Shown here piece by piece: positions 1 to 64,000 of a stretch of DNA of 64,000 nt. Source of the DNA: Taxawa tesnikishii (nom. ined.) (lineage: Eukaryota; Ascomycota; Dothideomycetes; Dothideales). The position numbers were made by a program, and so were the translations under genes. The stretch covers positions 496,001 through 560,000 of the forward strand of contig JAPDRO010000002.1 in NCBI GenBank assembly GCA_030247885.1, given 5' to 3'. The stretch's first letter is position 1. The number at the start of each line of letters is the position of its first letter. The notes beneath the pieces are model-generated. The model searched no databases, was not told the origin of the DNA, and saw only the letters and a program-made list of their open reading frames with translations.

Positions 1-114
1 AATGGGAAAGCTGGCACGCTTGCTGATGGCGGGGCTGGTGTTGGCGTTGATCTGAGGGCCAGCAAGGGCAAGGCCAGCGGAGGCGGCAAGAAGGATTGTG
101 GTGAAGAACTGCAT
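1..114 (-). CDS. small secreted protein, N-terminal part only
   Basis: An ATG at 114 on the minus strand opens a frame that runs off the left edge after 38 codons. The first 18 residues (MQFFTTILLAASAGLALA) form a clear signal peptide: a hydrophobic core, then small residues and a likely cut before Gly19. A Lys-Arg pair at residues 32-33 could be a Kex2-type processing site, as in many fungal secreted proteins. The mature protein lies outside the window, so no function can be given. Secretion is inferred from the N-terminus alone. A TATA-like element lies about 155 bases upstream. Confidence 0.75.
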   Translation of the reverse strand, partial: MQFFTTILLAASAGLALAGPQINANTSPAISKRASFPI

Positions 115-1651
115 TTTGTTGATGATGTCGGGGAGTCTACCAGAGAGTCCCTGAGAAGGAAGTTGAAGAAGACGAAGAAGCAGAATGAACGATTGACTGT
201 GATGGGTTGGAAAGGAATGACTGATGCTTTGATGAGGAAAGACTAGATACCGCTGGAGGTGATGGTGATTATATAGCTACAAGAGCCATGGACTGCAGCT
301 GCACGCTGACCTGATATCTGTTCAAGGGCCTTTCTGTTTCGGTTCACATCGCCGGAGAGCGCCCTTCGATAGCACGTCGCAGGTTCAAGAAGCGATCTTG
401 GCAGCACAAGCCTGGACCGCTGTACAGAGAGTCTGTTCTGTCGTGCAGCATTGGTCGGAGAACGGGCCTCAGAATGTTCCACATTGCAAGTAGATTGTGA
501 CGGATATACCCTAAATTCGTATCCGTCGGTAGAGCACGGATTTACGTAGGGAGACGCACCTCCCCTGCCAAGTGACAGCTAATTCCACCGAGTGCACCAC
601 ACGTCGCCTCGCTCGGTTGCTTGTCTGCCTTCGTTGTGCCTCTTCTGTGATCCCGCTTTGGCGACGCGAAAGACATGAAACTTACGACAAGCCTTGGCCC
701 TTGGCTGCCAAGGGCCAAGCAGGAGCCAAATTTGATCCAAGAGTTTGTGGTACCTCATTCGATTGATGGAATAAAAACAGCGTACTACGTCCTTTGCCGA
801 CACCTATAAGCCCTCCGTCAGGCGCCTGTTCCATATAGATGAAGGTCGACCTACGTGTACTTTTCGTATCGGGGTTGTATGCATGCAAAAAGGCGCGAGT
901 CGCTTGCATCCGTCATGGCGATGAGGTTCGGTACTACTCGTTCCCTTCACACGGACCAACCTGATCGCAAAAGGTTCCTGGGCGCTGTATCATAGAGTGA
1001 GTTCGGGATCCTCATGCGTCGGTAATCCTTCGTTAGACTGACGCTTGCAGTCTCCTCTAACGAGCGCCGCATGCTGTGGATAGCTCGGCGAGCAGTTGAA
1101 CGAGCACACAGATTGGCCACGAATACGAGCTGTCATGGTTGGCGTAGGTTTCAGTGTGACAGTCCCGAAACCCTGCCCTAAAGCAGGTTCAGCTGTAGAA
1201 GAAGAGAAGAATGGTAAGAGAAGTCGGATGTTTCGCCAAGCTTATCGGCTGTCTTTTTGCAGTCTCGCCACTTCTGCGGCTGAGTTTCACTCCCGAGCTC
1301 ACCTCTAGACTTGTTTCCAAGACCATGATGGATTAGAATCGTGGTATTGCCATGATATCGCCTCTTCCTTGACTGGAAAGACGGGCATTCAAGACCATAC
1401 TCCAGAGACAACTTTGCTATTAGCTGCGACTGTGAGTGATGCTGGGACGAAGCACGAAGGATTTACCTAGTCACTGCCAGCAACGTCCCTTTGAAAGGGA
1501 TCTCTGTTTGCGTATAATCTTTTCCGGTGGTTTGTAAAGAGGAAGAAGGTCGGTTGAGATACGACCACGCAACAGAGAGAATGTATAGCTTTTAAACCAC
1601 GCTTCTTCTGTGGTCCCATATTCACCCACGTTCCAACCAACCCTACCGACA
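115..1651. other. intergenic region
   Basis: About 1.5 kb without a convincing gene. The short open frames on both strands have no start context, bias or motifs suggesting coding. It presumably holds the promoters of the secreted-protein gene (left) and the acidic-protein candidate (right). No repeats or RNA genes seen. Confidence 0.5.
269..275 (-). promoter_or_regulatory. TATA-like element for the secreted-protein gene
   Basis: TATATAA on the minus strand, about 155 bases upstream of the ATG at 114. Position and orientation suit a core promoter element; no other support. Confidence 0.35.
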
Positions 1652-2740
1652 ATGTCCTCCTTCCATGCTAGCTCCGCAGAGCCATTGCCAGAGACCGCAA
1701 GTCGAAGTGGAGTCAGCAGTCCACATATGACTGCCTCAAGTGGAAATTCCGAACCAGAACAGGCGTACGATCACTCATCAGATGATTCGACGCACCCTTT
1801 CCCCGGTTACTGGCTGCGACTAGTATCGCCCCCAATATTGCATCTCGACTCGCCAATGGCAACTCGTGTATCTCCGCCAGGCTACTTGCGCCGGAGACCA
1901 AACCGAACGCTTCTGCAAGCTCAGTGTCCAGAGCAAGCGATGACTCCGAAGACTCATTACGTCGATTATAGACCACTGGCCAGAGCATCCCAACAAACAG
2001 GAAATGAGGGAGTTGAAGCTTCGCATACCTCCCCTGCTGGAGTGGTGGGATGTAGATGTGGATGAGTTTGATATTCTCAGTAGCTGTTTTGACAGTCCTT
2101 CCATTAGCGTGGCCGATGACTCTGCTGGGCAAGCACTACAGCAGGCTGAAGGGAGCCGTTCACGTGAGAAAGAGATTATCTCAGGCGGAGCCCCTGAGCC
2201 AAGGCAAGCATCTGACCCAACAACGCAGAGTCCTGAGCCCGCAGACACAGGCTCAGAAAATGCGAGAGGGATGAACGAGGCTTCCCAGCAGCCGGCAACT
2301 CACCCACGGTATCGAGGCACACTGGCTGTGCTGCAAATGTGACGGGATGCGTCCTGACGAACAGGGTCGTTTGCAGTGTTGCAGCATGTGCACATGTACG
2401 CTGCTGAGAATGCCACGGTGTTGTGGAGAGACTTCGCACGCTCGACAGAGACATTGTTGGTGGTCTGGGCGACGGCCCAGATGAAGTAGACAGCGAAGAT
2501 GAGAACGACTATGAATATGGATTTGACGATGACGATGCTGCCTTTATTGGCAGAATGCGAGAGCTTGGCCTGTCGCGCTCGAACGAACCGGGACAGGTTT
2601 GCCTCCCAGATCTAGATGAGACCACCGCACCACGAGCAGGAGGAAGTGGCTCGAATAGAACGGACCCAGACACCGAGAGTGACGCTAAAATCGCGCGACT
2701 GCTTCAGCTTCAGGGGTACGAAGACGATGTTCGAGAGTAA
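1652..2740 (+). CDS. hypothetical Ser/Asp/Glu-rich protein, gene model unresolved
   Basis: Three open stretches in different frames (1652 to about 1810, 2004-2342 and 2423-2740) have the composition of one intrinsically disordered fungal protein. The first is Ser/Thr/Pro-rich, the second contains LLEWWDVDVDEFDILSS, and the third is strongly acidic and ends in LLQLQGYEDDVRE. Between the last two, from 2320 in frame 1, lies a cysteine-rich segment, WLCCKCDGMRPDEQGRLQCC, followed by S-M-C. It resembles small CxxC-type modules in uncharacterised fungal proteins. No intron set joins the pieces cleanly; some junctions are too short for fungal introns, so one-base breaks like those in neighbouring genes are likely. 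The family is not recognised. Coding is likely for the acidic part and uncertain for the rest. Confidence 0.4.
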
Positions 2741-2822
2741 GTAGTGGTTTCTAGCGTGATTGGATAGAGCATGTACAAATCCGAGTCGTCCAGTAAGTTT
2801 CTGCCTTTGCATTCCTGACCTC

Positions 2823-3964
2823 TTAATGGAATCTATCCTTGCTGCCAGCAGGCGGATAATACCCACCGCCAAATTCCAAACTGGCATCCTCGAACTCATC
2901 CTCATGCTTCAACTCCCATGGACTGAACCAACCCGCCTCGTACACCTGCACCTTGATCGTAGCCTTGAAGCTCTGACCCAGGAAGTTCTCGCGATGGCCC
3001 TCCGCAAACGGGCTTGTGAGACTGAAGAACGTGCCTTTTGGCGCGCTGGCTTTGATCACGATCTTCTGCCTCCAACTCTGGATGCTCAGGTGAAAACTCC
3101 TGTCCTCCCAACTTTGTGACACGGACATGGTCGGGCTGCCTAGATATGGAATTTTGACGGCGAAGGGTGGGCGGAAGTCCAGCGAGTATCGGGGATCTTT
3201 GGCCCTGTAACCGAGTAGATAGGCTTCGAGGCCGAGGATCTGGCCGCCTGCGATGCACAAGCCGCGGTCTTCATCACGGCTTTGGATCCAGATGTGTGCG
3301 GAGGGGAAACTCATGGCCCAGTTCTTTTCCTGGTGCACTTTTGCTACGCCCTCTCGGTCTTCGGCCGGGAGGTTGTAACCGGGTATTTTTAAAGAGAAGT
3401 CGGTTTTGGATGCAAGAGATTGCACGTGCCAGTGGAGCGGAAGCGGGAGGTGAACCAACATGGATTCAGGACATTCAGTATCCTCGGACCACGGTGTCCG
3501 GCTGGTCGTTTTGCCTTTGAAGGTGAACTCGGGGCAATCCAGACTGTATTCTGTCGTAGAGTCTGGCCCGCATCTCACGTATCCGACACCTGGGATGCGG
3601 TGCTCGAAGGAGTATTTTGTTGTCGGGACCATCTTCAGCTCATCGACGAACAGTTCCTTCTGGTAGACGGTTTTCTCGGCGGGCGATGAGTCTTTTGGCA
3701 CGTATGTGAACGACACCATATGTGGCGGTTTCTTGTTTGCCTTCGGTACTGTGCATATTATCAGGGCCAGATGGCCACCAGAAGGAAATCGAACTTGTGG
3801 TAGTATCCTTCAAAGGTCGCGCTCGGGTGAGGAGCGTAGTGCTGCATGCTGTGCAAGTGCTCGGGCCACGTCTGCCAGAGCAAAGATGGTTCCTATACGA
3901 GATTGGGATCTGGATGCCAGGTAAAGTACTGTGGATCTGAAGCAATGGTTGGAGTATTCCGCAT
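2823..3964 (-). CDS. tocopherol cyclase-like (lipocalin-like fold) protein, reading frame disrupted
   Basis: The main open part (3719-2823, about 298 residues) carries H-Q-E-K-N-W-A-M-S-F-P followed by I-W-I-Q. This matches the EKNWG-x-FP...W-x-Q signature of tocopherol cyclase and related calycin-type proteins. Upstream the frame continues as GGHLALIICTVPKANKKPPH. One frame over it reads MRNTPTIASDPQYFTWHPDP from an ATG at 3964, then APHPSATFEGYYHKFDF. Two things interrupt it: a TAG at codon 24 (3895-3893) and a one-base loss near 3782-3787, where one more base would restore phase. With that base the gene would encode about 380 residues. In plants and cyanobacteria this family closes the chromanol ring of tocopherol; fungi make no tocopherol, so the substrate here is unknown. 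It may be a decaying gene or partly an assembly artefact. Confidence 0.6.
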
Positions 3965-4305
3965 ACGATGGCAGAAATGGATGCAGGGATAATAATGACG
4001 CAGTGATCAATCGGGCCAAGCTAAATCCAACGTCTTCGCTGGCTATTCCAGCCAAGCCGATCAAACCAAGGCAGACACAACAGAGCGGGTTTCATGTATC
4101 AATGAGAAAGACCAGGTAGGCTAGGTGCAAGCAGGCTTGTTCGGCCGTCTCATGTTCGAGCGATCAGCTAATTCCTAGCTTGACCATAAAGTTAATGAAC
4201 CGTTACAGAAGGAAGCCACCTCCAGCAATAGCATCGCCTAAACAACCAAAAAACGCCATGAGTGGGGTATCATTCTGTGCCAAAGTATATAACTCGCTCT
4301 TCCAT
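3965..4305. other. spacer between two minus-strand genes
   Basis: About 340 bases holding the 5' side of the tocopherol-cyclase-like gene and the 3' end of the next gene. No element stands out. Confidence 0.5.
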
Positions 4306-5711
4306 CTACCGCCTCGCAGCGGAATCACACTGTTCGATGAAACGGTAGATACCCTCGAAGCCCTGATACTCCAACGGATCGTGCTGGCCCGCCACTTGTT
4401 CGCCGCTACTGCTGTAACGCAAGCTCGATGGGGAGGAAATCCAAGGGTTACCCTCGTCGCTATACAACTCAAAATCCTCACAGCCGCCCTCGGATTGCGT
4501 GGAGCACGGAGCTAGCTCAGAGTGAGACGGTGTAAGCATGTTACGCCAGTCAATAGGTGAATGCTTCTGCTGACCGCACTGATGAACGCGCCCGTGGTAA
4601 GCATCCGCTTCGGAAGGTGTAGAAGAGATTGGAGCGAAGGGGAAGAGCAGCGCAATCTCCGTTCCAACAAAGGTATCGAAGTCCTCGTCCTGGACCACGA
4701 CTCCGCGTTGCACGTTTAGCTCGTCACACAGGCCCTCCACTGTCTTTGCGTCACATCCGGGGAAGTGGACGCGAAGACTAGATGCTTGGTAGGTAATTGG
4801 CAAGTCCCCGAGCGCAGAGAGGCGCTTGAGATCATTCAACACTGCAGCAAGGTCCTTGAGTGCACGCGAAAAATCAACGGATAAGACATCGAGCAGGCCT
4901 TCGGTGTTCAGGTGTTCAGACTCGTATGTGCTGTTTGCCACGTTGTAGCCCGCAACGGAGTTGAGCGAAGTGAGCGCAGTGATGGTTGGATTGACGGTGA
5001 AGTCAATGTACGATCCGGGAGTCGCCTTTGGCAGGCTCTTGACCTTCCTTCCCGTCTCTTCCTGCAGCGTAGTAACTGCTTTGTACTGCTTCTCGCCGGT
5101 AACCGGGTTAACGCCATTGAACTGGGCCTTGTGTCCAGAGATGAAGAAGGCTCGGACGGCCTGGGAAACGTTCTGGACGACCTGGGCCTGGCTAGCTGGA
5201 GAGTGAGAGAAGTATCGTGCCCCACCAACGCGACCACCACCCAGACTATACCCGCCTGCAGTCCTTCCTAGTGTGCCACCTGTGAGATTCGGCCGAAGCG
5301 TGGAAGCGAACGGCGCTCGGCCAGACTGGCGGTTGACGGCATTCCCGACGTTCGATTTGGGGAGGGCAGCACGGTTGATCTTGACGCCCGGTGTAACAGT
5401 CTGCGCAGAAGACGTGAAGTGACGGAGGTTGGTGCTGACGGTGCGACCAGTGCTGAACCATCTGCTCTGGGACTGGCGGATGCGCGCGGCCGGATGCAGA
5501 GGCTGTCGTGGAGGGTTACGAGCAAGAATAGGTTGTAGCTCAGGTTTGCGACCTGCGAGTTTGGCATCGAGCGCCCTAGCGGCCTCTTTCCAAGCTTGCC
5601 TGCTCATTGTTGGCTTCGCCAGCATAGATGGAACCGGATAGGATTGACGTACCTCAGCAACTTGGCATTCCTGGCGATCAGACTATGCCAGTACCCTGGT
5701 AGGGGCGGCAT
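4306..5711 (-). CDS. conserved fungal protein of about 450 residues with mitochondrial-type N-terminus
   Basis: Two exons: 5711-5653 and 5599-4306, separated by a 53-nt intron (gtacgt...gagcag). The start is MPPLPGYWHSLIARNAKLLR and the splice joins it in frame to QAWKEAARALDAKLAGRKPE. Residues up to about 90 are Arg/Ser/Pro-rich and nearly free of acidic residues, with RWFST and HFTSSA, as in a mitochondrial presequence. The middle (SYIDFTVNPTITALTSLNS...NTEGLLDVLSVDFSRALKDL) and the end (PLEYQGFEGIYRFIEQCDSA) look well conserved. From memory, such proteins are sometimes labelled 'casein kinase II beta 2 subunit' in fungal databases. No CK2-beta zinc finger is visible, so I do not adopt that name. 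Function unknown; the exon structure is well supported. Confidence 0.8.
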
Positions 5712-6680
5712 GATTGCTGATTGTGTAGCTCACAGGTAGAGGGGAGTGGTTGGGTGTTTCAGAAGAGAGAGAAGGAAGGGATAAGATGCGGAGGCCGGCG
5801 TTGTCATTGATAAGGCCGAGAACCGGTGGCGTTGCGGCGAAGCACAGCACCGCACGTGCCTCTGAGTCGTGCGCGAACACAGCTATTGTTAACATAGACA
5901 ACTCGGACAGGAACAAGTCACCTCTGGATAGGCAAGACGATTACTACTTTGACACTTTTATGTTTGTTTTCTTCGAGCGAACTAAACTCTGAATGTACAA
6001 CACGAGAGAGGAGTTCCCGTGCAGCAGAAACGCATCGCAACCCATTTGCCATTCCCTAATTCACTTTTTGGTTCCTTCGCGAAAACGTGTCCATGCAACC
6101 AACAGCCAACAGCCGTTGATGAAAAAAAAGGAAAAAGCCATAACAGCAGAGCAGGCAGCGCAGTCCCCTACGCTATGCAATGAAGCCGAATTTTGAACTT
6201 GATGGGGGAAAGAATTTCGTCTCGAGTGGGGAAAACAGAAAAACACATGAACATCGGGGGAAGTTGGACACCAACAGGAAAAGACATCTCCTTCGATCCC
6301 TGGCAAATGCGCGCGATGCCTTCCTGGGAAGGAAAGAGAAGGAAGGACCCGCCGGATTAAGCGCCGATGCTGAAGCTGAGGAGATCTATGATGATTTCTG
6401 CCAGTCGCATTACGCCGAAACGCCAATCGTGTGAAACCGCCAGAGGAGGGATGGTTGAGGTCTTCGGAGACTCGGTATGAGTTCGGTGAGTGGGCTGTCA
6501 GTGTTGATGCTTTGACCCATCCGTGCCACCAGACGGGGAGTGCATTGAAGAGAAGACCAAGAGGGTGACATGCACAATGCCTTACCAAAGGTGCCTTCCA
6601 TTAGAACAACCGTACCAGTGAAGGGTCGTCAAAGCGTAGAAGTTGAAGGTTTCGGTAGCAGTGGTGAAGTCAGTGCCTGT
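5712..6680. other. intergenic region
   Basis: About 970 bases between the 5' end of the gene at 4306-5711 and the 3' end of the LARP1-like gene. Short open frames on both strands look accidental. A short A-rich tract near 6120-6135 is the only compositional feature. Confidence 0.5.
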
Positions 6681-9600
6681 TCAAGACTCGAGCTCAGCTC
6701 GGAACGTCTCGTCCATAATATCGCTAAGCTTTTTGCGGTTCTTCAGGTTGAGGGCGCCGTTGCGCCAGGCAGAGCGCAGCTGCTTGAAAGCTGGACAGTC
6801 GGACTTGGCGTTTTCGGACTTGGCGAGCTCGATGTAGTCGCGGGCTATGCGGTCGCGAATTGGGCTTTGACTCGACAGAGATTCTTCGTAAAACTTGAGA
6901 AGATTGTTCAAGCCGACGCTGTTGTGGCGTTGAGCAGCATCCTGCTTGGCATAATGGCAGAATTCGTAGTACATCTGAGTGTTGAAGTTGCGGATGAGGA
7001 AGTGAGACCAGAATTGGTAGAGAACGTCCATGTCGTAAGGGCAGGTGCCAGTAGCGGCATCCTCACGCGCACCGAGCGCCTTTTCGTGTAGCTGAAGGTA
7101 GGGTTCATGAGTGGAGCCGTTAGGAAGCTTGCTCACTGGCGCATCCCGATTCTTGACCCAGAAAACTTGGACGTCCTCTGGAGGGGTGCTTGTGCGTTGG
7201 CGTCGCTTGAGTCGGTGGAGCTAGAGACACTGTGACAGGGTAAGCTGGGCACCAATTGGAAACTAGGTATTGAATTGTTTACCCGTTGGTGGCGCCGTCC
7301 CCGTTGGCCTGATGTTGAGCCTCTTTGTCCTCAGGCTTCTGCATCTCCTCGAAAATACTTCTCGAATCAATGGAGCCGTTCGAAAATGTCCTCGAACTAG
7401 TACCACGAGTGACAGCAATTCGCGGTTGAGCAACGTCATGCTTATGCGTAACCACCGTCAGGCCCTGAACCTGCTCCGCCAAAAAGTTGTCCGGCTCGGC
7501 GGACTCCTCGGTGAGAGGAGGCACTCCGTTGAAGGGCGAAATGTTGCTCTCACGGTAGGGCGACTTCACCCGACGCCCTCGAGATTCTTCGCCTGTCGCC
7601 TCGCCACCAAATCCAGGCTCAGCACTATGAGGGTAGAAGGCAGGTGGCATGCCGTTCATCATCTGGCGATCCATCTTGGAAAAGATCCGTGGGCCCCGGC
7701 AGAAGCAGGACTGCGAGCGTAAAATGGCTGCTGCTGCGGCTCGAACATGCGAAGTTGCGGCTGTTCTGGACGTTCAACCTGCTCTGGACCCTCATTCTGT
7801 GCCGAAGGATCGCGCTCATTCATCGGAAGGACCCACTTCTCCCAACCCTCCTTCTTGCGCAATCGCTCCTTCCCGTCGGAGCCGAGGCGAACCTCAATGT
7901 TAGGAGATTGCAGGCACACAAAACGGATAAGGTCGTACTCGGTAGTCAATTGCTTGATGCGATTGAACTGAGCAATGACGCTTATGAAGACGTAACCCTG
8001 GGAATCCATGTGCTTTCGCAAGTAGATGTCCTTCACCATATTTTCCAGGGAGAAGTAGTATTCCAGCTGCGTCGCGACCATAGCCATAGTGTATTGCTGC
8101 TCGACGGCGGGCTGGTAGGACATTGCTGTCGCGGGGTATACGCCATAATACTCAGGCATATAGGTCTGCACAGGTGGCATGGGGTAGCCGCTGTAACCCG
8201 CTGCAGGGCGTCCGTAACTGTCAAGAGCAATGGACTGGGATCGCACGCCGTGGTTGCGAAAACTGCTACGGCCATTCTGAGAATAGTGACCGCCACGGAA
8301 TGGAGGCTGCGAAGAGGGTATTCCGTATCCTGCACTAGCGTATTCGGCGGGGTAGCCATTGGGATACTGATGGCTTGCAGCATAATGGGCATTTCCAAAG
8401 CCGCGGTTGCCGCCGCCTCTACCACGCTTCGGCTTTGGCTCACGGAAACTCTGTGCATCACGTGCACCGTCCGCCGGGCGTGGTGCGCCGTTGGGCAAGT
8501 CCTTCGTATGGACACCCTCACCGTTTGCGAGCACAGGCTCTCCGTTAACTGCGAAAGTTAGATCAGGCAACCCATTTGCAATCGCAGAAACCGGCAAAGC
8601 AGGGCCAGGCAGAGCAAAGCAGGCTTGGCTTTCACGCACAGGAAATACAGAAAAGTTGTACATACCATCTTGGACCGACCCTCTTCGTCCTACAGACTCG
8701 TTGGAGCCATCTGCACGCCTGCCAACGCCATCTTTCCTTGGCGATTTGTTACCCTTAGGTGCAGTATATCTGCTGTAAGAAGCGGATGGAACAAATTCCG
8801 TTGCCGAAGCCGCAGCACCTTGTGGAATAGAGATGCTTGATGAGTCCACGGAATCGTTGATGAGATCGTTTCCTATCGAACGTGGTGTTGGTCCATCATT
8901 TGTGGTCCTAGCTGGTTTGCTGGATGGTGGTGGCATTGCCTCGCGATCGACCTTTGCCTGATCCGGCAGGTCTGATGGCGTTGGCTCGCCGTTGGGCAGT
9001 GAAGAAGCTCGGCCAGCTGGCTTCTCACCCTGTGCTCCCTGGAAACCGCCTCGTGCAGCAAAGCTTCCTCCACGGCCGCTACCACGTCCAGCCCTGCCTC
9101 CTCTTGCAGGCATGGCGGTTTCGAAAACGGCAGATGGAACGTAGGGTACGGCCTTCCACTCAGTCTTGCCATGGGATTTCGCGGGCGGCACAATCTCGCG
9201 ATTCTTCTCTGCCTTCTCTTCCTTTTCTTGGGCCTTTCTCTTATCCTCCTCACGTGCGCTCTCAAAAGTTGGCCATGCGACGTCGTTAGCGGCAGGTGGC
9301 GGAGCCGGAGCACTGCTTGGCGAGATCTGGCGGTCTGTGTCATTTGACCTGAAAGCACCTCTCTTGTGAGCATCAGAAGTCGAGTCCCACATAGGCCTTG
9401 AGCCCTGGCGAAAGTGGCTGCTGCGTGCCTCATCGGTTCCCCTCGCGGCATTAGTAGCTGGCTTCTTCCATTCCTTGCCAGCGTTTCTTGACTGCTCAGC
9501 ATCTTGCGTAATATTCGCCACAGAGTGTGCTTTCCCTTTAGTATCCAACTTTGCATTCTCCTTCTTGGCCACGGTTTCAGGAGCAGCAACGCTGTGCCTT

Positions 9601-10159
9601 GGGACGTTCTTCGATTGGAATTGTTGGGCCCTCTGGGTCCAGATGTTGACCGCGGGTGGCTTGGCCTCTTGCAACACAGGCTTCGGGGTGCTGCTTGCTT
9701 CGCTGTCTCATCACTCGCATCAGAGCCTGTCTTGCTCTCTTTGGAGTCTATAGATTTCAATGTAGGTTCCGAGGTTTGCGACTTGCTCTCCCAGGTTGTT
9801 TCCGAGGATGTGTTTTGGACAGAAGATGCATCATCGTCTTTCGAGATGGATGCTGACGAAGAAGCCATGTCGGGCGAGTCGACGCTTGCTGTAGCAGATG
9901 CGGCCTTGGAGCCCCCATTGGAACCTGCCTTCTCGGAGGACTCGGAGCTGGCAATTTGAGGTTCTACTACCTTGCTTGCGACGGTGCTATTCGAGGAGTG
10001 TCCCTCCGTGTCATCTGCCCAGCTGCTTCCTGGGGCAAGCTCCGAGACGGAGTTACTTGAAGGTGTTGCAGCGCCTGAGACTGCGGTACTTGACTGCTTG
10101 GTGGAGGACGCAGACGGGGTGCGACCCATTGCTGCTTGTGCATACGAGAAGGAGGCCAT
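6681..10159 (-). CDS. La-related protein, LARP1-like (La motif plus DM15-like C-terminus)
   Basis: Start MASFSYAQAAMGRTPSAS at 10159; exons 10159-7283 and 7229-6681 with a 53-nt intron. The N-terminal 500 residues are low-complexity (Ser/Ala, then RGG/Gly-rich). A La motif follows, with QLEYYFSLENMVKDIYLRKH, then GYVFISVIAQFNRIK and WEKWVLP. The C-terminal exon has YQFWSHFLIRNFNTQMYYEF and NNLLKFYEESL, which resemble the DM15 repeats that in LARP1 bind capped 5' ends of mRNA. The expected role is cytoplasmic control of mRNA translation and stability. The genomic frame is broken three times, each by one missing base in a short run: near 9685-9688, 7678-7679 and 7183-7186. With those bases the product would be about 1,142 residues. 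All domains are intact in sequence, so assembly error is the simplest reading. Confidence 0.85.
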
Positions 10160-11508
10160 TGTTGTGTAGAACAAATACCCGGAAGAGGTAGCGTAGAAGA
10201 CGATCACCGAATGTCTCGGACAATCGTTGCCCCAACGGGGAGATTCCAAGAATTATTTTCAGACGCTTTGCGCGCTGTTTTTCCTCGTCCGGAGAGGTAT
10301 CAGCTCTAACCTCCCGCACCGGTCTCTTCAGCGGCTGCCACACAGTCAAGCAGGTGAGATTAGTTGTCGAGTGTTCGAAAAAATGTGCAAGCTGTTTGCT
10401 GCCGCGTCTGATAATGCGACGTCCTAGAGTGGGGTGGCTGCGAGAAGAGAATGCCGTGGACGAGGCTGATTGTACGGCGCGGTAGCTGCCTGAGTGGACC
10501 TTGTGAAGTATCGTGTTAGTGCGCGAGGTCAAAGTTGGCGGCGATGGGGAAAGCTCAGGAAGCGGGAGAGAGGGTTGCGGGCCTTTTCCTATGACAGTGA
10601 GCGCTGCAACACTCATCCGTAGACAAGCCTGCAGGTTGACTGACGTGGGAGGATGAGCAGAGCGCGATGGTTCGTGCAGACAAGCAGATGTCTGGCGCAG
10701 GATTTAGGCAAATGGTCGCGTGTGGTGTTGACCTACCGATCAGAGATGGTCTTGGTGCAGCTTCGGCAGAGGCAACCCAGGTGTCGCAGAGGAGGGAGAT
10801 GGTCTGGGAGAAGATATGCACTCAATATGCAGGCCTGCGCCAGCAAAGATGGTTTGCGAGTTTTCTCGAGGCCCGTGCTCGGCTTTTGGGAGAGCGGAAC
10901 GGAACGGCAGTTAGCGAATGCCTCGGAGGAGGTTGGCTGACGATCGGCTACGTGACGAGAGGGAGAGAGCGTGTCCAAACAGGGACGAGGGACGAGGGGC
11001 GAGGAGGAGAATGCGAAAGTGGAGGACAAGGAGGGGGACAGAGAGGCGGAGAAAGAAGAGAAGAGAGGAGTGGTATGAGGTGAGGAGGAAGAATCCTTGT
11101 CAGTGCCTTTTACGCAGACGTGGAGCGACTATCAAAACTAAGCCCGGCTTCTTCCCTATTTTCTTTACCCATGCAAACACTCTAAGGCACTGGAGCAAAA
11201 TTCACCCTTGTCACGAGACCATATTCCTGCCTACGTCTACCACGAGGGAGGCCTGGTACAGCGCTTGGACGTGGCTCGCATGCGATGTTTGCCAAGAGCA
11301 ATCCATCAGACACGAATGCCAGTTGTGCCCATCTCGAACATCCATCACGTTTAGTCCCGCGCTCGGGAAGAACAAGCCGGCTATACAGCGGCTTCTCACT
11401 GGAGGACGAAAATTGCAAGGGACGTTTGCCCAGGTCCGAGCTCCGTTTGTCTGGGATGCTGAGGTTGTCTAAGACACAAGGACTCTTCCGTGGGTGTACA
11501 CTGGCCAT
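10160..11508. other. LARP1-like gene 5' region
   Basis: About 1.35 kb between the LARP1-like start and the 3' end of the esterase gene. It includes a purine-rich tract (about 10960-11090, GA/GAG-rich on the plus strand) that would lie in the promoter or leader of the minus-strand gene. Open frames here are low-complexity and not supported. Confidence 0.45.
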
Positions 11509-13062
11509 CTAATTGTGCAGACTGATCCTCCCTGCTGCAAGACTACCAAACGCGGCATTCACTTCCGCCGGTGGCATCTTCTTGATAGCGTCAATGCAGC
11601 TCACCCGTCTCCTATGCGCCACCTCTTCCTCATCAATCTCCTTGCACTGTCCCACCGGACCGAAAGCGAACGCCTTCTCCTCGGACCACGGCGTCTCGCC
11701 CGTGATGAACATGATGAACCTTTTACGCATCTCCCCGCCCAACTTGGCCGCGAGCGAATTGTGCGAGATGTCGAAGCCCTCAAAGAGGTACAGCAAATCG
11801 ACGGCATGATGGGCTCTCGATGACGCCTGCCAGGGATTTGCCTGGTCAAATAGATATCTGTACACCTTCTTGCCTTCTTTGTGGTAGAGCTCGCCTATCA
11901 TCGGTACCGGCGCGGCGAAGCGCATGTCGTTGAGGAAGTCCAGCACGCCGTGCTTGCTCTGCGTCGGTCGGGTAGGGTTGATGTGATACAGCTTCTTAAG
12001 CTCTGCAGCTGAGTTCCCGGCCTTGTCGAAACATTCCACGATCTGCTCGGCAGTCATCGACTCAACGCCGTTGCGCCATAGGATTGATTCGAACTCCACA
12101 TCGCCAATGAGCAAGGCTTCGATGCTTCCAGTTTTCTGAGCCCAGCCTTGCAGGTCCGTGTCTTCTTGCATGAAGACTGAAGGGATGTGGACTTCCGCCT
12201 GAGCTTTGACGAAGACGTCCACAGGAGCTTCCTTGAGAGAATTGAAGCCCTTCGCTTGAAGGTTCTTGAGCATGGGATCCACGAAAGCGCCTTGCCCTCT
12301 TGCCGCCGGCTGAGGTGGCGATAGATACAGGGAGCCAGACATCAAGATGCCTCGCCTGATGTTCGAACACGATACCAGCAACGCATGCGCGAAAGCCCCT
12401 CCTGCACTCTCTCCAGCAATCGTGATGTTGTCCTAGTACATCTTCAGTAACGTAGCGTACAATGTATAGATGAAAATACATACCGGGTCGCCACCGAAGT
12501 CAGCGATGTGCTTCCTGACCCATTGTACTGCAAGCTGCTGGTCCTTCAACCCCAAGTTTTTGGTCTCCTTGCCATCGCCATAGTGGAACATATTCAATCT
12601 GTACTGCACGCTCACCACAATCATCGGCATGCCTAACTGCACCGAATCCTTGACCAACTTCAACACATCCCCAATCTTGCTCGCGCCGCTACCGTAACTC
12701 ACAATCTGGCTACCACCATGGACCCAGAACAACACTGGAAGTCCCTTCTTGCCATTGCCATTGGTCGGATTCGCAGGCACAGTAACATCCAAATTCAGGC
12801 ACTTGAATTCGTCTTCTGTCTCATCGGCGAAGATGTCGCCCTCGGGTTCGCGGAGCAGATGGCCCAGGTCGTACTTGTTCTGTGGGCAACGCGGACCCCA
12901 TCTCGTGCAATCAAGCTGTTCGCCGTTCCATGCATCGTGAAGTTGTGGGTTCTCGAAGCGCTCCGAGACGGTACCGTATGGGATGCCGCGGTACTGCGCC
13001 CAGGTGTCGCCTTGCACGCCAGTCAGGCTGGCATTAAGCGAGGAGTGTTGGAGCGTGGCCAT
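11509..13062 (-). CDS. type-B carboxylesterase/lipase family protein
   Basis: Exons 13062-12484 and 12432-11509 (51-nt intron gtatgt...actag, phase 0) encode 500 residues. The N-terminal part has YRGIPYGTVSERFENPQ and LPVLFWVHGGSQIVSYGSG, which carries the oxyanion-hole HGG. Exon 2 opens with DNITIAGESAGGAFAHALL, the nucleophilic elbow with the catalytic Ser in GESAGG. Near the C-terminus AHHAVDLLYLFEGFD supplies the expected catalytic His region. There is no signal peptide, so this is probably an intracellular alpha/beta-hydrolase rather than a secreted lipase. The natural ester is unknown. The protein is somewhat shorter than typical secreted members (about 540-560). Both exons are intact. 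Confidence 0.9.
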
Positions 13063-13568
13063 TGTTGTGAGATATATTTGGAAGAATGCATTTCTTGTCT
13101 CCTGCCTCTGAAGGCCGATTAAAAGGATCTTGTGATGAGGTGCCGTCCTCCCCGACGGGAGTTCTCCTCACAGTGGATGTGGGGGCATCTGTGGACTCGG
13201 CAATTCTGAGCCAAGACAACCCCACTTGGAGTACTCTACGGTGGTATCGCACGTACATATCTGTTTTCACTTGAATGTGAACACGATTTTGTATTGTACT
13301 CTGTTCGACGCTATCCAGCGAATTTGGATAACTGGAATGCTCCCCAAAGCCGAAGCACTGACAGCCAGTCGTGCTACTCCTCGGGTATACAACCAACAGC
13401 ATCCTTGAGACGCTTGCAGGAAACAACTTCAAGAACTCCCAGCTTCCACTAGAAGCAAGAGGGTAATGACTCGCTTCGAACACAAAACCAAACCCACACC
13501 AACTCCTCGCTCGTCCAGCACGGAAACGCCACAAAGACTCGAGAACGCCTGCGCTCGAAATCGAACCA
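13063..13568. other. spacer between esterase gene and SET-domain gene
   Basis: About 500 bases with the esterase promoter and the 3' end of the methyltransferase gene. Nothing specific recognised. Confidence 0.45.
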
Positions 13569-14841
13569 TTAGACCCAGAGATACTTGCGGCAGCGTGAAG
13601 TGCCGCAGTTGCATGGAACCTTTCTCCCGGAGTGCGCGTCTTCAGCCGTGTGAGTGTCGTCTCGCTGTCCTTCTTCTTCTTCGTCGTCTGCATCCATGTA
13701 GTCAAAAGTGAGTTCGGTGCCCTTTGGTACATCCTCCATGGCGAAGAAGGCCAGCTCGTAGATCTTCTCATCGTACTTGTCGTACGACACGGTATAGATT
13801 CCACAATTTGGGTCACAGGAATGGTTTATGAACCGAGTTGGTCCACCCATAAACTCCCCGTCCACAACGTAGCAGTCACTGCCGTCGATCCCCTGTTCTT
13901 CGGCAAATTTGTCTAGAGAGAACATGTAAGAGGCCTTGTCGAAAGGGGCATTTCTTTCCCGCAGATCTGCTTCGGTCGCGACGATGATCTCGCCTATGTA
14001 TGTGTCGATGAACTGTCCTCGCCTAAGGTCGTCTCTGCAACGAAGCCCAAAGCCTCTATTCGCAGTCTTGAAAATTTCAAGTCTTACCTGACGGCCATGC
14101 TGAACGTTGCGGTTTTTGCAGTTAGGTCCACATCTGCACAGGTGATTGCACTCGTAGATAGGATCCCGCCTGTCCAGGTAATAAGAGCTGAGGATTCCTT
14201 TCCTATTACCGGTTCCATAAGGAAACCTCTTTGGCAAACCCTCTGTACTATAACTAGGATCATCCTTGTGGGCTTCGTACGCGGCGAGTTGCTTTTCGTT
14301 AAGTCTCGAAGTATCAACAGATGCCCGTTCAAGACAACCGCATTTCTGTGTGTACTCGCATCCGACATTCTGGCCCATATCCGGTCGACACTGCGAACAG
14401 CCTACCATGAATCCGTCAGGTTGAGGAACAACACCCCGGCCAATGACCGATCTCTGTATGAAGTGGAAGTCGAGGGAAGGCGTGTCTTCGCCCAGATTAG
14501 CTAAAGTGACGGGAGGACCGGGTAATTCTTGCAGACGGCGCTCGAAACATTTTCTGATTTCGACTTTGGCCTGCAAGGTTGACGTGACCAACGCTTCTTG
14601 CCACATAGCGGATGTTGGCATGGCGGAATTGTTTACATGAACAACCTTTTTGTCTATTGACTGGAGTGACTGTTAGTGAAGCCATGTGGTTCTTGATCAC
14701 AACAAGACCTGCCTCTTTCGCGAAGATAAACCCGGATTTCCGTTGGAGTACTCCGTTATATATCTCGGGTCTTGCATGCGCACTAAAGCAGTCAGGGCCC
14801 GAAGAGACAGACGAGGCGCGGCTGCTGTGACTCTGAGACAT
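13569..14841 (-). CDS. histone H3 lysine-9 methyltransferase, DIM-5/Clr4 type
   Basis: The large exon 14653-13569 carries all three modules. The pre-SET part has cysteine clusters (VGCSQCRPDMGQNVGCEYTQ, then KCGCLERA and YECNHLCRCGPNCKNRNVQH). The SET core has RFINHSCDPNCGIYT and LTFDYMDADDE. The post-SET end is CNCGTSRCRKYLWV, whose Cys residues would bind zinc with the Cys of NHSC. A 55-nt intron with a CTAAC branch site joins it to an exon ending at 14709 (...SGFIFAKEA). The first in-frame ATG of that exon is 14841 (MSQSHSS), giving about 405 residues. The frame stays open further 5' with protein-like sequence (about 14930), so another exon may supply the true start. No chromodomain is seen, as in DIM-5 and unlike Clr4. 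The role is heterochromatic H3K9 methylation. Confidence 0.9.
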
Positions 14842-16029
14842 GCTAACTGGCGTGGGCAGGTCGCGAGGCTCGTCATGTGGGCTCTTTCGTTTTCGGCTCT
14901 TGGCGCCGTTCCCCTCATTTGAGTGAAGCCTGGGGGCACTTGAAATCAGTATTGCCGCTATGGAAGTATGTTTGAAGGACGTTTCCGTACGATGTAGGCA
15001 GACGGTCCACGTATTTTTGGACCAAGTGAAGGCATGTTGAAAGCTCGGAAAGAGGATGCCACGAAAACACTGGGGTTTGAGGGTTGCCCTTCCAGCGCGC
15101 AAGGTATTGTTCGTGCTACCAGCATGTCAGTCGACTCCCAATCACAAACTGTGTTTTTGGCGTACCGAGTCGACGTTGCGGTGACAAATGATTGCGTCCA
15201 CCTGGTGTTTTGTAAGTTACCCGAAAGCGGTAGCAGTGAAGCGACGCACCTCAGAATTGCACAACCGGTACTGCGGCCGCACCACAACAACTACTTCCGG
15301 GCTGGGTGGCATTTCCACAATCGGCTACTTCCGATGAAGTACAAATGACCTTTGAGACACTCCATGTTAGCAGATGTATTAGACGAATGCGAGAAAGAGG
15401 GCCGATCGCAATAGTTAACGAGTGATGTAAAGAAGAGAGACTAAGAAAGAAAGGAAGACGCGCCGAAACGCGACAAGAAACGCGGGTAAATATTACCGAG
15501 AGTAATTCCTTTTACTATTCGTAGAAGGGCTAACTTACTTCATTCGAAATAGTACGCGTTAATCGAAGGTTTAGGAGTTGTTTGTATAGATGAGGGATTA
15601 GGTCTAAGGGCTTCTAAAAGTATTTATATGATCACTAAAACAAGGGCCCGAGCGTCCTACTTAGATAATATGATAATCGTAGCTATTTATAGTACCTTAA
15701 GAGCATTTAAGAGTACAGGTAAGAGTGGAAATAACTAAGGGCCCAAAGGACTTAACCAAGCTTTACGTGGATATGGATATGCGCGCATTTGGCACATGAA
15801 AATATCTTTAAATATATGTATAGATCTTGAGGACTTGAGCACGGACCGTGTTCGCAAAACACGACCTGCAAAGCTCATGAACTTGCGTGAAGTCCGGACG
15901 CCAGACCAACCACTGAATCGTTGTTATCTTCTTCATTGCCCTTATGCGCCTTCGTGGTGGATATCCACCATCACTCCATTGATCACCTTCGTCTGGTACA
16001 GAAGCTCGTGTGAAAGAGCAGCCGCGCTC
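14842..16029. other. intergenic region between methyltransferase and nucleoporin genes
   Basis: Holds the likely 5' end of the SET-domain gene (up to about 15050), an AT-rich island (listed separately) and the nucleoporin promoter. No other gene recognised. Confidence 0.5.
15400..15790. repeat. AT-rich, RIP-like relic island
   Basis: Composition changes sharply here: many TpA steps, few CpA/TpG, and stops in all frames, against GC-richer flanking genes. This is the footprint expected of repeat-induced point mutation on an old repeat. No terminal repeats, target duplications or coding remnants are visible, so the original element cannot be named and the edges are approximate. Confidence 0.5.
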
Positions 16030-19000
16030 ATGGCACCTGTAACGCGGAGAGCAGCAGGAGCTGCAGCCTCAAAGCAAGGCCATCACAAAACCACCCGTCA
16101 GGTAAGTTTGCCTTTTCCGAAGTCATTCAGGTTACGGAGAGACACAATCTTGCATGTCGCGATCCACGTCACGTTGCGGCAGTGCAAAAACAAACATGGG
16201 AGCTTCCTTTGTCAACAACACTGAAATCCTTCACTTCCGTGTCCAGTTTCCTGCATACTCTGACCGCGCTGTGCAGAACTCCAGTTCGAATGGCGGTCTA
16301 ACGCGCACGTCCACGAACCATCTCATGGACGACATCACACCTTTACGCGACATGGCCGACCGTGTAGGCCGCGAAGTCGAACACTTCGCCGAGACCCTCG
16401 ACAGGTACAACGACCGGTTGCGCAGCGAAGACAGCTTCGACGCTGCGTATGAGCTCGCAATGGAATACAAAGCCTTCGCGCAAGACATGGTCAACAAACT
16501 GAAAAAGAAACACGAGACACAGCGCATCCGGGAGGTGAAGCGCGATACGAGCAAACGGGTACAGTCATCACCAGACTTTGGCTCGACGCGCCGGGATGTC
16601 AACGGCGCTGCTGAAGGGCAGAATGGTGAGCGCGATACCAACGTGGAGACGTTGAAGCACTGGCAGGCGGAGGCGGACACCTGGGAGCTGTTCCGGATCA
16701 TGCTGCAGCTGAGATACAACCCAAACCAGCAGGAAATGCAACGCCAGAAAGAAGAGCAACTCGAAGCTCTGAGGACACCACATCGATACACGCCTGAGAA
16801 TGAGATTTGGGACAGATTCATGTTGGAAAATGACGCCGCGAAAGAGAGGTATCTCGTGTTGAAGTGGTTGGAAGAATCTGCGAATCATGGCGACAACGAC
16901 GTCGATGCCATAGTGGAGGAACTTGAAAATAAGTCCGGGACGAAAGGCCTCTGGTACAACGGCTGGATGGAGACGAGAGAGCGCATCAAGGGAGATAAGA
17001 GACTGGGCCGTACAAACACCAAGCGATCCGACAACAACGAGCCATTAGTTTCCAATTTAGACCCTGACGCTCCCACTCGGCAAAAGCGATCATTGGAGAA
17101 GGCGGATGCGTTTTCGGAACGCGCACTTTGGATGATATGCTGGGAGATGCTACGCCGTGGGAAGTCTTGGGGTGAAATATGCGACTGGTGCCTGGAACGG
17201 AATCAGAGCTGGCGCGCTGTCAGTGTGGGCAAGGCCGCTGATGGCGATCTCGCAGTCGGTATGCCTGGCCAATCGTTGGGTGGCCTTTGGCGTCGCATAT
17301 GCTACGCTACCGCCAAAGACGGCACGACGGATGAGTACGAGGCTGCTGTCTATGGACTCTTGAGCGGAGACTTGGACACTGTGCTTGCGGTGTGCAAAAC
17401 CTGGGATGATCACTTCTACGCACACTACAACTCTCTCCTCCTCAGCCAGTTCGATCAATATCTGCAACAAGTCTCGCCGCCGAGGATCTCACCAACTCTG
17501 AACAAGCGTTTCGGTCTCTTTAACGCGGTGCAGCATCACGGCGACTCTAGGTCTGCAGGCCGCAACCTGGTGAAGAGATTGAAGCAACAGGGCTCCACAG
17601 CGAAGCAAGCTCAACAGGCGACCAAGCTGCTACAGGGCAGTCTCATCGCAGATACAGTGGAAGACTTGTTCGCCAATGTCGGTACCGCCATTTCAGACGC
17701 CGCCTGGCTGGATGGAACGTCCCCAGTCATAACACCAATCCGCACTGCCGTGGCACCCGGGTCGTCGGACTTTCTTGCCGAGAATAGCATTGTCCAAGAC
17801 TACGATGCCCTTCGCGTAGCCACTCACATACTTATCATTCTGCGAGAGTTCCACATTACACCCTCACAGCGGAGTGCAGAAGCGGATGTCCTGGACAACG
17901 TCATTGCCGCCTACATTGGCATCTTGCAAGCCGGCGGTAAGCGTGACAACACGTTGATTTACGCATCGAAGATGGCACCCAAGCGTGCCGTCGCATCCCT
18001 AGCGCAAGTGCTAGGCGACGTCAACGATCCGAGAGAACAGAGAGAGTTGATCACCCTCATGGAGCAGTATGGCATTAGTCCTATCGAGGTCCTGATCGAG
18101 CAGTATCGATCCCTGGTTAAGGATACTTTGGCGGAACGCAGCGCTGAAGAGGCAACGCTACGTGTGGTCGAGGACACAGATGAAGACATTTACCCGGGCA
18201 AAAGAATCCGGCGAGGCTTCACGGACCAGACGGTGGGAGAAGCGGAACAAAGTATTGTCGCTGCTTTGATGGCGTTCTGGGTCGTCGACGGGCAATGGCG
18301 CGTCACCTTCGAGGCAGCTGCGTTCGTGCTGAGGAAATTCCTTGGTAAGTTGCTGCCTCGATATGCCATCGTCATCTTGATAGGCGAAGTGTCGCTGACA
18401 TACTGGCAGTCAACGGCTACTTTGCCGGCGCAAGAGAACTGGTCAGGAAGCTTGACGCTGAGCAATTGTCAAGAATCAAATCGCCCGCTTATCTCGGCGC
18501 AAGCCTTGACGTTTTCAACGAGCAAGAACTGAACACTTATTTTACTAGCGTTGATGAGGCGGAGCGTGATGAACTTCTAGCGAAGGTGTCCCTGTTGAGG
18601 AAGCAAGCGAGCCCTTATACTGAGCTCACGTTTCTCGTGGACGCGCTCGAAGCGCTCGAAGACTGGAGACAGGCCGAGTATCAGCATGTGAAGTAAGTAC
18701 TAACCCGTCCCACTTGTTGTCTACCTCTGATGCCTCTTCCACCCGAGGAATCACGAGATGCTAACACATTCATCTGGACAGTAAACCGGCGCGACCGTCC
18801 TCAGCGTCGCAAGATCTCCGAGCTGCCTTCGAAAACGTGCAAGCGTGCATGTCGCCTCTCCTCCAAGGCGTTCTTATGGACTCTGCAGATGGTAAGTCCA
18901 TCTTTGTTACCGTTGCCTGAAGCAGCACTAACACGAACCTGCAGAATCTCAACAGGCAGAGCTCCTCCGTATCCGCACTCTCTATTTACCCTCCATCGTC

Positions 19001-19261
19001 ATCGCCTACCTTGCCGTCCTCGTCAGCGCCGGACACATGCTCAGCCGCGATGCATTGCTCGATGCAATGGATCTCAGCACCGTGGTCGCGGACGAGAAGC
19101 GCGGGCTGAGCCAGGCGTTTGTGAATGCGGGCAGGATGAAGGAGCTGGTGACCTGTTTGGCAGAGACGAGCAAGATCATGTTGAAATTGGGTGAGAGCGG
19201 GAAGAAGAGCAAGAGGGAACGCGCAGGCAGGAGCTTGGGCATTTGGGAGATTCATGGCTAG
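16030..19261 (+). CDS. nuclear pore protein Nup84/Nup107 family
   Basis: Five exons (16030-16101, 16247-18344, 18410-18692, 18782-18891, 18945-19261) give an intact 959-residue protein. All junctions are GT...AG and phase-consistent. The N-terminus MAPVTRRAAGAAASKQGHHK is followed by a long helical region. Family-like blocks include REVEHFAETLDRYNDRLRSE, LWMICWEMLRRGKSWGEICD and SGDLDTVLAVCKTWDDHFYA. The end, DEKRGLSQAFVNAGRMKELV, is also helical. Nup84/Nup107 is a scaffold subunit of the Y-shaped Nup84 (Nup107-160) complex that coats the pore membrane. Length and all-helical character agree with the family. The frame is intact throughout, unlike several neighbours. Confidence 0.9.
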
Positions 19262-19570
19262 GAACCAGGACCGATCACCCTCGCAGACGCCAAACGGTTC
19301 GTCGTTGTCAACGTAACGAAGGTTGGGAAGCTTCGGCGGGTGGGCAGGAGGGCGCGACGAGTGGATTAGGGGTAAACGAGGGGCTGGTGATGGCTGCCCG
19401 CCTACACACACCTACCTGTCACAGATACAAGCTAGCACAACAAGAGCAGGAAAATGAAACGCAACATCAGAAGACAACAATCATGTGTGTCATATCTCAT
19501 TAAGGGTATCTGCACATCTGCTACCAGGGCGCTGCATGTCACGCCGCTCTGCCTGTCGTCCCCCGTGTAT
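19262..19570. other. convergent 3' spacer
   Basis: About 310 bases between two genes reading towards each other. No terminator or other motif can be named. Confidence 0.4.
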
Positions 19571-19952
19571 CTATCCGTGCGTCACCTTGTTCACCGTACC
19601 GTCCTTGCCGACGTGAATGTTCAATCTGGAAACAGAACAACCATCAGCACCTGCTTTTTCCGTGGACGTGGTACACGAGGCCAGTAAGCACTTACCGGTC
19701 AGGGTTGAAGTCCATGGTGGACATACCGCCTTCCTCAATCACGCGGCTGGTGGGATATCAGCGGAGCTGGGAGAAGATGAAACGGGGGCCTGAAGATGAT
19801 GTGCGCGCTTACTGTTGCTTTGGAAGGTCTTTCTTCGCAAAGGTCATCTGGTCGTGGCCGTCGCCGAGTTTCTTGCCCATAAGGTCATTCATCCACTTCG
19901 AGGTCTTGTCGTCGCCGCTTGACGACATCATTCCGGGGACTACGAGAGGCAT
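19571..19952 (-). CDS. peptidase inhibitor I78 family protein
   Basis: Three exons (19952-19813, 19746-19696, 19625-19571) with introns of 66 and 70 nt encode 81 residues. The protein starts MPLVVPGMMSSSGDDKTSKW, continues MTFAKKDLPKQHRVIEEGG and DFNPDRLNIHVGKDGTVNKV, and ends THG. The V-I-x-x-G...DF-x-P-x-R-L-N...G-x-V pattern is that of small fungal I78 inhibitors, thought to block serine peptidases. There is no signal peptide, so it is likely cytosolic, perhaps protecting against the cell's own vacuolar or serine proteases; that is inference. Because all three exons are short, simple ORF scanning misses this gene. Splice phases agree at both junctions. Confidence 0.9.
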
Positions 19953-20328
19953 AGTGTATGATCTGCAGTTTGAGGTGTTGATGTTTACGGGACAAGACTC
20001 GTAATATGTCGAGGAGTAGGCTATCTCGGTTGTGTTGTAGTCGTAAACTGTTTGAGGAGGAGGAGAAGTGGTCGTGGTGGTGTGTGTAGGCAGGCAATCG
20101 TGTTAAATATCGGGGCTGACTATCCACATTCAAACAATGACGTAGCGTCCACGCCAGCTAGTGAGGGCATGTGATGCTGCCACACCGTGCCGCGCCTGCT
20201 TTGTCTGCTATCGTGATCTAGAGAAAAAACACGATCCGTATCAAACCCTGTCTCGGCCTAACATGTCGAAAGAAATATATACATATTCTGGAATTAGAAG
20301 CATGACTGCCTTGGCGAGATGGTACGGG

Positions 20329-20353
20329 CAGCAGCAGCAGCAGCAGCAGCAGC
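20329..20353. repeat. (CAG)8 microsatellite
   Basis: Eight consecutive CAG units in non-coding DNA. Confidence 0.9.
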
Positions 20354-20645
20354 ACGACACAAGACGAGCAGCGTCGCGGGCAAGGTATGCACGTGTGGCT
20401 GAGGCTACTCCGAGCCTCCATCCTGAGTTGTACGTGGGTCACGATACGGTAGAAGGCGAAATTGTGTGTATGGTAAACCCTCTGATTTGAAGAGCCACTA
20501 TGGACCTGAGCAACAAGATTGAGAGGCAGAAGAGACAGAAAGAGGCCACGAGTCAATCGACTGCCAATAAGCAGGAGACGTCAGAACCGGCCAGAACCCA
20601 GAACAAGTGAGAAATCGCAATAACTCTAACGAGTAAGCGGGGTGT

Positions 20646-20665
20646 AGCAGCAGCAGCAGCAGCAG
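20646..20665. repeat. (AGC)n microsatellite
   Basis: Six to seven AGC units about 170 bases downstream of the bZIP stop codon. Confidence 0.85.
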
Positions 20666-20837
20666 TCATGATGGACTGAATAAGCAACCGACGACAAGAT
20701 TTACTTTTGGTGGTGGCAGTGAGCATGACACTCTATTAGCCGCAGGCGCGCTTGAGAGACAGGAGAAAAAAGACGAGAAGAAAGAAAGGAAAATTTTCCA
20801 CCACCAGCACAAGAGAGGGGACACTGCCAGAGTTTAT

Positions 20838-22047
20838 TTACTCCACGCCGAGCTGAGGATGCCTTGCGAGAGCAAGGGCTTTCCAGTGCTCAACCTCGCT
20901 CTCCAGATCGAAAATGCGGGCTTCGAGAGCCTCACGCTCCCTGACTTTCTTGTCACGAGACTTGCGAGCAGCAGCAGTGTTGCGCGCACGCTTCAGTGCC
21001 ACTTGGTCGTTCTCGTCCACGACGATGGGAGGCAGAGTCTTTTCGCGCTTGCGGACACCAGCACTGGTCGAAGGACGACTGCAGGCGGTCATGGGTGAGT
21101 GGTTGGCCGACGATCGCTTGCGAGCCTCGCCGCCAGGGTGCACCACTACCTGACCTGAGCTAGCAGAGAGGGTGCGGGTCATGGCAGGAGGCGCCGCGGT
21201 AGGAACATCATCAGTCGACTCTGGGAAGAGAGGGAACCAAGTGTCGGACGCGCTTGCATCGGTCGTGAAGCTGTCGTTAAAGAGAGGCGAGGTTTCGTAC
21301 GATTCGTCAGGGGTGTCAAGCAGAGCAGAACCAGGAGTCGTCAGGTTGGTGAAGGTAGTAGAGGGAGGAACAGACGAGCTGTTGGTTTCCGCGAAGATGT
21401 CCTTGGGCGACACGGTACCGTTGGCGCTGCCGTTGTTGATGGCCCCGAAGCCAGAGGCAGCAGGCAGGCTGTCAGTGGAACCGCAGATGTGGTCCCAGCT
21501 GAAGCCATCGCCGAAGAGGTGCATGTCTGCGCCCAGGCCAAGGTCGGCCGAGGTGCCTTCGTAGGCAACGTTGATCTCTGAACGCGGAGTTAGGATCGGC
21601 CAAGTAGGTTCGGATACACGGAAGCTATTACCTCCGCTACCCATTGTGAATAGCTGTTGGGCAAACTGATGATATTGGTTTTGATCCTGATTTGGAAGAC
21701 TTCCTGTAGAGTTGCTATGGAACAGAGGGACCGGAGGACGAGGGTGTTGGCGTTGACGGACTAACCCAGATGGGGCTTGAACGCTGTTGGCGTACAACTG
21801 GCTGTTTGTTTTAAACGTAGGACGAGGCCTCGAATCGAGCGACGGAGCGCGCTGGCGGAGGGTCGGCGTCTGCGGAGCGAATAGAGCGAAGTCGTGGGTG
21901 AACTCTGGTTTGGGCGTAGGCCTTGGTGGAGCTGGTGGTGGAAGCCATGATTGTTGTTGAGAAGCCGTGGTGGCTTGAGAGAAGTTCAACTTGGGGGGTT
22001 GTCGCAGGAGCGAGCGCGCAAAGCTGTTGACTTCAGAAGCAGAAGCT
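20838..22047 (-). CDS. cpcA: bZIP transcription factor, CpcA/CPC1/Gcn4-like; 5' exon unresolved
   Basis: The C-terminus is a Gcn4-type basic region and zipper: ALKRARNTAAARKSRDKKVR, then LEARIFDLESEVEHWKALAL. ALKRARNT-x-AAR is shared with yeast Gcn4 and Neurospora CPC1, general activators of amino-acid biosynthesis. The activation half has acidic-aromatic patches (FTHDFALFAPQ near the start, DTWFPLFPESTDD later). The frame is open from 22047, just after a good 3' splice site (cccttcag), and reads ASASEVNSFARSLLRQPPK. It has no ATG until well inside the protein, so the initiator is probably in an unresolved upstream exon. A four-codon upstream ORF in the presumed leader suggests Gcn4-type translational control. 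About 400 residues, longer than Aspergillus CpcA. Confidence 0.85.
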
Positions 22048-22113
22048 CTGAAGGGAGAGTGGAGATGTTAATTTGTTGCTGGTCTATAGACTGTATGGTG
22101 GGCGAGGGGGGAT

Positions 22114-22128
22114 CTAGGAGGCAGCCAT
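22114..22128 (-). promoter_or_regulatory. candidate upstream ORF (Met-Ala-Ala-Ser-stop) in cpcA leader
   Basis: ATG GCT GCC TCC TAG, about 65 bases upstream of the 3' splice site that opens the known CpcA frame. Gcn4/CPC1/CpcA messages carry very short upstream ORFs that control reinitiation under amino-acid starvation. Size and placement match uORF1 of that system. Whether it lies in the mature mRNA is not shown. Confidence 0.45.
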
Positions 22129-23520
22129 CGTGTGTCTGTCTACTGTGTGTGTTGTTGTGTGGTTTGCTGGAGGGGTTGGGGAGAAGAAGGAAGAGAGAGG
22201 CAGATGGGGTGGGGAAATGTATGGCCTTATGTGCGCTCGGCAGCCTAAGGCCGTGAACCGTGGGAGAGAGAGACAGAATGAGTCACAGTTCGGCCTGCAT
22301 TAGCGTATGCTGCAGCCAGGTCCATGCTGCAGCCAAAACTCCACGTCCCGAATCCTTCGACCTCGATTGCTCCGTTCGTGTCAAAACGCGCATTTGTGTG
22401 GGAATTGACACGGATGTACTGTATAGATAGACACGCTTGTCTCAATCACAGTCACATCAGTTACATACAGAATTCACCACACGTGACCACTTTTCTCCCC
22501 TCACGCACAAGCACAAGCCCGGTACTCAGCAACAGCAACAGCAGCAGCAGCATGACAGCAGCATGACAGCCGAAAGCGCAGTCGCAATATATGTCAGGCC
22601 CGCTCGTATCGTTATCTTGGTCCCACACGCATCGTCGGCTGCACCACCGAGTACCAACTCCACGGCTTGATGTGGCCTAGCTCCAATACCTCCAACCCTC
22701 GCTGACCTCGTTGCAGACACCGCTCACTCAGCTCACCGGAAGCACAGCCTCAGCACCTGCAGCGCCTGCAGCGCCTGTTTCCGCGAGGGGCCAGGATTCG
22801 TGGCTGACGTGGTTCAAAGTCAAGGCAGCGACAACTCAATTCCGCCAGAAATCAGGCTGCAACTTTCATCGTCGTCGTCGTCGTCGTCGTCGTCCTCCTC
22901 CTCCTCCTCCTCCTCCTCCTCCCAAACGATCGGGGAATCGCGCATGGCTTCCTTCGCATGAAGGGCGCGAAGGAATGACGCCTCCGATACCGCTTGCGCC
23001 GTTTGCGCGCGCCCTTTCGGTGATCACTAACCGCAGCCGGCAACCGCAGCCAAGCTACACCGCCTGCCCGTGTCTTCGGCCCGGTCAGCAGTAACGGCCG
23101 AAGACACGCTATGTACAGTTCGTGCGCTTCGTACCAAGTCTACGAGGGCGACATGACTACCTGACTGGTCCGAGATTCTACCGTAGGGCATGCCAAGCGG
23201 CACCCCACCCCCACCAGTTAACAAACTTGGCTCTCTCATGTGGTCGTGATTGCGGCCACACGCGCAACGATGTCAACCGTCTTGTCGTCCATCCAGCTCA
23301 TCCAGCAGACATGCAGTAGGCTGGGCAAGGGAACGGTGAGATAATCCCTCACGTCGTCCATCAATCGATTGACCGCCGATGCAAGCGATTGATGGAGCGT
23401 CGTTCCGATTGGCCGAAAGCTGCCCGCGGGAAACTTGTTTAGCGTGGCCGCGGGAAAGCATTGTATACAGTTCGCTTTCCTGTCACCCGTGTGATCCCTT
23501 GTCGATGGCTTGTATTGACC
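22129..23520. other. divergent promoter region between bZIP and Dal81-like genes
   Basis: About 1.4 kb between divergent genes. It contains CAG-rich stretches near 22530-22570 and a composite trinucleotide tract (22868-22923). It presumably also holds the leader of the bZIP gene. No other gene supported. Confidence 0.5.
22868..22923. repeat. composite (GTC)n-(CTC)n microsatellite
   Basis: About eight TCG/GTC units run directly into about nine CCT units, 56 bases in all, strand-asymmetric and non-coding. Confidence 0.9.
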
Positions 23521-25686
23521 ATGCAGGACGTCGATAGCAATCACCTTTCTTCTCACAGGGATCGGCCCTACAGGTCCCATTCGCAGCCAGCATGTGTTCC
23601 ATGCCGAAAGAGGTAGTCGCTCTTCCATGCCTAGGTCCACCTTTTCGAGTCTTAACTCCATATTCAGAAAATCACGATGCAAGCTGGACGGAGATTCTCC
23701 CACATGCGTTATGTGCCGCGTTCACGGAACAGAATGTACTTTTCCGAGTTTAGAGAAGTCCGATGCGACAGAGGCACGTCCGAACAAGAGACCGCGGCGA
23801 AGCAAAGCCGCCGAACCCGAGACGTCCATGCCCACCTCATGCCATGACAGGCAATACATGCCACCTATGGTGTCCTCTACGGCTAAGGTCACATCGGCGC
23901 AGGCTTCCACGAGCGTGCCCTCTCCGGAGACTGCTCACCGAAGTCCGCAATATCACACCCAAGCATACAGCAGAGGTGATAGCTCAACCGAGGCGCCACT
24001 GACAGAGGCAATCTCAAACGCTGGAGACGCGGTAGAGCACAGTGATCACATCATCGGACCGACAAATACGTGTGATGCGCGGATTCTAGGGCGTTACCTG
24101 TCCGGACTGCCACAAGCCAGTACTAGGACGTGGCTCGATCGCTTGTGTTCTAACATCCGCAATCCGGTCTTGTTCACATCAGACCGAAAGCGCCCATCAG
24201 GAATGACAATGGCCAGGTCACAAAGCAGGCATCAATGCCAAATCATAGAGAAGCTGGTTGACCCCTGCGCCGACGAGTTGATAGATTTGTGAGTCGTGGC
24301 CTGTTGCTCTGCAAGCGTTGGAGGATTGACAGATCTCCGTCCAGGTACTTCAAAAAGGCCAGTAAATGCTTTCCTTTGCTCGATGAGACAGCATTCAAAG
24401 AGCAATACCGGGAGCGACGAAACCAGGTTTCTCCGGCATTACTGGCTTCCATCTTTGCAGGCTCTCTCGTTTACTGGCGGCATTCTTCCGATCCCCGGTT
24501 AGCTGCCCATCGTTGCCCCGATATGCAGTTTATCTGGGTCCAAGCAACAGAAGCTCTATTCTCTGCTATGCTCGATTCTCCCGACATATGGACGTTGACA
24601 GCCATCCTGATAGAAGTTAATGGTCGCCCGACGACGTCGATGACGAATAACTCCATGGCATTGGCTTCGGCGATTGCGTTGGCACAATCACTGGGCCTGA
24701 ACCGCAACCCCTTGGATTGGGAGATCGCGGACTCCGAAAAGTCATTGCGCATCCGCGTTTGGTGGGGTGTGCTGATTTCTGACCGATGGTGAGGCCCACG
24801 GTTCCGATCTCATGGGTCGGGGTTGACATCCTTTAGGTGCAGCTTCGCTCATGGCATCCCATATAAAATACAGGGGTCGCAGCATGATGTTCATCGTCCA
24901 TCAATCCGGGATCTCGTTGAAGTGCATAAATCCAGCTTGCGCAATGCGGCGGCGGAGATCTTCATTGCGCTTTGCGGACTGACAGAAGTTCTCGGCGAGT
25001 GCCTGGAGCATGTATATCAAATAGCTCCGGACTCATCTACAGAATGGTGGTTCGAGAAGCGTCTGCGAGGTTTGGAGTTAAGGTTAGATCAATGGGAAGA
25101 ACGCTTACCCGACAGCGTGCGAAGGATCGTTGTCCGCGGAACCCATCTAGATGGTGATGGAGCCGCTAATCTGCGATTCGCCTATCTGTCTGTCAAGTTG
25201 TTGCTCCGCCGCATTGACCTGGATAAACCGTCATCCACGGCCCTGGGCTTAGATGTTGTATCGCACGAGCGCATTCGCGTTGAAAGCGCCGCGGAAGAGA
25301 TCCTCTACTTTATCCAAGATCTGGAGGCGCCGCAGTTGACAGATTTCTGGCTCCCCACTACGACGTTCACTCTTGCTTCGACGACGACGCTTCTTCTCAG
25401 GATTGCGCTGGAAGGCCAGTCTAATGTGGCCATGGTCAGCCAGAGTTCTGCATTCAACAAGGCGAAAGCGATGTTGGAAGCACTGCGCTCGCATCGCGAC
25501 AGTTTTGGGTGGGAGTTGGGAGACACTTGTCTCGCGCAGTGCAGTGAGGTGGTTGACAGAATTTCCACTTCGAGTCAACCGGAAGTTAACGATGCTCCTG
25601 TTGATCTGCAACAGGTCTTCTTTAACGAAATCCCTTTCGTCGACGATCTGTTCCCGAATTGGTGGGACATAATAGAAACCTCTTGA
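23521..25686 (+). CDS. Zn2Cys6 transcription factor, Dal81/TamA-like
   Basis: Four exons (23521-23612, 23668-24288, 24345-24788, 24837-25686; introns 48-56 nt) give an intact 668-residue protein from MQDVDSNHLSSHRDRPYRSH. The first junction falls inside the zinc cluster: ACVPCRKRKSRCKLD followed by GDSPTCVMCRVHGTECTF. The six cysteines have spacing C-x2-C-x6-C-x8-C-x2-C-x7-C. The CVMC-x4-G-x-ECTF second half is typical of Dal81/Uga35 and TamA, co-activators of nitrogen-catabolic genes. A fungal-specific regulatory domain follows, with NSMALASAIALAQSLGLNRN and IRVWWGVLISDRWCSFAHG. Assignment to the Dal81 branch rests on zinc-cluster resemblance and is less certain than the general family. The gene is divergent from cpcA. 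Confidence 0.85.
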
Positions 25687-26023
25687 GTGCGGCGCTGAGG
25701 GCTGGGTCTGTGACGACGGATCAGATGCAGTGGTTTAGAATGCAAGAAACTCGCAGGCTGTGTGGGAGTCATTTGCAGCACGCAGATGATCATTGATGAA
25801 CGAGTGGGTCGAGCGCGACCTAAATACGCTGTGTATGGCCTCTGTGCGGACCATAGTTGAGCTATTTTGAGACTACCACGCTAAACCGTGCTTTCTCGTT
25901 ATATTATCGTTATTGTTCTTCTTCTTCTTCTTCTTCTTCTTCTTCTTCTTCTTCTACATAACTCGATGAGGACCGCACCCCAAAGCACATCGGAACTTTA
26001 CTCACCGCTTTCGCCACCAGCAC
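25687..26023. other. convergent 3' spacer with TTC repeat
   Basis: About 340 bases between convergent genes; the only feature is the TTC microsatellite listed separately. Confidence 0.5.
25917..25955. repeat. (TTC)13 microsatellite
   Basis: Uninterrupted TTC/CTT units over about 39 bases, a homopyrimidine-homopurine tract. Confidence 0.9.
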
Positions 26024-26900
26024 TCAAGTGTACTGCCAAGCACCAACGACATGCTCATCAACCGCACTGACCTGTCCATAAAATCCCACACAATCACTTC
26101 CAAACGTCACGCCCGCTAACTTTGCAAACACCTGCCACACGCCCTCCTCCCCCTTGCGCAGGGCAAGCCGTAAGTCCCACACCACCAGGTCCGAAATACC
26201 CACCCCCGACATACGCACGCGTGTCCTGCGAACTGAGGTTGAACATGCTGGCACTATGCGCCTGCGTGTACGCCAACGCGCCGTTCGTCTGTACGAACGT
26301 GGCTTGTCCGCCGGGAACCATGACGGCCATGGCGTGGTCGGCGAACACGGTTTGGTTGCCTAGGCTGGCGCAGGTTGCATTGCTGACGGGTGGAGAGGGG
26401 CAGTAGGTCGACGGCTCGGAGAGGCCGATGAAGAAGTGTTGGCCTGAGGCTTGAACGGCCGCTCCGTTGAAGGGAGCGGTGGGGTTGATGGCGGTTAGCG
26501 TGTACTCGCCGTCGGTGGTGGGAAGAGGGGCGAGGGTTGAGTCGGTGCAGCTGGGAGCGAAGTGAGTTGAGTGGGAACACGATTGAAGGTGGGGCGATGA
26601 TGAAGGTAATCAAACAGGAGGTGTGTGAAGGTAATGTTGAGAGGGATGTGATCATCCGCTGGATCCCGACGGGAACGAAGGGAGAAGCACTTACCTATAC
26701 ATGTATGAAGAGTAACAAGCAGTCCCGCAGAGTTTGGTAGCCACGCCGTTGATAACGGGGCACAAGCCAGAGCCGTTCTCATTGTAGCAGGTGTACTGGG
26801 TAGGGTCATAGAAGGCGCCGCCGCACTGTCTAAGCTGGGCATGAGCAGATCCAAGGAAGACAGCAAGGGCGGAAGCCGTGTAGACAGAAAGGGGCGCCAT
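26024..26900 (-). CDS. secreted protein with N-terminal carbohydrate-binding-like module
   Basis: Exons 26900-26695 and 26550-26024 (144-nt intron, phase 2) encode about 243 residues. MAPLSVYTASALAVFLGSAHA is a signal peptide with a likely cut after AHA. The next block (RQCGGAFYDPTQYTCYNENG, LCPVINGV, CGTACYSSYMYSC) has the Cys-Gly...DP-x-x-YTC...LCP pattern of small fungal modules annotated as carbohydrate-binding (Pfam 'Carb_bind' type). The rest is unrecognised but secreted-like, with DGEYTLTAINPTAPF and paired cysteines. The end reads EGVWQVFAKLAGVTFGSDC and closes GAWQYT. A C5 run at 26149-26153 (plus strand) puts the end out of frame; four Cs would keep phase, so one base looks extra. 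A cell-wall or matrix role is plausible but inferred. Confidence 0.7.
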
Positions 26901-27834
26901 TGAACTCGAGTAAAGCTCTGTTCAGTCAACGAAGATAGTCCGGTATAATTTTCCAGATGCTGATATCGTTTGAGTGGATGTATGAAATGTGGAAGACGAT
27001 GTGAAAGAGATGAACTCAAGGAGAAGAGAAAGCCACCCGCCGTCAACGTCGATGTACTTATACAGACCGTGGCTTCTGTACCCGGGCAGCCAGCATACGT
27101 TCCCCGGGTAGCGCAGAGCTTCATCGCGTTGCGCCTCGTTTCAGTCCGCAGTCGTACACAGTATTGTCGGTATGTGAGTGCGAACCTGCGTGTGACCTGG
27201 GAAAACGACAAAAAGTCTGGCCGAGAGCGAAACCACGGTCCGTTTCTGGCTAGCGCTGACCGCTTTTGGGCAGCTGTAATGTCCTCTCCAGATCGTGGGG
27301 TAGAGGCAAAGTGTAGCCCAGCTCGTATACTCGAAGAAGCCTTGCTTGTCACACCTGGGCGGGGTGACACTAATGCGGCATTGCGGTGTCAGGAGATGCC
27401 AAATACGAGTGTAGTGAGTTGGTCTGATTCCTGTGACGTGGATGGGAATGTCACATCCGAGAGTAACAAAGAGTGATGCACGGTACGCACTACTGGCTAG
27501 TGGATGCTCTCATCACAACGAACACGAAATAGTCGCCATTTGGTGCGAGCTATCGACGAGGCTGAGTGGACTCGAGACGAGGAGTATTTCAGGATTGCGA
27601 AGCTTGTCAGAACACTCCGCTGGAGCGAAAGCAATTGAGCGCTCATGTAATTTTGATACCTGGAATACATCATCACTCATCACTCCATTCGACTTCAGTA
27701 GCTCAACCCCAGTTCAAACAGTCTGCGTTCTTCTTCTTCTTCTTCTTCTTCTTGTTCTTCTTTTTCTTCTTCTTCTTCTTCTTCTTCTTCTTCTTCTTCA
27801 GCTACAATACCTTTTCCACCCGCTCAGCGTCCAC
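26901..27834. other. intergenic region with long TTC tract
   Basis: About 930 bases upstream of the secreted-protein gene and downstream of the isomerase gene. Apart from the long TTC tract, no feature is supported; long open frames here lack coding character. Confidence 0.45.
27726..27803. repeat. imperfect (TTC)n microsatellite, about 78 bases
   Basis: TTC/CTT units with two small interruptions (a G, and an extra T-rich unit), ending about 30 bases from the isomerase stop codon. Confidence 0.9.
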
Positions 27835-28332
27835 TCAGCCGGCATAGTTCTTCTTCTCATGCTCCATGATGGCATCCACCTTTGCCGCACTCGCACTCTT
27901 AGGATCAAACCTATACCCCAACCACTCCTTGGCCAACCGTCTCGCAAGCTCGATCCCGACCACTCTTTCACCCATACACAGCACCTGAGCGTCGTTGCTC
28001 ATGATGGCCCTCTCGACACTGAAGCTGTCATGCGCCGTGACGGCACGAATGCCGGGCACCTTGTTCGCTGAGATAGCAACGCCCAATCCCGTGCCGCAGA
28101 TCAGCAGGGCCCGGTCGGCTTCGCCGCTGTTGATGAGTTTGGCGGCGTCTACTGCTGGATGTGGGTATGCGGTCTTGTCATCGCTATGGTGTACGCCTAC
28201 GTCAATGACGGAGGCGACGCGTGGATCGGCTTCCAGGTCTGCCTTGATCTTGTTCTTGTAGCCGCAGCCGGCGTCGTCGGCACCTAGGGCGATGCGGAGA
28301 GGCTTGTCGCGGGTCTCGTTGTTAGTTGCCAT
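27835..28332 (-). CDS. RpiB/LacA-LacB family sugar-phosphate isomerase
   Basis: A single exon of 165 residues starting [20 protein letters not shown]. The nucleotide-sugar binding start [18 protein letters not shown] and the block [20 protein letters not shown] are the RpiB/LacAB hallmarks, including the catalytic Cys of [24 protein letters not shown] and [20 protein letters not shown] follow as in the family. Such enzymes interconvert aldose and ketose phosphates. Bacterial RpiB acts on ribose 5-phosphate, whereas fungal members are often linked to tetrulose-phosphate or sugar-alcohol catabolism, so the substrate here is open. Normal length, intact, no signal peptide. The residue after GAD is Asp, where bacterial RpiB has His (SDHAG). 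Confidence 0.92.
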
Positions 28333-28374
28333 TGTGCCTCTACTCTTCCCGTAGCTTTGCTGTCCGAATAGGGA

Positions 28375-28650
28375 TCACAGCTGTGAGGTGTCGAAGCCTA
28401 CGGTTGCAGGATCCTCGGCTGGATTTGATGAGTTCTGTGTCTTGGGATGTGTGTGCTCTTCGCCGGTGGTGGTGATTCTGCCCGGGTTGCCGGTGATGGT
28501 CTTGGAGATAGTGGTGATGTGTGGTTCGTTGCGATCAATGACTTTAGTCTTGCCCGTATCGTTATAGTGAACCTCCTCGTGCAGTCGCTCGGCGTCTATG
28601 GAGGTGTTGGAGGTGATTTGGATCTTTTTCTTTGGCGCAAAGTCTGGCAT
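28375..28650 (-). CDS. small hypothetical protein, 91 residues
   Basis: An open frame starting MPDFAPKKKIQITSNTSIDA and ending GFDTSQL, only 42 bases upstream of the isomerase gene on the same strand. It is hydrophilic and Thr/Asn-rich (EPHITTISKTITGNPGRITT), without signal peptide, membrane segment or known motif. Composition and start context are compatible with a real protein, but there is no family evidence. It could also be an upstream exon or leader ORF of the isomerase gene, although the isomerase has its own good start. Confidence 0.4.
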   Translation of the reverse strand: MPDFAPKKKIQITSNTSIDAERLHEEVHYNDTGKTKVIDRNEPHITTISKTITGNPGRITTTGEEHTHPKTQNSSNPAEDPATVGFDTSQL

Positions 28651-29375
28651 TGTGACGGCGGGTGAGGCGGCGGTATTTGAGTATGCGGCACGGGAGCGGC
28701 GGGAAGAAGCAATTGGTTGGTTAGCTGGTTTTTGTCGTGCCGTGGCGGTTCGTTGTGGGACGATGTTGGATTGCCGGAGGGGAAGTCCAGGTGCTGCGCG
28801 GGGTGGAACGATTCAGCCGGGGAAGCGTGGAGAGAGCGCATTGCCTTTTCGGGAAATCCGGTGGTCGAAGTGTTTCGAAACAAGTCAAACTCTCCATCAC
28901 ATTGGCGGCTCATTTCAAAGCGAAGCGGCGGGTCTTCATCTCTTCAATTGCCTCAGACGTAATGAGGGACAGTGATTTGATACCTTGGAGTCGGGCGTGA
29001 AGCGTGATCATGAAAGCGCCCTTTGCTCTGGCTCTCGATTGGAGTCTTCGGCAGAAGGCTGCTGACCAGAACAACCACGCCATCCAACAATCGCTGAAGT
29101 CTCGACACAACAAATCACCGGGTCTGTCCTAACCAAAGGAAAACACGTCGGGTGCGCACGTTGATGGGACGATAACCTGAGAGGCGTCGTCTTTTCAGGC
29201 CTGGAGAAGCTTCCCTGCGCTTCTCGACAAGTGATCAAGAACGTAGCTGACGTTTGGCACACTGCAGTAACGCGCGAAAGACAACCGCTTTCAAAGATTA
29301 CCAACGCCAAAACCAAAGGGGTTTCACCAGAAACTATCTCCGTCAACATCCTGTAAGAAACGCAATTCTTTATGG

Positions 29376-29400
29376 CCTGACCTTGCTGTTAGGCAGCTGC
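29376..29400 (+). promoter_or_regulatory. upstream repeated element, copy 1 (contains CAGCTG)
   Basis: CCTGACC-N4-TGTTAGGCAGCTGC, matching a second copy 93 bases downstream at all 21 fixed positions. It carries an E-box-like CAGCTG and lies about 320 bases upstream of the Nudix start. Confidence 0.45.
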
Positions 29401-29468
29401 TTATCCTCCAACATCTGCATAAAACGGCTCACTCTTCCATTACTCTTTCTTCTCTCGCCTCCACGTAT

Positions 29469-29493
29469 CCTGACCGTATTGTTAGGCAGCTGC
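29469..29493 (+). promoter_or_regulatory. upstream repeated element, copy 2
   Basis: Second copy of CCTGACC-N4-TGTTAGGCAGCTGC, 17 bases before the TATA element. Paired conserved sites next to a TATA box suggest a regulator-binding site; no factor is known. Confidence 0.45.
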
Positions 29494-29509
29494 GTACCGT
29501 CAATGACAG

Positions 29510-29516
29510 TATAAAA
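29510..29516 (+). promoter_or_regulatory. TATA box of the Nudix gene
   Basis: TATAAAA, 205 bases upstream of the predicted ATG at 29721, just after the paired elements. Confidence 0.5.
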
Positions 29517-29720
29517 GCGATCCACCGTCGCGTTCACCAGCTGAACTTCTACGGTTCACAATCCTCATATCCTCAGCTTCAACACCAACTCAGCCTTAAC
29601 CTACACCAACAACACACAACACACAACAAGGTAGGGTTTTCCGCGCGCACCAACTTCGTTTGGGGGTATTGTGCGTGATACCTGTGGACCTTCAAATGAT
29701 TGACAGTCTTCAGCCACAAA

Positions 29721-30509
29721 ATGTTCGTCCGCAAGACCAAGTCTGCGCAGGCCGAGAACGCACAGGAACCTCAAACGGCTCCATCGCCCCCGTCGCTCGA
29801 CGACCACATGAAGGACTACCTCCAAAAACAACCAACAGAATTCCACCACCTGGTCGTCAGCAGCGCGGTTCTCTACAAAGACCGCCTGCTCCTGATCCAG
29901 CGTGCTGCTGAGGAGCGCACGTACGCCAACATCTGGGAAATCCCAGGCGGCAGTGCGGATCTTTCCGACAAGTCAGTACAGGATGCCATTGCCAGAGAGC
30001 TCAAGGAAGAGACGGGTCTCACTCTGACCAAGGTCGTTGCTGAGATTTTGCCTCCTATCACCTTCAAGACAGGCTGGGCGCCAAAGGAGAGGAATTGGCT
30101 GAGAGTGTCATTCGTGGTTGACGTGGAGGAAGTTGAGGAGGCGGTGGCGAAAGCGAAGAAGTTGACGGTAGACCTCAAGCAGGAAAGGAAGGTAGGAGCC
30201 GGTACGAGCATGGCTGGCAAGGAAGAGCATGATCAGGCTAGAGAGGTTGCTGCCGAGTACGACCGGCCTGGAGAGGTTGTCGTCAAGCACGGTGATGGCT
30301 CTGTGGATGTTGTCATCACGCTAGATCCAAAGGAGCACCAGAACTACGTGTGGGCAACCAAAGAGGACATCATTAACGCCAGCACTCTGGACGACATCAC
30401 CACAGACGGGCCACCGGGCGAAGACGGACGCCTTGAGCTGATCTCGGATACGCATAGAAATGCCCTCCTGGAAGCGTTCCGCATCCACGAGCAGCGAGCG
30501 ACCGCATAA
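29721..30509 (+). CDS. Nudix hydrolase family protein
   Basis: A single exon of 262 residues starting MFVRKTKSAQAENAQEPQ. The core begins FHHLVVSSAVLYKDRLLLIQ and continues YANIWEIPGGSADLSD. The Nudix box ends in ARELKEETGL, so the REL-x-EE-x-G-L half is canonical. The first half is not: the Glu expected eight residues before the Arg is Lys, and the loop from GG to the Arg is one residue longer. A charged insertion (KAKKLTVDLKQERK, then VVVKHGDGSVDVVI) follows before QNYVWATKEDII and a helical end. Nudix enzymes cleave nucleoside diphosphates linked to other groups; the substrate is unknown. The ATG at 29721 is preferred because the in-frame upstream extension has no ATG. Confidence 0.88.
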   Translation: MFVRKTKSAQAENAQEPQTAPSPPSLDDHMKDYLQKQPTEFHHLVVSSAVLYKDRLLLIQRAAEERTYANIWEIPGGSADLSDKSVQDAIARELKEETGLTLTKVVAEILPPITFKTGWAPKERNWLRVSFVVDVEEVEEAVAKAKKLTVDLKQERKVGAGTSMAGKEEHDQAREVAAEYDRPGEVVVKHGDGSVDVVITLDPKEHQNYVWATKEDIINASTLDDITTDGPPGEDGRLELISDTHRNALLEAFRIHEQRATA

Positions 30510-30796
30510 GACGGCGCAGGCAGCCCCATTCGCTCACAACATATCTCGAAACAGCATCTCCTCCAATGGCGGTACATATATCCGCATGCCGGGCTCACCA
30601 CGTAGTCAACGCTGCGAAGGTCTTTCTCGTTGATTGAGCGTGGGTCATACAAGGCTTCATCAGTTGACGTCTTGTCCATGAGCCTCAGAAGCGAACGAAT
30701 CAAAAGTTTTCCATCCGCGGTTCTGTGCAGCACCGGGCCGTGATGGCGGAGCATGAGCAGGCAATCGATTTCTTTTATAGAGATGCAATCAACCAT
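30344..30796 (-). CDS. candidate hypothetical protein overlapping the Nudix 3' end
   Basis: An ATG at 30796 opens a 150-codon frame, MVDCISIKEIDCLLMLRHHG. The first 85 residues look protein-like, with LLIRSLLRLMDKTSTDEALY and INEKDLRSVDYVVSPACGYM. The last 55 codons run antisense through the Nudix coding end, which is unusual; the real gene may end or splice earlier. No family is recognised and there is no motif support, so this is a prediction only. A TATA-like TATAAAAG lies inside the frame and could instead mark a promoter. Confidence 0.3.
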   Translation of the reverse strand: MVDCISIKEIDCLLMLRHHGPVLHRTADGKLLIRSLLRLMDKTSTDEALYDPRSINEKDLRSVDYVVSPACGYMYRHWRRCCFEICCERMGLPAPSYAVARCSWMRNASRRAFLCVSEISSRRPSSPGGPSVVMSSRVLALMMSSLVAHT

Positions 30797-31385
30797 TGGC
30801 TCGGCAGCCTTCTTCTTGCTGTGCGTGCATGCCAAACACACGAGCAAACTGTGGGTTCTATTTCGAGGTGATGGTGATGGTGATGGTGAGATGAGATGGA
30901 GTGAGTGGGAACGGCTGCGGCGGGGGCGCAACTTCCCGATCCGTGAAGCTGAAACATCAATGCGGGCGATCTCCCACAGCCGAGGTAAAACCCGCGTGAA
31001 CTTTACGCTCTGGCACGTCTTGCTATTGCGCGCGCCGACGGGACGTGTCCTACGGTACGGTAGGGCGAACTCAGCAGCGACGACAAGCCAGGTGTAACGG
31101 CAGTGCATCTCAGACATCCTTGTACCACAAGGCTTGACATCCGATCTGCGGCGCGGGAGTGGGAGTGGCTTGTTACTGGCAATCCTTCCATTTCCCTCTT
31201 CCATCTTGAGGCTTTCCTGCTTGTACAAGCTTCTGCAAGCAAGCGTTGACACCACCACTGGCACCACTCCACTGCAACCCTGTACTGCGTCTTCCGCGTC
31301 CCGGTGCATTCGCGACACTGCCTCGCGGACGTGATGTCCCGCTCGTACACCGCGACGAGCCTCTTACACACAGCATAAAGGCACC
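30797..31385. other. promoter region of the FarB/CTF1-beta-like gene
   Basis: About 590 bases upstream of the ATG at 31386. It includes a short GGTGAT repeat near 30867-30886; no further element is recognised. Confidence 0.4.
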
Positions 31386-34300
31386 ATGACAGACAGAAAC
31401 ACGTCCGGCGCAATGCCCGCCCCGAACGGTCCTCTTCTTCCTCCCGTGCCTCAACTTCACGCTCCTGCTCCTCCTGCTCCTCCTCCTCCGCCGCCGCCGC
31501 CGCCGTCTGCTGCTCCGGTCGCGCAAGCTCCGATGCAGAACACGTCGAACCCAGCTCCGAACAATCAGACGCCCGGTCATCCCAGCTTTAGAAGGTGCGC
31601 GCAACTACACAACTACCTGACTGAGAAGGCGCGCATGTGCTGACACACAGAAGACAACGCGCTTCGAGGGCATGCGAGGTAAGTCTGACTGTCCCCTTGC
31701 GACAAGTTCGACCGCGTTTGCTAACATCTGCCGTAGACGTGTCATTCGCGCAAAGTACGTCCAGTCCACTGCTATGATAGCCCATATGCGTCTCTCACCA
31801 CACTCCTAACGCGCCAATATTCAGGTCCGTTGCGATGCTGCCAGTTTAGGTGTGCCTTGCACCAACTGTGTGGCTTTTTCCATCGAGTGCAAGATCCCTA
31901 CGCCGAAGCGCAAAAAGGCAACGGAAAGGCGAAAGATAATGAAAGGTACCGGCGGACTCTCCCACGGAAAGTGCAAGCGGGTTACTGACAGCTTGACAAG
32001 CCAACAGGGCGATTCCTCCCTCCCTCCGGATTCGCGATCACCAGCCACCAGTACCACTCTGACCGACTACGCTCCTGCCGCACGAGAGACAGCCGGAAGG
32101 GATATTGCTATGCCACGTGAGCTTCCAGGTCGAGAACATCAAATTGGCTTCAACTCACCAGAGGGGATGCCTCCGACTACAGTTTCCGAAGCTTACGCCG
32201 AACAACAACGTACCCACAACGGAACCTATGCACAGTACATGAAACCGAAGTTTGCGCGCGCGCCCATAAAGGAGGCTGGTAGAGTTGCATATCTTGGAGA
32301 GTCCTCGAACCTGTCCTTGCTCGTACACGACCAGCACGGAACCCCCGACGTTGTACATTACCCGTTACCGGAGAACGTGCGAGGCGCAAGAGCCAGGATG
32401 AACGAGTTGGACGAGCTGGAGATCAAGATTCTGCACGAGAGAGGTGCCTTCCTCTTGCCACCCCGTCAATTGTGTGATGAGCTTGTCGAGGCCTTCTTCG
32501 CCTGGATCGCACCGGTGGTACCAGTGATCAACCGCAGCAAGTTCATGCGCCGATACCGCGACTCGAAGAACCCGCCGTCGCTCCTCCTTCTTCAAGCGGT
32601 ACTGTTAGCCGGCTCACGAGTATGCAACAATCCACAGCTATGCGATGCGAGCGGATCGACAACTCCAGCCGCGATGACTTTTTACAAGCGAGCAAAGGCA
32701 CTATATGATGCCAACTACGAAGACGACCGCGTCACAATCGTTCAAGCGCTCATCCTGATGGGGTGGTACTGGGAGGGGCCTGAGGGTAAGGCGAAAGACA
32801 GAGGAGAAACAGCGCCATCCGCCCGATCTGACATTGCCTCAGATGTGACGAAAAACGTATTCTATTGGAGTAGAGTCGCTGTCATTGTGGCTCAAGGCTC
32901 TGGCATGCACAGAAGGTACTCATCCAGCACTTGCGTTCGCGCTTTTGTTTCAGCAGTAACAACGCTAACTCCTATACAGCGTGGAAAATTCGCAATTGAG
33001 CAGACAAGACAAGCGGTTGTGGAAGCGTATCTGGTGGACGCTCTTTACGCGAGACCGTTCAGTAGCCGTGGCGCTTGGTCGACCAGTCTCCATCAACATT
33101 GAAGACACGGATGTTGAGATGCTGACAGAAGAAGACTTCCTTGATGACGACCCCGACAAAGACCCGGAATACCCGCCCGATCCTCAGCACATCCAGTTCT
33201 TCCTCAACTACGTCAAACTTATGGAGATCACCGGTCTCGTGCTCTCTCAGAATTACGGAGTAGCCTCCAAGAACAGAGGACGCAACAACGCGCTCGAGCT
33301 TACCCATAGCGACATGGCTCTAGCTGATTGGCTGCAAAATTGCCCGAAGGAGGTATACTGGGACAGACAGCGTCATTACTTCTGGCCCGCCCTATTGCAC
33401 ATAAACTACTAGTAAGCGACTGTGCAACCTGCAACAGACCTTGCTGACGTCAAGGCAGCACGACTCTTTGTCTGCTTCATCGGGCACACATGCCTCCCGC
33501 TGGCTCGGCTGAAGCTAAGTACGGATATTTTGACGAGAGAGCATACCCGTCCAGAGACATTGCCTACAATGCAGCTGGCATGATCACTGCGATTGTTGAA
33601 GCACTGATCCAGCACGATCAACTGAAATACGTCCCTGCTTTTATGTAAGTGCCCGCCTCCGGTAGCACGTGGATGTTACTAACGACATCATAGCGTCTAT
33701 AGTTTGTTTTCGGCTCTGATTATGCACGTCTATCAAATGCGATCATCGAACCAGTCTGTCGTGGCTGAAACACAGCGACGATTGAACGTCTGCATGAACG
33801 CCATGAAAGAAGTTTCCAAGGTCTGGCTAGTAGCGAAGATGGTCCATACACTGTTCGAGTCTATCCTCGGGAATAAGGTCCTTGAGGAACGGCTTCAGAA
33901 GGCCGCTGGGAAGAGACATGCTAAGGACAGACAAAGCGCTCGGTCGTCAAAACCACCCTCAAGGCCAGACAGGCAGGACAGCAACGAGACGCACAAGAGA
34001 AAGTTCGAGGAGATGGAGTTTGGTTATGCCGGCGGACCACCAGCGCCGCAGATGTCTTACGAGCGGTCCAGACCACAATCTCCTGTGGGTGAGCGCGAAC
34101 AGAACCAGCAGAACGTTCAGCCACAGGGGCCACATGTTACAGCCAACACTCCGCCACCGGTACGGCAAAGCACAGATGCTTTCATGGGCACGTCTCGCGC
34201 AAACACTAGACCGACAACCCCTTCAACACTTACTCATATCCCGGAACGCCACCAGATCTTTTCCTTCACACACGCGACTCGCCCAATATTTCTCAAGATC

Positions 34301-34870
34301 TCTGGCAAAATTACCAGCCAGACCAGCTCTTCCCTCCGGACGCTGTGATTTTCCCTACTAGCAGTCCGAACCAAGCAATGGTTGACCCTGCTCTCCGCGA
34401 TCAGGAACCGCAGCAACACGTTGCCTCGCAGTACGCGCCCCAAGCTAACATGGGTGCTACGGCTATGCATCAGCAACAACAGCAGCAGCAGCAACACCCA
34501 CAACAACACCAGATTCCACCTGCGCATCTCCAAGCCGCGAACGGACTGCAAGCCCTGCAACAGCAACAACCCTACCAGCACACTGATGCGCAGACGTGGG
34601 CGCACCTGCACCAGATGCAGCAACAGCATCAGCAGCAAGGTCGTAGGCCGGAGGATACATGGAGCAACAGTTCCACGAGCGGGCCGATTGTGCCGACAAC
34701 GCTGAACGTTGGGGACTGGTAAGTGATATCCGCGATCAAGGCCGAGACCGGCGATACTGACTATGCCTTCTTCCTGTAGGTTCGAGTTCTTCGGCATTCC
34801 AAATGGTGACATGCACGGATTGAATGGCGGTCAAGGACAAGTACAGCCTCAGGGTCAGGGACAATACTGA
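31386..34870 (+). CDS. Zn2Cys6 transcription factor, FarB/CTF1-beta (fatty-acid/cutinase regulator) family
   Basis: Eight exons: 31386-31594, 31651-31678, 31737-31754, 31825-32915, 32980-33411, 33459-33644, 33694-34718, 34780-34870 (about 1,026 residues). Exons 2-4 build the zinc cluster RQRASRACETCHSRKVRCD, then GVPCTNCVAFSIECKIPTPK, a very close match to CTF1 and FarA/FarB, which activate fatty-acid catabolism and cutinase genes. The middle has the fungal-specific domain (ERGAFLLPPRQLCDELVEAF, KRLWKRIWWTLFTRDRSVAV). The C-terminus is Gln-rich and ends FEFFGIPNGDMHGLNGG. Exons 2 and 3 are only 28 and 18 nt. One base appears to be missing near 34225, where the frame moves from NTRPTTPS to YSYPGTPPDLFL. 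A proline run precedes the zinc cluster. Confidence 0.88.
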
Positions 34871-35557
34871 GCTTAAGCTCTTAGGGCAAGGCGTTTGGGG
34901 GATATGCAGTGCCGCCTCGTCGGGTTGCAGGGTCAGCTAAAGGTGCATGGTGCAATGCAAAAGGGAAGGGAACGGAATCGCGCTCGCCCATTGTTATGGT
35001 TTTGCTGGCGTGGCTTCGTTGTGTATCCGTGTCCTTGCACACGATGGACCGTCATAAAAGGTTCGTTTCGCTGTGCTGATGGTATCTGTAATGCGAAAAA
35101 CCGGACGTGGAGTTGAGTCTATGCTGACACGCACTGGAAAAGCCGTTGTGAGTTTCCTTGCTGCAACATCTGTCCAGCACAAGTGCGTTCTCCTTTGAAG
35201 GCCAGCTTAGTAGCCGGTAGAAGTCAGTGGAGGCGCTTGCGGCGGTTTGTTCACGTGGATCCCGATGTTTTGACCCTCGTCCCTGCCTTCGTTGCGACGT
35301 GAGTGAGTGCAGCGAATAGTCGGAGGAGATCTTAGCATACATATACACCCAACCCACGTCAGTCTGGGCGGTGAGAGATATATAGCGTGATTGAAACCGC
35401 ATTGATGAACCGAGGATGTGATCAATAATCGGGATTCGCCCGTATCTGGACACATTTGAAGATCGATTGCCGCTGTCAACCGGGCAGAGCAAGACACTAC
35501 AACAAAACACAGAGCAAGAACAAGTGTGCCGTTGATTGATCCAGGTCTTTATCGTTC
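34871..35557. other. intergenic region
   Basis: About 690 bases between two plus-strand genes, containing 3' sequence of the regulator and the GST kappa promoter. Nothing specific seen. Confidence 0.45.
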
Positions 35558-36493
35558 ATGGACAAGAGGATTGAGCTCTACTTTGACGTTGGTGTGGAAG
35601 CTCCGTTGCTTCTATATACACTCAGGCCGCCTGCTTACACTCCGGTCAAGTGTCTCCCTACAGCTACTATGCCTTTTCCTATCTCCGCCAAAACGCAGAT
35701 GCCTTGCGTTCCAACGGAGTCGCTATAGAGTAAGCGGGTCCGGGACTGCCTGCTTCCAACCGGCTAACCACCCACTGAAAGATTTATCCCGGTGTTCCTT
35801 GGTGGGATCAACGTGGGCAGCGGTCAGGCAGCCTCAAGCTGTTACTATCGCCTTCTCTGAATCAGGCACACAGGAAACAAACCTCCTTGGACCCTGCCGG
35901 CCAAGGCGGCGTACTCGAAATACGACGGCCCACGAGCCCAGAGGTATTTTGGAAAGAAGTTTACTGTTCCCGACTTCTTTCCCATTGTCTCGCTTCTGGT
36001 ATGGCAGGCTCAACCAAAGACGCTCTCCACCCCCTTCTCTCTCATCCACTCTGAGACCATTCACTGACACGCAATCCCCGTCGGCGTGATTCCTGTAGCC
36101 GCAGAGAGCTCTCCTCCATATAAAAACCAACCACCCGGAGCGCTACGAAGCCAGCATAGAGTCGCTCTTCTCGCACCTGTGGAACCGACACCTGGACCTC
36201 TCGCACGCTGAGCATCTCGTCATGGCGCTGCGCGAGGTCCTGGACGCATCAACCGCCAAAGAAACCTCGACGCCGCCCGCGAGCCGGGCGTGAAAGCGAA
36301 GCTGACGGCCAACACGGAGCACGCGGTCAGGGATCTGGGCGCCTTCGGCTGCCCGTGGTTCTGGGTCAGCGATGGGAAGGGGAAGCGGGAACCGTTCTTC
36401 GGAAGCGATAGATGGCATTACATGTGGGATTATCTGGATTTGCCGCACGAGGACTTGAGGTTGCTTAAAGGGAAGGAGGACGCAAAGTTGTGA
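35558..36493 (+). CDS. glutathione S-transferase kappa (DsbA-like, HCCA isomerase family)
   Basis: Five exons: 35558-35591, 35651-35729, 35782-35822, 35874-35998, 36099-36493 (introns 51-100 nt; about 224 residues). The start MDKRIELYFDVVSPYSYYAF holds the kappa-class D-V-V-S-P-x-S motif with the active-site Ser. Then come FIPVFLGGINVGSGNKPPW, RYFGKKFTVPDFFPIVSLL and PQRALLHIKTNHPERYEAS. The end is GAFGCPWFWVSDGKGKREPF and FGSDRWHYMWDYL. Kappa enzymes use glutathione in mitochondria or peroxisomes. In the last exon one base is missing near 36258-36264 (AAAGAAA): the frame leaves STAKE and resumes at DAAREPGVKAKL. Because exons 1-3 are 34-79 nt, ORF scanning alone sees only the tail. Confidence 0.87.
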
Positions 36494-37360
36494 CACGAGA
36501 AGAGCGTGTTCGTCGTCCAGATGAAGAGCAAGTTGTCCCGAATCCGTTGGATGTCTTCGAGCGTACGACTTCCACCTCCGCTTTCCCGAAGAGGAACTAC
36601 TCGTGCTGCTCTTGTGAATCGTACCGCCCTCTATCCCATCTGAACTGCGGCAATGTGGAAACGCAAGATTGGCGTAGACGACAAGGCGATCGGTGCCGTC
36701 TTTCCAACCCATCACGGGCGCCGTGGCCGATAAGCGCGGCTTCCACATCGCCATGGCTATTCCTGCAGCCGCTTACGCTGGCGCATGCGTCTTTCCCCTT
36801 GTACATCAACACGGGCCGAGAAGGAGATGATGGATGCTCACCGCGAGACAGATTGATTTGAACGTCAAAGCCGGAGACGACGGTAGATGCGAAGGCGTCA
36901 GAGCTGGAGAAGGGGAAGGGGTGGAAGTTGGGAGGGTGAAAAAAAGAAGAGTGGGGAATATTGAGGTTACAAGAGGAAGTGATGGTTGATGATTTGACGA
37001 AGATCGCTTTGTGCATAACTCTAACCCGCGTCCACCACGACTGTCATGTAGGGCGGCAACACACCGCCGGAGACGGATTACCCATGATGATACCACCTGA
37101 AACGCCATGCTTGCTATATTACGGCAAGAGAAGGTCAAACGTGAACGCTCCAACACTCCGGAAAATTCCCCATAAAGAAAGGCATTCCAGACCTCCCCAA
37201 TTCTTCTTCAAACCTAGCATCGCATCCCCTCGATGGAGGCCCGCGATCGGCTCCATCTACATTGTGGTGCTTTGGGCTATCTTGCCGAGACTGTACGAAA
37301 CCGTGCATTCAAGACCTCATTCCCGAAAGGTGCCGGTCGCGCACGCAGTCCTCGGTCCTA
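36494..37360. other. convergent spacer
   Basis: About 870 bases between convergent genes. Open frames occur on the minus strand (around 36600-36880) with mixed composition, but I could not support a gene. Confidence 0.4.
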
Positions 37361-38334
37361 CTACTTCGCCCTGTTGATCAAAGTCGACCTGACCCTCGTG
37401 TTCACGACTCCGCCGACGCCGAACGCGGGCACGATCCTACACATGCGCGCAAGACTGCTCTTCAACCAGTCCAGCCTGACCTTCCTCATGCGCTCCGCGA
37501 ACGAAACGCCTTCACGCCGGTTGTACAAATCCAGGCCGAGCAGATGCAGCGGTGTGCTCAACAGCTGCACGCTCGCGGGCGCCGCGAACTGCGCTACCGA
37601 CAGACCGCTGACGTACTTTTCCATTCCCTGCCCGATGGGGATGTGCGGCGCGAGCAAGGGGGATGTTGAAGCTGGCGAAGATGGTCATGCAGTCCCGAGC
37701 CGCGAACAGGGCGTACGAGACCGGTGGGACGGGACGTGACGACACGGCGCCGAAGATGCGGGTGAATTGGCTGTCTTTGTAGAGGCAGAGGGAGAGGTTT
37801 GCGCCGCTGGTTGCAACGAATTTAGAGACGCCGGATTCGGTGTAGGCGGAGGGCTTGTTGGTGGTCGTGGAGATGGTGGTGTCGAGGATGTTGGCGGTGA
37901 GGTAGGTGCCGGTGTAGAGAGCAAAAATTAGGCGGAAGGGCCGCGAGATGAGGAAGTGGTGTGGGCGGAGGAGGAGAGAGGCTACAGAGGCACGCAAGGA
38001 GGGCATAAGCGCCTGTCGCCCGGATGCGTTCTCAATTATTGCTCTGGGAGAGGTGTGTTAGTAGACGATTCGAGTCGAGCATACAGTCAGAAAGCGTGTT
38101 TTTGTACAGAAGAGGGAGAGAGAGAGAGGGGTTAGTAGGGGAGAGTGAGCATTACCTGTCAATCATGGTGATAACGGGCGCAACGAGCACGCCCGCCGTC
38201 GCGGCCGCAGCGCCATCTGCACACAGTCGCAACCCCAGGTTGTTGGTATTCCATTGTCGGTTCTTTCCGAGTAGGACCGAGGGAGCATTAGTTGCTGCGA
38301 CTGGCGCAGGCGCTTCGCCTGCTCCGGCACCCAT
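37361..38334 (-). CDS. conserved fungal membrane protein, probably mitochondrial
   Basis: Exon 1 is 38334-38156 (MGAGAGEAPAPVAATNAPSV) and exon 2 is 38043-37361 (112-nt intron, phase 2); about 286 residues. Repeated segments of hydrophobic residues with small and basic residues recall carrier-type inner-membrane proteins: AATAGVLVAPVITMIDRAII, RPFRLIFALYTGTYLTANIL and SYALFAARDCMTIFASFNI. The end has QFAAPASVQLLSTPLHLLGL and SSLARMCRIVPAFGVGGVVN. I recall such proteins as conserved across filamentous fungi without an assigned role. A G5 run at 37658-37662 (plus strand) shifts the frame between FNIP and LLAPHIPIGQG; four bases would keep it, so one looks extra. Location and transport role are inference. 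Confidence 0.72.
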
Positions 38335-38993
38335 ACTCGTTGCTGCCGAGCGGTTTTGTCTGGTAGAGCATTGAGTGGCTCCTGAGAGCGAGAGAATGAG
38401 CAAGGATGGAGTGGGCGGGGTGAGGGGGATGAGGTGAGTAGGCACGCGACACTCTGTGCTGCTGCTGCTACTGCTGCTACTGCTGCATGTGGGTGGGTGG
38501 GTGAGATGAGCGGCCGGCAGCGAAGTAGTAATTATGAGCTCGCGAGATGATGTCGGCCTGCATTCAAACGCCGTTATCGCCCGGTTCGGGATAATCTATT
38601 ACCGAAGCCAACCGACCAAAAACATCAGCCACCCCGAACTACATCCAAGAGCAAAAAGTCAATGTAATTGCAGATTTTCCATTGACACGAATCAGGCCAG
38701 AGGAACTGAGCGCTCACAGGCATCGTCGACCGTCATTGATGCAAACACGCCACACGATCCGACCAATACCTAGGCGTAAAAAAGGTCGACACGATAAAGA
38801 TTCAGGCAAGTAAACACACGGCAGGTATCAAAAGCCGAACGCAACAACAGCAGGAACAAAAACAAAGACTCGGAAAAAACAGAGTGATGGTCACAGCAAA
38901 CCATGAACTCCAGCTATAGCAGGGACAGCCGCCCGATTACATCTACAAGATCTCCTTCCCCTTTTTCGGGCTCATCACATCTACAACAGCGTC
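38335..38993. other. intergenic region with CTG-rich tract
   Basis: About 660 bases. CTG/CTA units at 38458-38485 run into a GGGT-repeat stretch. It holds the upstream region of the membrane-protein gene and the 3' end of the Rua1-like gene. Confidence 0.45.
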
Positions 38994-40688
38994 CTACCGC
39001 CGATTCGCGAAGGAAGGGTTAGAATTTGGAGAGCCACCGGCCAGAGTCAGCAGCTGGGCGGACGTCGAACTGTCCTCTTGATTGGGTCGATGAGGTCGAA
39101 GGAGTGGTAGTGGTCCAATCGCCGCCTTTGACCCAGACGCACCGTCCCTACGGCGAGAAGAGCGGCCCTTGCACTATCGCTAGTCAGAACCGGCGAGCGG
39201 TATGGGTAGGGAAGTAGCGGATGGTCTTGGTCAGGGGCGGTATGTAGTGTGCACATACTCGATAGTAAACATGTCTGAACCACTTGACTCCGTTCCCCAA
39301 CAAGACCCAAGCGTCGCAGTCCGCACAGAGGCCCTCAAAGTCCTGTTGACCAGGCCTGCGTCGTGTCTCACGCGGCCGACGAAGCAGGCTGCCGTCGCGA
39401 TCGATGCCGTGGTTGAAACGCTTGTCGTACCAGTACGCGCTGTTCTTGAGATTGAGCCAGCGACCTGGTCTGCAGAGTCCGCACCAGCCTTCGCGTGTTT
39501 TGCCGTGGCCGCGCACCCAGATGGGACTATAGCCGTCGTCTGTACCATGTTGTTGTTGTTGTTGTTTCTGGGCTTGGAGGTTGGGGTTAGGAGATTGAAC
39601 GTCAGACGAAGGTGGATCGGAAGGCAGAGTCTTGTGTGCATTGAGAATGTCTGGTCCCGATTCCTTGACTTCTGCGGAGCAGCGGCTGGACAACGTTGCG
39701 CCGCCCTTTGTGCTCAACAGAGACATAGATGGAGAACAGGAAGATGCTACTTCTGAAATCATGGAGTCGTACTGTGAGCCTTCCTCACAGTTATGCGCCT
39801 CTGACAAATACTGAACATCGGCACCGCTGTCAAACCTTTGGAAGTGCTGTGGTTGACGGGTCAGAAAGCCGTCTGTGCCAGCATTTGAGACGTAGTGCTC
39901 ATGGTCGTGAGCTTCCGGGTACGCTACACAAGGATAACCTTGCTGGAAAGAGTCTACCCGTGCCCATATTGGCGAGATGGTGGACGGAACAAAGTTGGTA
40001 TCGTCTTCGGAGTGAAACGCAGGGAATGCAAAGATGTGGTTAGAGACAGTTTCGGACGCCTGCTCCACCTGTAAAGGATGTTCGTGCAGCATCTGTTGGT
40101 AAGGTTGATGGTGAACCTGCGATGCCAGTCCATCATGTTCAGATTCAGACGGGCGTTGATACCCGAAGGAATGTTCCTCTGTATAGAAAGGCCACTGTTC
40201 CGCATAGGAACGGTCTGGACTCAAATAGCTGGCAGGAGACCACTGCTCGGGTTCGGTAGAACGGGCGAGATATGCCGGTGAGGTCGATGCAAGTTCACAG
40301 TCCTGAAGTTCTGGGCTTGCGAAGTGGGACATGGCAGGTCCCTGCGTACCAGGACAGACTAGGCTGCTGGTTAGCATAGTGCAAGAACCAGGTACTCGCA
40401 GTCTTGCGCGGCGTTTCAAAAGAAGGGTTGCGAATGTATTGTAACAGTCTTACCTGTCTTCCAGTCTGAGTCACTCGTACTGTGATACGTTCCGAATACA
40501 CCCATACTACCAAAGGTGCGGTTCTCGTTCGCCTTTCCACCAGTGTCGCGAAGGTTACCGTTGTAGTCGTAACCGCTGTTGACACCGTGCCTTGTTTGTG
40601 GACGGTCGGCATGGAGTCCGTAACGACGATCCTCTTGTAACGCATGCTGGTTACGGGCCCAGGAAGGGCCGCCGTACGGGTTGTTCAT
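38994..40688 (-). CDS. transcription regulator with Rua1-type C-terminal domain
   Basis: Three exons: 40688-40454, 40358-39259 and 39173-38994 (504 residues). The start MNNPYGGPSWARNQHALQ and the middle are disordered, with a Gln run near residue 370. The recognisable part is near the end: IWVRGHGKTREGWCGLCRPG and WLNLKNSAYWYDKRFNHGI, then FEGLCADCDAWVLL and WFRHVYYR. This is the zinc-binding C-terminal domain first described in Rua1 of Ustilago maydis, which controls ustilagic acid synthesis. Ascomycete relatives exist, with unknown targets. The last 3' splice site is ambiguous by six bases (exon start 39173 or 39167), both in frame. Nothing nearby suggests a glycolipid cluster. Confidence 0.82.
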
Positions 40689-41990
40689 TGGCCACGCTGC
40701 GGGATCTAGTGGTCACCAAGGATGATGTTCAATCCATGATTTAGATCCAGTGTCCGTAGAGTGGAGCGCGGTATGGTCGAGAGGCGCCCATCTTGGATTC
40801 AGCTGAGTCGAAGCTTGATATCGCCTTGCCGGCGGTATGCACAATGTCCTGCGGTCTGGAGCTGATCTAGCAACCGACCGGATTAGGAAGGAAACGTTGA
40901 TGGATTTCGACAAACAAAATCGTTGAAGCACGAGCGTCGCCCAGGTAAGGCGAACGGGTGCGTTCCTGAGGGGAAGCAAGGGTTTTTCGCTGCATTGACA
41001 CCGCGGCCCGAGAGTGCGGTTAGGGAGGAGCTAATTGCCAAGGCATCAGAAGCATCATGCACGCGCTTATGTGATTCGCCGGCTTATGTGACAATAAGGG
41101 GGCGTATTGGAGAGGTTCGAAGTGGTGTCGTGAATTCCGTGACACCCAACATGGCTATCTGAGAGATGGAGGCAGGCTAAGAGAGCAGTCCAAGGAAGCG
41201 TGCTTACCTGTGCCACAGCAGCTGCATGCGGAAAATTATGGCTGTCACATTTCAGTCTAGCCAAATTGCTGCGTGAGCACGCCGTGCCAACCCCTCCTTC
41301 TTGCAGCTGCGCCTTGCAGGAGGTTGCGTTATCAACTCGGAATCAATGCAGAACTCGACGCAGCAACTGCTGTCTCTGTACCCTCCGGAAAACAGGCCGC
41401 AAAGGAATGGATACACGGTTTTGGAACCAACGACGAGACGACATTCCGAAAGAACCGCCAAGCAACAATCTCGCATCGGCCCGTAACCCGTGTCCCAAGT
41501 GCAGAATGTGAGGCGGCTGTCATGCTGCGCCGACACTGCATGCCGTGCAACTCCTCTCGGTCATCACGAGGGGCCATTCAGACCCAGCTATGACTCCTCC
41601 GAAGCTATTTGGTCATCCACAGGGGCTTAATGGGTGTGATCGAGGCTTGCTATGTTTGGCTTCAAACGCGTCCGGGAACTCTGCCATTGAATGGAAGAGA
41701 GAGCATATTAGCAGCACGCTTCCCATTATCCTGCAGGAGTGGTGTAGGGGATGGCCGGCAAGCATGTGAAAAGTGTATGTTGCAGTGCCAGATAGAGTTG
41801 ATGTAACGTGTTTAAGCTACCCTTTTCGGACGTCTGCAGGCAATGAATTCCTTGGATGCTCATTCCTTGCTTGTAGGCACGATCGGGGATCTACTTCGCG
41901 TTGTGGACCAGGGTAGGGCAGGGAAGCAATCAGATCTCTACGGCAGTCAAGGCAACCCCTGACAATGCTTATTATCGTGAGGGGTTCTGT
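40689..41990. other. intergenic region
   Basis: About 1.3 kb. Several open frames on both strands are accidental-looking. No motif, repeat or RNA gene recognised. Confidence 0.5.
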
Positions 41991-42320
41991 TCATGCGGAT
42001 GCGACGCTGTAATCGGGGGGGGGGGGGGCATCTGCCAGCTCGTCGACGGTGGTGTGTCGTGTCATGTCATGTAGCCACCCGTGTCCGTGTGAGCAGTAGA
42101 TGGAGCGTTCGGGTGTCGGGGTGCTGTAGGCAGGCGACATGGGCGACATGGGCGACATGGGCGACATGGGCGACATGGGCGACATGGGCGACATGGGCGA
42201 CGTATCCTTCGTCGACCGGTAGAAGGGGTGGGCCCAAGGATTCCCGACCTGAGCTGGCACTCGATTGGTGAGAGGGAAGGGGACGGGGACGGGGTCAAGG
42301 GTCAAAAGAGGAGATTGCAT
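41991..42320 (-). CDS. small proline-rich protein with seven tandem Met-Ser-Pro repeats
   Basis: A single frame of 109 residues from ATG 42320, MQSPLLTLDPVPVPFPLTNR. After HPFYRSTKDTSP come seven exact M-S-P units, encoded by a 9-base minisatellite, then AYSTPTPERSIYCSHGHGWL and the end VDELADAPPPPDYSVASA. The APPPPDYSVASA tail is read through a run of 14 C (minus strand). PPxY in the tail could bind WW domains. No signal peptide or membrane segment. No family recognised. The protein-like tail and head support coding, but two unstable repeats in 330 bases make the frame fragile, and a non-coding minisatellite remains possible. Confidence 0.45.
   Translation of the reverse strand: MQSPLLTLDPVPVPFPLTNRVPAQVGNPWAHPFYRSTKDTSPMSPMSPMSPMSPMSPMSPMSPAYSTPTPERSIYCSHGHGWLHDMTRHTTVDELADAPPPPDYSVASA
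42015..42028. repeat. G14 homopolymer
   Basis: Fourteen consecutive G (plus strand), the longest homopolymer noticed in the window, inside the small proline-rich frame. Its true length is uncertain with any sequencing method. Confidence 0.85.
42136..42198. repeat. 9-base minisatellite, seven identical copies (GACATGGGC)
   Basis: Seven perfect head-to-tail copies of GACATGGGC. On the minus strand each copy reads Met-Ser-Pro in frame with the 109-codon ORF. Confidence 0.95.
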
Positions 42321-43042
42321 GTTGAAGGAAGTGCGTCATCGCATGTGCAAAGGTGCGGAGAAGGATCAGTTAACCGATCGATGGGTATTTCCTTAAAAAC
42401 AACTCTAAACAGACGGCTCGGCGCAGAGACGAGAAGGCGACGACGAGGGCAGTCAGCAGCATCTGGAAGGATGGCATAGGCCGCCTGCGTGGGAAAGAGG
42501 AGCGAGTGGGTTTGGGTTGTTGCGCGCTCTGTGTGGCTCGCGGCGGTTATCCGATGCTCCCCTCATCTCACCCGACAAGTAACGTTGGCCGGGCGTCTGC
42601 TCGCCGATCGATGCAGCCGGTGCAGCGGCGCAGCGCCTCATCCACTCATCGGGTCATGACCCAAGCGCCTCCCCGGTTCTCCCGTGCTTAAGCCCTTGCT
42701 AGTAAGAGATGTCTTTCATCATCACCTATCTTTCCACTCGACACGGACCTCTTGCTGCGCTGCTCCACCCATGCGCTCTGTCGTTCCTTCGGGGGCAAGT
42801 CCTTCTTGCTTGACTCTTTGACAGGGCCTTTTCTGTTGGGTTTTGAGACAGTGACGTCCGCGGCTGTCTCGCAGCGCCAACGAACCATAATGGCCTCGCT
42901 CGCCCTCTCCCCTCGTCCTCTCCCTGCCGTTTCTGATCCTTTCGCTTCTTCGATCGGGGCCGCTGTATTTCTTTTCCAACACTGAAACAGCCGGAGTCGT
43001 ACGGTAGATAAACGTTCTGCTGTCGAGTCCAAGCACACGATC
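42321..43042. other. divergent promoter region
   Basis: About 720 bases between the small proline-rich frame and the sugar porter. A pyrimidine-rich stretch (about 42905-42975) precedes the porter start, as often found near fungal transcription starts. Confidence 0.45.
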
Positions 43043-44909
43043 ATGGCCAAGTACCTGGGTCTGAGAGGCACCAAGCTTCGTGCTGCCATCGGCATAACCG
43101 CGGGACTCTGTTTCATGTACGCTCCCCGACCATCAATGCCGCACATGGTATACTGACGCCTGGTCAAGAGCTTTCGGTTTTGGCCAGGGTGACTACGGCA
43201 GTTTGTTGACCGTTGCTACCTTCCGCGAACGTTTCCCTCAGATCGATACCATTGGCAATCCCGGCAGCTTGCACGTTGCGCAGATACAGGGTGCGTGAAG
43301 CTTAGGAAGAGAATACACGAGCAAGAATGCTCATACCACACAGGAATCACAAACGCAACATGGAACATTGGCTGTTTTGTGAGCGCCATCATGACCGTTT
43401 TCATGGGAGACATTCTTGGTCGGCGCAAGACTATCATGCTTGGACTGTTCATCATGGCCTGCGGCAAAATCATCCAATGCACCTCGTATAGCTTCGGCCA
43501 GTACATTGCTGGCAGATTCATTGCAGGATTTGGTATGTCCCACCAATACACGCCCTTAATAAGAATGACGGCTTACTAAGAGGACGTAGGTAATGGCTTC
43601 AACACGGCCACGGTACCCGCCTGGTCCGCCGAATGTATGAAGGCCCACCGTCGGGGAACGATGCTCATGGTCTCATCCGGCGCCTGTATCGCACTCGGAC
43701 TTGCCTTCGCTTATTGGATGGATTTTGCCTTCGCCTGGACAGAGCCTAGCTCCGCATCCTGGAGAGCGCCCGTCGCGTTCCAGATCATCCCTGCACTCCT
43801 GGCGTTCATCATGATTACTCTCTGGCTGCCGGAATCGCCTCGTTGGTTGATTCTAACTGGCAGGGAGGAGGAAGCTCTCAATGTTCTCGGCGCGTTGTCA
43901 AACCTCCCATCAGATGACACCGAAGTGCGCCAGGAATTCCTGCAAATAAAAGATGCGATTATCGAGATGGCTGCTGGCGGCTTCGGAACCTTGTTCTCAA
44001 TGGGCGATTACCGTTACGCGCAGCGCACCGTATTGGTCATCGTGCTGCAACTCGCACAGCAGTTTTGCGGTATAAACCTCATCACCCAGTACCTGGGTAT
44101 CATGTTCCGTGTGCAGACGAACTACTCGCCCTGGGTTGCGCGTCTGCTTGCCGGCTGTTGCGCCACCGAGCTGTTCCTGGCCTCTTTCGTGACCGTCATC
44201 GGTATCGACCGCTTCTGGGGTCGCCGCACGCTTACGATGTTCGGCTCTTCGGGGATGTGCATCTCGATGATCATCTTGGCCATCATGAGCTACCTGAACT
44301 CGGGGAGCAGCCACATCGTCATGGTCGTCTTCATCTTCGTCTACAACACGTTCTTCGCCATTGGCTGGCAGGGCATGGCCTGGCTGTGGGCGGTCGAGCT
44401 TACCCCTCTGCGCATCCGTGGTCCGGCTAACGCGCTCTCGACGGCTGCCAACTGGCTTGGCAACTTTGTCGTCGTGCTCATTGCACCCGTCGCCTTCCAC
44501 ACCATTGGCTACAGAACTTACATCATCTTTGCCGTCATGTAAGCCTTCTTCCTCATTCCCATTCACCTTTAGTACTCTACTGACTTACACTTCCAGCAAC
44601 GTCTTCATCCTGCCTATGATTTACTTCTTCTATCCCGAAACAGGCTTGCGATCACTCGAGGAGGTCGATGTGTTGTTCCACCAGGCCTCTCAGACACCAT
44701 CGCCATGGACCAGCGTGGTTAAGGTCGCTAACTCGGTACCGTTATGGTACGGAAAGGATGGCGAAGCAGGCTTCGCGTACGACCAGAGCGAGTGGCACCA
44801 GAGAGTTGCCAGACACTCATACGAGACGCAGCAGACGAGCTCTGGTTCGCCCGCTTCCAGCGACGTCAATGGAACGCACGAGCCGAAGCAGGGTCTGGAG
44901 CACGTGTGA
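43043..44909 (+). CDS. MFS sugar porter
   Basis: Five exons (43043-43116, 43169-43290, 43344-43532, 43590-44538, 44597-44909; introns 52-58 nt) give an intact 548-residue protein. Family signatures are present: GDILGRRKTIMLGL after helix 2, QYIAGRFIAGFGNGFNTAT after helix 4, WLPESPRWL before the central loop, QQFCGINLITQYLGIMFRVQ in helix 7 and FFYPETGLRSLEEVD at the end. About twelve hydrophobic segments fit the plasma-membrane proton-coupled or facilitative sugar transporters of fungi. Substrate specificity cannot be read. The C-terminal tail is hydrophilic and Ser-rich. Confidence 0.93.
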
Positions 44910-45681
44910 AGGAGATTCTCTTCTATGGAGTCGGATATGAGGTATGGATTTAGAAACAGCAGGGCCGTATAATTTGATAATATACTGCAGAACGCAGTGT
45001 TTGGTAATCTCGGCAAGAAGATGGGATAATGAGAAGTAAGGAAAATAGTGGATGAACGGCTTCTGCGAATTTGTATAACAGAATTAAAGACTTATATCTT
45101 GCATCACACCAAAACCTTTTTCTCCTATGCATGCAGCAACAGCATCAAGGGCATGGTTTTCTCACGCACTGTCGTCTTACACTGTCGTGACTGCGAGTTT
45201 CACGTCACGAGCGCGTGTCACGTCTGCTCGTGCCGGGGTCTTCGCATCTTCCACACTTCCGCTTCCAACAGCTTCTCGTCCGTCAACCTAAATATCTCTA
45301 GTGAGCGAATCAAGTTCCAAACCTATCCACCGTGGATAAAACCGGTGATGTGTTCGGACACCGCTGCAGCTTCCAGCTTGCGATCGTCGGTGCCGCATCC
45401 GGCTCGTATGCTCGTGTATTGAGTCATCCAGACTAATGCCTAGAATGCGTTGTTAAGTAACACCTCCTTTTCCACTTCCATTTATGAAATCCATGCCCTG
45501 TTTTGTTTGACCTTCTGCAGGTCGTACGGACTTTACTTTGGGTCTTCTGTCAAGCTCCTGCATTATCCAACTCCATACCGGTCCGCCTCCGCGTCCTGCA
45601 TCCCGCGTCCTCTCCTATCGCTTCTGCTGTACAAACACCTCCTCGTCTGGTGCTGACGGTATCGTCAAAACGAGGACGAGT
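44910..45681. other. intergenic region
   Basis: About 770 bases between two plus-strand genes. It holds the porter 3' end and the promoter of the next gene. A frame upstream of 45682 stays open but has no ATG. Confidence 0.45.
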
Positions 45682-48600
45682 ATGGAAACACTTATGAGCG
45701 ACACCTTTCTACGTCAGAGCACCAATGAAACACTGGCACGGCACTTCGCCCAAATTCTTCAAATAAAGCTTCGCAAACGCGACCATGTCGGTTCTTGCTT
45801 ACCAGCCTCCCCTGCCGCTGAACCCACCAACGGATCCATGCTCGGTGAGGCTACTTCATCAGCCGGCACAGATTATGTCGCTTTGGCCGCAGAGGAGATC
45901 ACCTCGCACCTGCTGGAAAAGACAGACTCAGGATTGATCCCACCACGTGTATTAGCGACATATCTGAAAGCAACACCGTATCCTAAAGCGGTCGCAGATG
46001 TCTTGGAACAAAGTCGTTCTCTTACAGCCCGCAAAGCGGCCATCAAGCGCTTCGGAGTCTGGATGCGGTCCAGGGCTTGGAGAGTCATGTGGAACGAAGT
46101 GGGAGCGGAGACAGGAGTACGGGAACTGCTCGCCCGCTGCTCTGTTTTGGAAGTGAGGATGCTCTGCAGCGCCCTCGGTCGATGCGGCGGCCACACTGCT
46201 CAAGCCAGCGCAAGACTTTCTCCCATTACGAGACTTCTTGAAGAATTACTGTATGCTGCGAACAAAGATGACCGTCGCCTACTGAAGTACTACGCTCTCC
46301 TTGTGCCTGCGTGTACCGCAGAGTTCGTCCGTTCTCTTCTTCAGGACGACCAGAGGCGTATTTTGGCATACGTGAACTTGCGTCAACTGCAAAGGCACCG
46401 TCCAAACCTCTTTCGCGAGAAGTTCACGAAACTTGTCATCACTGGTGACGCAAAGCTAGAGGACTGCGAACGGTTGCGGCCACTACTCCACTCGATACCT
46501 GACCGGATGGCCACTTTGGACGGGCATCGAGTATCAGCACCCATGCAGTATAGCTTCCATCTCATAAGCAACCTTGTCGAACACAAAGTAGAGGCCCCAA
46601 AAGTCTACCTTTCTACGCCGATCTAGCCGGACCTCTCTTGTCCCGAGCCATCAAGAAGAGAGTGCATCGCGACTTGCGGACGAAGATCATACAGATGATC
46701 ATCGATTACCTACAAGCTCACCCTTCCGCGACGCATGAGGACGCCCTTTGGTCCGGTGAGAGCAGCTTTGTTCATCACGTCGTACGTCTGTGGTCTGAGT
46801 ATCGGGAGGACCATGAGCACTTGATGCCTGTCGTCGTATCTCTGATTCCCGAGAAACGGCTAGCGGACCTGCACAACGTCGTGGATTTGTTAAACGCAGC
46901 CTGGTTCCGCTATCGTTATGATCTCCTGCACGTCCTGATCCTGAGAGGGAAAGGGTCCGAGACCGACATTGGCAAAGCCGATGACCTGCACCCCAGCTCC
47001 TCGACTCAGTGGCTTCCAGAGCTGTTCACTGCCCTTCCAACAGAGAGTTCTTTGGAGCTCCTGCAACGACTCGCCACCTCTCGACCGGCAATGGACTTCT
47101 TGGCGGTCGGGCAAGAGCATTCGATTTTCCAAGACAAAGCACTGCCAAATATGCCTCATGGCAACACTGTTCTTCTGAGGACATATCTCGAAAGAGGCTA
47201 CAAAGGCGCTTTGGAACGGGCGAAGTCCGCCATTAATGGACGTAAAGCAAGGGCGGCGAAGAGCAGAGAACAAGACGATCGTGCCTTTTTCGCTCGCTCG
47301 TGTCTATTCCTAGCGATTGCTAGCGGATCTCTCGAGGTATATGCAGAGACCTTGATATGGGCACGGCGCTTCAACCGCGATGCTTTGACCGTCAAGAGTC
47401 TGTATACAGGGCAGGTCTTCCAAACTTCTGAGGGAATTGAACTACTCTCCGGAATCCCAGAGCACCCACTCCGGGATTCTACGATGCAAGACATAGGAAC
47501 ACGGGTGACGAAAGCAAATTCAATTCTAACGGAGATGGTCGAAACTGCCCGTATGGGCCAGAGAGAGCCCTTCTTCCATTGGCGAGACTGGCAAGCCGTG
47601 TTTGGTTTGTTCAAGGCAGTTGTTCACACCAGACTGAGACGATACCCAAGGCTGGAGAAGATCTTTTCTAACGATGCTTGTTACGATTCAATCTGGAAAC
47701 CTACAGTCGAAGCCCTAATTAGTGCCGAGGAGTTTGGATTGAAGGAAGAGAACGAAAAGCTGCGTTTCAACAGCCTGAATGGGGTTCTCGCATACCACGA
47801 CCCCTCAAGCGTTCACTACGACTATGAGGTCGTATCTGAAGCCTCTGCACCGACATACTGTCACTTTTTGAACGACCTGGCAATACGCAGAGACCAGCTT
47901 TGGGAACGACGAAGACCCTTGTCGTCGCCAGCCGTGACGAGCCTGCCGGAACCCTGGCCTCGCGGATTGGCTGTCCAGCATTTAACTCACCATCGCGTCA
48001 AGGCGGAGCATCTGCCGCCTCACGTCGTCAAACGCGCAGAACGTGTGGTCTTCATGGAGTCAAGGTTGGCCCTTGCTCCAATGCCGGAAGACAAGGAGGC
48101 AATTGATGCTATTGGGCCATTTGTGGACGACTACCGGGATGCACTGAAGACATACGTGCAACAGGGTGTCAACAGATCCGACCAAGTCGCCAGAACCAAC
48201 AAGGCATGGGATCACGCTCTCAATGAGTTAACGGGCGATCGTATGACACGTGACGAAAGCGTGTGCTTCTGGAGGAATATCTTCAAGCTGACTGACACTG
48301 CTCAACTACACATTCCCGTCAAAGATCCCTACGAGAAGCTGCCTGAGAGCTTTCCCATCGTTGACAATGCAGATGAACCTACCGAATGGAATCCTGCATC
48401 TGGGCGGCCTTTGGATTTGGAAGAGCGGCCACTGCAGTCGACAATCTTGGACTGTATGCTAGAAGCAGGATGGTTCCACTATACCGACAGGCCCGTACTC
48501 CCAATCACGCAGACCACTGTGGCGACGAAGTCCGAGAGTTTCTTCAACCGGGATGGTGTGGATCGCTTCATGACACCCAAGACAAGAGAAGCTTTGATTG

Positions 48601-50645
48601 CATCGGTCTTGCTCTTCGTTGACAGCCAGAAGGGCGGGGGTCGTAGACTCCTGACCAAAGCATTCCCAGGCTTCAAAGACGTCCGCTTCCCTTCGCTTTT
48701 CTTGGATGAGGAATTCCTGTTCAGGGAGGACGTGCAAAGAAGTCAGACGCTCAAGATCCTTGGAAAGTTGTTGCCCCATGTCCCTGCTTCTCTTCTGGCA
48801 ACATTGACAGAGAATGCGCTGGATGTGCTAACTGCAATGGATCCGGAAGCACCAGCCCTTGCCAAACGCGAGGAAATGTGCATCCAGCTGCTGTCTTTGC
48901 TCGAAAAGAGTGACCGCCCGGAGCTAGCGACAGACATGGTGCTACGGACCGTCCTTGACCGACCTGATGCCAGTTCGTGGCACCGTAAACTCCTTGCGGC
49001 GGGATTCTTCAAGAGGCTGGGCCCCTCCGAGGTGCAAGACTTCTTGATAGCTTTCGGAGAAACCGCAAAGAGCAGGTTGCATCCGGGCGAATCGCCGTCT
49101 GACGGTCCCGCGATCTCGTCAGGCCCCTTGATCAAGGTCACCACCGTCAAGGCGCTCGCTCAACTAATGCAGAACGCGAAGTTCGTTTCTCCAACCCTCT
49201 CCGTGAGGCTACTCCGGGAGCTTTTCCAAAGGGCTACGCACATCGACATCAGGGTCGCTATTGCAGAGAGCCTGCTGAATATGCTAGCAGACTGCATTGA
49301 GGAGGTCTGGGAGCAGGTCATGTGCGCTCTGACAGAAGACGTGATTCCTGTTGCAACGGTAGTCAACGAGCGAGGAGCACCGATGAACGGCACAGAGTGG
49401 GCTAGGGCTGGCAACGTCGACCCGCTTCCAGAGATCCATGAGCCCTTGACGCTCGCTCAACCGCCGCTGTTGGCTGTTTTGATGCACACGGTGCGGTCAG
49501 AGCATCCGCTTCGTGAGCGGCGGCAAGAATTTATTGATCGAATCGTTGTTCCGGCCATCAGACGCTCGATGGAGAGCAACCGTAACTGGCTCGTCGCCTT
49601 TCTAAGCGAGCACGAAGCCCTGCGAACAGCTGGGGTTACGGTCGAAGACCTGCCTCTAGTGCCACTCAAGCCGTCCCTGCTGTCCATGTTGTTTGAGAAC
49701 TGTATCGAGCTGCTGCCAGCTACTGTCGATGGGATCTCACTGCTTGACTGCTACGGCAGGTTCATAATGACAAACATGAGCCCCACGCCCGCAACATCTA
49801 CACTGACCAAGTACGTGCTCGATACGCCGAACCTACGCGCCTCGAACGCTGGCGGGTACGTCCTGTCGCTATACAACAAGGGCCTCGAAATCTTTAGGTA
49901 CGGCTATTTCGAGGTCGCACAACTACTTCAGAAGCCTTGGAAGCCAACTAGGCCGGACGGTATCTCCGTCTCCCAGGTCCAGGATTTCGCAATGCAGATA
50001 GCGGAAGCTCTGATCGCAGGGTCGGATGAATCTTTCGCAGCGTGGGACTCCTACATTGAGGCCTTCAAGCCTCCTATCCAGGGTAGTCAAGAGCGCCAGA
50101 AGGCCTGGGTAGAAAACAGCAAGCCGGTTGTGGAGCGTATGAGGGATTTCATTGGAAACCTGCGCACGAGGGAGTGGCGGGATGACCCGCACCGCCGACC
50201 GGCAGTCCTACCATATACGTTCGCTTTGGAGTTGATGTTGCTGCCAAGGCCCGGCGAGGAAGCAATGCGGTACAACGCAATGGAGGTTCGGAGAATCATG
50301 CCAGCAGGACTGTACCACGAAAAGTTCGCACAGTTGAGAACTTCGATTCTGGGATCAGCGCCTGCTGATCGTATCGATCTTGCATGTGGACTGGGGCAGT
50401 GGACCAATGCCGAACTTTCTAATCTACTAGCGATTGATCTAGCCGACGAGCTGCTGAGAAAGGCGGCGGCTCCGAGGCAGCAGGAGCATGCGCAGATGGC
50501 GGTAGAGATGTTAGAGGGCTGGCGGAATAGCCCGAATGAGGACGTCAGAATGAGAGGGTTACGGACGACGAGGTTCCTGCGCAAAAAGGACGGGGGTAAG
50601 AATTGGTTCATGGGGGCCAGCAACGGCGGGCAGGCAAAGAAGTAG
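45682..50645 (+). CDS. large uncharacterised fungal protein, about 1,650 residues
   Basis: The start is taken at METLMSDTFLRQSTNETLAR (45682). Residues 1-308 lie in one frame. After one missing base near 46608-46612 (KVY then FYADLAGPLLSRAIKKRV) the rest runs open for 1,340 codons without introns. The protein is mostly helical and Leu-rich with many short amphipathic repeats (for example HNVVDLLNAAWFRYRYDLLH, PEEVQ-like turns, LSVRLLRELFQRATHIDIRV), as in armadillo/HEAT-type scaffolds. There is no membrane segment, signal peptide or catalytic motif that I recognise. The end is Lys/Gly-rich (FLRKKDGGKNWFMGASNGG). Coding is certain from length; function is unknown. Similar unnamed proteins may exist in other ascomycetes. 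Confidence 0.85.
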
Positions 50646-51210
50646 GTTGTGGGTGGGCCGTCAACAAACAAATGAGGAGTAGCATAGTTTCTCGTTTCGT
50701 TGCTGGAACCAGAGGCTAGATGAGCATTGGGATAATCGTTAATCGCCCCGACGAAAGACCGAGTGGCGGCAACAACTGGGTACCGGCAGCATGATGCTTG
50801 AGGTGCGATTCCAGCACGAGGCTGATCATGCTGGCCTTGCCGCTCTTGTTAGCATAGCTCCTAATGGACATATACATGCTACAGGACCTCTCTCGTTGCC
50901 TGGCCTCGAATCAACAGAGTCATTGATCTCCGCCAGCTTCCGTTCGCATCAGTGTAGGGCATCACAGTGTCTCGTGCAGCGGTCTTCGCCCCTGGTGCAT
51001 CGACCCTTATACCGTTCCGCTCAAACATGAGAGAAACGTGTTCAATGCGAAACACGTGGATCTTGAGTCTCAAACAGTCAGGACACGTTTGAAGAGCACC
51101 GTGCTTTCCCATACCACACTATATGTACAATACCGCACTCACCTTTACAAAAACACTTAACAAGGCCAGCCTCATTTTCATCCGCATATGCCGAACGCCG
51201 CAACCAGGAC
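50646..51210. other. convergent 3' spacer
   Basis: About 565 bases between convergent genes, with no recognisable element. Confidence 0.45.
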
Positions 51211-52847
51211 TCAAAAGGAAGGATCGAAGCCGAAGTCCTCCGACGGAGAAGGAGCCGGCTTCTGGCTACCCGGAAACTGGAAGCTCTCGTGGCCAGCGCG
51301 CCAGACGTCGATCCTCTTTCTCCAGGATGAGTCCTTCTCGAACATGACACTGACACTGTCGCACGGATCCAACACACCAAAGTCCCAGTCATCCATCTCC
51401 GGAGCCTCGGCAGCCATCAGCACATCCCTCTCCGACTCCTTTCCGGAGGGCAGGGAGTCAAGCCAGGCACGCATCTTCTGGCTCTTCTGGATAGCGGGAT
51501 CGAAACAGTCCTCGTCGTTGTATTCGAACTCGTCCTTGCCGAACAAAGATTCTTGGTCTTTGTCCCTGACGTCCACGCCGGCGTCGAAGGCGGCCTGCTT
51601 GGCGCGCATAACGGCCGCTTCAGCGGCGAAGATCTCCTGCGTCAGCGCGCGCATGTGCTGGAAGTGGCGAAGGTCGAATTCGACAACATCCTCATAAGCG
51701 CGCTCGCCTTTCTGCATCGCTACGATTTCGGCGGAGCGGACATTGTGCCGGTTGCGGAGGGCGCGCTCGGCGAGGTAGAGACGGCGCTGGGCCTGCTGGT
51801 AGTCCAGGACGAGCTGTTCCTCTTTCCTGTATTCGCTGATACAGTCGTCGACTGCAGCAGCAAAGGCACTTGAGGCTCCGGCCTTGGCCTGGGGTTGTCC
51901 ATTGCGGAAGGCGGCTTGAATGTGTGCTTCGCCCGCGAGAAGGCACTGTGCGCGGTCGACATCGTCGTTGGTCACAATATCGTCGAGATCGAAAGTCACC
52001 TTGGTTGGCGCTGGCGACTTGGGGTATTTCTTCTTCTCCTTGTTCTCCTTCTTGTCGTTCTTGAGGAGATTGGCACCTTCCAGCACTTGACGAAGGATTT
52101 TGTTAGCTTCGGCCTGCTTGTCGAAGAACTGCTTGTACTTGATCTCCAGCTCTTCATCGGCCTTCTGCCACTCAGCTTCCGCTTCATCCTGGACAACCTT
52201 CACGTCTTCCATCACCTGACCAATGGCAGCTGACAGCGCTTGATCGTTGGCATCGATGGCTTTCTCTCTGCGAGCCTTCAGCTCGTACCATTGTACGCGA
52301 ATCCTCTGCCTGCGCTTGAGAACGTCATCGAAGATCGCTCGCTCTTGCCTCTCGGCCTGCTCGACTTCCTGCGTGACTTTGACGGCTGCTTGCAGCTTCT
52401 TGGACAGGTCATATGTGAGCAGAATGGCAGGACACTCGAGCGTTCCGTCGTTGACCACAACCATCTGAGCCGGGTTGTCGGTGTAGTCCCCGGGCCCTCA
52501 CGAAGGAAGACGAATCGCTGGGTAAGAGGCAGTCCCAACTCACCCACTATCTCGCGGGGATCAGGAAGGAGCGGTTGGGCAACAGCGTCACCCAGGGCCT
52601 CGACCTGCTTCGGGGCCAGGTCAGCAGCATCTACACCTCTCATAGCCTTACCTGTTGGGCCAAGTAGCTTCACCGATCTGTTCAAGCGTCTCGCCGCATA
52701 CTCCACCCGACCAGCGGATGACTGGATTTGCGAGGAGCCCCTGTTCAGAAGGGGAAGAACCCAGCTTACAGGCCGTAACAGCTTCATCGATTGCCTCTTC
52801 CAGAATCCCTTCGGGGCGCTTTCAGAGATGCGGGTTGCAGATGTCAT
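51211..52847 (-). CDS. coiled-coil protein of unknown function, 517 residues
   Basis: Exon 1 is 52847-52548 (MTSATRISESAPKGFWKRQS) and exon 2 is 52464-51211, joined by an 83-nt intron with donor gtgggt (phase 0: ...DPREI then MVVVNDGTLECPAIL). A donor gtgagt four bases downstream would break the frame. Residues about 120-260 are strongly heptad-like and charged, with KKLQAAVKVTQEVEQAERQE and EAEWQKADEELEIKYKQFFD. A Lys-rich patch follows (KNDKKENKEKKKYPKSP), then a second helical part and an acidic C-terminus (DEFEYNDEDCFDPAIQ). The N-terminus is basic and could target mitochondria. No family is recognised. The reading frame is intact. Confidence 0.75.
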
Positions 52848-53635
52848 GGCTTGGTATCGGGGTTGGTACTGGAAGGTGTAGACGAGAGGCGGAAGACCAG
52901 CAGTCGTGGTTGGCAGATGGGAAAGTGCAGGGAGTCGTGTTCCTGTCGTTCACTCGAAGTTGTGACGACAGGGTTTAAAGGCTGCAGCATAGCGGCCAAA
53001 CAAAGACCGATGATAGAGGCGTTGTAAATTCCATGCTTTGAAGAAAACACTCACTGTATGTCTTACCTCTTTGTCTCGACGACATACACGTAACAATGCA
53101 GCACAGTCCCGATGAGGAACCCCACAATGCATTGTTGTCTTTATCTCACATCCTCTGGGTGGAAGGACCAAGAACAGCAACAACGCTTTCCTTGACGTTC
53201 GTGACAGCTGCGTATCAGCTTTGTTGTATGCCTCAAGATGCAGCTAGCAACCAGTTTTCTCAGAACTCGTCCTGACTGGCGCCGACGAGCTGAACATACG
53301 CAGGCTGTGACGTTTCTGGATCTCCTCCTCCGCTGATTTTGTATCCTCTATTCATCGGAGTCCTGTCCTGATTCCGATCGGCGTTTGGGGTCTGCAATTT
53401 GGCTTGATTCGTGACGGCAAGCATCGCTCGAAACGGCGTCTCGTCTACCGCCAGCAGTGAAAGAACAGAACCTCGTTGAGGGCAGGTGTCGCAGTTGCGT
53501 CGAACACGGTCACCGTTGGTTGGAATGCCGTCAGCCGCAACAGCGCCGGTCAGTTATACCCATCAGCTCTCAAGCTATATGAGTTGTCGCATCCTCGTCG
53601 CCTCTGGGTACGAAGAAGATACGCTCTTCTCCGCC
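52848..53635. other. intergenic region
   Basis: About 790 bases upstream of the coiled-coil gene. Nothing beyond its promoter is expected here, and nothing specific was seen. Confidence 0.45.
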
Positions 53636-53764
53636 TCCGGTTTCGGATCCATCAAGAAGAACAGTCCCGATGTTTAGCGCGCCGTCATCACCTCGTCCTT
53701 TGCTTCCATCGTCAACATGGCGAAGAAGCTGGTGGAGTTGGGGGAGCAGACGGGGAGGGCGTAG
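53636..53764 (+). pseudogene. relic of an NAD-dependent epimerase/dehydratase (extended SDR) gene
   Basis: On the plus strand a short segment reads GSIKKNSPDV, a TAG stop (53675-53677), then RAVITSSFASIVN in the same frame. V-K-R-V-V-I-T-S-S-F-A-S-I is the beta-strand of extended SDRs that holds the catalytic Ser region; here the Lys codon of 'DVKR' is replaced by the stop. No nucleotide-binding GxxGxxG start or YxxxK helix is found on either side. It therefore looks like a short, decayed host-gene fragment about 470 bases upstream of the Lon start. The match is short, so confidence is moderate. Confidence 0.45.
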
Positions 53765-54235
53765 TATTAGATCATGACGACCTGATAGATTATAGACATG
53801 GAATGGTATAGACTCCACACAACGATGCACAGAAATCACAGGAAAGGAGAGTTCGAATGCCCTGTAATTACCTTTGGTGCATGTGCTGTTCGAGTGTTGG
53901 TGATATCGCTCTACTCATCATCATACTCGAGTATGCCGATGCATGGAGGCGTTGGCGACTTCGGCGAAGCTCTCGAGCACGGGCCGTCTTGGAGGCTTCT
54001 AGAGAGCGTCATCTACAGTAATTAGAGCTTCGAAGGCGAATGTGAAGTTTCGCGTTTGAGCGCATTCAGCCGGCCCACTTCCACTCTGCTCCTCCTGCCA
54101 GACCTTCCAGTCCTGTATCTACATCTTTGCAGGCTGCTCTGTATTATCATATTCCCCTTACTACTCCTCCTCCTCCTCCGTTCTTACTAGGTCTTGCCTT
54201 TGCTGCATTTATCAGCAGCCCCGGAGCTCACGAGC
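53765..54235. other. promoter region of the Lon gene
   Basis: About 470 bases with a CTC-rich pyrimidine stretch (54155-54182) shortly before the ATG. No named element. Confidence 0.4.
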
Positions 54236-57200
54236 ATGTTGAACAGGCGATGGCAAATAGCTCTCCAGCAGACGGCGCGGAGGTCGTACAGCGCGTCCAG
54301 ACAACCCCGATCGAGCCTTTTACTATCCTCACACGCGACCTCTTCTCTTCACGCCCGGACATCCTCAACTCCGCTCTACCTCCGTTCCGCCACATCCCAC
54401 TCTTTCTCGACATCCACAGCGCGACGAAGGGAGAAGCCGCCATCCGATGACGACGGCAAGGATGGAGACGAGAAGAAGACGGACGTCACGCGGGAAGATG
54501 GGCAAGATGCGGACTCCAAGAACAAGGTGCCGGAGCCAAAACCTATACCTAATGCTTCGGAGGAAGGGCGCCAGCGCACTCGGAGGCGCAGCTGGCGAAG
54601 CACCTTTGGGTGGCGCTGGCGGTGGAGGCAGGCGCAAGGGATCCGGGGAGCTGATGAAGCCGTCGGTGCCAGACGTCTATCCTCAGGTCATGGCCATTCC
54701 GATCGCGCAAAGGCCGTTGTTCCCCGGCTTCTACAAGGCTATCACCATCAGGGACCCGAACGTCATCAAGGCAGTGCAAGAGCTCCTCAAGAGGGGGCAG
54801 TCATACGTAGGAGCGTTTCTGCTCAAGGACCCCGAATCCAGTCAAGATGTCATCAACGACCCCAGCGAGGTCTACGAGGTCGGTACGTTCTGTCAGATCA
54901 CCGGCGCATTCCCCGCCGGAAACGACAAGGACAAGGCATTGCAGGCCGTGCTTTACCCACACCGCAGGATAAAGCTCAGTGAGCTCCTCCCACCAGGCTC
55001 CGGTGCAAAGGGAGCCGCAGGAGCTGAAGGTGCCACAGCTGGAGCCGCCACCATTGAGGCTACTCCAGCGCCTGAGCAAGAGCCCACGAAAGAGGTGCAG
55101 CAACCCGAGCCGTCGCAAGAAGGCGGCAACGTAGTTGCCAGCTTCGAAGAGCAAAACGTCGAGCAGACCAAGGATTCGAAGGCAGCCACGAACTACGAGC
55201 CTACCGATTTCCTGAAGACATGGAATGTCAGTCTGGTCAAGGTTGACAATCTGGTGGACGAGCCGTTCGACAAGAAGTCGCCCACCGTCCGCGCACTGAT
55301 TTCGGAGATCGTCAACACCTGCAAGGAGATCGGCAGCGTCAACCCGCTTTTCCGTGACCATGTCTCAGCATTCGCCATGTCACAGTCCGCTGCCAACATT
55401 GCGGACGAACCTGCTAAGCTCGCTGATTTCGCGGCCGCAGTCTCTGCCGGTGAGATGGAGGAAGCACAAGAGGTTTTGGCCAGCCTGAACATTGAGGAAC
55501 GGCTGAACAAGGCATTGCTCGTCATCAAGAAAGAGCACATGAACGCACAACTCAGCTCGAAAATCAGCAAGGACGTCGAGACCAAGATTCAGAAGAGACA
55601 GCGCGAGTACTGGCTTATGGAGCAGATGAAGGGCATCAGGCGAGAGCTTGGTCTCGAGAGCGACGGAAAGGACAAGCTGGTGGAGAGGTTCAAAGAGAAG
55701 GCGAGCAAGCTGGCTATGCCGGAAGCGGTCAAGAAGGTCTTCGACGAGGAGGTCAACAAGCTCGCTCACCTCGAGCCCGCAGCCAGCGAGTTCAACGTCA
55801 CCAGAAACTACCTTGATTGGCTCACTCAGATTCCGTGGGGTCAGCGCAGCGCGGAGAACTTTGGCATTCAAAACGCAAAGAAGGTCCTTGACGAGGACCA
55901 CCACGGCTTGAAGGATGTCAAGGACCGGATATTGGAGTTCATCGCCGTTGGTAAGCTCCGTGGCACCGTCGAAGGCAAGATTCTCTGCATGGTCGGCCCT
56001 CCAGGTGTAGGAAAGACCAGTATCGGAAAGTCGATCGCTCGGGCACTCAACAGGCAGTACTACCGCTTCAGCGTCGGTGGTCTTACAGATGTTGCCGAAA
56101 TCAAGGGCCACCGGAGAACCTACGTCGGTGCACTGCCCGGTCGGATCATTCAAGCTCTGAAGAAGTGCCAGACAGAAAACCCACTTATCCTCATTGATGA
56201 AGTTGATAAGATTGGCCGTGGCCACCAAGGCGACCCGTCTTCCGCGCTGCTCGAGCTTCTTGATCCGGAGCAGAACAGCTCGTTCTTGGACCACTACATG
56301 GACGTGCCCGTGGATCTCTCTAAGGTTCTCTTTGTCTGTACAGCAAACATGACTGACACTATCCCAAGGCCGCTGCTTGACCGTATGGAGATGATCGAGC
56401 TTTCCGGTTACGTAGCGGATGAAAAGATGGCTATCGCTGAGCGTTACCTCGCCCCTGCTGCGAAGGAGCTGAGCGGTCTGGAAAACGTCGACGTGCAACT
56501 TGAGAAGGAGGCAATCGCTGAGCTCATCAACAAGTACTGCCGCGAGTCTGGTGTCCGTAACTTGAAGAAGCAGATCGAGAAGGTCTACCGCAAATCGGCG
56601 CTGAAGATCGTGCAAGACGTCGGCGAGGACGTCTTGTCCGAGGAGAAAGCATTGACCGAGGAGGGCAAAAAGGCGCAGCAAGCAGCCAAGGAGGATGATA
56701 CTGACGTCAAGACTACTCCGGAGGACATGGCGAAGGAGACGACAGAGAAGCCTCGCATTGCGCTCAAGGTACCAGAGAACGTGCACGTCAAGATCACCAA
56801 GGACAACCTCAAGGACTATGTCGGCCCACCGGTCTACACTGCCGACCGCCTGTACGACACCACTCCACCGGGTGTAGCTATGGGCCTCGCATGGACGCAG
56901 ATGGGTGGCTCGGCTCTTTACATAGAATCTATCCTCGAGAACGCACTCTCCTGGAACTCGCGGCCAGGCCTTGAGCGCACTGGCAACTTGAAGAATGTTA
57001 TGAAGGAGTCGACCCTGATTGCGTACTCGTTCGCAAAGGGCCTCATGGCCAAGCAATACCCGGAGAACAAGTTCTTCGAAAAGGCACGGATACACTTGCA
57101 CTGCCCTGAGGGCGCTGTGCAGAAGGACGGGCCCAGCGCCGGTATCACCATGGCGACAAGTTTGCTCTCTTTGGCGCTAGACAAGCAGCTTGACCCGACA

Positions 57201-57589
57201 GTCGCCATGACTGGTGAGCTGACTGTGACGGGCAAGGTGTTGAGGATAGGTGGCTTGAGAGAGAAGACGGTGGCGGCACGTAGGGCGGGCGCGACTATGA
57301 TCATCTTCCCTAAGGACAACCTAAGTGACTGGCTTGAGCTGCCTGAGGTGAGTACCGATCCCCCACGTATCCGGACGAGTGGTACGCACGACACTAACAC
57401 GTTTCACAGAACATCAGAGAAGGCATCGAAGGCAAGCCCGTCAGCTGGTACTCGGACGTCTTCAAGCTCGTCTTCCCGGACGTCGACGCGACGCAGGTCA
57501 ACGAGCTCTGGAAGGAACAGCTCGCTAAGCCACCCAAGGCGGAGGCAGACGCAGAGTCAGAGGGCGACGACATCAACCCTGCTGTGTGA
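54236..57589 (+). CDS. pim1: mitochondrial ATP-dependent Lon protease (Pim1 type)
   Basis: Start MLNRRWQIALQQTARRSYSA at 54236, an Arg/Ser-rich mitochondrial presequence. The Lon N-domain begins VPDVYPQVMAIPIAQRPLFP. The AAA+ module has Walker A GPPGVGKTSIGKSIARALN and Walker B LILIDEVDKIGRGHQGDPSS, then LFVCTANMTDTIPRPLLDRM. The protease part has the catalytic Ser in KDGPSAGITMATSLL and the catalytic Lys in GGLREKTVAARRAG. A 62-nt intron (57348-57409) precedes the last exon, NIREGIEGKPVSWYSDVF...GDDINPAV. Pim1 degrades misfolded matrix proteins. Near 54566-54568 a GGG run shifts the frame between NASEEG and ASALGGAAGEAPLGG; two Gs would keep phase, so one base looks extra. About 1,096 residues. 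Confidence 0.92.
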
Positions 57590-57876
57590 TCCAGCCAGCT
57601 GAGCTTTTCTTTCGTTGTCCTGTTTGCTTACTATCTTAGCGAGCGTTGTTGTGCATTGGGTCTGCGAGTTATTGTCCTGCATATATATATATATCAACCG
57701 GGCAGCCCGCCACGACACATTTAGATAGGGCGGGCGTTGCGATGCGATTCTTGGCTAGGAGGATCGATGGAGTTGGAGTCCGGTCGGGCGTCGCCGGTTG
57801 CATCGGCCATGATGGCAGAAACACGGAGACAAAGGCTCCGAGCGGTAGGATTACTCCGCTCTATACAATGTATGTG

Positions 57877-57896
57877 TATATATATATATATATATA
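57877..57896. repeat. (TA)n microsatellite
   Basis: About ten TA units ending in TATAAAAG; a shorter AT tract lies at 57680-57694. The TATAAAAG end could act as a TATA element, but no gene start follows convincingly. Confidence 0.8.
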
Positions 57897-59171
57897 AAAG
57901 ACGTTCTTGTTCGTGTCCGTATGCCGACAGCTATCTGTGTCATTGTATATCCACCTGTGCAAGAGTCGCGGATCGCAAAGCTGTGCCAGAAGCTATCCCG
58001 GGCCGGTTCAGCTCTCGACCATGTGCGGATCTCATCGCCGATGCTCCCTTACCTGTACTCGGCATCGTCCGCAGAGACGCGCCCTTCCTCGTACCCAACA
58101 GCGCCAACGAACCGGCCTGCGCGGCATTCGTCTGCTCGCTCATCTCCGTCGTCCCCGCCCAAACTCCCGGCAACGGCGATATGCGATATCTTGGTCGGAG
58201 GGAGCAGATCTTCCGCGAACTGCGATCCTTACTCGAACGCGATATTGCTTCGTGCCGGCCAGATCAACATGCCACACTGTCTTCGATGTGCATCTGTGGC
58301 GGCGTGCTTTCACACGCAGCCGTGTGAGGCTGAATGTCCCGCTTCCCCAGTCTGGAAGCTGGGCGGAACACGATACAGGTCTTGGGCTTACAGCGATCAC
58401 TCTCTGGCATTCTAAGCGACGCAACCGCGCCCACAGAGGAACGACTAACCCATCCCAACGGCTGGTGGGCACAGCAGAACCATCCAGCAATACCGGGCCT
58501 CCGAGGCACAGCATGATGCAGCTGCAGTTCACGCCGCTTAGGAGCACGTCACGTGGTACAAAGGCGCTTTTCTCATCTCCTCGGACTTGAACTCCATCAC
58601 CCGAAAGACATTGGCTTGTCAGGAAGCACATGGGAGCGCGGCTTGTCTCCGCTGCTCTGCTTCTCGTTGGTCTTCTAGTGTGGACGGGATTCCCCCATTA
58701 CGTGCATCCATCCTTTTGAGCAACGCGGTTTTGGTACGCTGGGTGCATGGCCGTGCGCTGGACACAACTCTGTTGTAGTACTACGCCGCATTGACCGCCG
58801 TTCAGCTTGGATTGTTTTTCCGTGATCCAGTTTCCTGGCGAGCGCGAAATCTCCCCACCTGGGATGGCAGATCTCGCGTTCGCGTGCAACTTGCCAGATC
58901 GGGTTGCTCATTACGTGCGTATGTGCGTACCACCGCCGTCATCAGGGTATCATGCGCTCCCGGCCGAACGGTGGCGCGAAGATCCGACAGCTCCCTGATC
59001 GCGGCGTCTGCTGATCAACAACAACAACAACCACAACCACCACCAAAAAGCATGCTTTCAGCTGCCGTGATTGGCGGAGTTTCGCGTTTTCGCGCCGGGC
59101 AGGGGCTGCGATTTCTGACAGGTGGAGAGCGCTGTCGGGAGACTGCAAAGAGAAGCTGAACAGACCCAGTA

Positions 59172-59199
59172 CCGGAGACCCAATGCCGGAGACCCAATG
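59172..59199. repeat. 14-base tandem duplication
   Basis: Two identical head-to-tail copies of CCGGAGACCCAATG, followed by the first four bases of a third. Confidence 0.85.
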
Positions 59200-60483
59200 C
59201 CGGTGTCAGGCCGCCTCAGCGAGCAGCTTGTGGTCGGCCTCTACTGCGCCGTCCGCTTGATCGTCGTCCAGCATCACCTACGCTCACATGCTAGCCACAA
59301 CGTCAATGCCAAGCCACATGTTCCTCTCCTCGCCCCCCGCAACCACGCATACGCCCACCTCGGCCCGTGAAAAATAGATTGCTTTCTGCTTATTGTATTG
59401 GTCGATCACCGACCGACCAATTGGCCGGTTGAGCCAACGCTGCCATGGCAGAATTGCAGCGATGCGAGCCCGAGAGTTGCTCGCGGCCTCCGTTGATACG
59501 TTCGTAGGCTCCTGTCACACACACAGGAAGCACGAAGCACCTGTGCCTCCCATGTTTCGTCTCTTGTTTTGCTGCGTTGTACTCAAACGGGCCGACCGGC
59601 AGCCTGGTCAAGCGCCTCGGAGAGACCGATCGGCAGGTGCCCCAGTCTTAGGGATCACTGGATCGATCCGATTCACCAACAATGCCATTCCTGGTCGGAA
59701 CGAAGAATGACGGAGTTCAGACATGCATTCCAAGGAAACTAACCCCAGAGACAGTGCCTAACCTCGCGGATCCACCCAAACTATCGAACCTCCCCACGGC
59801 TTGGCTGCTGCGACAGCCCGCTCGCGGGACGGTTGGTGGCGGTGCAATGGAGAAATTCAATTGCTTCGGGACACAACCCTCCTCTAATCTTGGGTGCCGC
59901 ATATCATGATCCACGGGAACCCTGCTCTGCTTTCCTTTCTGGGGTCATGCTGTCTTTTGGCCCCTACCGCCATACTGGATAGATCAGCGCCCTGGGCTGC
60001 TAATACTGCCCCGGGATTCCCCCAGTCTTTGCGGCTCTGTGGAACCTGACCCATAAGGCCACCATGCTCTCCCTTCTCTTCTTGGCTCTTGAGTGGTCTC
60101 ACCCACTCCACTGTAAGACGGCGTTCCTACTGCAGCTAGCCTCAACACCTACTATCCCAACTATCTCAACTATCGCTGGCAAGTTCCAACGGCCCACACA
60201 CGTGTCTCCTGTCAACAAAGTTTTACCAGTGCAAGCCCCTAACCCCACCACCGTGCAAGCGTCAAAAGCTTGGCTGCCTCTGTGGTGCCTGACTGGCTTA
60301 CCGGTCTTTGACCATAATACAGGCACCGTCCCGGAGCGAAACACAAAGACCATCGCGGAGATTCAGTCGGTCATCCCACGAGGCCTTCTACGTGTATTGA
60401 GCTGAGCCTTGGACGACCTACTAAGCGGCCGAGATTCGTTTGCGCAACGACGTCTTAGGCTACCGCTGCGCCGTTGCTGCCGC

Positions 60484-63400
60484 ATGGACACGCTAGTAAA
60501 GGACGACGAGAATCTCGACAGGGACACATCCAACGATGCCTCCAAAGAAATCAGCACCGACACGAGTGCTGCAGAGGCAGCAATCAAGGCTCGTCTCTCC
60601 CGAAAAAGGACAAAGACGGGTTGTCTGACCTGTCGCAAACGAAGGATTAAGTGCGGCGAGGAGAGACCGGTCTGCAAGAACTGCATCAAGTCTAAGCGGC
60701 ATTGCGAAGGCTATAGCCAGAGGGTAGTCTTCAGATCCGGACAGCAAGGCTACCAAGTCTTCCCGTATGGAGGGACGCCTATCGACTTCCAGAATGGCAT
60801 GCCTCTTGTGCCAGAAGGGGTTCAATCCTATACCCAGATGCAGTTTGTACAGGTACCACCACCGGCAGTACGACCACGACCTCTGGCACCTCATGAGCAG
60901 GTTCTCCAGGCGCCTCAGCAGGCAGAGCAGCAACAACTGCAGATGCCGATGCAACAGCAGCCCTTTGTCCCACTCATGTATCAGTACCCGATGCAAATGC
61001 AACAGATGCAGCAAGGCCAGATGCCTACATTGGTCCAGCCGGTACAGTTCCAGCCGTCAGCACAGCAACCACAGCATGTCTGGATGCCGCTTGAGCAACA
61101 ACAGCAACAGCAGCTGTACCAGCCGCAACAGCCGATGCACAGTATTGCCAACGGCCAGTTGGCCAGCGCTCCAACACTTCAAGAAAATGCGCAAGGCTAC
61201 GGTGTATGGACCTCAGCAGTCCCGAGCGTCAACCAGACTGTTCAGCCGGTTGCGAATCAGCATCCTCAATATCAGATACCTGTGCATTCCACACCGCCTC
61301 AGCGCAATGCCGCGACTGAGAACGTTGCCTTCAACCCACAGATACTTCATCGCGCTTCGCAGGTTTCTGCAGTCTCGGAAAATCATATCAGTCCTACGCA
61401 CAGTCAGTCAACGTATACTCTTGGTGGTAGTCAAGCTCCGCCAAGTCCTTCTACTTCCACAGCACAGCAACCACTGCAACGGGCGTGGCAGCCAAGTGGA
61501 TACACACCAAGGCCGGAGCTGAGTCGGCCCATAGACTCTCAGCGAGCGCCTTCCTATTCTGGCCAGGTACCTTATCCGGCAGTCCCTTTCCCACCGAGTG
61601 AAAGTCCTGGTGAGTATAGGCCTTGCTCGCATCCTCGTCCCGACGATAAACCACTAAGCGCCCCTCCAGTACCTGAGAGGTGGCATTTCTTGACCCGGAA
61701 TGGACCCATAGCAACACACTAACCGCCTTTCTTAGTGAGCCAAAGACACCCCTCTGAAGCCTTTGTTGCGTACGCAACAATGAACACGCCCGAAATGGCT
61801 TACCAGACCACGATGGGTCAATGTGTCAGTCCAACGAGGATGCTAAACGATGCTGCGGTAGAGGTTTTGGATGACGACTACTACGACGTTGAGCCTGAAG
61901 ACGAGATGGATTTGGCTGAAGTCACTCTACAGCTTGTCCCTAGTGGCCAGCGGCAGAAGCTGATCGGAAACATACTGGCAAGATATGTCAACTCACCCGA
62001 AGGACTGAACCTGCGGCAGGGATTGACTTTACGACGTTACGACAGTTTTATTTACCCTGGATTGCTCGACAGCTACCGTCCAGAACGGGTTGCAAATCCA
62101 CTGAAGAACCCGGCGACAGCCCGCGTTTTTGCGCATTTCATATCAGCTACTGGACCAACGTTGTCCATCTTTGAGAGGCACTCGAGGAATGCGTCTGTAC
62201 TGCTTGACGACGGTCCTGTCCCCTTATCTCAGCAAGGCATCTGGACCTACACCATGCCCATGGCTGCGCTGCATCACCAAGGTCTCTTGCACGCCATGCT
62301 GGCCATCTCGAGCTTGCACATTGCCAAGCTGTCAGGAGGCTCTGAGACACCTTCGATGAAACACTACGCCTTCGCGCTCAAACGTGTACATCGCAGCGTT
62401 GGAGATGCCAAGAAGCGCATCTCCATTGAAACTCTGGCTGCCTCGCAGCTCCTCGGCTTCTACGAAATCATGACCGCAGACCACATGAAATGGAACAGCC
62501 ATCTCCTCGGGGCGAAACAGCTCATTGTAGAAACCGACTTTGCCGGTATGGCAAGGGAGCTGCGACGCACGAAGCTGGAGAAAAGAGCAAGGGAACAGCA
62601 GTGCAATTTTGGCAACTCCCTCGACATGGGGCCCCTGCATTACACTCACTACCAGGACGACCATTTGCTCGACCAAGTGCCTGATATCGACGAGGAGCTC
62701 GTTGGTGTGTTGGTGGGCAGGAAGATCAAGTACGACGAGTATGGAAGCATCATCGACGACGACGATCAACCAAAAACCCCGCCGCCTCGGGTTTGTAGCT
62801 TTAGTCTTGACTTACAAAAGTTCGAGACCCTCAAGGACTTGTATTGGTGGTATTGCAAGCAGGACATCTACCAAAGCATTATCAGCGGTAACCCTCTACT
62901 GTACGTTGTGCTTGAGTCTTTATTGAGATGCACGAGTTACTGACCCCCTTAGGATGGATTACAGTCGCTGGACCGATTGCCCACCAAGAGCGCCTTTGGG
63001 AAAGGCAGATGCCGTCTACGGCTCCTTCGACCACCTTATGTTACTTCTTGGACGTATAGCGAACTTTGCGTCAAGAGATAGAAAACGGAAATTGAAGGTT
63101 ATGGAGGCCAACGGCGGTCAATGGCGTCCTGCGCCTGGCATGAAGATGGGTCCACCACCAGGGGCCAAACCCCTGGAGCCGACCCTGCTGACGCACTACC
63201 CTCAAGTATTGAGGGCCGGAAACCATCCTCGGGCGCTCCAATAAATCCTCGTATGCCTCCACAGGGAATGGCCCGGGGTCCCGGCATGCCGCAGCAGATG
63301 GCCAACCCACAACCAGTGCAAGCAGGGCCGCCTCCACAAATCTCATTCTACGGAATGGCGCCTCCGCCAGCTAGGGTAGCTATGCCAGCTCGATATCAGA

Positions 63401-64000
63401 CGAACCAAACCTCGCCCACACCCTCCACTCTTTCACACCAAGACTCCATTGATCTGGACACCGCGACAAAAGACGCGCTAGCAGAATGGCAACGCATCCA
63501 CCACGCCCTCGATGCATACGCGTCCCGCCTCGGGCCCAACTTCCAGCCCTTACCAGAAGACTGCCAACAGCCACTTCCAACACCTTTCGGACTCGCCCTC
63601 TTCTACCGCTCCTACGACATCAGCTGCCTCTGGCTCGTATACAACATGTGCGTCATCATCGCGGAACGCTCTCATCCTCACATGCCGCCCGCCGCACACA
63701 TGGCCGCCGGCATCGCGGCCTTCAAGACGCGCGAATCCGCAACAAACATCGGCCGTATCACGGCGGGCATCGTGAGCCCGCCGCAGAACCAGCCGCTCAG
63801 CCCCGCCCTCGGCGCTGCCATGTGCGAGTGCTGCATGGCGCTGTTCATCGCCGGCGTGCAATACCAAGACCCGCGCAGCGGCGGTGGACCGTGGAGCGGC
63901 TGTTCGAGACGGACCGCCGATGCGGCTGGGCCACTGCGGGCGTCATCGGCGAAGGCTGCCAGACGTCGTGGGTGAAGGCTGCGTTCATGGGGAGAGGCCC
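60484..64000 (+). CDS. Zn2Cys6 transcription factor, runs off the window
   Basis: Exons 60484-61609, 61736-62900 and 62953 to the window edge (introns 126 and 52 nt). The start MDTLVKDDENLDRDTSNDAS leads to the zinc cluster KTGCLTCRKRRIKCGEERP, then VCKNCIKSKRHCEGYSQRVV (C-x2-C-x6-C-x5-C-x2-C-x6-C). A long Gln/Pro/Met-rich linker follows, then a fungal-specific regulatory domain with HHQGLLHAMLAISSLHIAKL, LLGFYEIMTADHMKWNSHLL and FETLKDLYWWYCKQDIYQSI. The last exon has two one-base losses, at the C4 run 63170-63173 (GAKP then GADPADALPSS) and the C3 run 63870-63872 (VQYQDP then RRWTVERLFETD). The C-terminus is missing. Targets unknown. Confidence 0.88.

Follow-up and report, generated by a model that had tools for sequence, protein, structure and literature searches.

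The window, by which is meant the whole 64,000-nucleotide stretch of DNA analysed here, is fungal DNA and holds 20 modelled genes, of which nine are broken and 11 unbroken. The broken genes encode, among others, a LARP1/La-related protein, a Lon protease and two Zn2Cys6 regulators, while several of the broken proteins have no Pfam match above the cut-off. Nearby lie Nup84, an esterase, a sugar porter and a Zn-cluster gene (23711-25686), the last being taken as the Dal81-like gene of the preliminary description. Three-frame views reveal that at or beside 12 coordinates in the nine genes a protein-like frame stops and another starts (see the table). The 12 frame breaks listed in the preliminary description are thus all accompanied by a frame change, although 7184 is ambiguous and 3785 and 34225 are weak. 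Its division into nine missing-base and three extra-base breaks is reproduced, the class of each site being assigned by arithmetic only. The weakest support is that of site 3785, which delimits a short N-terminal piece and is uncalled in every free-end scan.

Table. Intervals of the 12 frame breaks in the window, with the host gene and the analyses on which each site is based.
Site	Class	Interval	Strand	Gene and position in it	Basis
3785	missing-base	3761..3789	-	about 20 codons past the putative start; protein without Pfam match	three-frame view, fixed-end scan, model-placed interval
7184	missing-base, possible break	7157..7196	-	LARP1/La-related protein, just upstream of the LARP1_HEAT match	three-frame view, model-placed interval, gene-left-out free-end scan
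7678	missing-base	7662..7727	-	LARP gene of 7184, between La motif and HEAT region	both free-end scans, fixed-end scan, frame-switch gain, model-placed interval
9686	missing-base	9655..9707	-	N-terminal part of the LARP gene carrying 7184 and 7678	both free-end scans, fixed-end scan, frame-switch gain, model-placed interval
26151	extra-base	26130..26201 (model interval 26154-26201, extended to take in the preliminary coordinate)	-	C-terminal part of a protein without Pfam match	three-frame view, both free-end scans, frame-switch gain; uncalled in the fixed-end run
34225	missing-base	34205..34230 (model interval 34210-34218, likewise extended)	+	C-terminal part of a Zn2Cys6/Fungal_trans regulator	both free-end scans, fixed-end scan
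36261	missing-base	36224..36289	+	GST-kappa/DsbA-like protein; the two pieces weakly match adjoining parts of this fold	three-frame view, fixed-end scan, model-placed interval, gene-left-out free-end scan
37660	extra-base	37641..37668	-	protein without Pfam match above the cut-off	three-frame view, both free-end scans, fixed-end scan, frame-switch gain, model-placed interval
46610	missing-base	46584..46624	+	large protein 45694-50645, without Pfam match	three-frame view, both free-end scans, fixed-end scan, frame-switch gain, model-placed interval
54567	extra-base	54547..54582	+	Lon protease, between presequence and substrate-binding domain	three-frame view, both free-end scans, fixed-end scan, model-placed interval
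63171	missing-base	63162..63244	+	Zn2Cys6/Fungal_trans_2 regulator	three-frame view, all-gene free-end scan, fixed-end scan, frame-switch gain, model-placed interval; uncalled with the gene left out
63871	missing-base	63865..63937 (model interval 63873-63937, likewise extended)	+	Zn2Cys6/Fungal_trans_2 regulator of 63171, near the window end	three-frame view, frame-switch gain, fixed-end scan; uncalled in both free-end scans

The scans rely on a 3-periodic order-4 coding model in which introns are allowed, trained on the 20 gene models from stretches picked with the list of breaks in view. With free ends and all genes in training, eight of the 12 sites receive a slip call (within 30 nt), and genes with a score of at least 10 receive none elsewhere. 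When the tested gene is excluded from training and each coding base earns a bonus of 0.04, 9, 7 and 3 of the 12 sites are called at penalties of -7, -9 and -11, together with 6, 3 and 0 off-site calls, of which 2, 1 and 0 fall in unbroken genes. Over nine settings of this gene-left-out scan the number of sites called ranges from 2 to 9, and 3785, 63171 and 63871 are never among them. The signal is lost once the bonus is removed: the scan then makes no call at -8 or -10 and four at -6, of which one is at a listed site and two lie in the unbroken Nup84. Codon usage alone is too weak a slip detector (two slips at a strong penalty).

With fixed ends, 10 of the 12 sites are called at -7 (with four other calls) and seven at -9 (with no others); at -11, in a run with two gene starts that were later corrected, the three calls are all at sites. 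None of the fixed-end scans places a call within the 11 unbroken genes. Because a broken gene whose end frames are fixed has to take up a slip or an odd-length intron, these scans test the location of a break and not its existence, and the same limit applies to the fixed-end spike-in recoveries (94/132 and 56/132). A P value of 0.001 for the lack of breaks in unbroken genes is circular and was left unused.

The frame-switch gain was computed with the tested gene left out and compared with 1507 control positions, whose maximum is 9.4. It exceeds all controls at eight sites, including 7184; because the upstream window of the latter spans an intron, seven of them count (7678, 9686, 26151, 37660, 46610, 63171 and 63871), site 7678 giving the strongest signal of all (31.3). 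The gain is weaker at 54567 (8.4; two of the 1507 controls lie above 8.4), at 34225 (7.1; 10/1507 above 7), at 36261 (3.8; 31/1507) and at 3785 (5.4 in a 63-nt window; 38/1948).

It had been proposed that the breaks leave no room for an intron. This does not hold at 7184, where an intron at 7282-7189 with an AAG acceptor joins both frames and is preferred by the model; there, an intron would be a rival on an equal footing with a frame break. At 10 of the 11 other sites the -7 model favours a slip, by margins of 0.1 (3785), 1.5 (34225), 2.2 (54567 and 63171) and between 3.8 and 7.1 (the remaining six), which vary with the penalty chosen. At 34225 a weak intron rival (34160-34209) is taken by the model at -9. 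At 26151 the model prefers an intron of 196 nt, but this intron extends beyond the gene's own stop. The competing introns have mostly GC or poor donors, or lengths above 100 nt, with a fair donor at 63871. An AAG-acceptor intron (43117-43168) is also part of the best model of the sugar porter, which is whole only if that intron is accepted. Some of the apparent breaks may, then, be unrecognised introns with unusual splice sites, a tentative reading that is compatible with assembly error elsewhere: it draws on 7184, on the sugar porter and on the model's choice at 26151, while the preference for slips at most sites, the quality of the competing introns and the overrun at 26151 speak against it. 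With this proviso for the sugar porter, the neighbours described as intact (Nup84, the esterase, the sugar porter and the Zn-cluster gene) show no slip in the all-gene free-end and fixed-end runs, although isolated calls appear in Nup84 under other settings.

The frames on either side of the breaks keep their coding character. In the models of the all-gene free-end scan and of the fixed-end run, no nonsense codon lies outside the called introns. Four same-frame ORF junctions contain stops, each within a called intron of multiple-of-three length (51, 54, 57 and 126 nt), and a further stop, at 7279, coincides with a weak GTAAAC donor and is read as nonsense in some gene-left-out free-end settings. 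Under neutral decay, 4.75-5.24 nonsense codons are expected per 12 one-base indels, given the ratio from Neurospora mutation accumulation (1077 single-nucleotide mutations versus 96 one-base indels in the excerpted data of PMC10234303); the probability of finding none is 0.005-0.009 (Poisson) or 0.016 (negative binomial). The broken genes do not differ from the unbroken ones in frame contrast (median 0.116 against 0.111, P 0.94), a comparison in which recent decay would escape detection, and the coding score per base is likewise similar (P 0.49). Twelve random hits distributed by gene length would strike 8.35 genes, compared with nine observed: the placement of the breaks is independent of gene identity, as by chance. 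Their density, 12 in 34.5 kb of coding sequence, amounts to 0.035% of coding bases, a level at which about 41% of genes of 1.5 kb would carry a break. It is difficult to see how a haploid with such a proportion could be viable.

These observations suggest that the breaks stem from small indel errors in the consensus of an incompletely polished assembly (probability about 0.85) and that the organism's genes themselves are most likely intact. The cause would be technical, and long-read or flow-type sequencing in which run lengths were miscalled is its probable source. Assembly error is favoured over mass pseudogenisation because no nonsense codon lies outside the called introns and frame contrast is equal, because the placement over genes is chance-like and missing bases exceed extra ones by 9:3, and because the density resembles that of a published long-read draft and no recoding motif is shared. 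In the excerpts of the report on that bacterial nanopore draft (PMC12007338), errors make up less than 0.05% of the assembly, indels are mostly false deletions, and errors of this type peak behind runs of four to five bases, A/T runs being the commonest context. Homopolymer indels causing frameshifts are also described in nanopore assemblies of filamentous ascomycetes (PMC9453082, in part). As far as these partial sources go, the window resembles such drafts in its one-base-class breaks within otherwise normal genes, its excess of missing bases, its similar density and, by eye, its short runs. It differs from the bacterial draft in that C/G rather than A/T runs predominate by eye and that run enrichment in the model intervals is not significant. 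The preference of the preliminary description for assembly error is therefore upheld, on indirect grounds (nonsense codons, contrast, placement, the 9:3 ratio, density and motifs), whereas its homopolymer component is only plausible. The claim that almost all breaks lie in runs of two to five bases gains a P value of 2e-5 when its own coordinates are used, but the model-placed intervals are uninformative (Fisher P 0.16). A run of 14 G at 42015 apparently stays in frame, which argues mildly against gross run-length compression. Also weighing against the assembly-error reading are the triplet arrays of the window, which are long and clean, the predominance of C/G runs by eye, and the stops within called introns and at 7279.

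That the breaks reside in the organism's DNA, as in a duplicated or mutator fungus in which a large share of the copies have single-base breaks, too recent for other decay to be visible, and partner copies maintain the functions, is improbable. Decay of many copies in a whole-genome-duplicated or hybrid fungus, with their partners intact, would agree with the nine of 20 modelled genes hit, frameshifts across many unrelated genes being a likeness to pseudogenes after genome duplication; it is decidedly improbable, since roughly five nonsense codons were expected and none lies outside the called introns, and since frame contrast is kept in the broken genes. In Neurospora, moreover, insertions and deletions number 134:97, unlike the 9:3 of missing to extra bases here (P 0.02), and homopolymer mutations favour A:T runs (PMC10234303, as excerpted). 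A mismatch-repair-deficient strain accumulating run-length mutations would itself predict a lack of nonsense codons. In such yeast, the excerpted report (PMC3755907) gives 87.7% of mutations as homopolymer indels, deletion-biased and in runs down to four, with rates rising about fourfold per added base; with about 41% of its 1.5-kb genes broken, a strain of this kind would hardly be viable, and this origin is scarcely credible. A consensus collapsed over two differing alleles or nuclei could also yield mosaic frames, and apparent frameshifts in Trypanosoma brucei are reported to have been corrected through allele-specific assembly (PMC8445201, in part), but indels between alleles would be required in many coding genes, which makes this origin very unlikely.

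Programmed or tolerated ribosomal frameshifting, mending the breaks in translation, would fit the persistence of coding-like frames on either side, and adjacent open frames are a likeness to known programmed frameshifting (PMC5009743, in part). Unlike those excerpted cases, the window has breaks in both directions, with neither a shared motif among those tested nor a stop where the frame shifts. An in-frame -1 heptamer lies within 40 nt of one of the 12 sites, as does one of the seven +1 motifs tested, the latter at a missing-base site, and none of these motifs is common to the 12 sites within that distance. Euplotes-type frameshifting happens at stop codons, whereas here the next stop of the upstream frame lies 5-271 codons from the break and none of the 12 sites is at a stop. 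Recoding is accordingly barely conceivable.

Should the rest of the genome show breaks at this density, annotation would render about four in ten genes of 1.5 kb as truncated, split or missing. The assembly could then give rise to spurious reports of pseudogenes or of lost genes, which calls for a warning in annotation. A frame-slip scan that needs no relatives might assist in recognising assemblies of this kind, at the price of some false calls. Searches with three protein pieces in viral contigs and prokaryote genome contigs found no relatives, and the window yields neither a tRNA nor an Rfam match that reaches the gathering score. In a direct-repeat search that diverged gene copies would escape, the sole family of at least 40 nt reported is a TTC microsatellite.

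The one-base frame breaks that a preliminary description listed at 12 sites (named here by their window coordinates) in nine conserved genes are best read as consensus indel errors of an incompletely polished assembly, an ordinary explanation, yet an important one to anyone annotating this genome. About 11 of the 12 stand, some more firmly than others: 3785 and 34225 are weak, and 7184 is ambiguous. The testing draws on protein libraries and on the window's own sequence. The window (GC ~54%) contains some twenty fungal protein genes, 20 of them modelled, with products that include Nup84/107, a carboxylesterase, a SET-domain protein, a sugar transporter, an RpiB-type isomerase, a NUDIX protein, a Rua1-like regulator, a bZIP protein, Zn-cluster regulators, Lon protease, and a La-related protein. 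Their introns are short and mostly GT-AG, with branch sites of the CTAAC/CTGAC type. A search of three protein pieces against viral or prokaryote contigs found no relatives.

Features located in the window, with strand where assigned
Feature	Position	Strand	Remark
TTC microsatellite	25916-25955		13 copies; flanks the gene with the 26151 break
TTC microsatellite	27728-27799		24 copies; flanks the same gene
Candidate intron at 7184	7282-7189		AAG acceptor; connects two frames
Small ORF	41991-42335	-	no Pfam match
14-base G run	42015-42028		in the small ORF, near a proline run
Tandem array	42133-42201		perfect 9-base unit, 7.7 copies; encodes PMS repeat on - strand
Sugar-porter intron	43117-43168	+	best model has AAG acceptor with nearby CTGAC branch
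Gene across 46610 break	45694-50645	+	protein of ~1650 residues; both pieces without Pfam match
Tandem repeat	59162-59203		14-base unit x3; region without called genes

In a three-frame printout around each of the 12 sites, one protein-like open frame stops and another starts. To lessen the influence of the eye on the test, a 3-periodic order-4 coding model was coupled to a path finder allowing introns, slips, or read-through stops; its training stretches were picked with the list of breaks in view. Trained on all genes and with free gene ends, it put slips within 30 nt of 8 of the 12 sites and none elsewhere among genes scoring at least 10. With the tested gene left out and no coding bonus (a score added per base), the signal was too weak: at a slip penalty of -6 the unbroken Nup84 took two of four calls, and at -8 and -10 no slip was called. 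A bonus of 0.04 per base, the tested gene still left out, yielded calls at 9, 7, and 3 of the 12 sites at penalties of -7, -9, and -11, with 6, 3, and 0 calls off the sites (2, 1, and 0 in unbroken genes); 3785, 63171, and 63871 received none across nine settings.

Fixing the start and end frames forces a broken gene to change frame and bars a whole gene from any unpaired change, so that such scans address location and the intron alternative, not existence: they called 10/12 sites at -7 (with extra calls at 54246, 54430, 55055, and 63991), 7/12 and nothing elsewhere at -9, and three positions at -11, all at sites. No slip was called in the 11 unbroken genes at -7 and -9. The same limit to location applies to the spike-in control, in which 94/132 and 56/132 were recovered with the right class, and to the 14 to 17 breaks in all that could be derived from it. 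The extra call at 55055, which falls inside a Lon substrate-binding match that keeps to one frame, is probably false. Frame-switch gain, with the gene left out, exceeded all 1507 control positions at 7678, 9686, 26151, 37660, 46610, 63171, and 63871, and was weaker at 54567, 34225, 36261, and 3785. Frame arithmetic, with frames assigned from the ORFs, reproduces the described split of nine missing-base and three extra-base breaks as classes only, a one-base loss being indistinguishable from a two-base gain; likelihood agrees at 11/12 sites, the exception, 7184, being confounded by its intron.

At 36261, in a GST-kappa/DsbA-like protein, the piece that follows the break hits the end of the DSBA family (E 0.0005; 20.3 bits, where the curated threshold is 25.6) and, at E 0.81, residues 149-196 of a related isomerase. 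For the preceding piece the match is to GST kappa residues 101-143 (E 0.21), but three of its six listed hits are PhoB domains of equal E, and a Pfam search with it gave no match. Outside support at this site is faint and comes only from how the two pieces are ordered and spaced.

At 7184, in the La-related gene, the model favours an intron, and the break is either a slip or that intron. At 10 of the 11 other sites a slip beats an intron, the margin ranging from 0.1 to 7.1 units (penalty -7), and the intron favoured at 26151 extends beyond the gene's own stop. The sugar-porter intron reflects either a rare acceptor or an additional, unlisted small error.

The link to homopolymers drawn in the preliminary description is strong on its own coordinates, which may have been centred on runs: 7/12 sites lie at most 5 nt from a run of at least 4, which is true of 8.9% of coding positions (P 2e-5; between 2e-5 and 2e-4 when the window is set to 3 to 12 nt). 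It is not significant on model-placed intervals (combined P 0.16), outside which three of the sites fall. Within coding stretches, G/C runs (89 of length 4, 8 of 5, 1 of 6) drop off with length faster than A/T runs (100 and 21); outside them the difference is smaller (120, 23, 2, and one of 14 for G/C; 112, 30, 6, 1, and 1 for A/T). This thinning is compatible with shortened G/C runs, and with composition as well. The next longest G/C runs after the 14-base one measure 6. The small frame across the 14-base run seems to read on sensibly, and a long run apparently kept in frame fits poorly with gross compression of long runs.

Decay of the genes would be expected to bring nonsense codons. None was called in the free-end models trained on all genes (genes scoring at least 10) or in the fixed-end runs at -7 and -9. 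Four same-frame ORF junctions hold stops, each within a called intron (51, 54, 57, or 126 nt), and that of the esterase splits the COesterase match exactly where the profile continues. The stop at 7279, at a weak GTAAAC donor, is taken as nonsense in some settings of the gene-left-out scan with bonus; combining the highest bonus and the weakest penalty adds a few further nonsense calls, mostly off genes. The portion consulted of a Neurospora mutation accumulation study (PMC10234303) gives 1077 single-nucleotide mutations alongside 134 insertions and 97 deletions; of its 96 one-base indels, 88 were in homopolymers. Combined with the stop-making share of substitutions in the modelled genes (3.5-3.9%), this ratio predicts ~5 nonsense codons beside 12 neutral one-base indels; on it, the probability of none is 0.005-0.009 (Poisson) or 0.016 (negative binomial), and 0.03-0.06 with only 8 accepted breaks. 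Frame contrast is the same in broken and unbroken genes (P 0.94), the mean coding score is lower in the former (0.0008 vs 0.0085 per base) without significance by gene (P 0.49), and the breaks are distributed over genes as random hits by gene length.

Run indels that bring no nonsense codons could also come from a mismatch-repair-deficient strain, according to the consulted part of PMC3755907; however, ~41% of 1.5-kb genes would in that case be broken, which a living haploid could presumably hardly bear. Frameshifting during translation, whether programmed or general, finds no support; the breaks go in both directions and none of the 12 is at a stop codon. As for a shared recoding motif, an in-frame -1 heptamer occurs within 40 nt of one site only, and among seven +1 motifs sought over the same distance, one lies near one other site, in the wrong direction there. 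For consensus error, the consulted sections on one bacterial nanopore draft (PMC12007338) report errors in <0.05% of the assembly and indels that are mostly false deletions and occur most often behind runs of four to five, and those of PMC9453082 describe homopolymer indels causing frameshifts in nanopore assemblies of filamentous ascomycetes. In the window, break density amounts to 0.35 per coding kb (95% interval 0.18-0.61).
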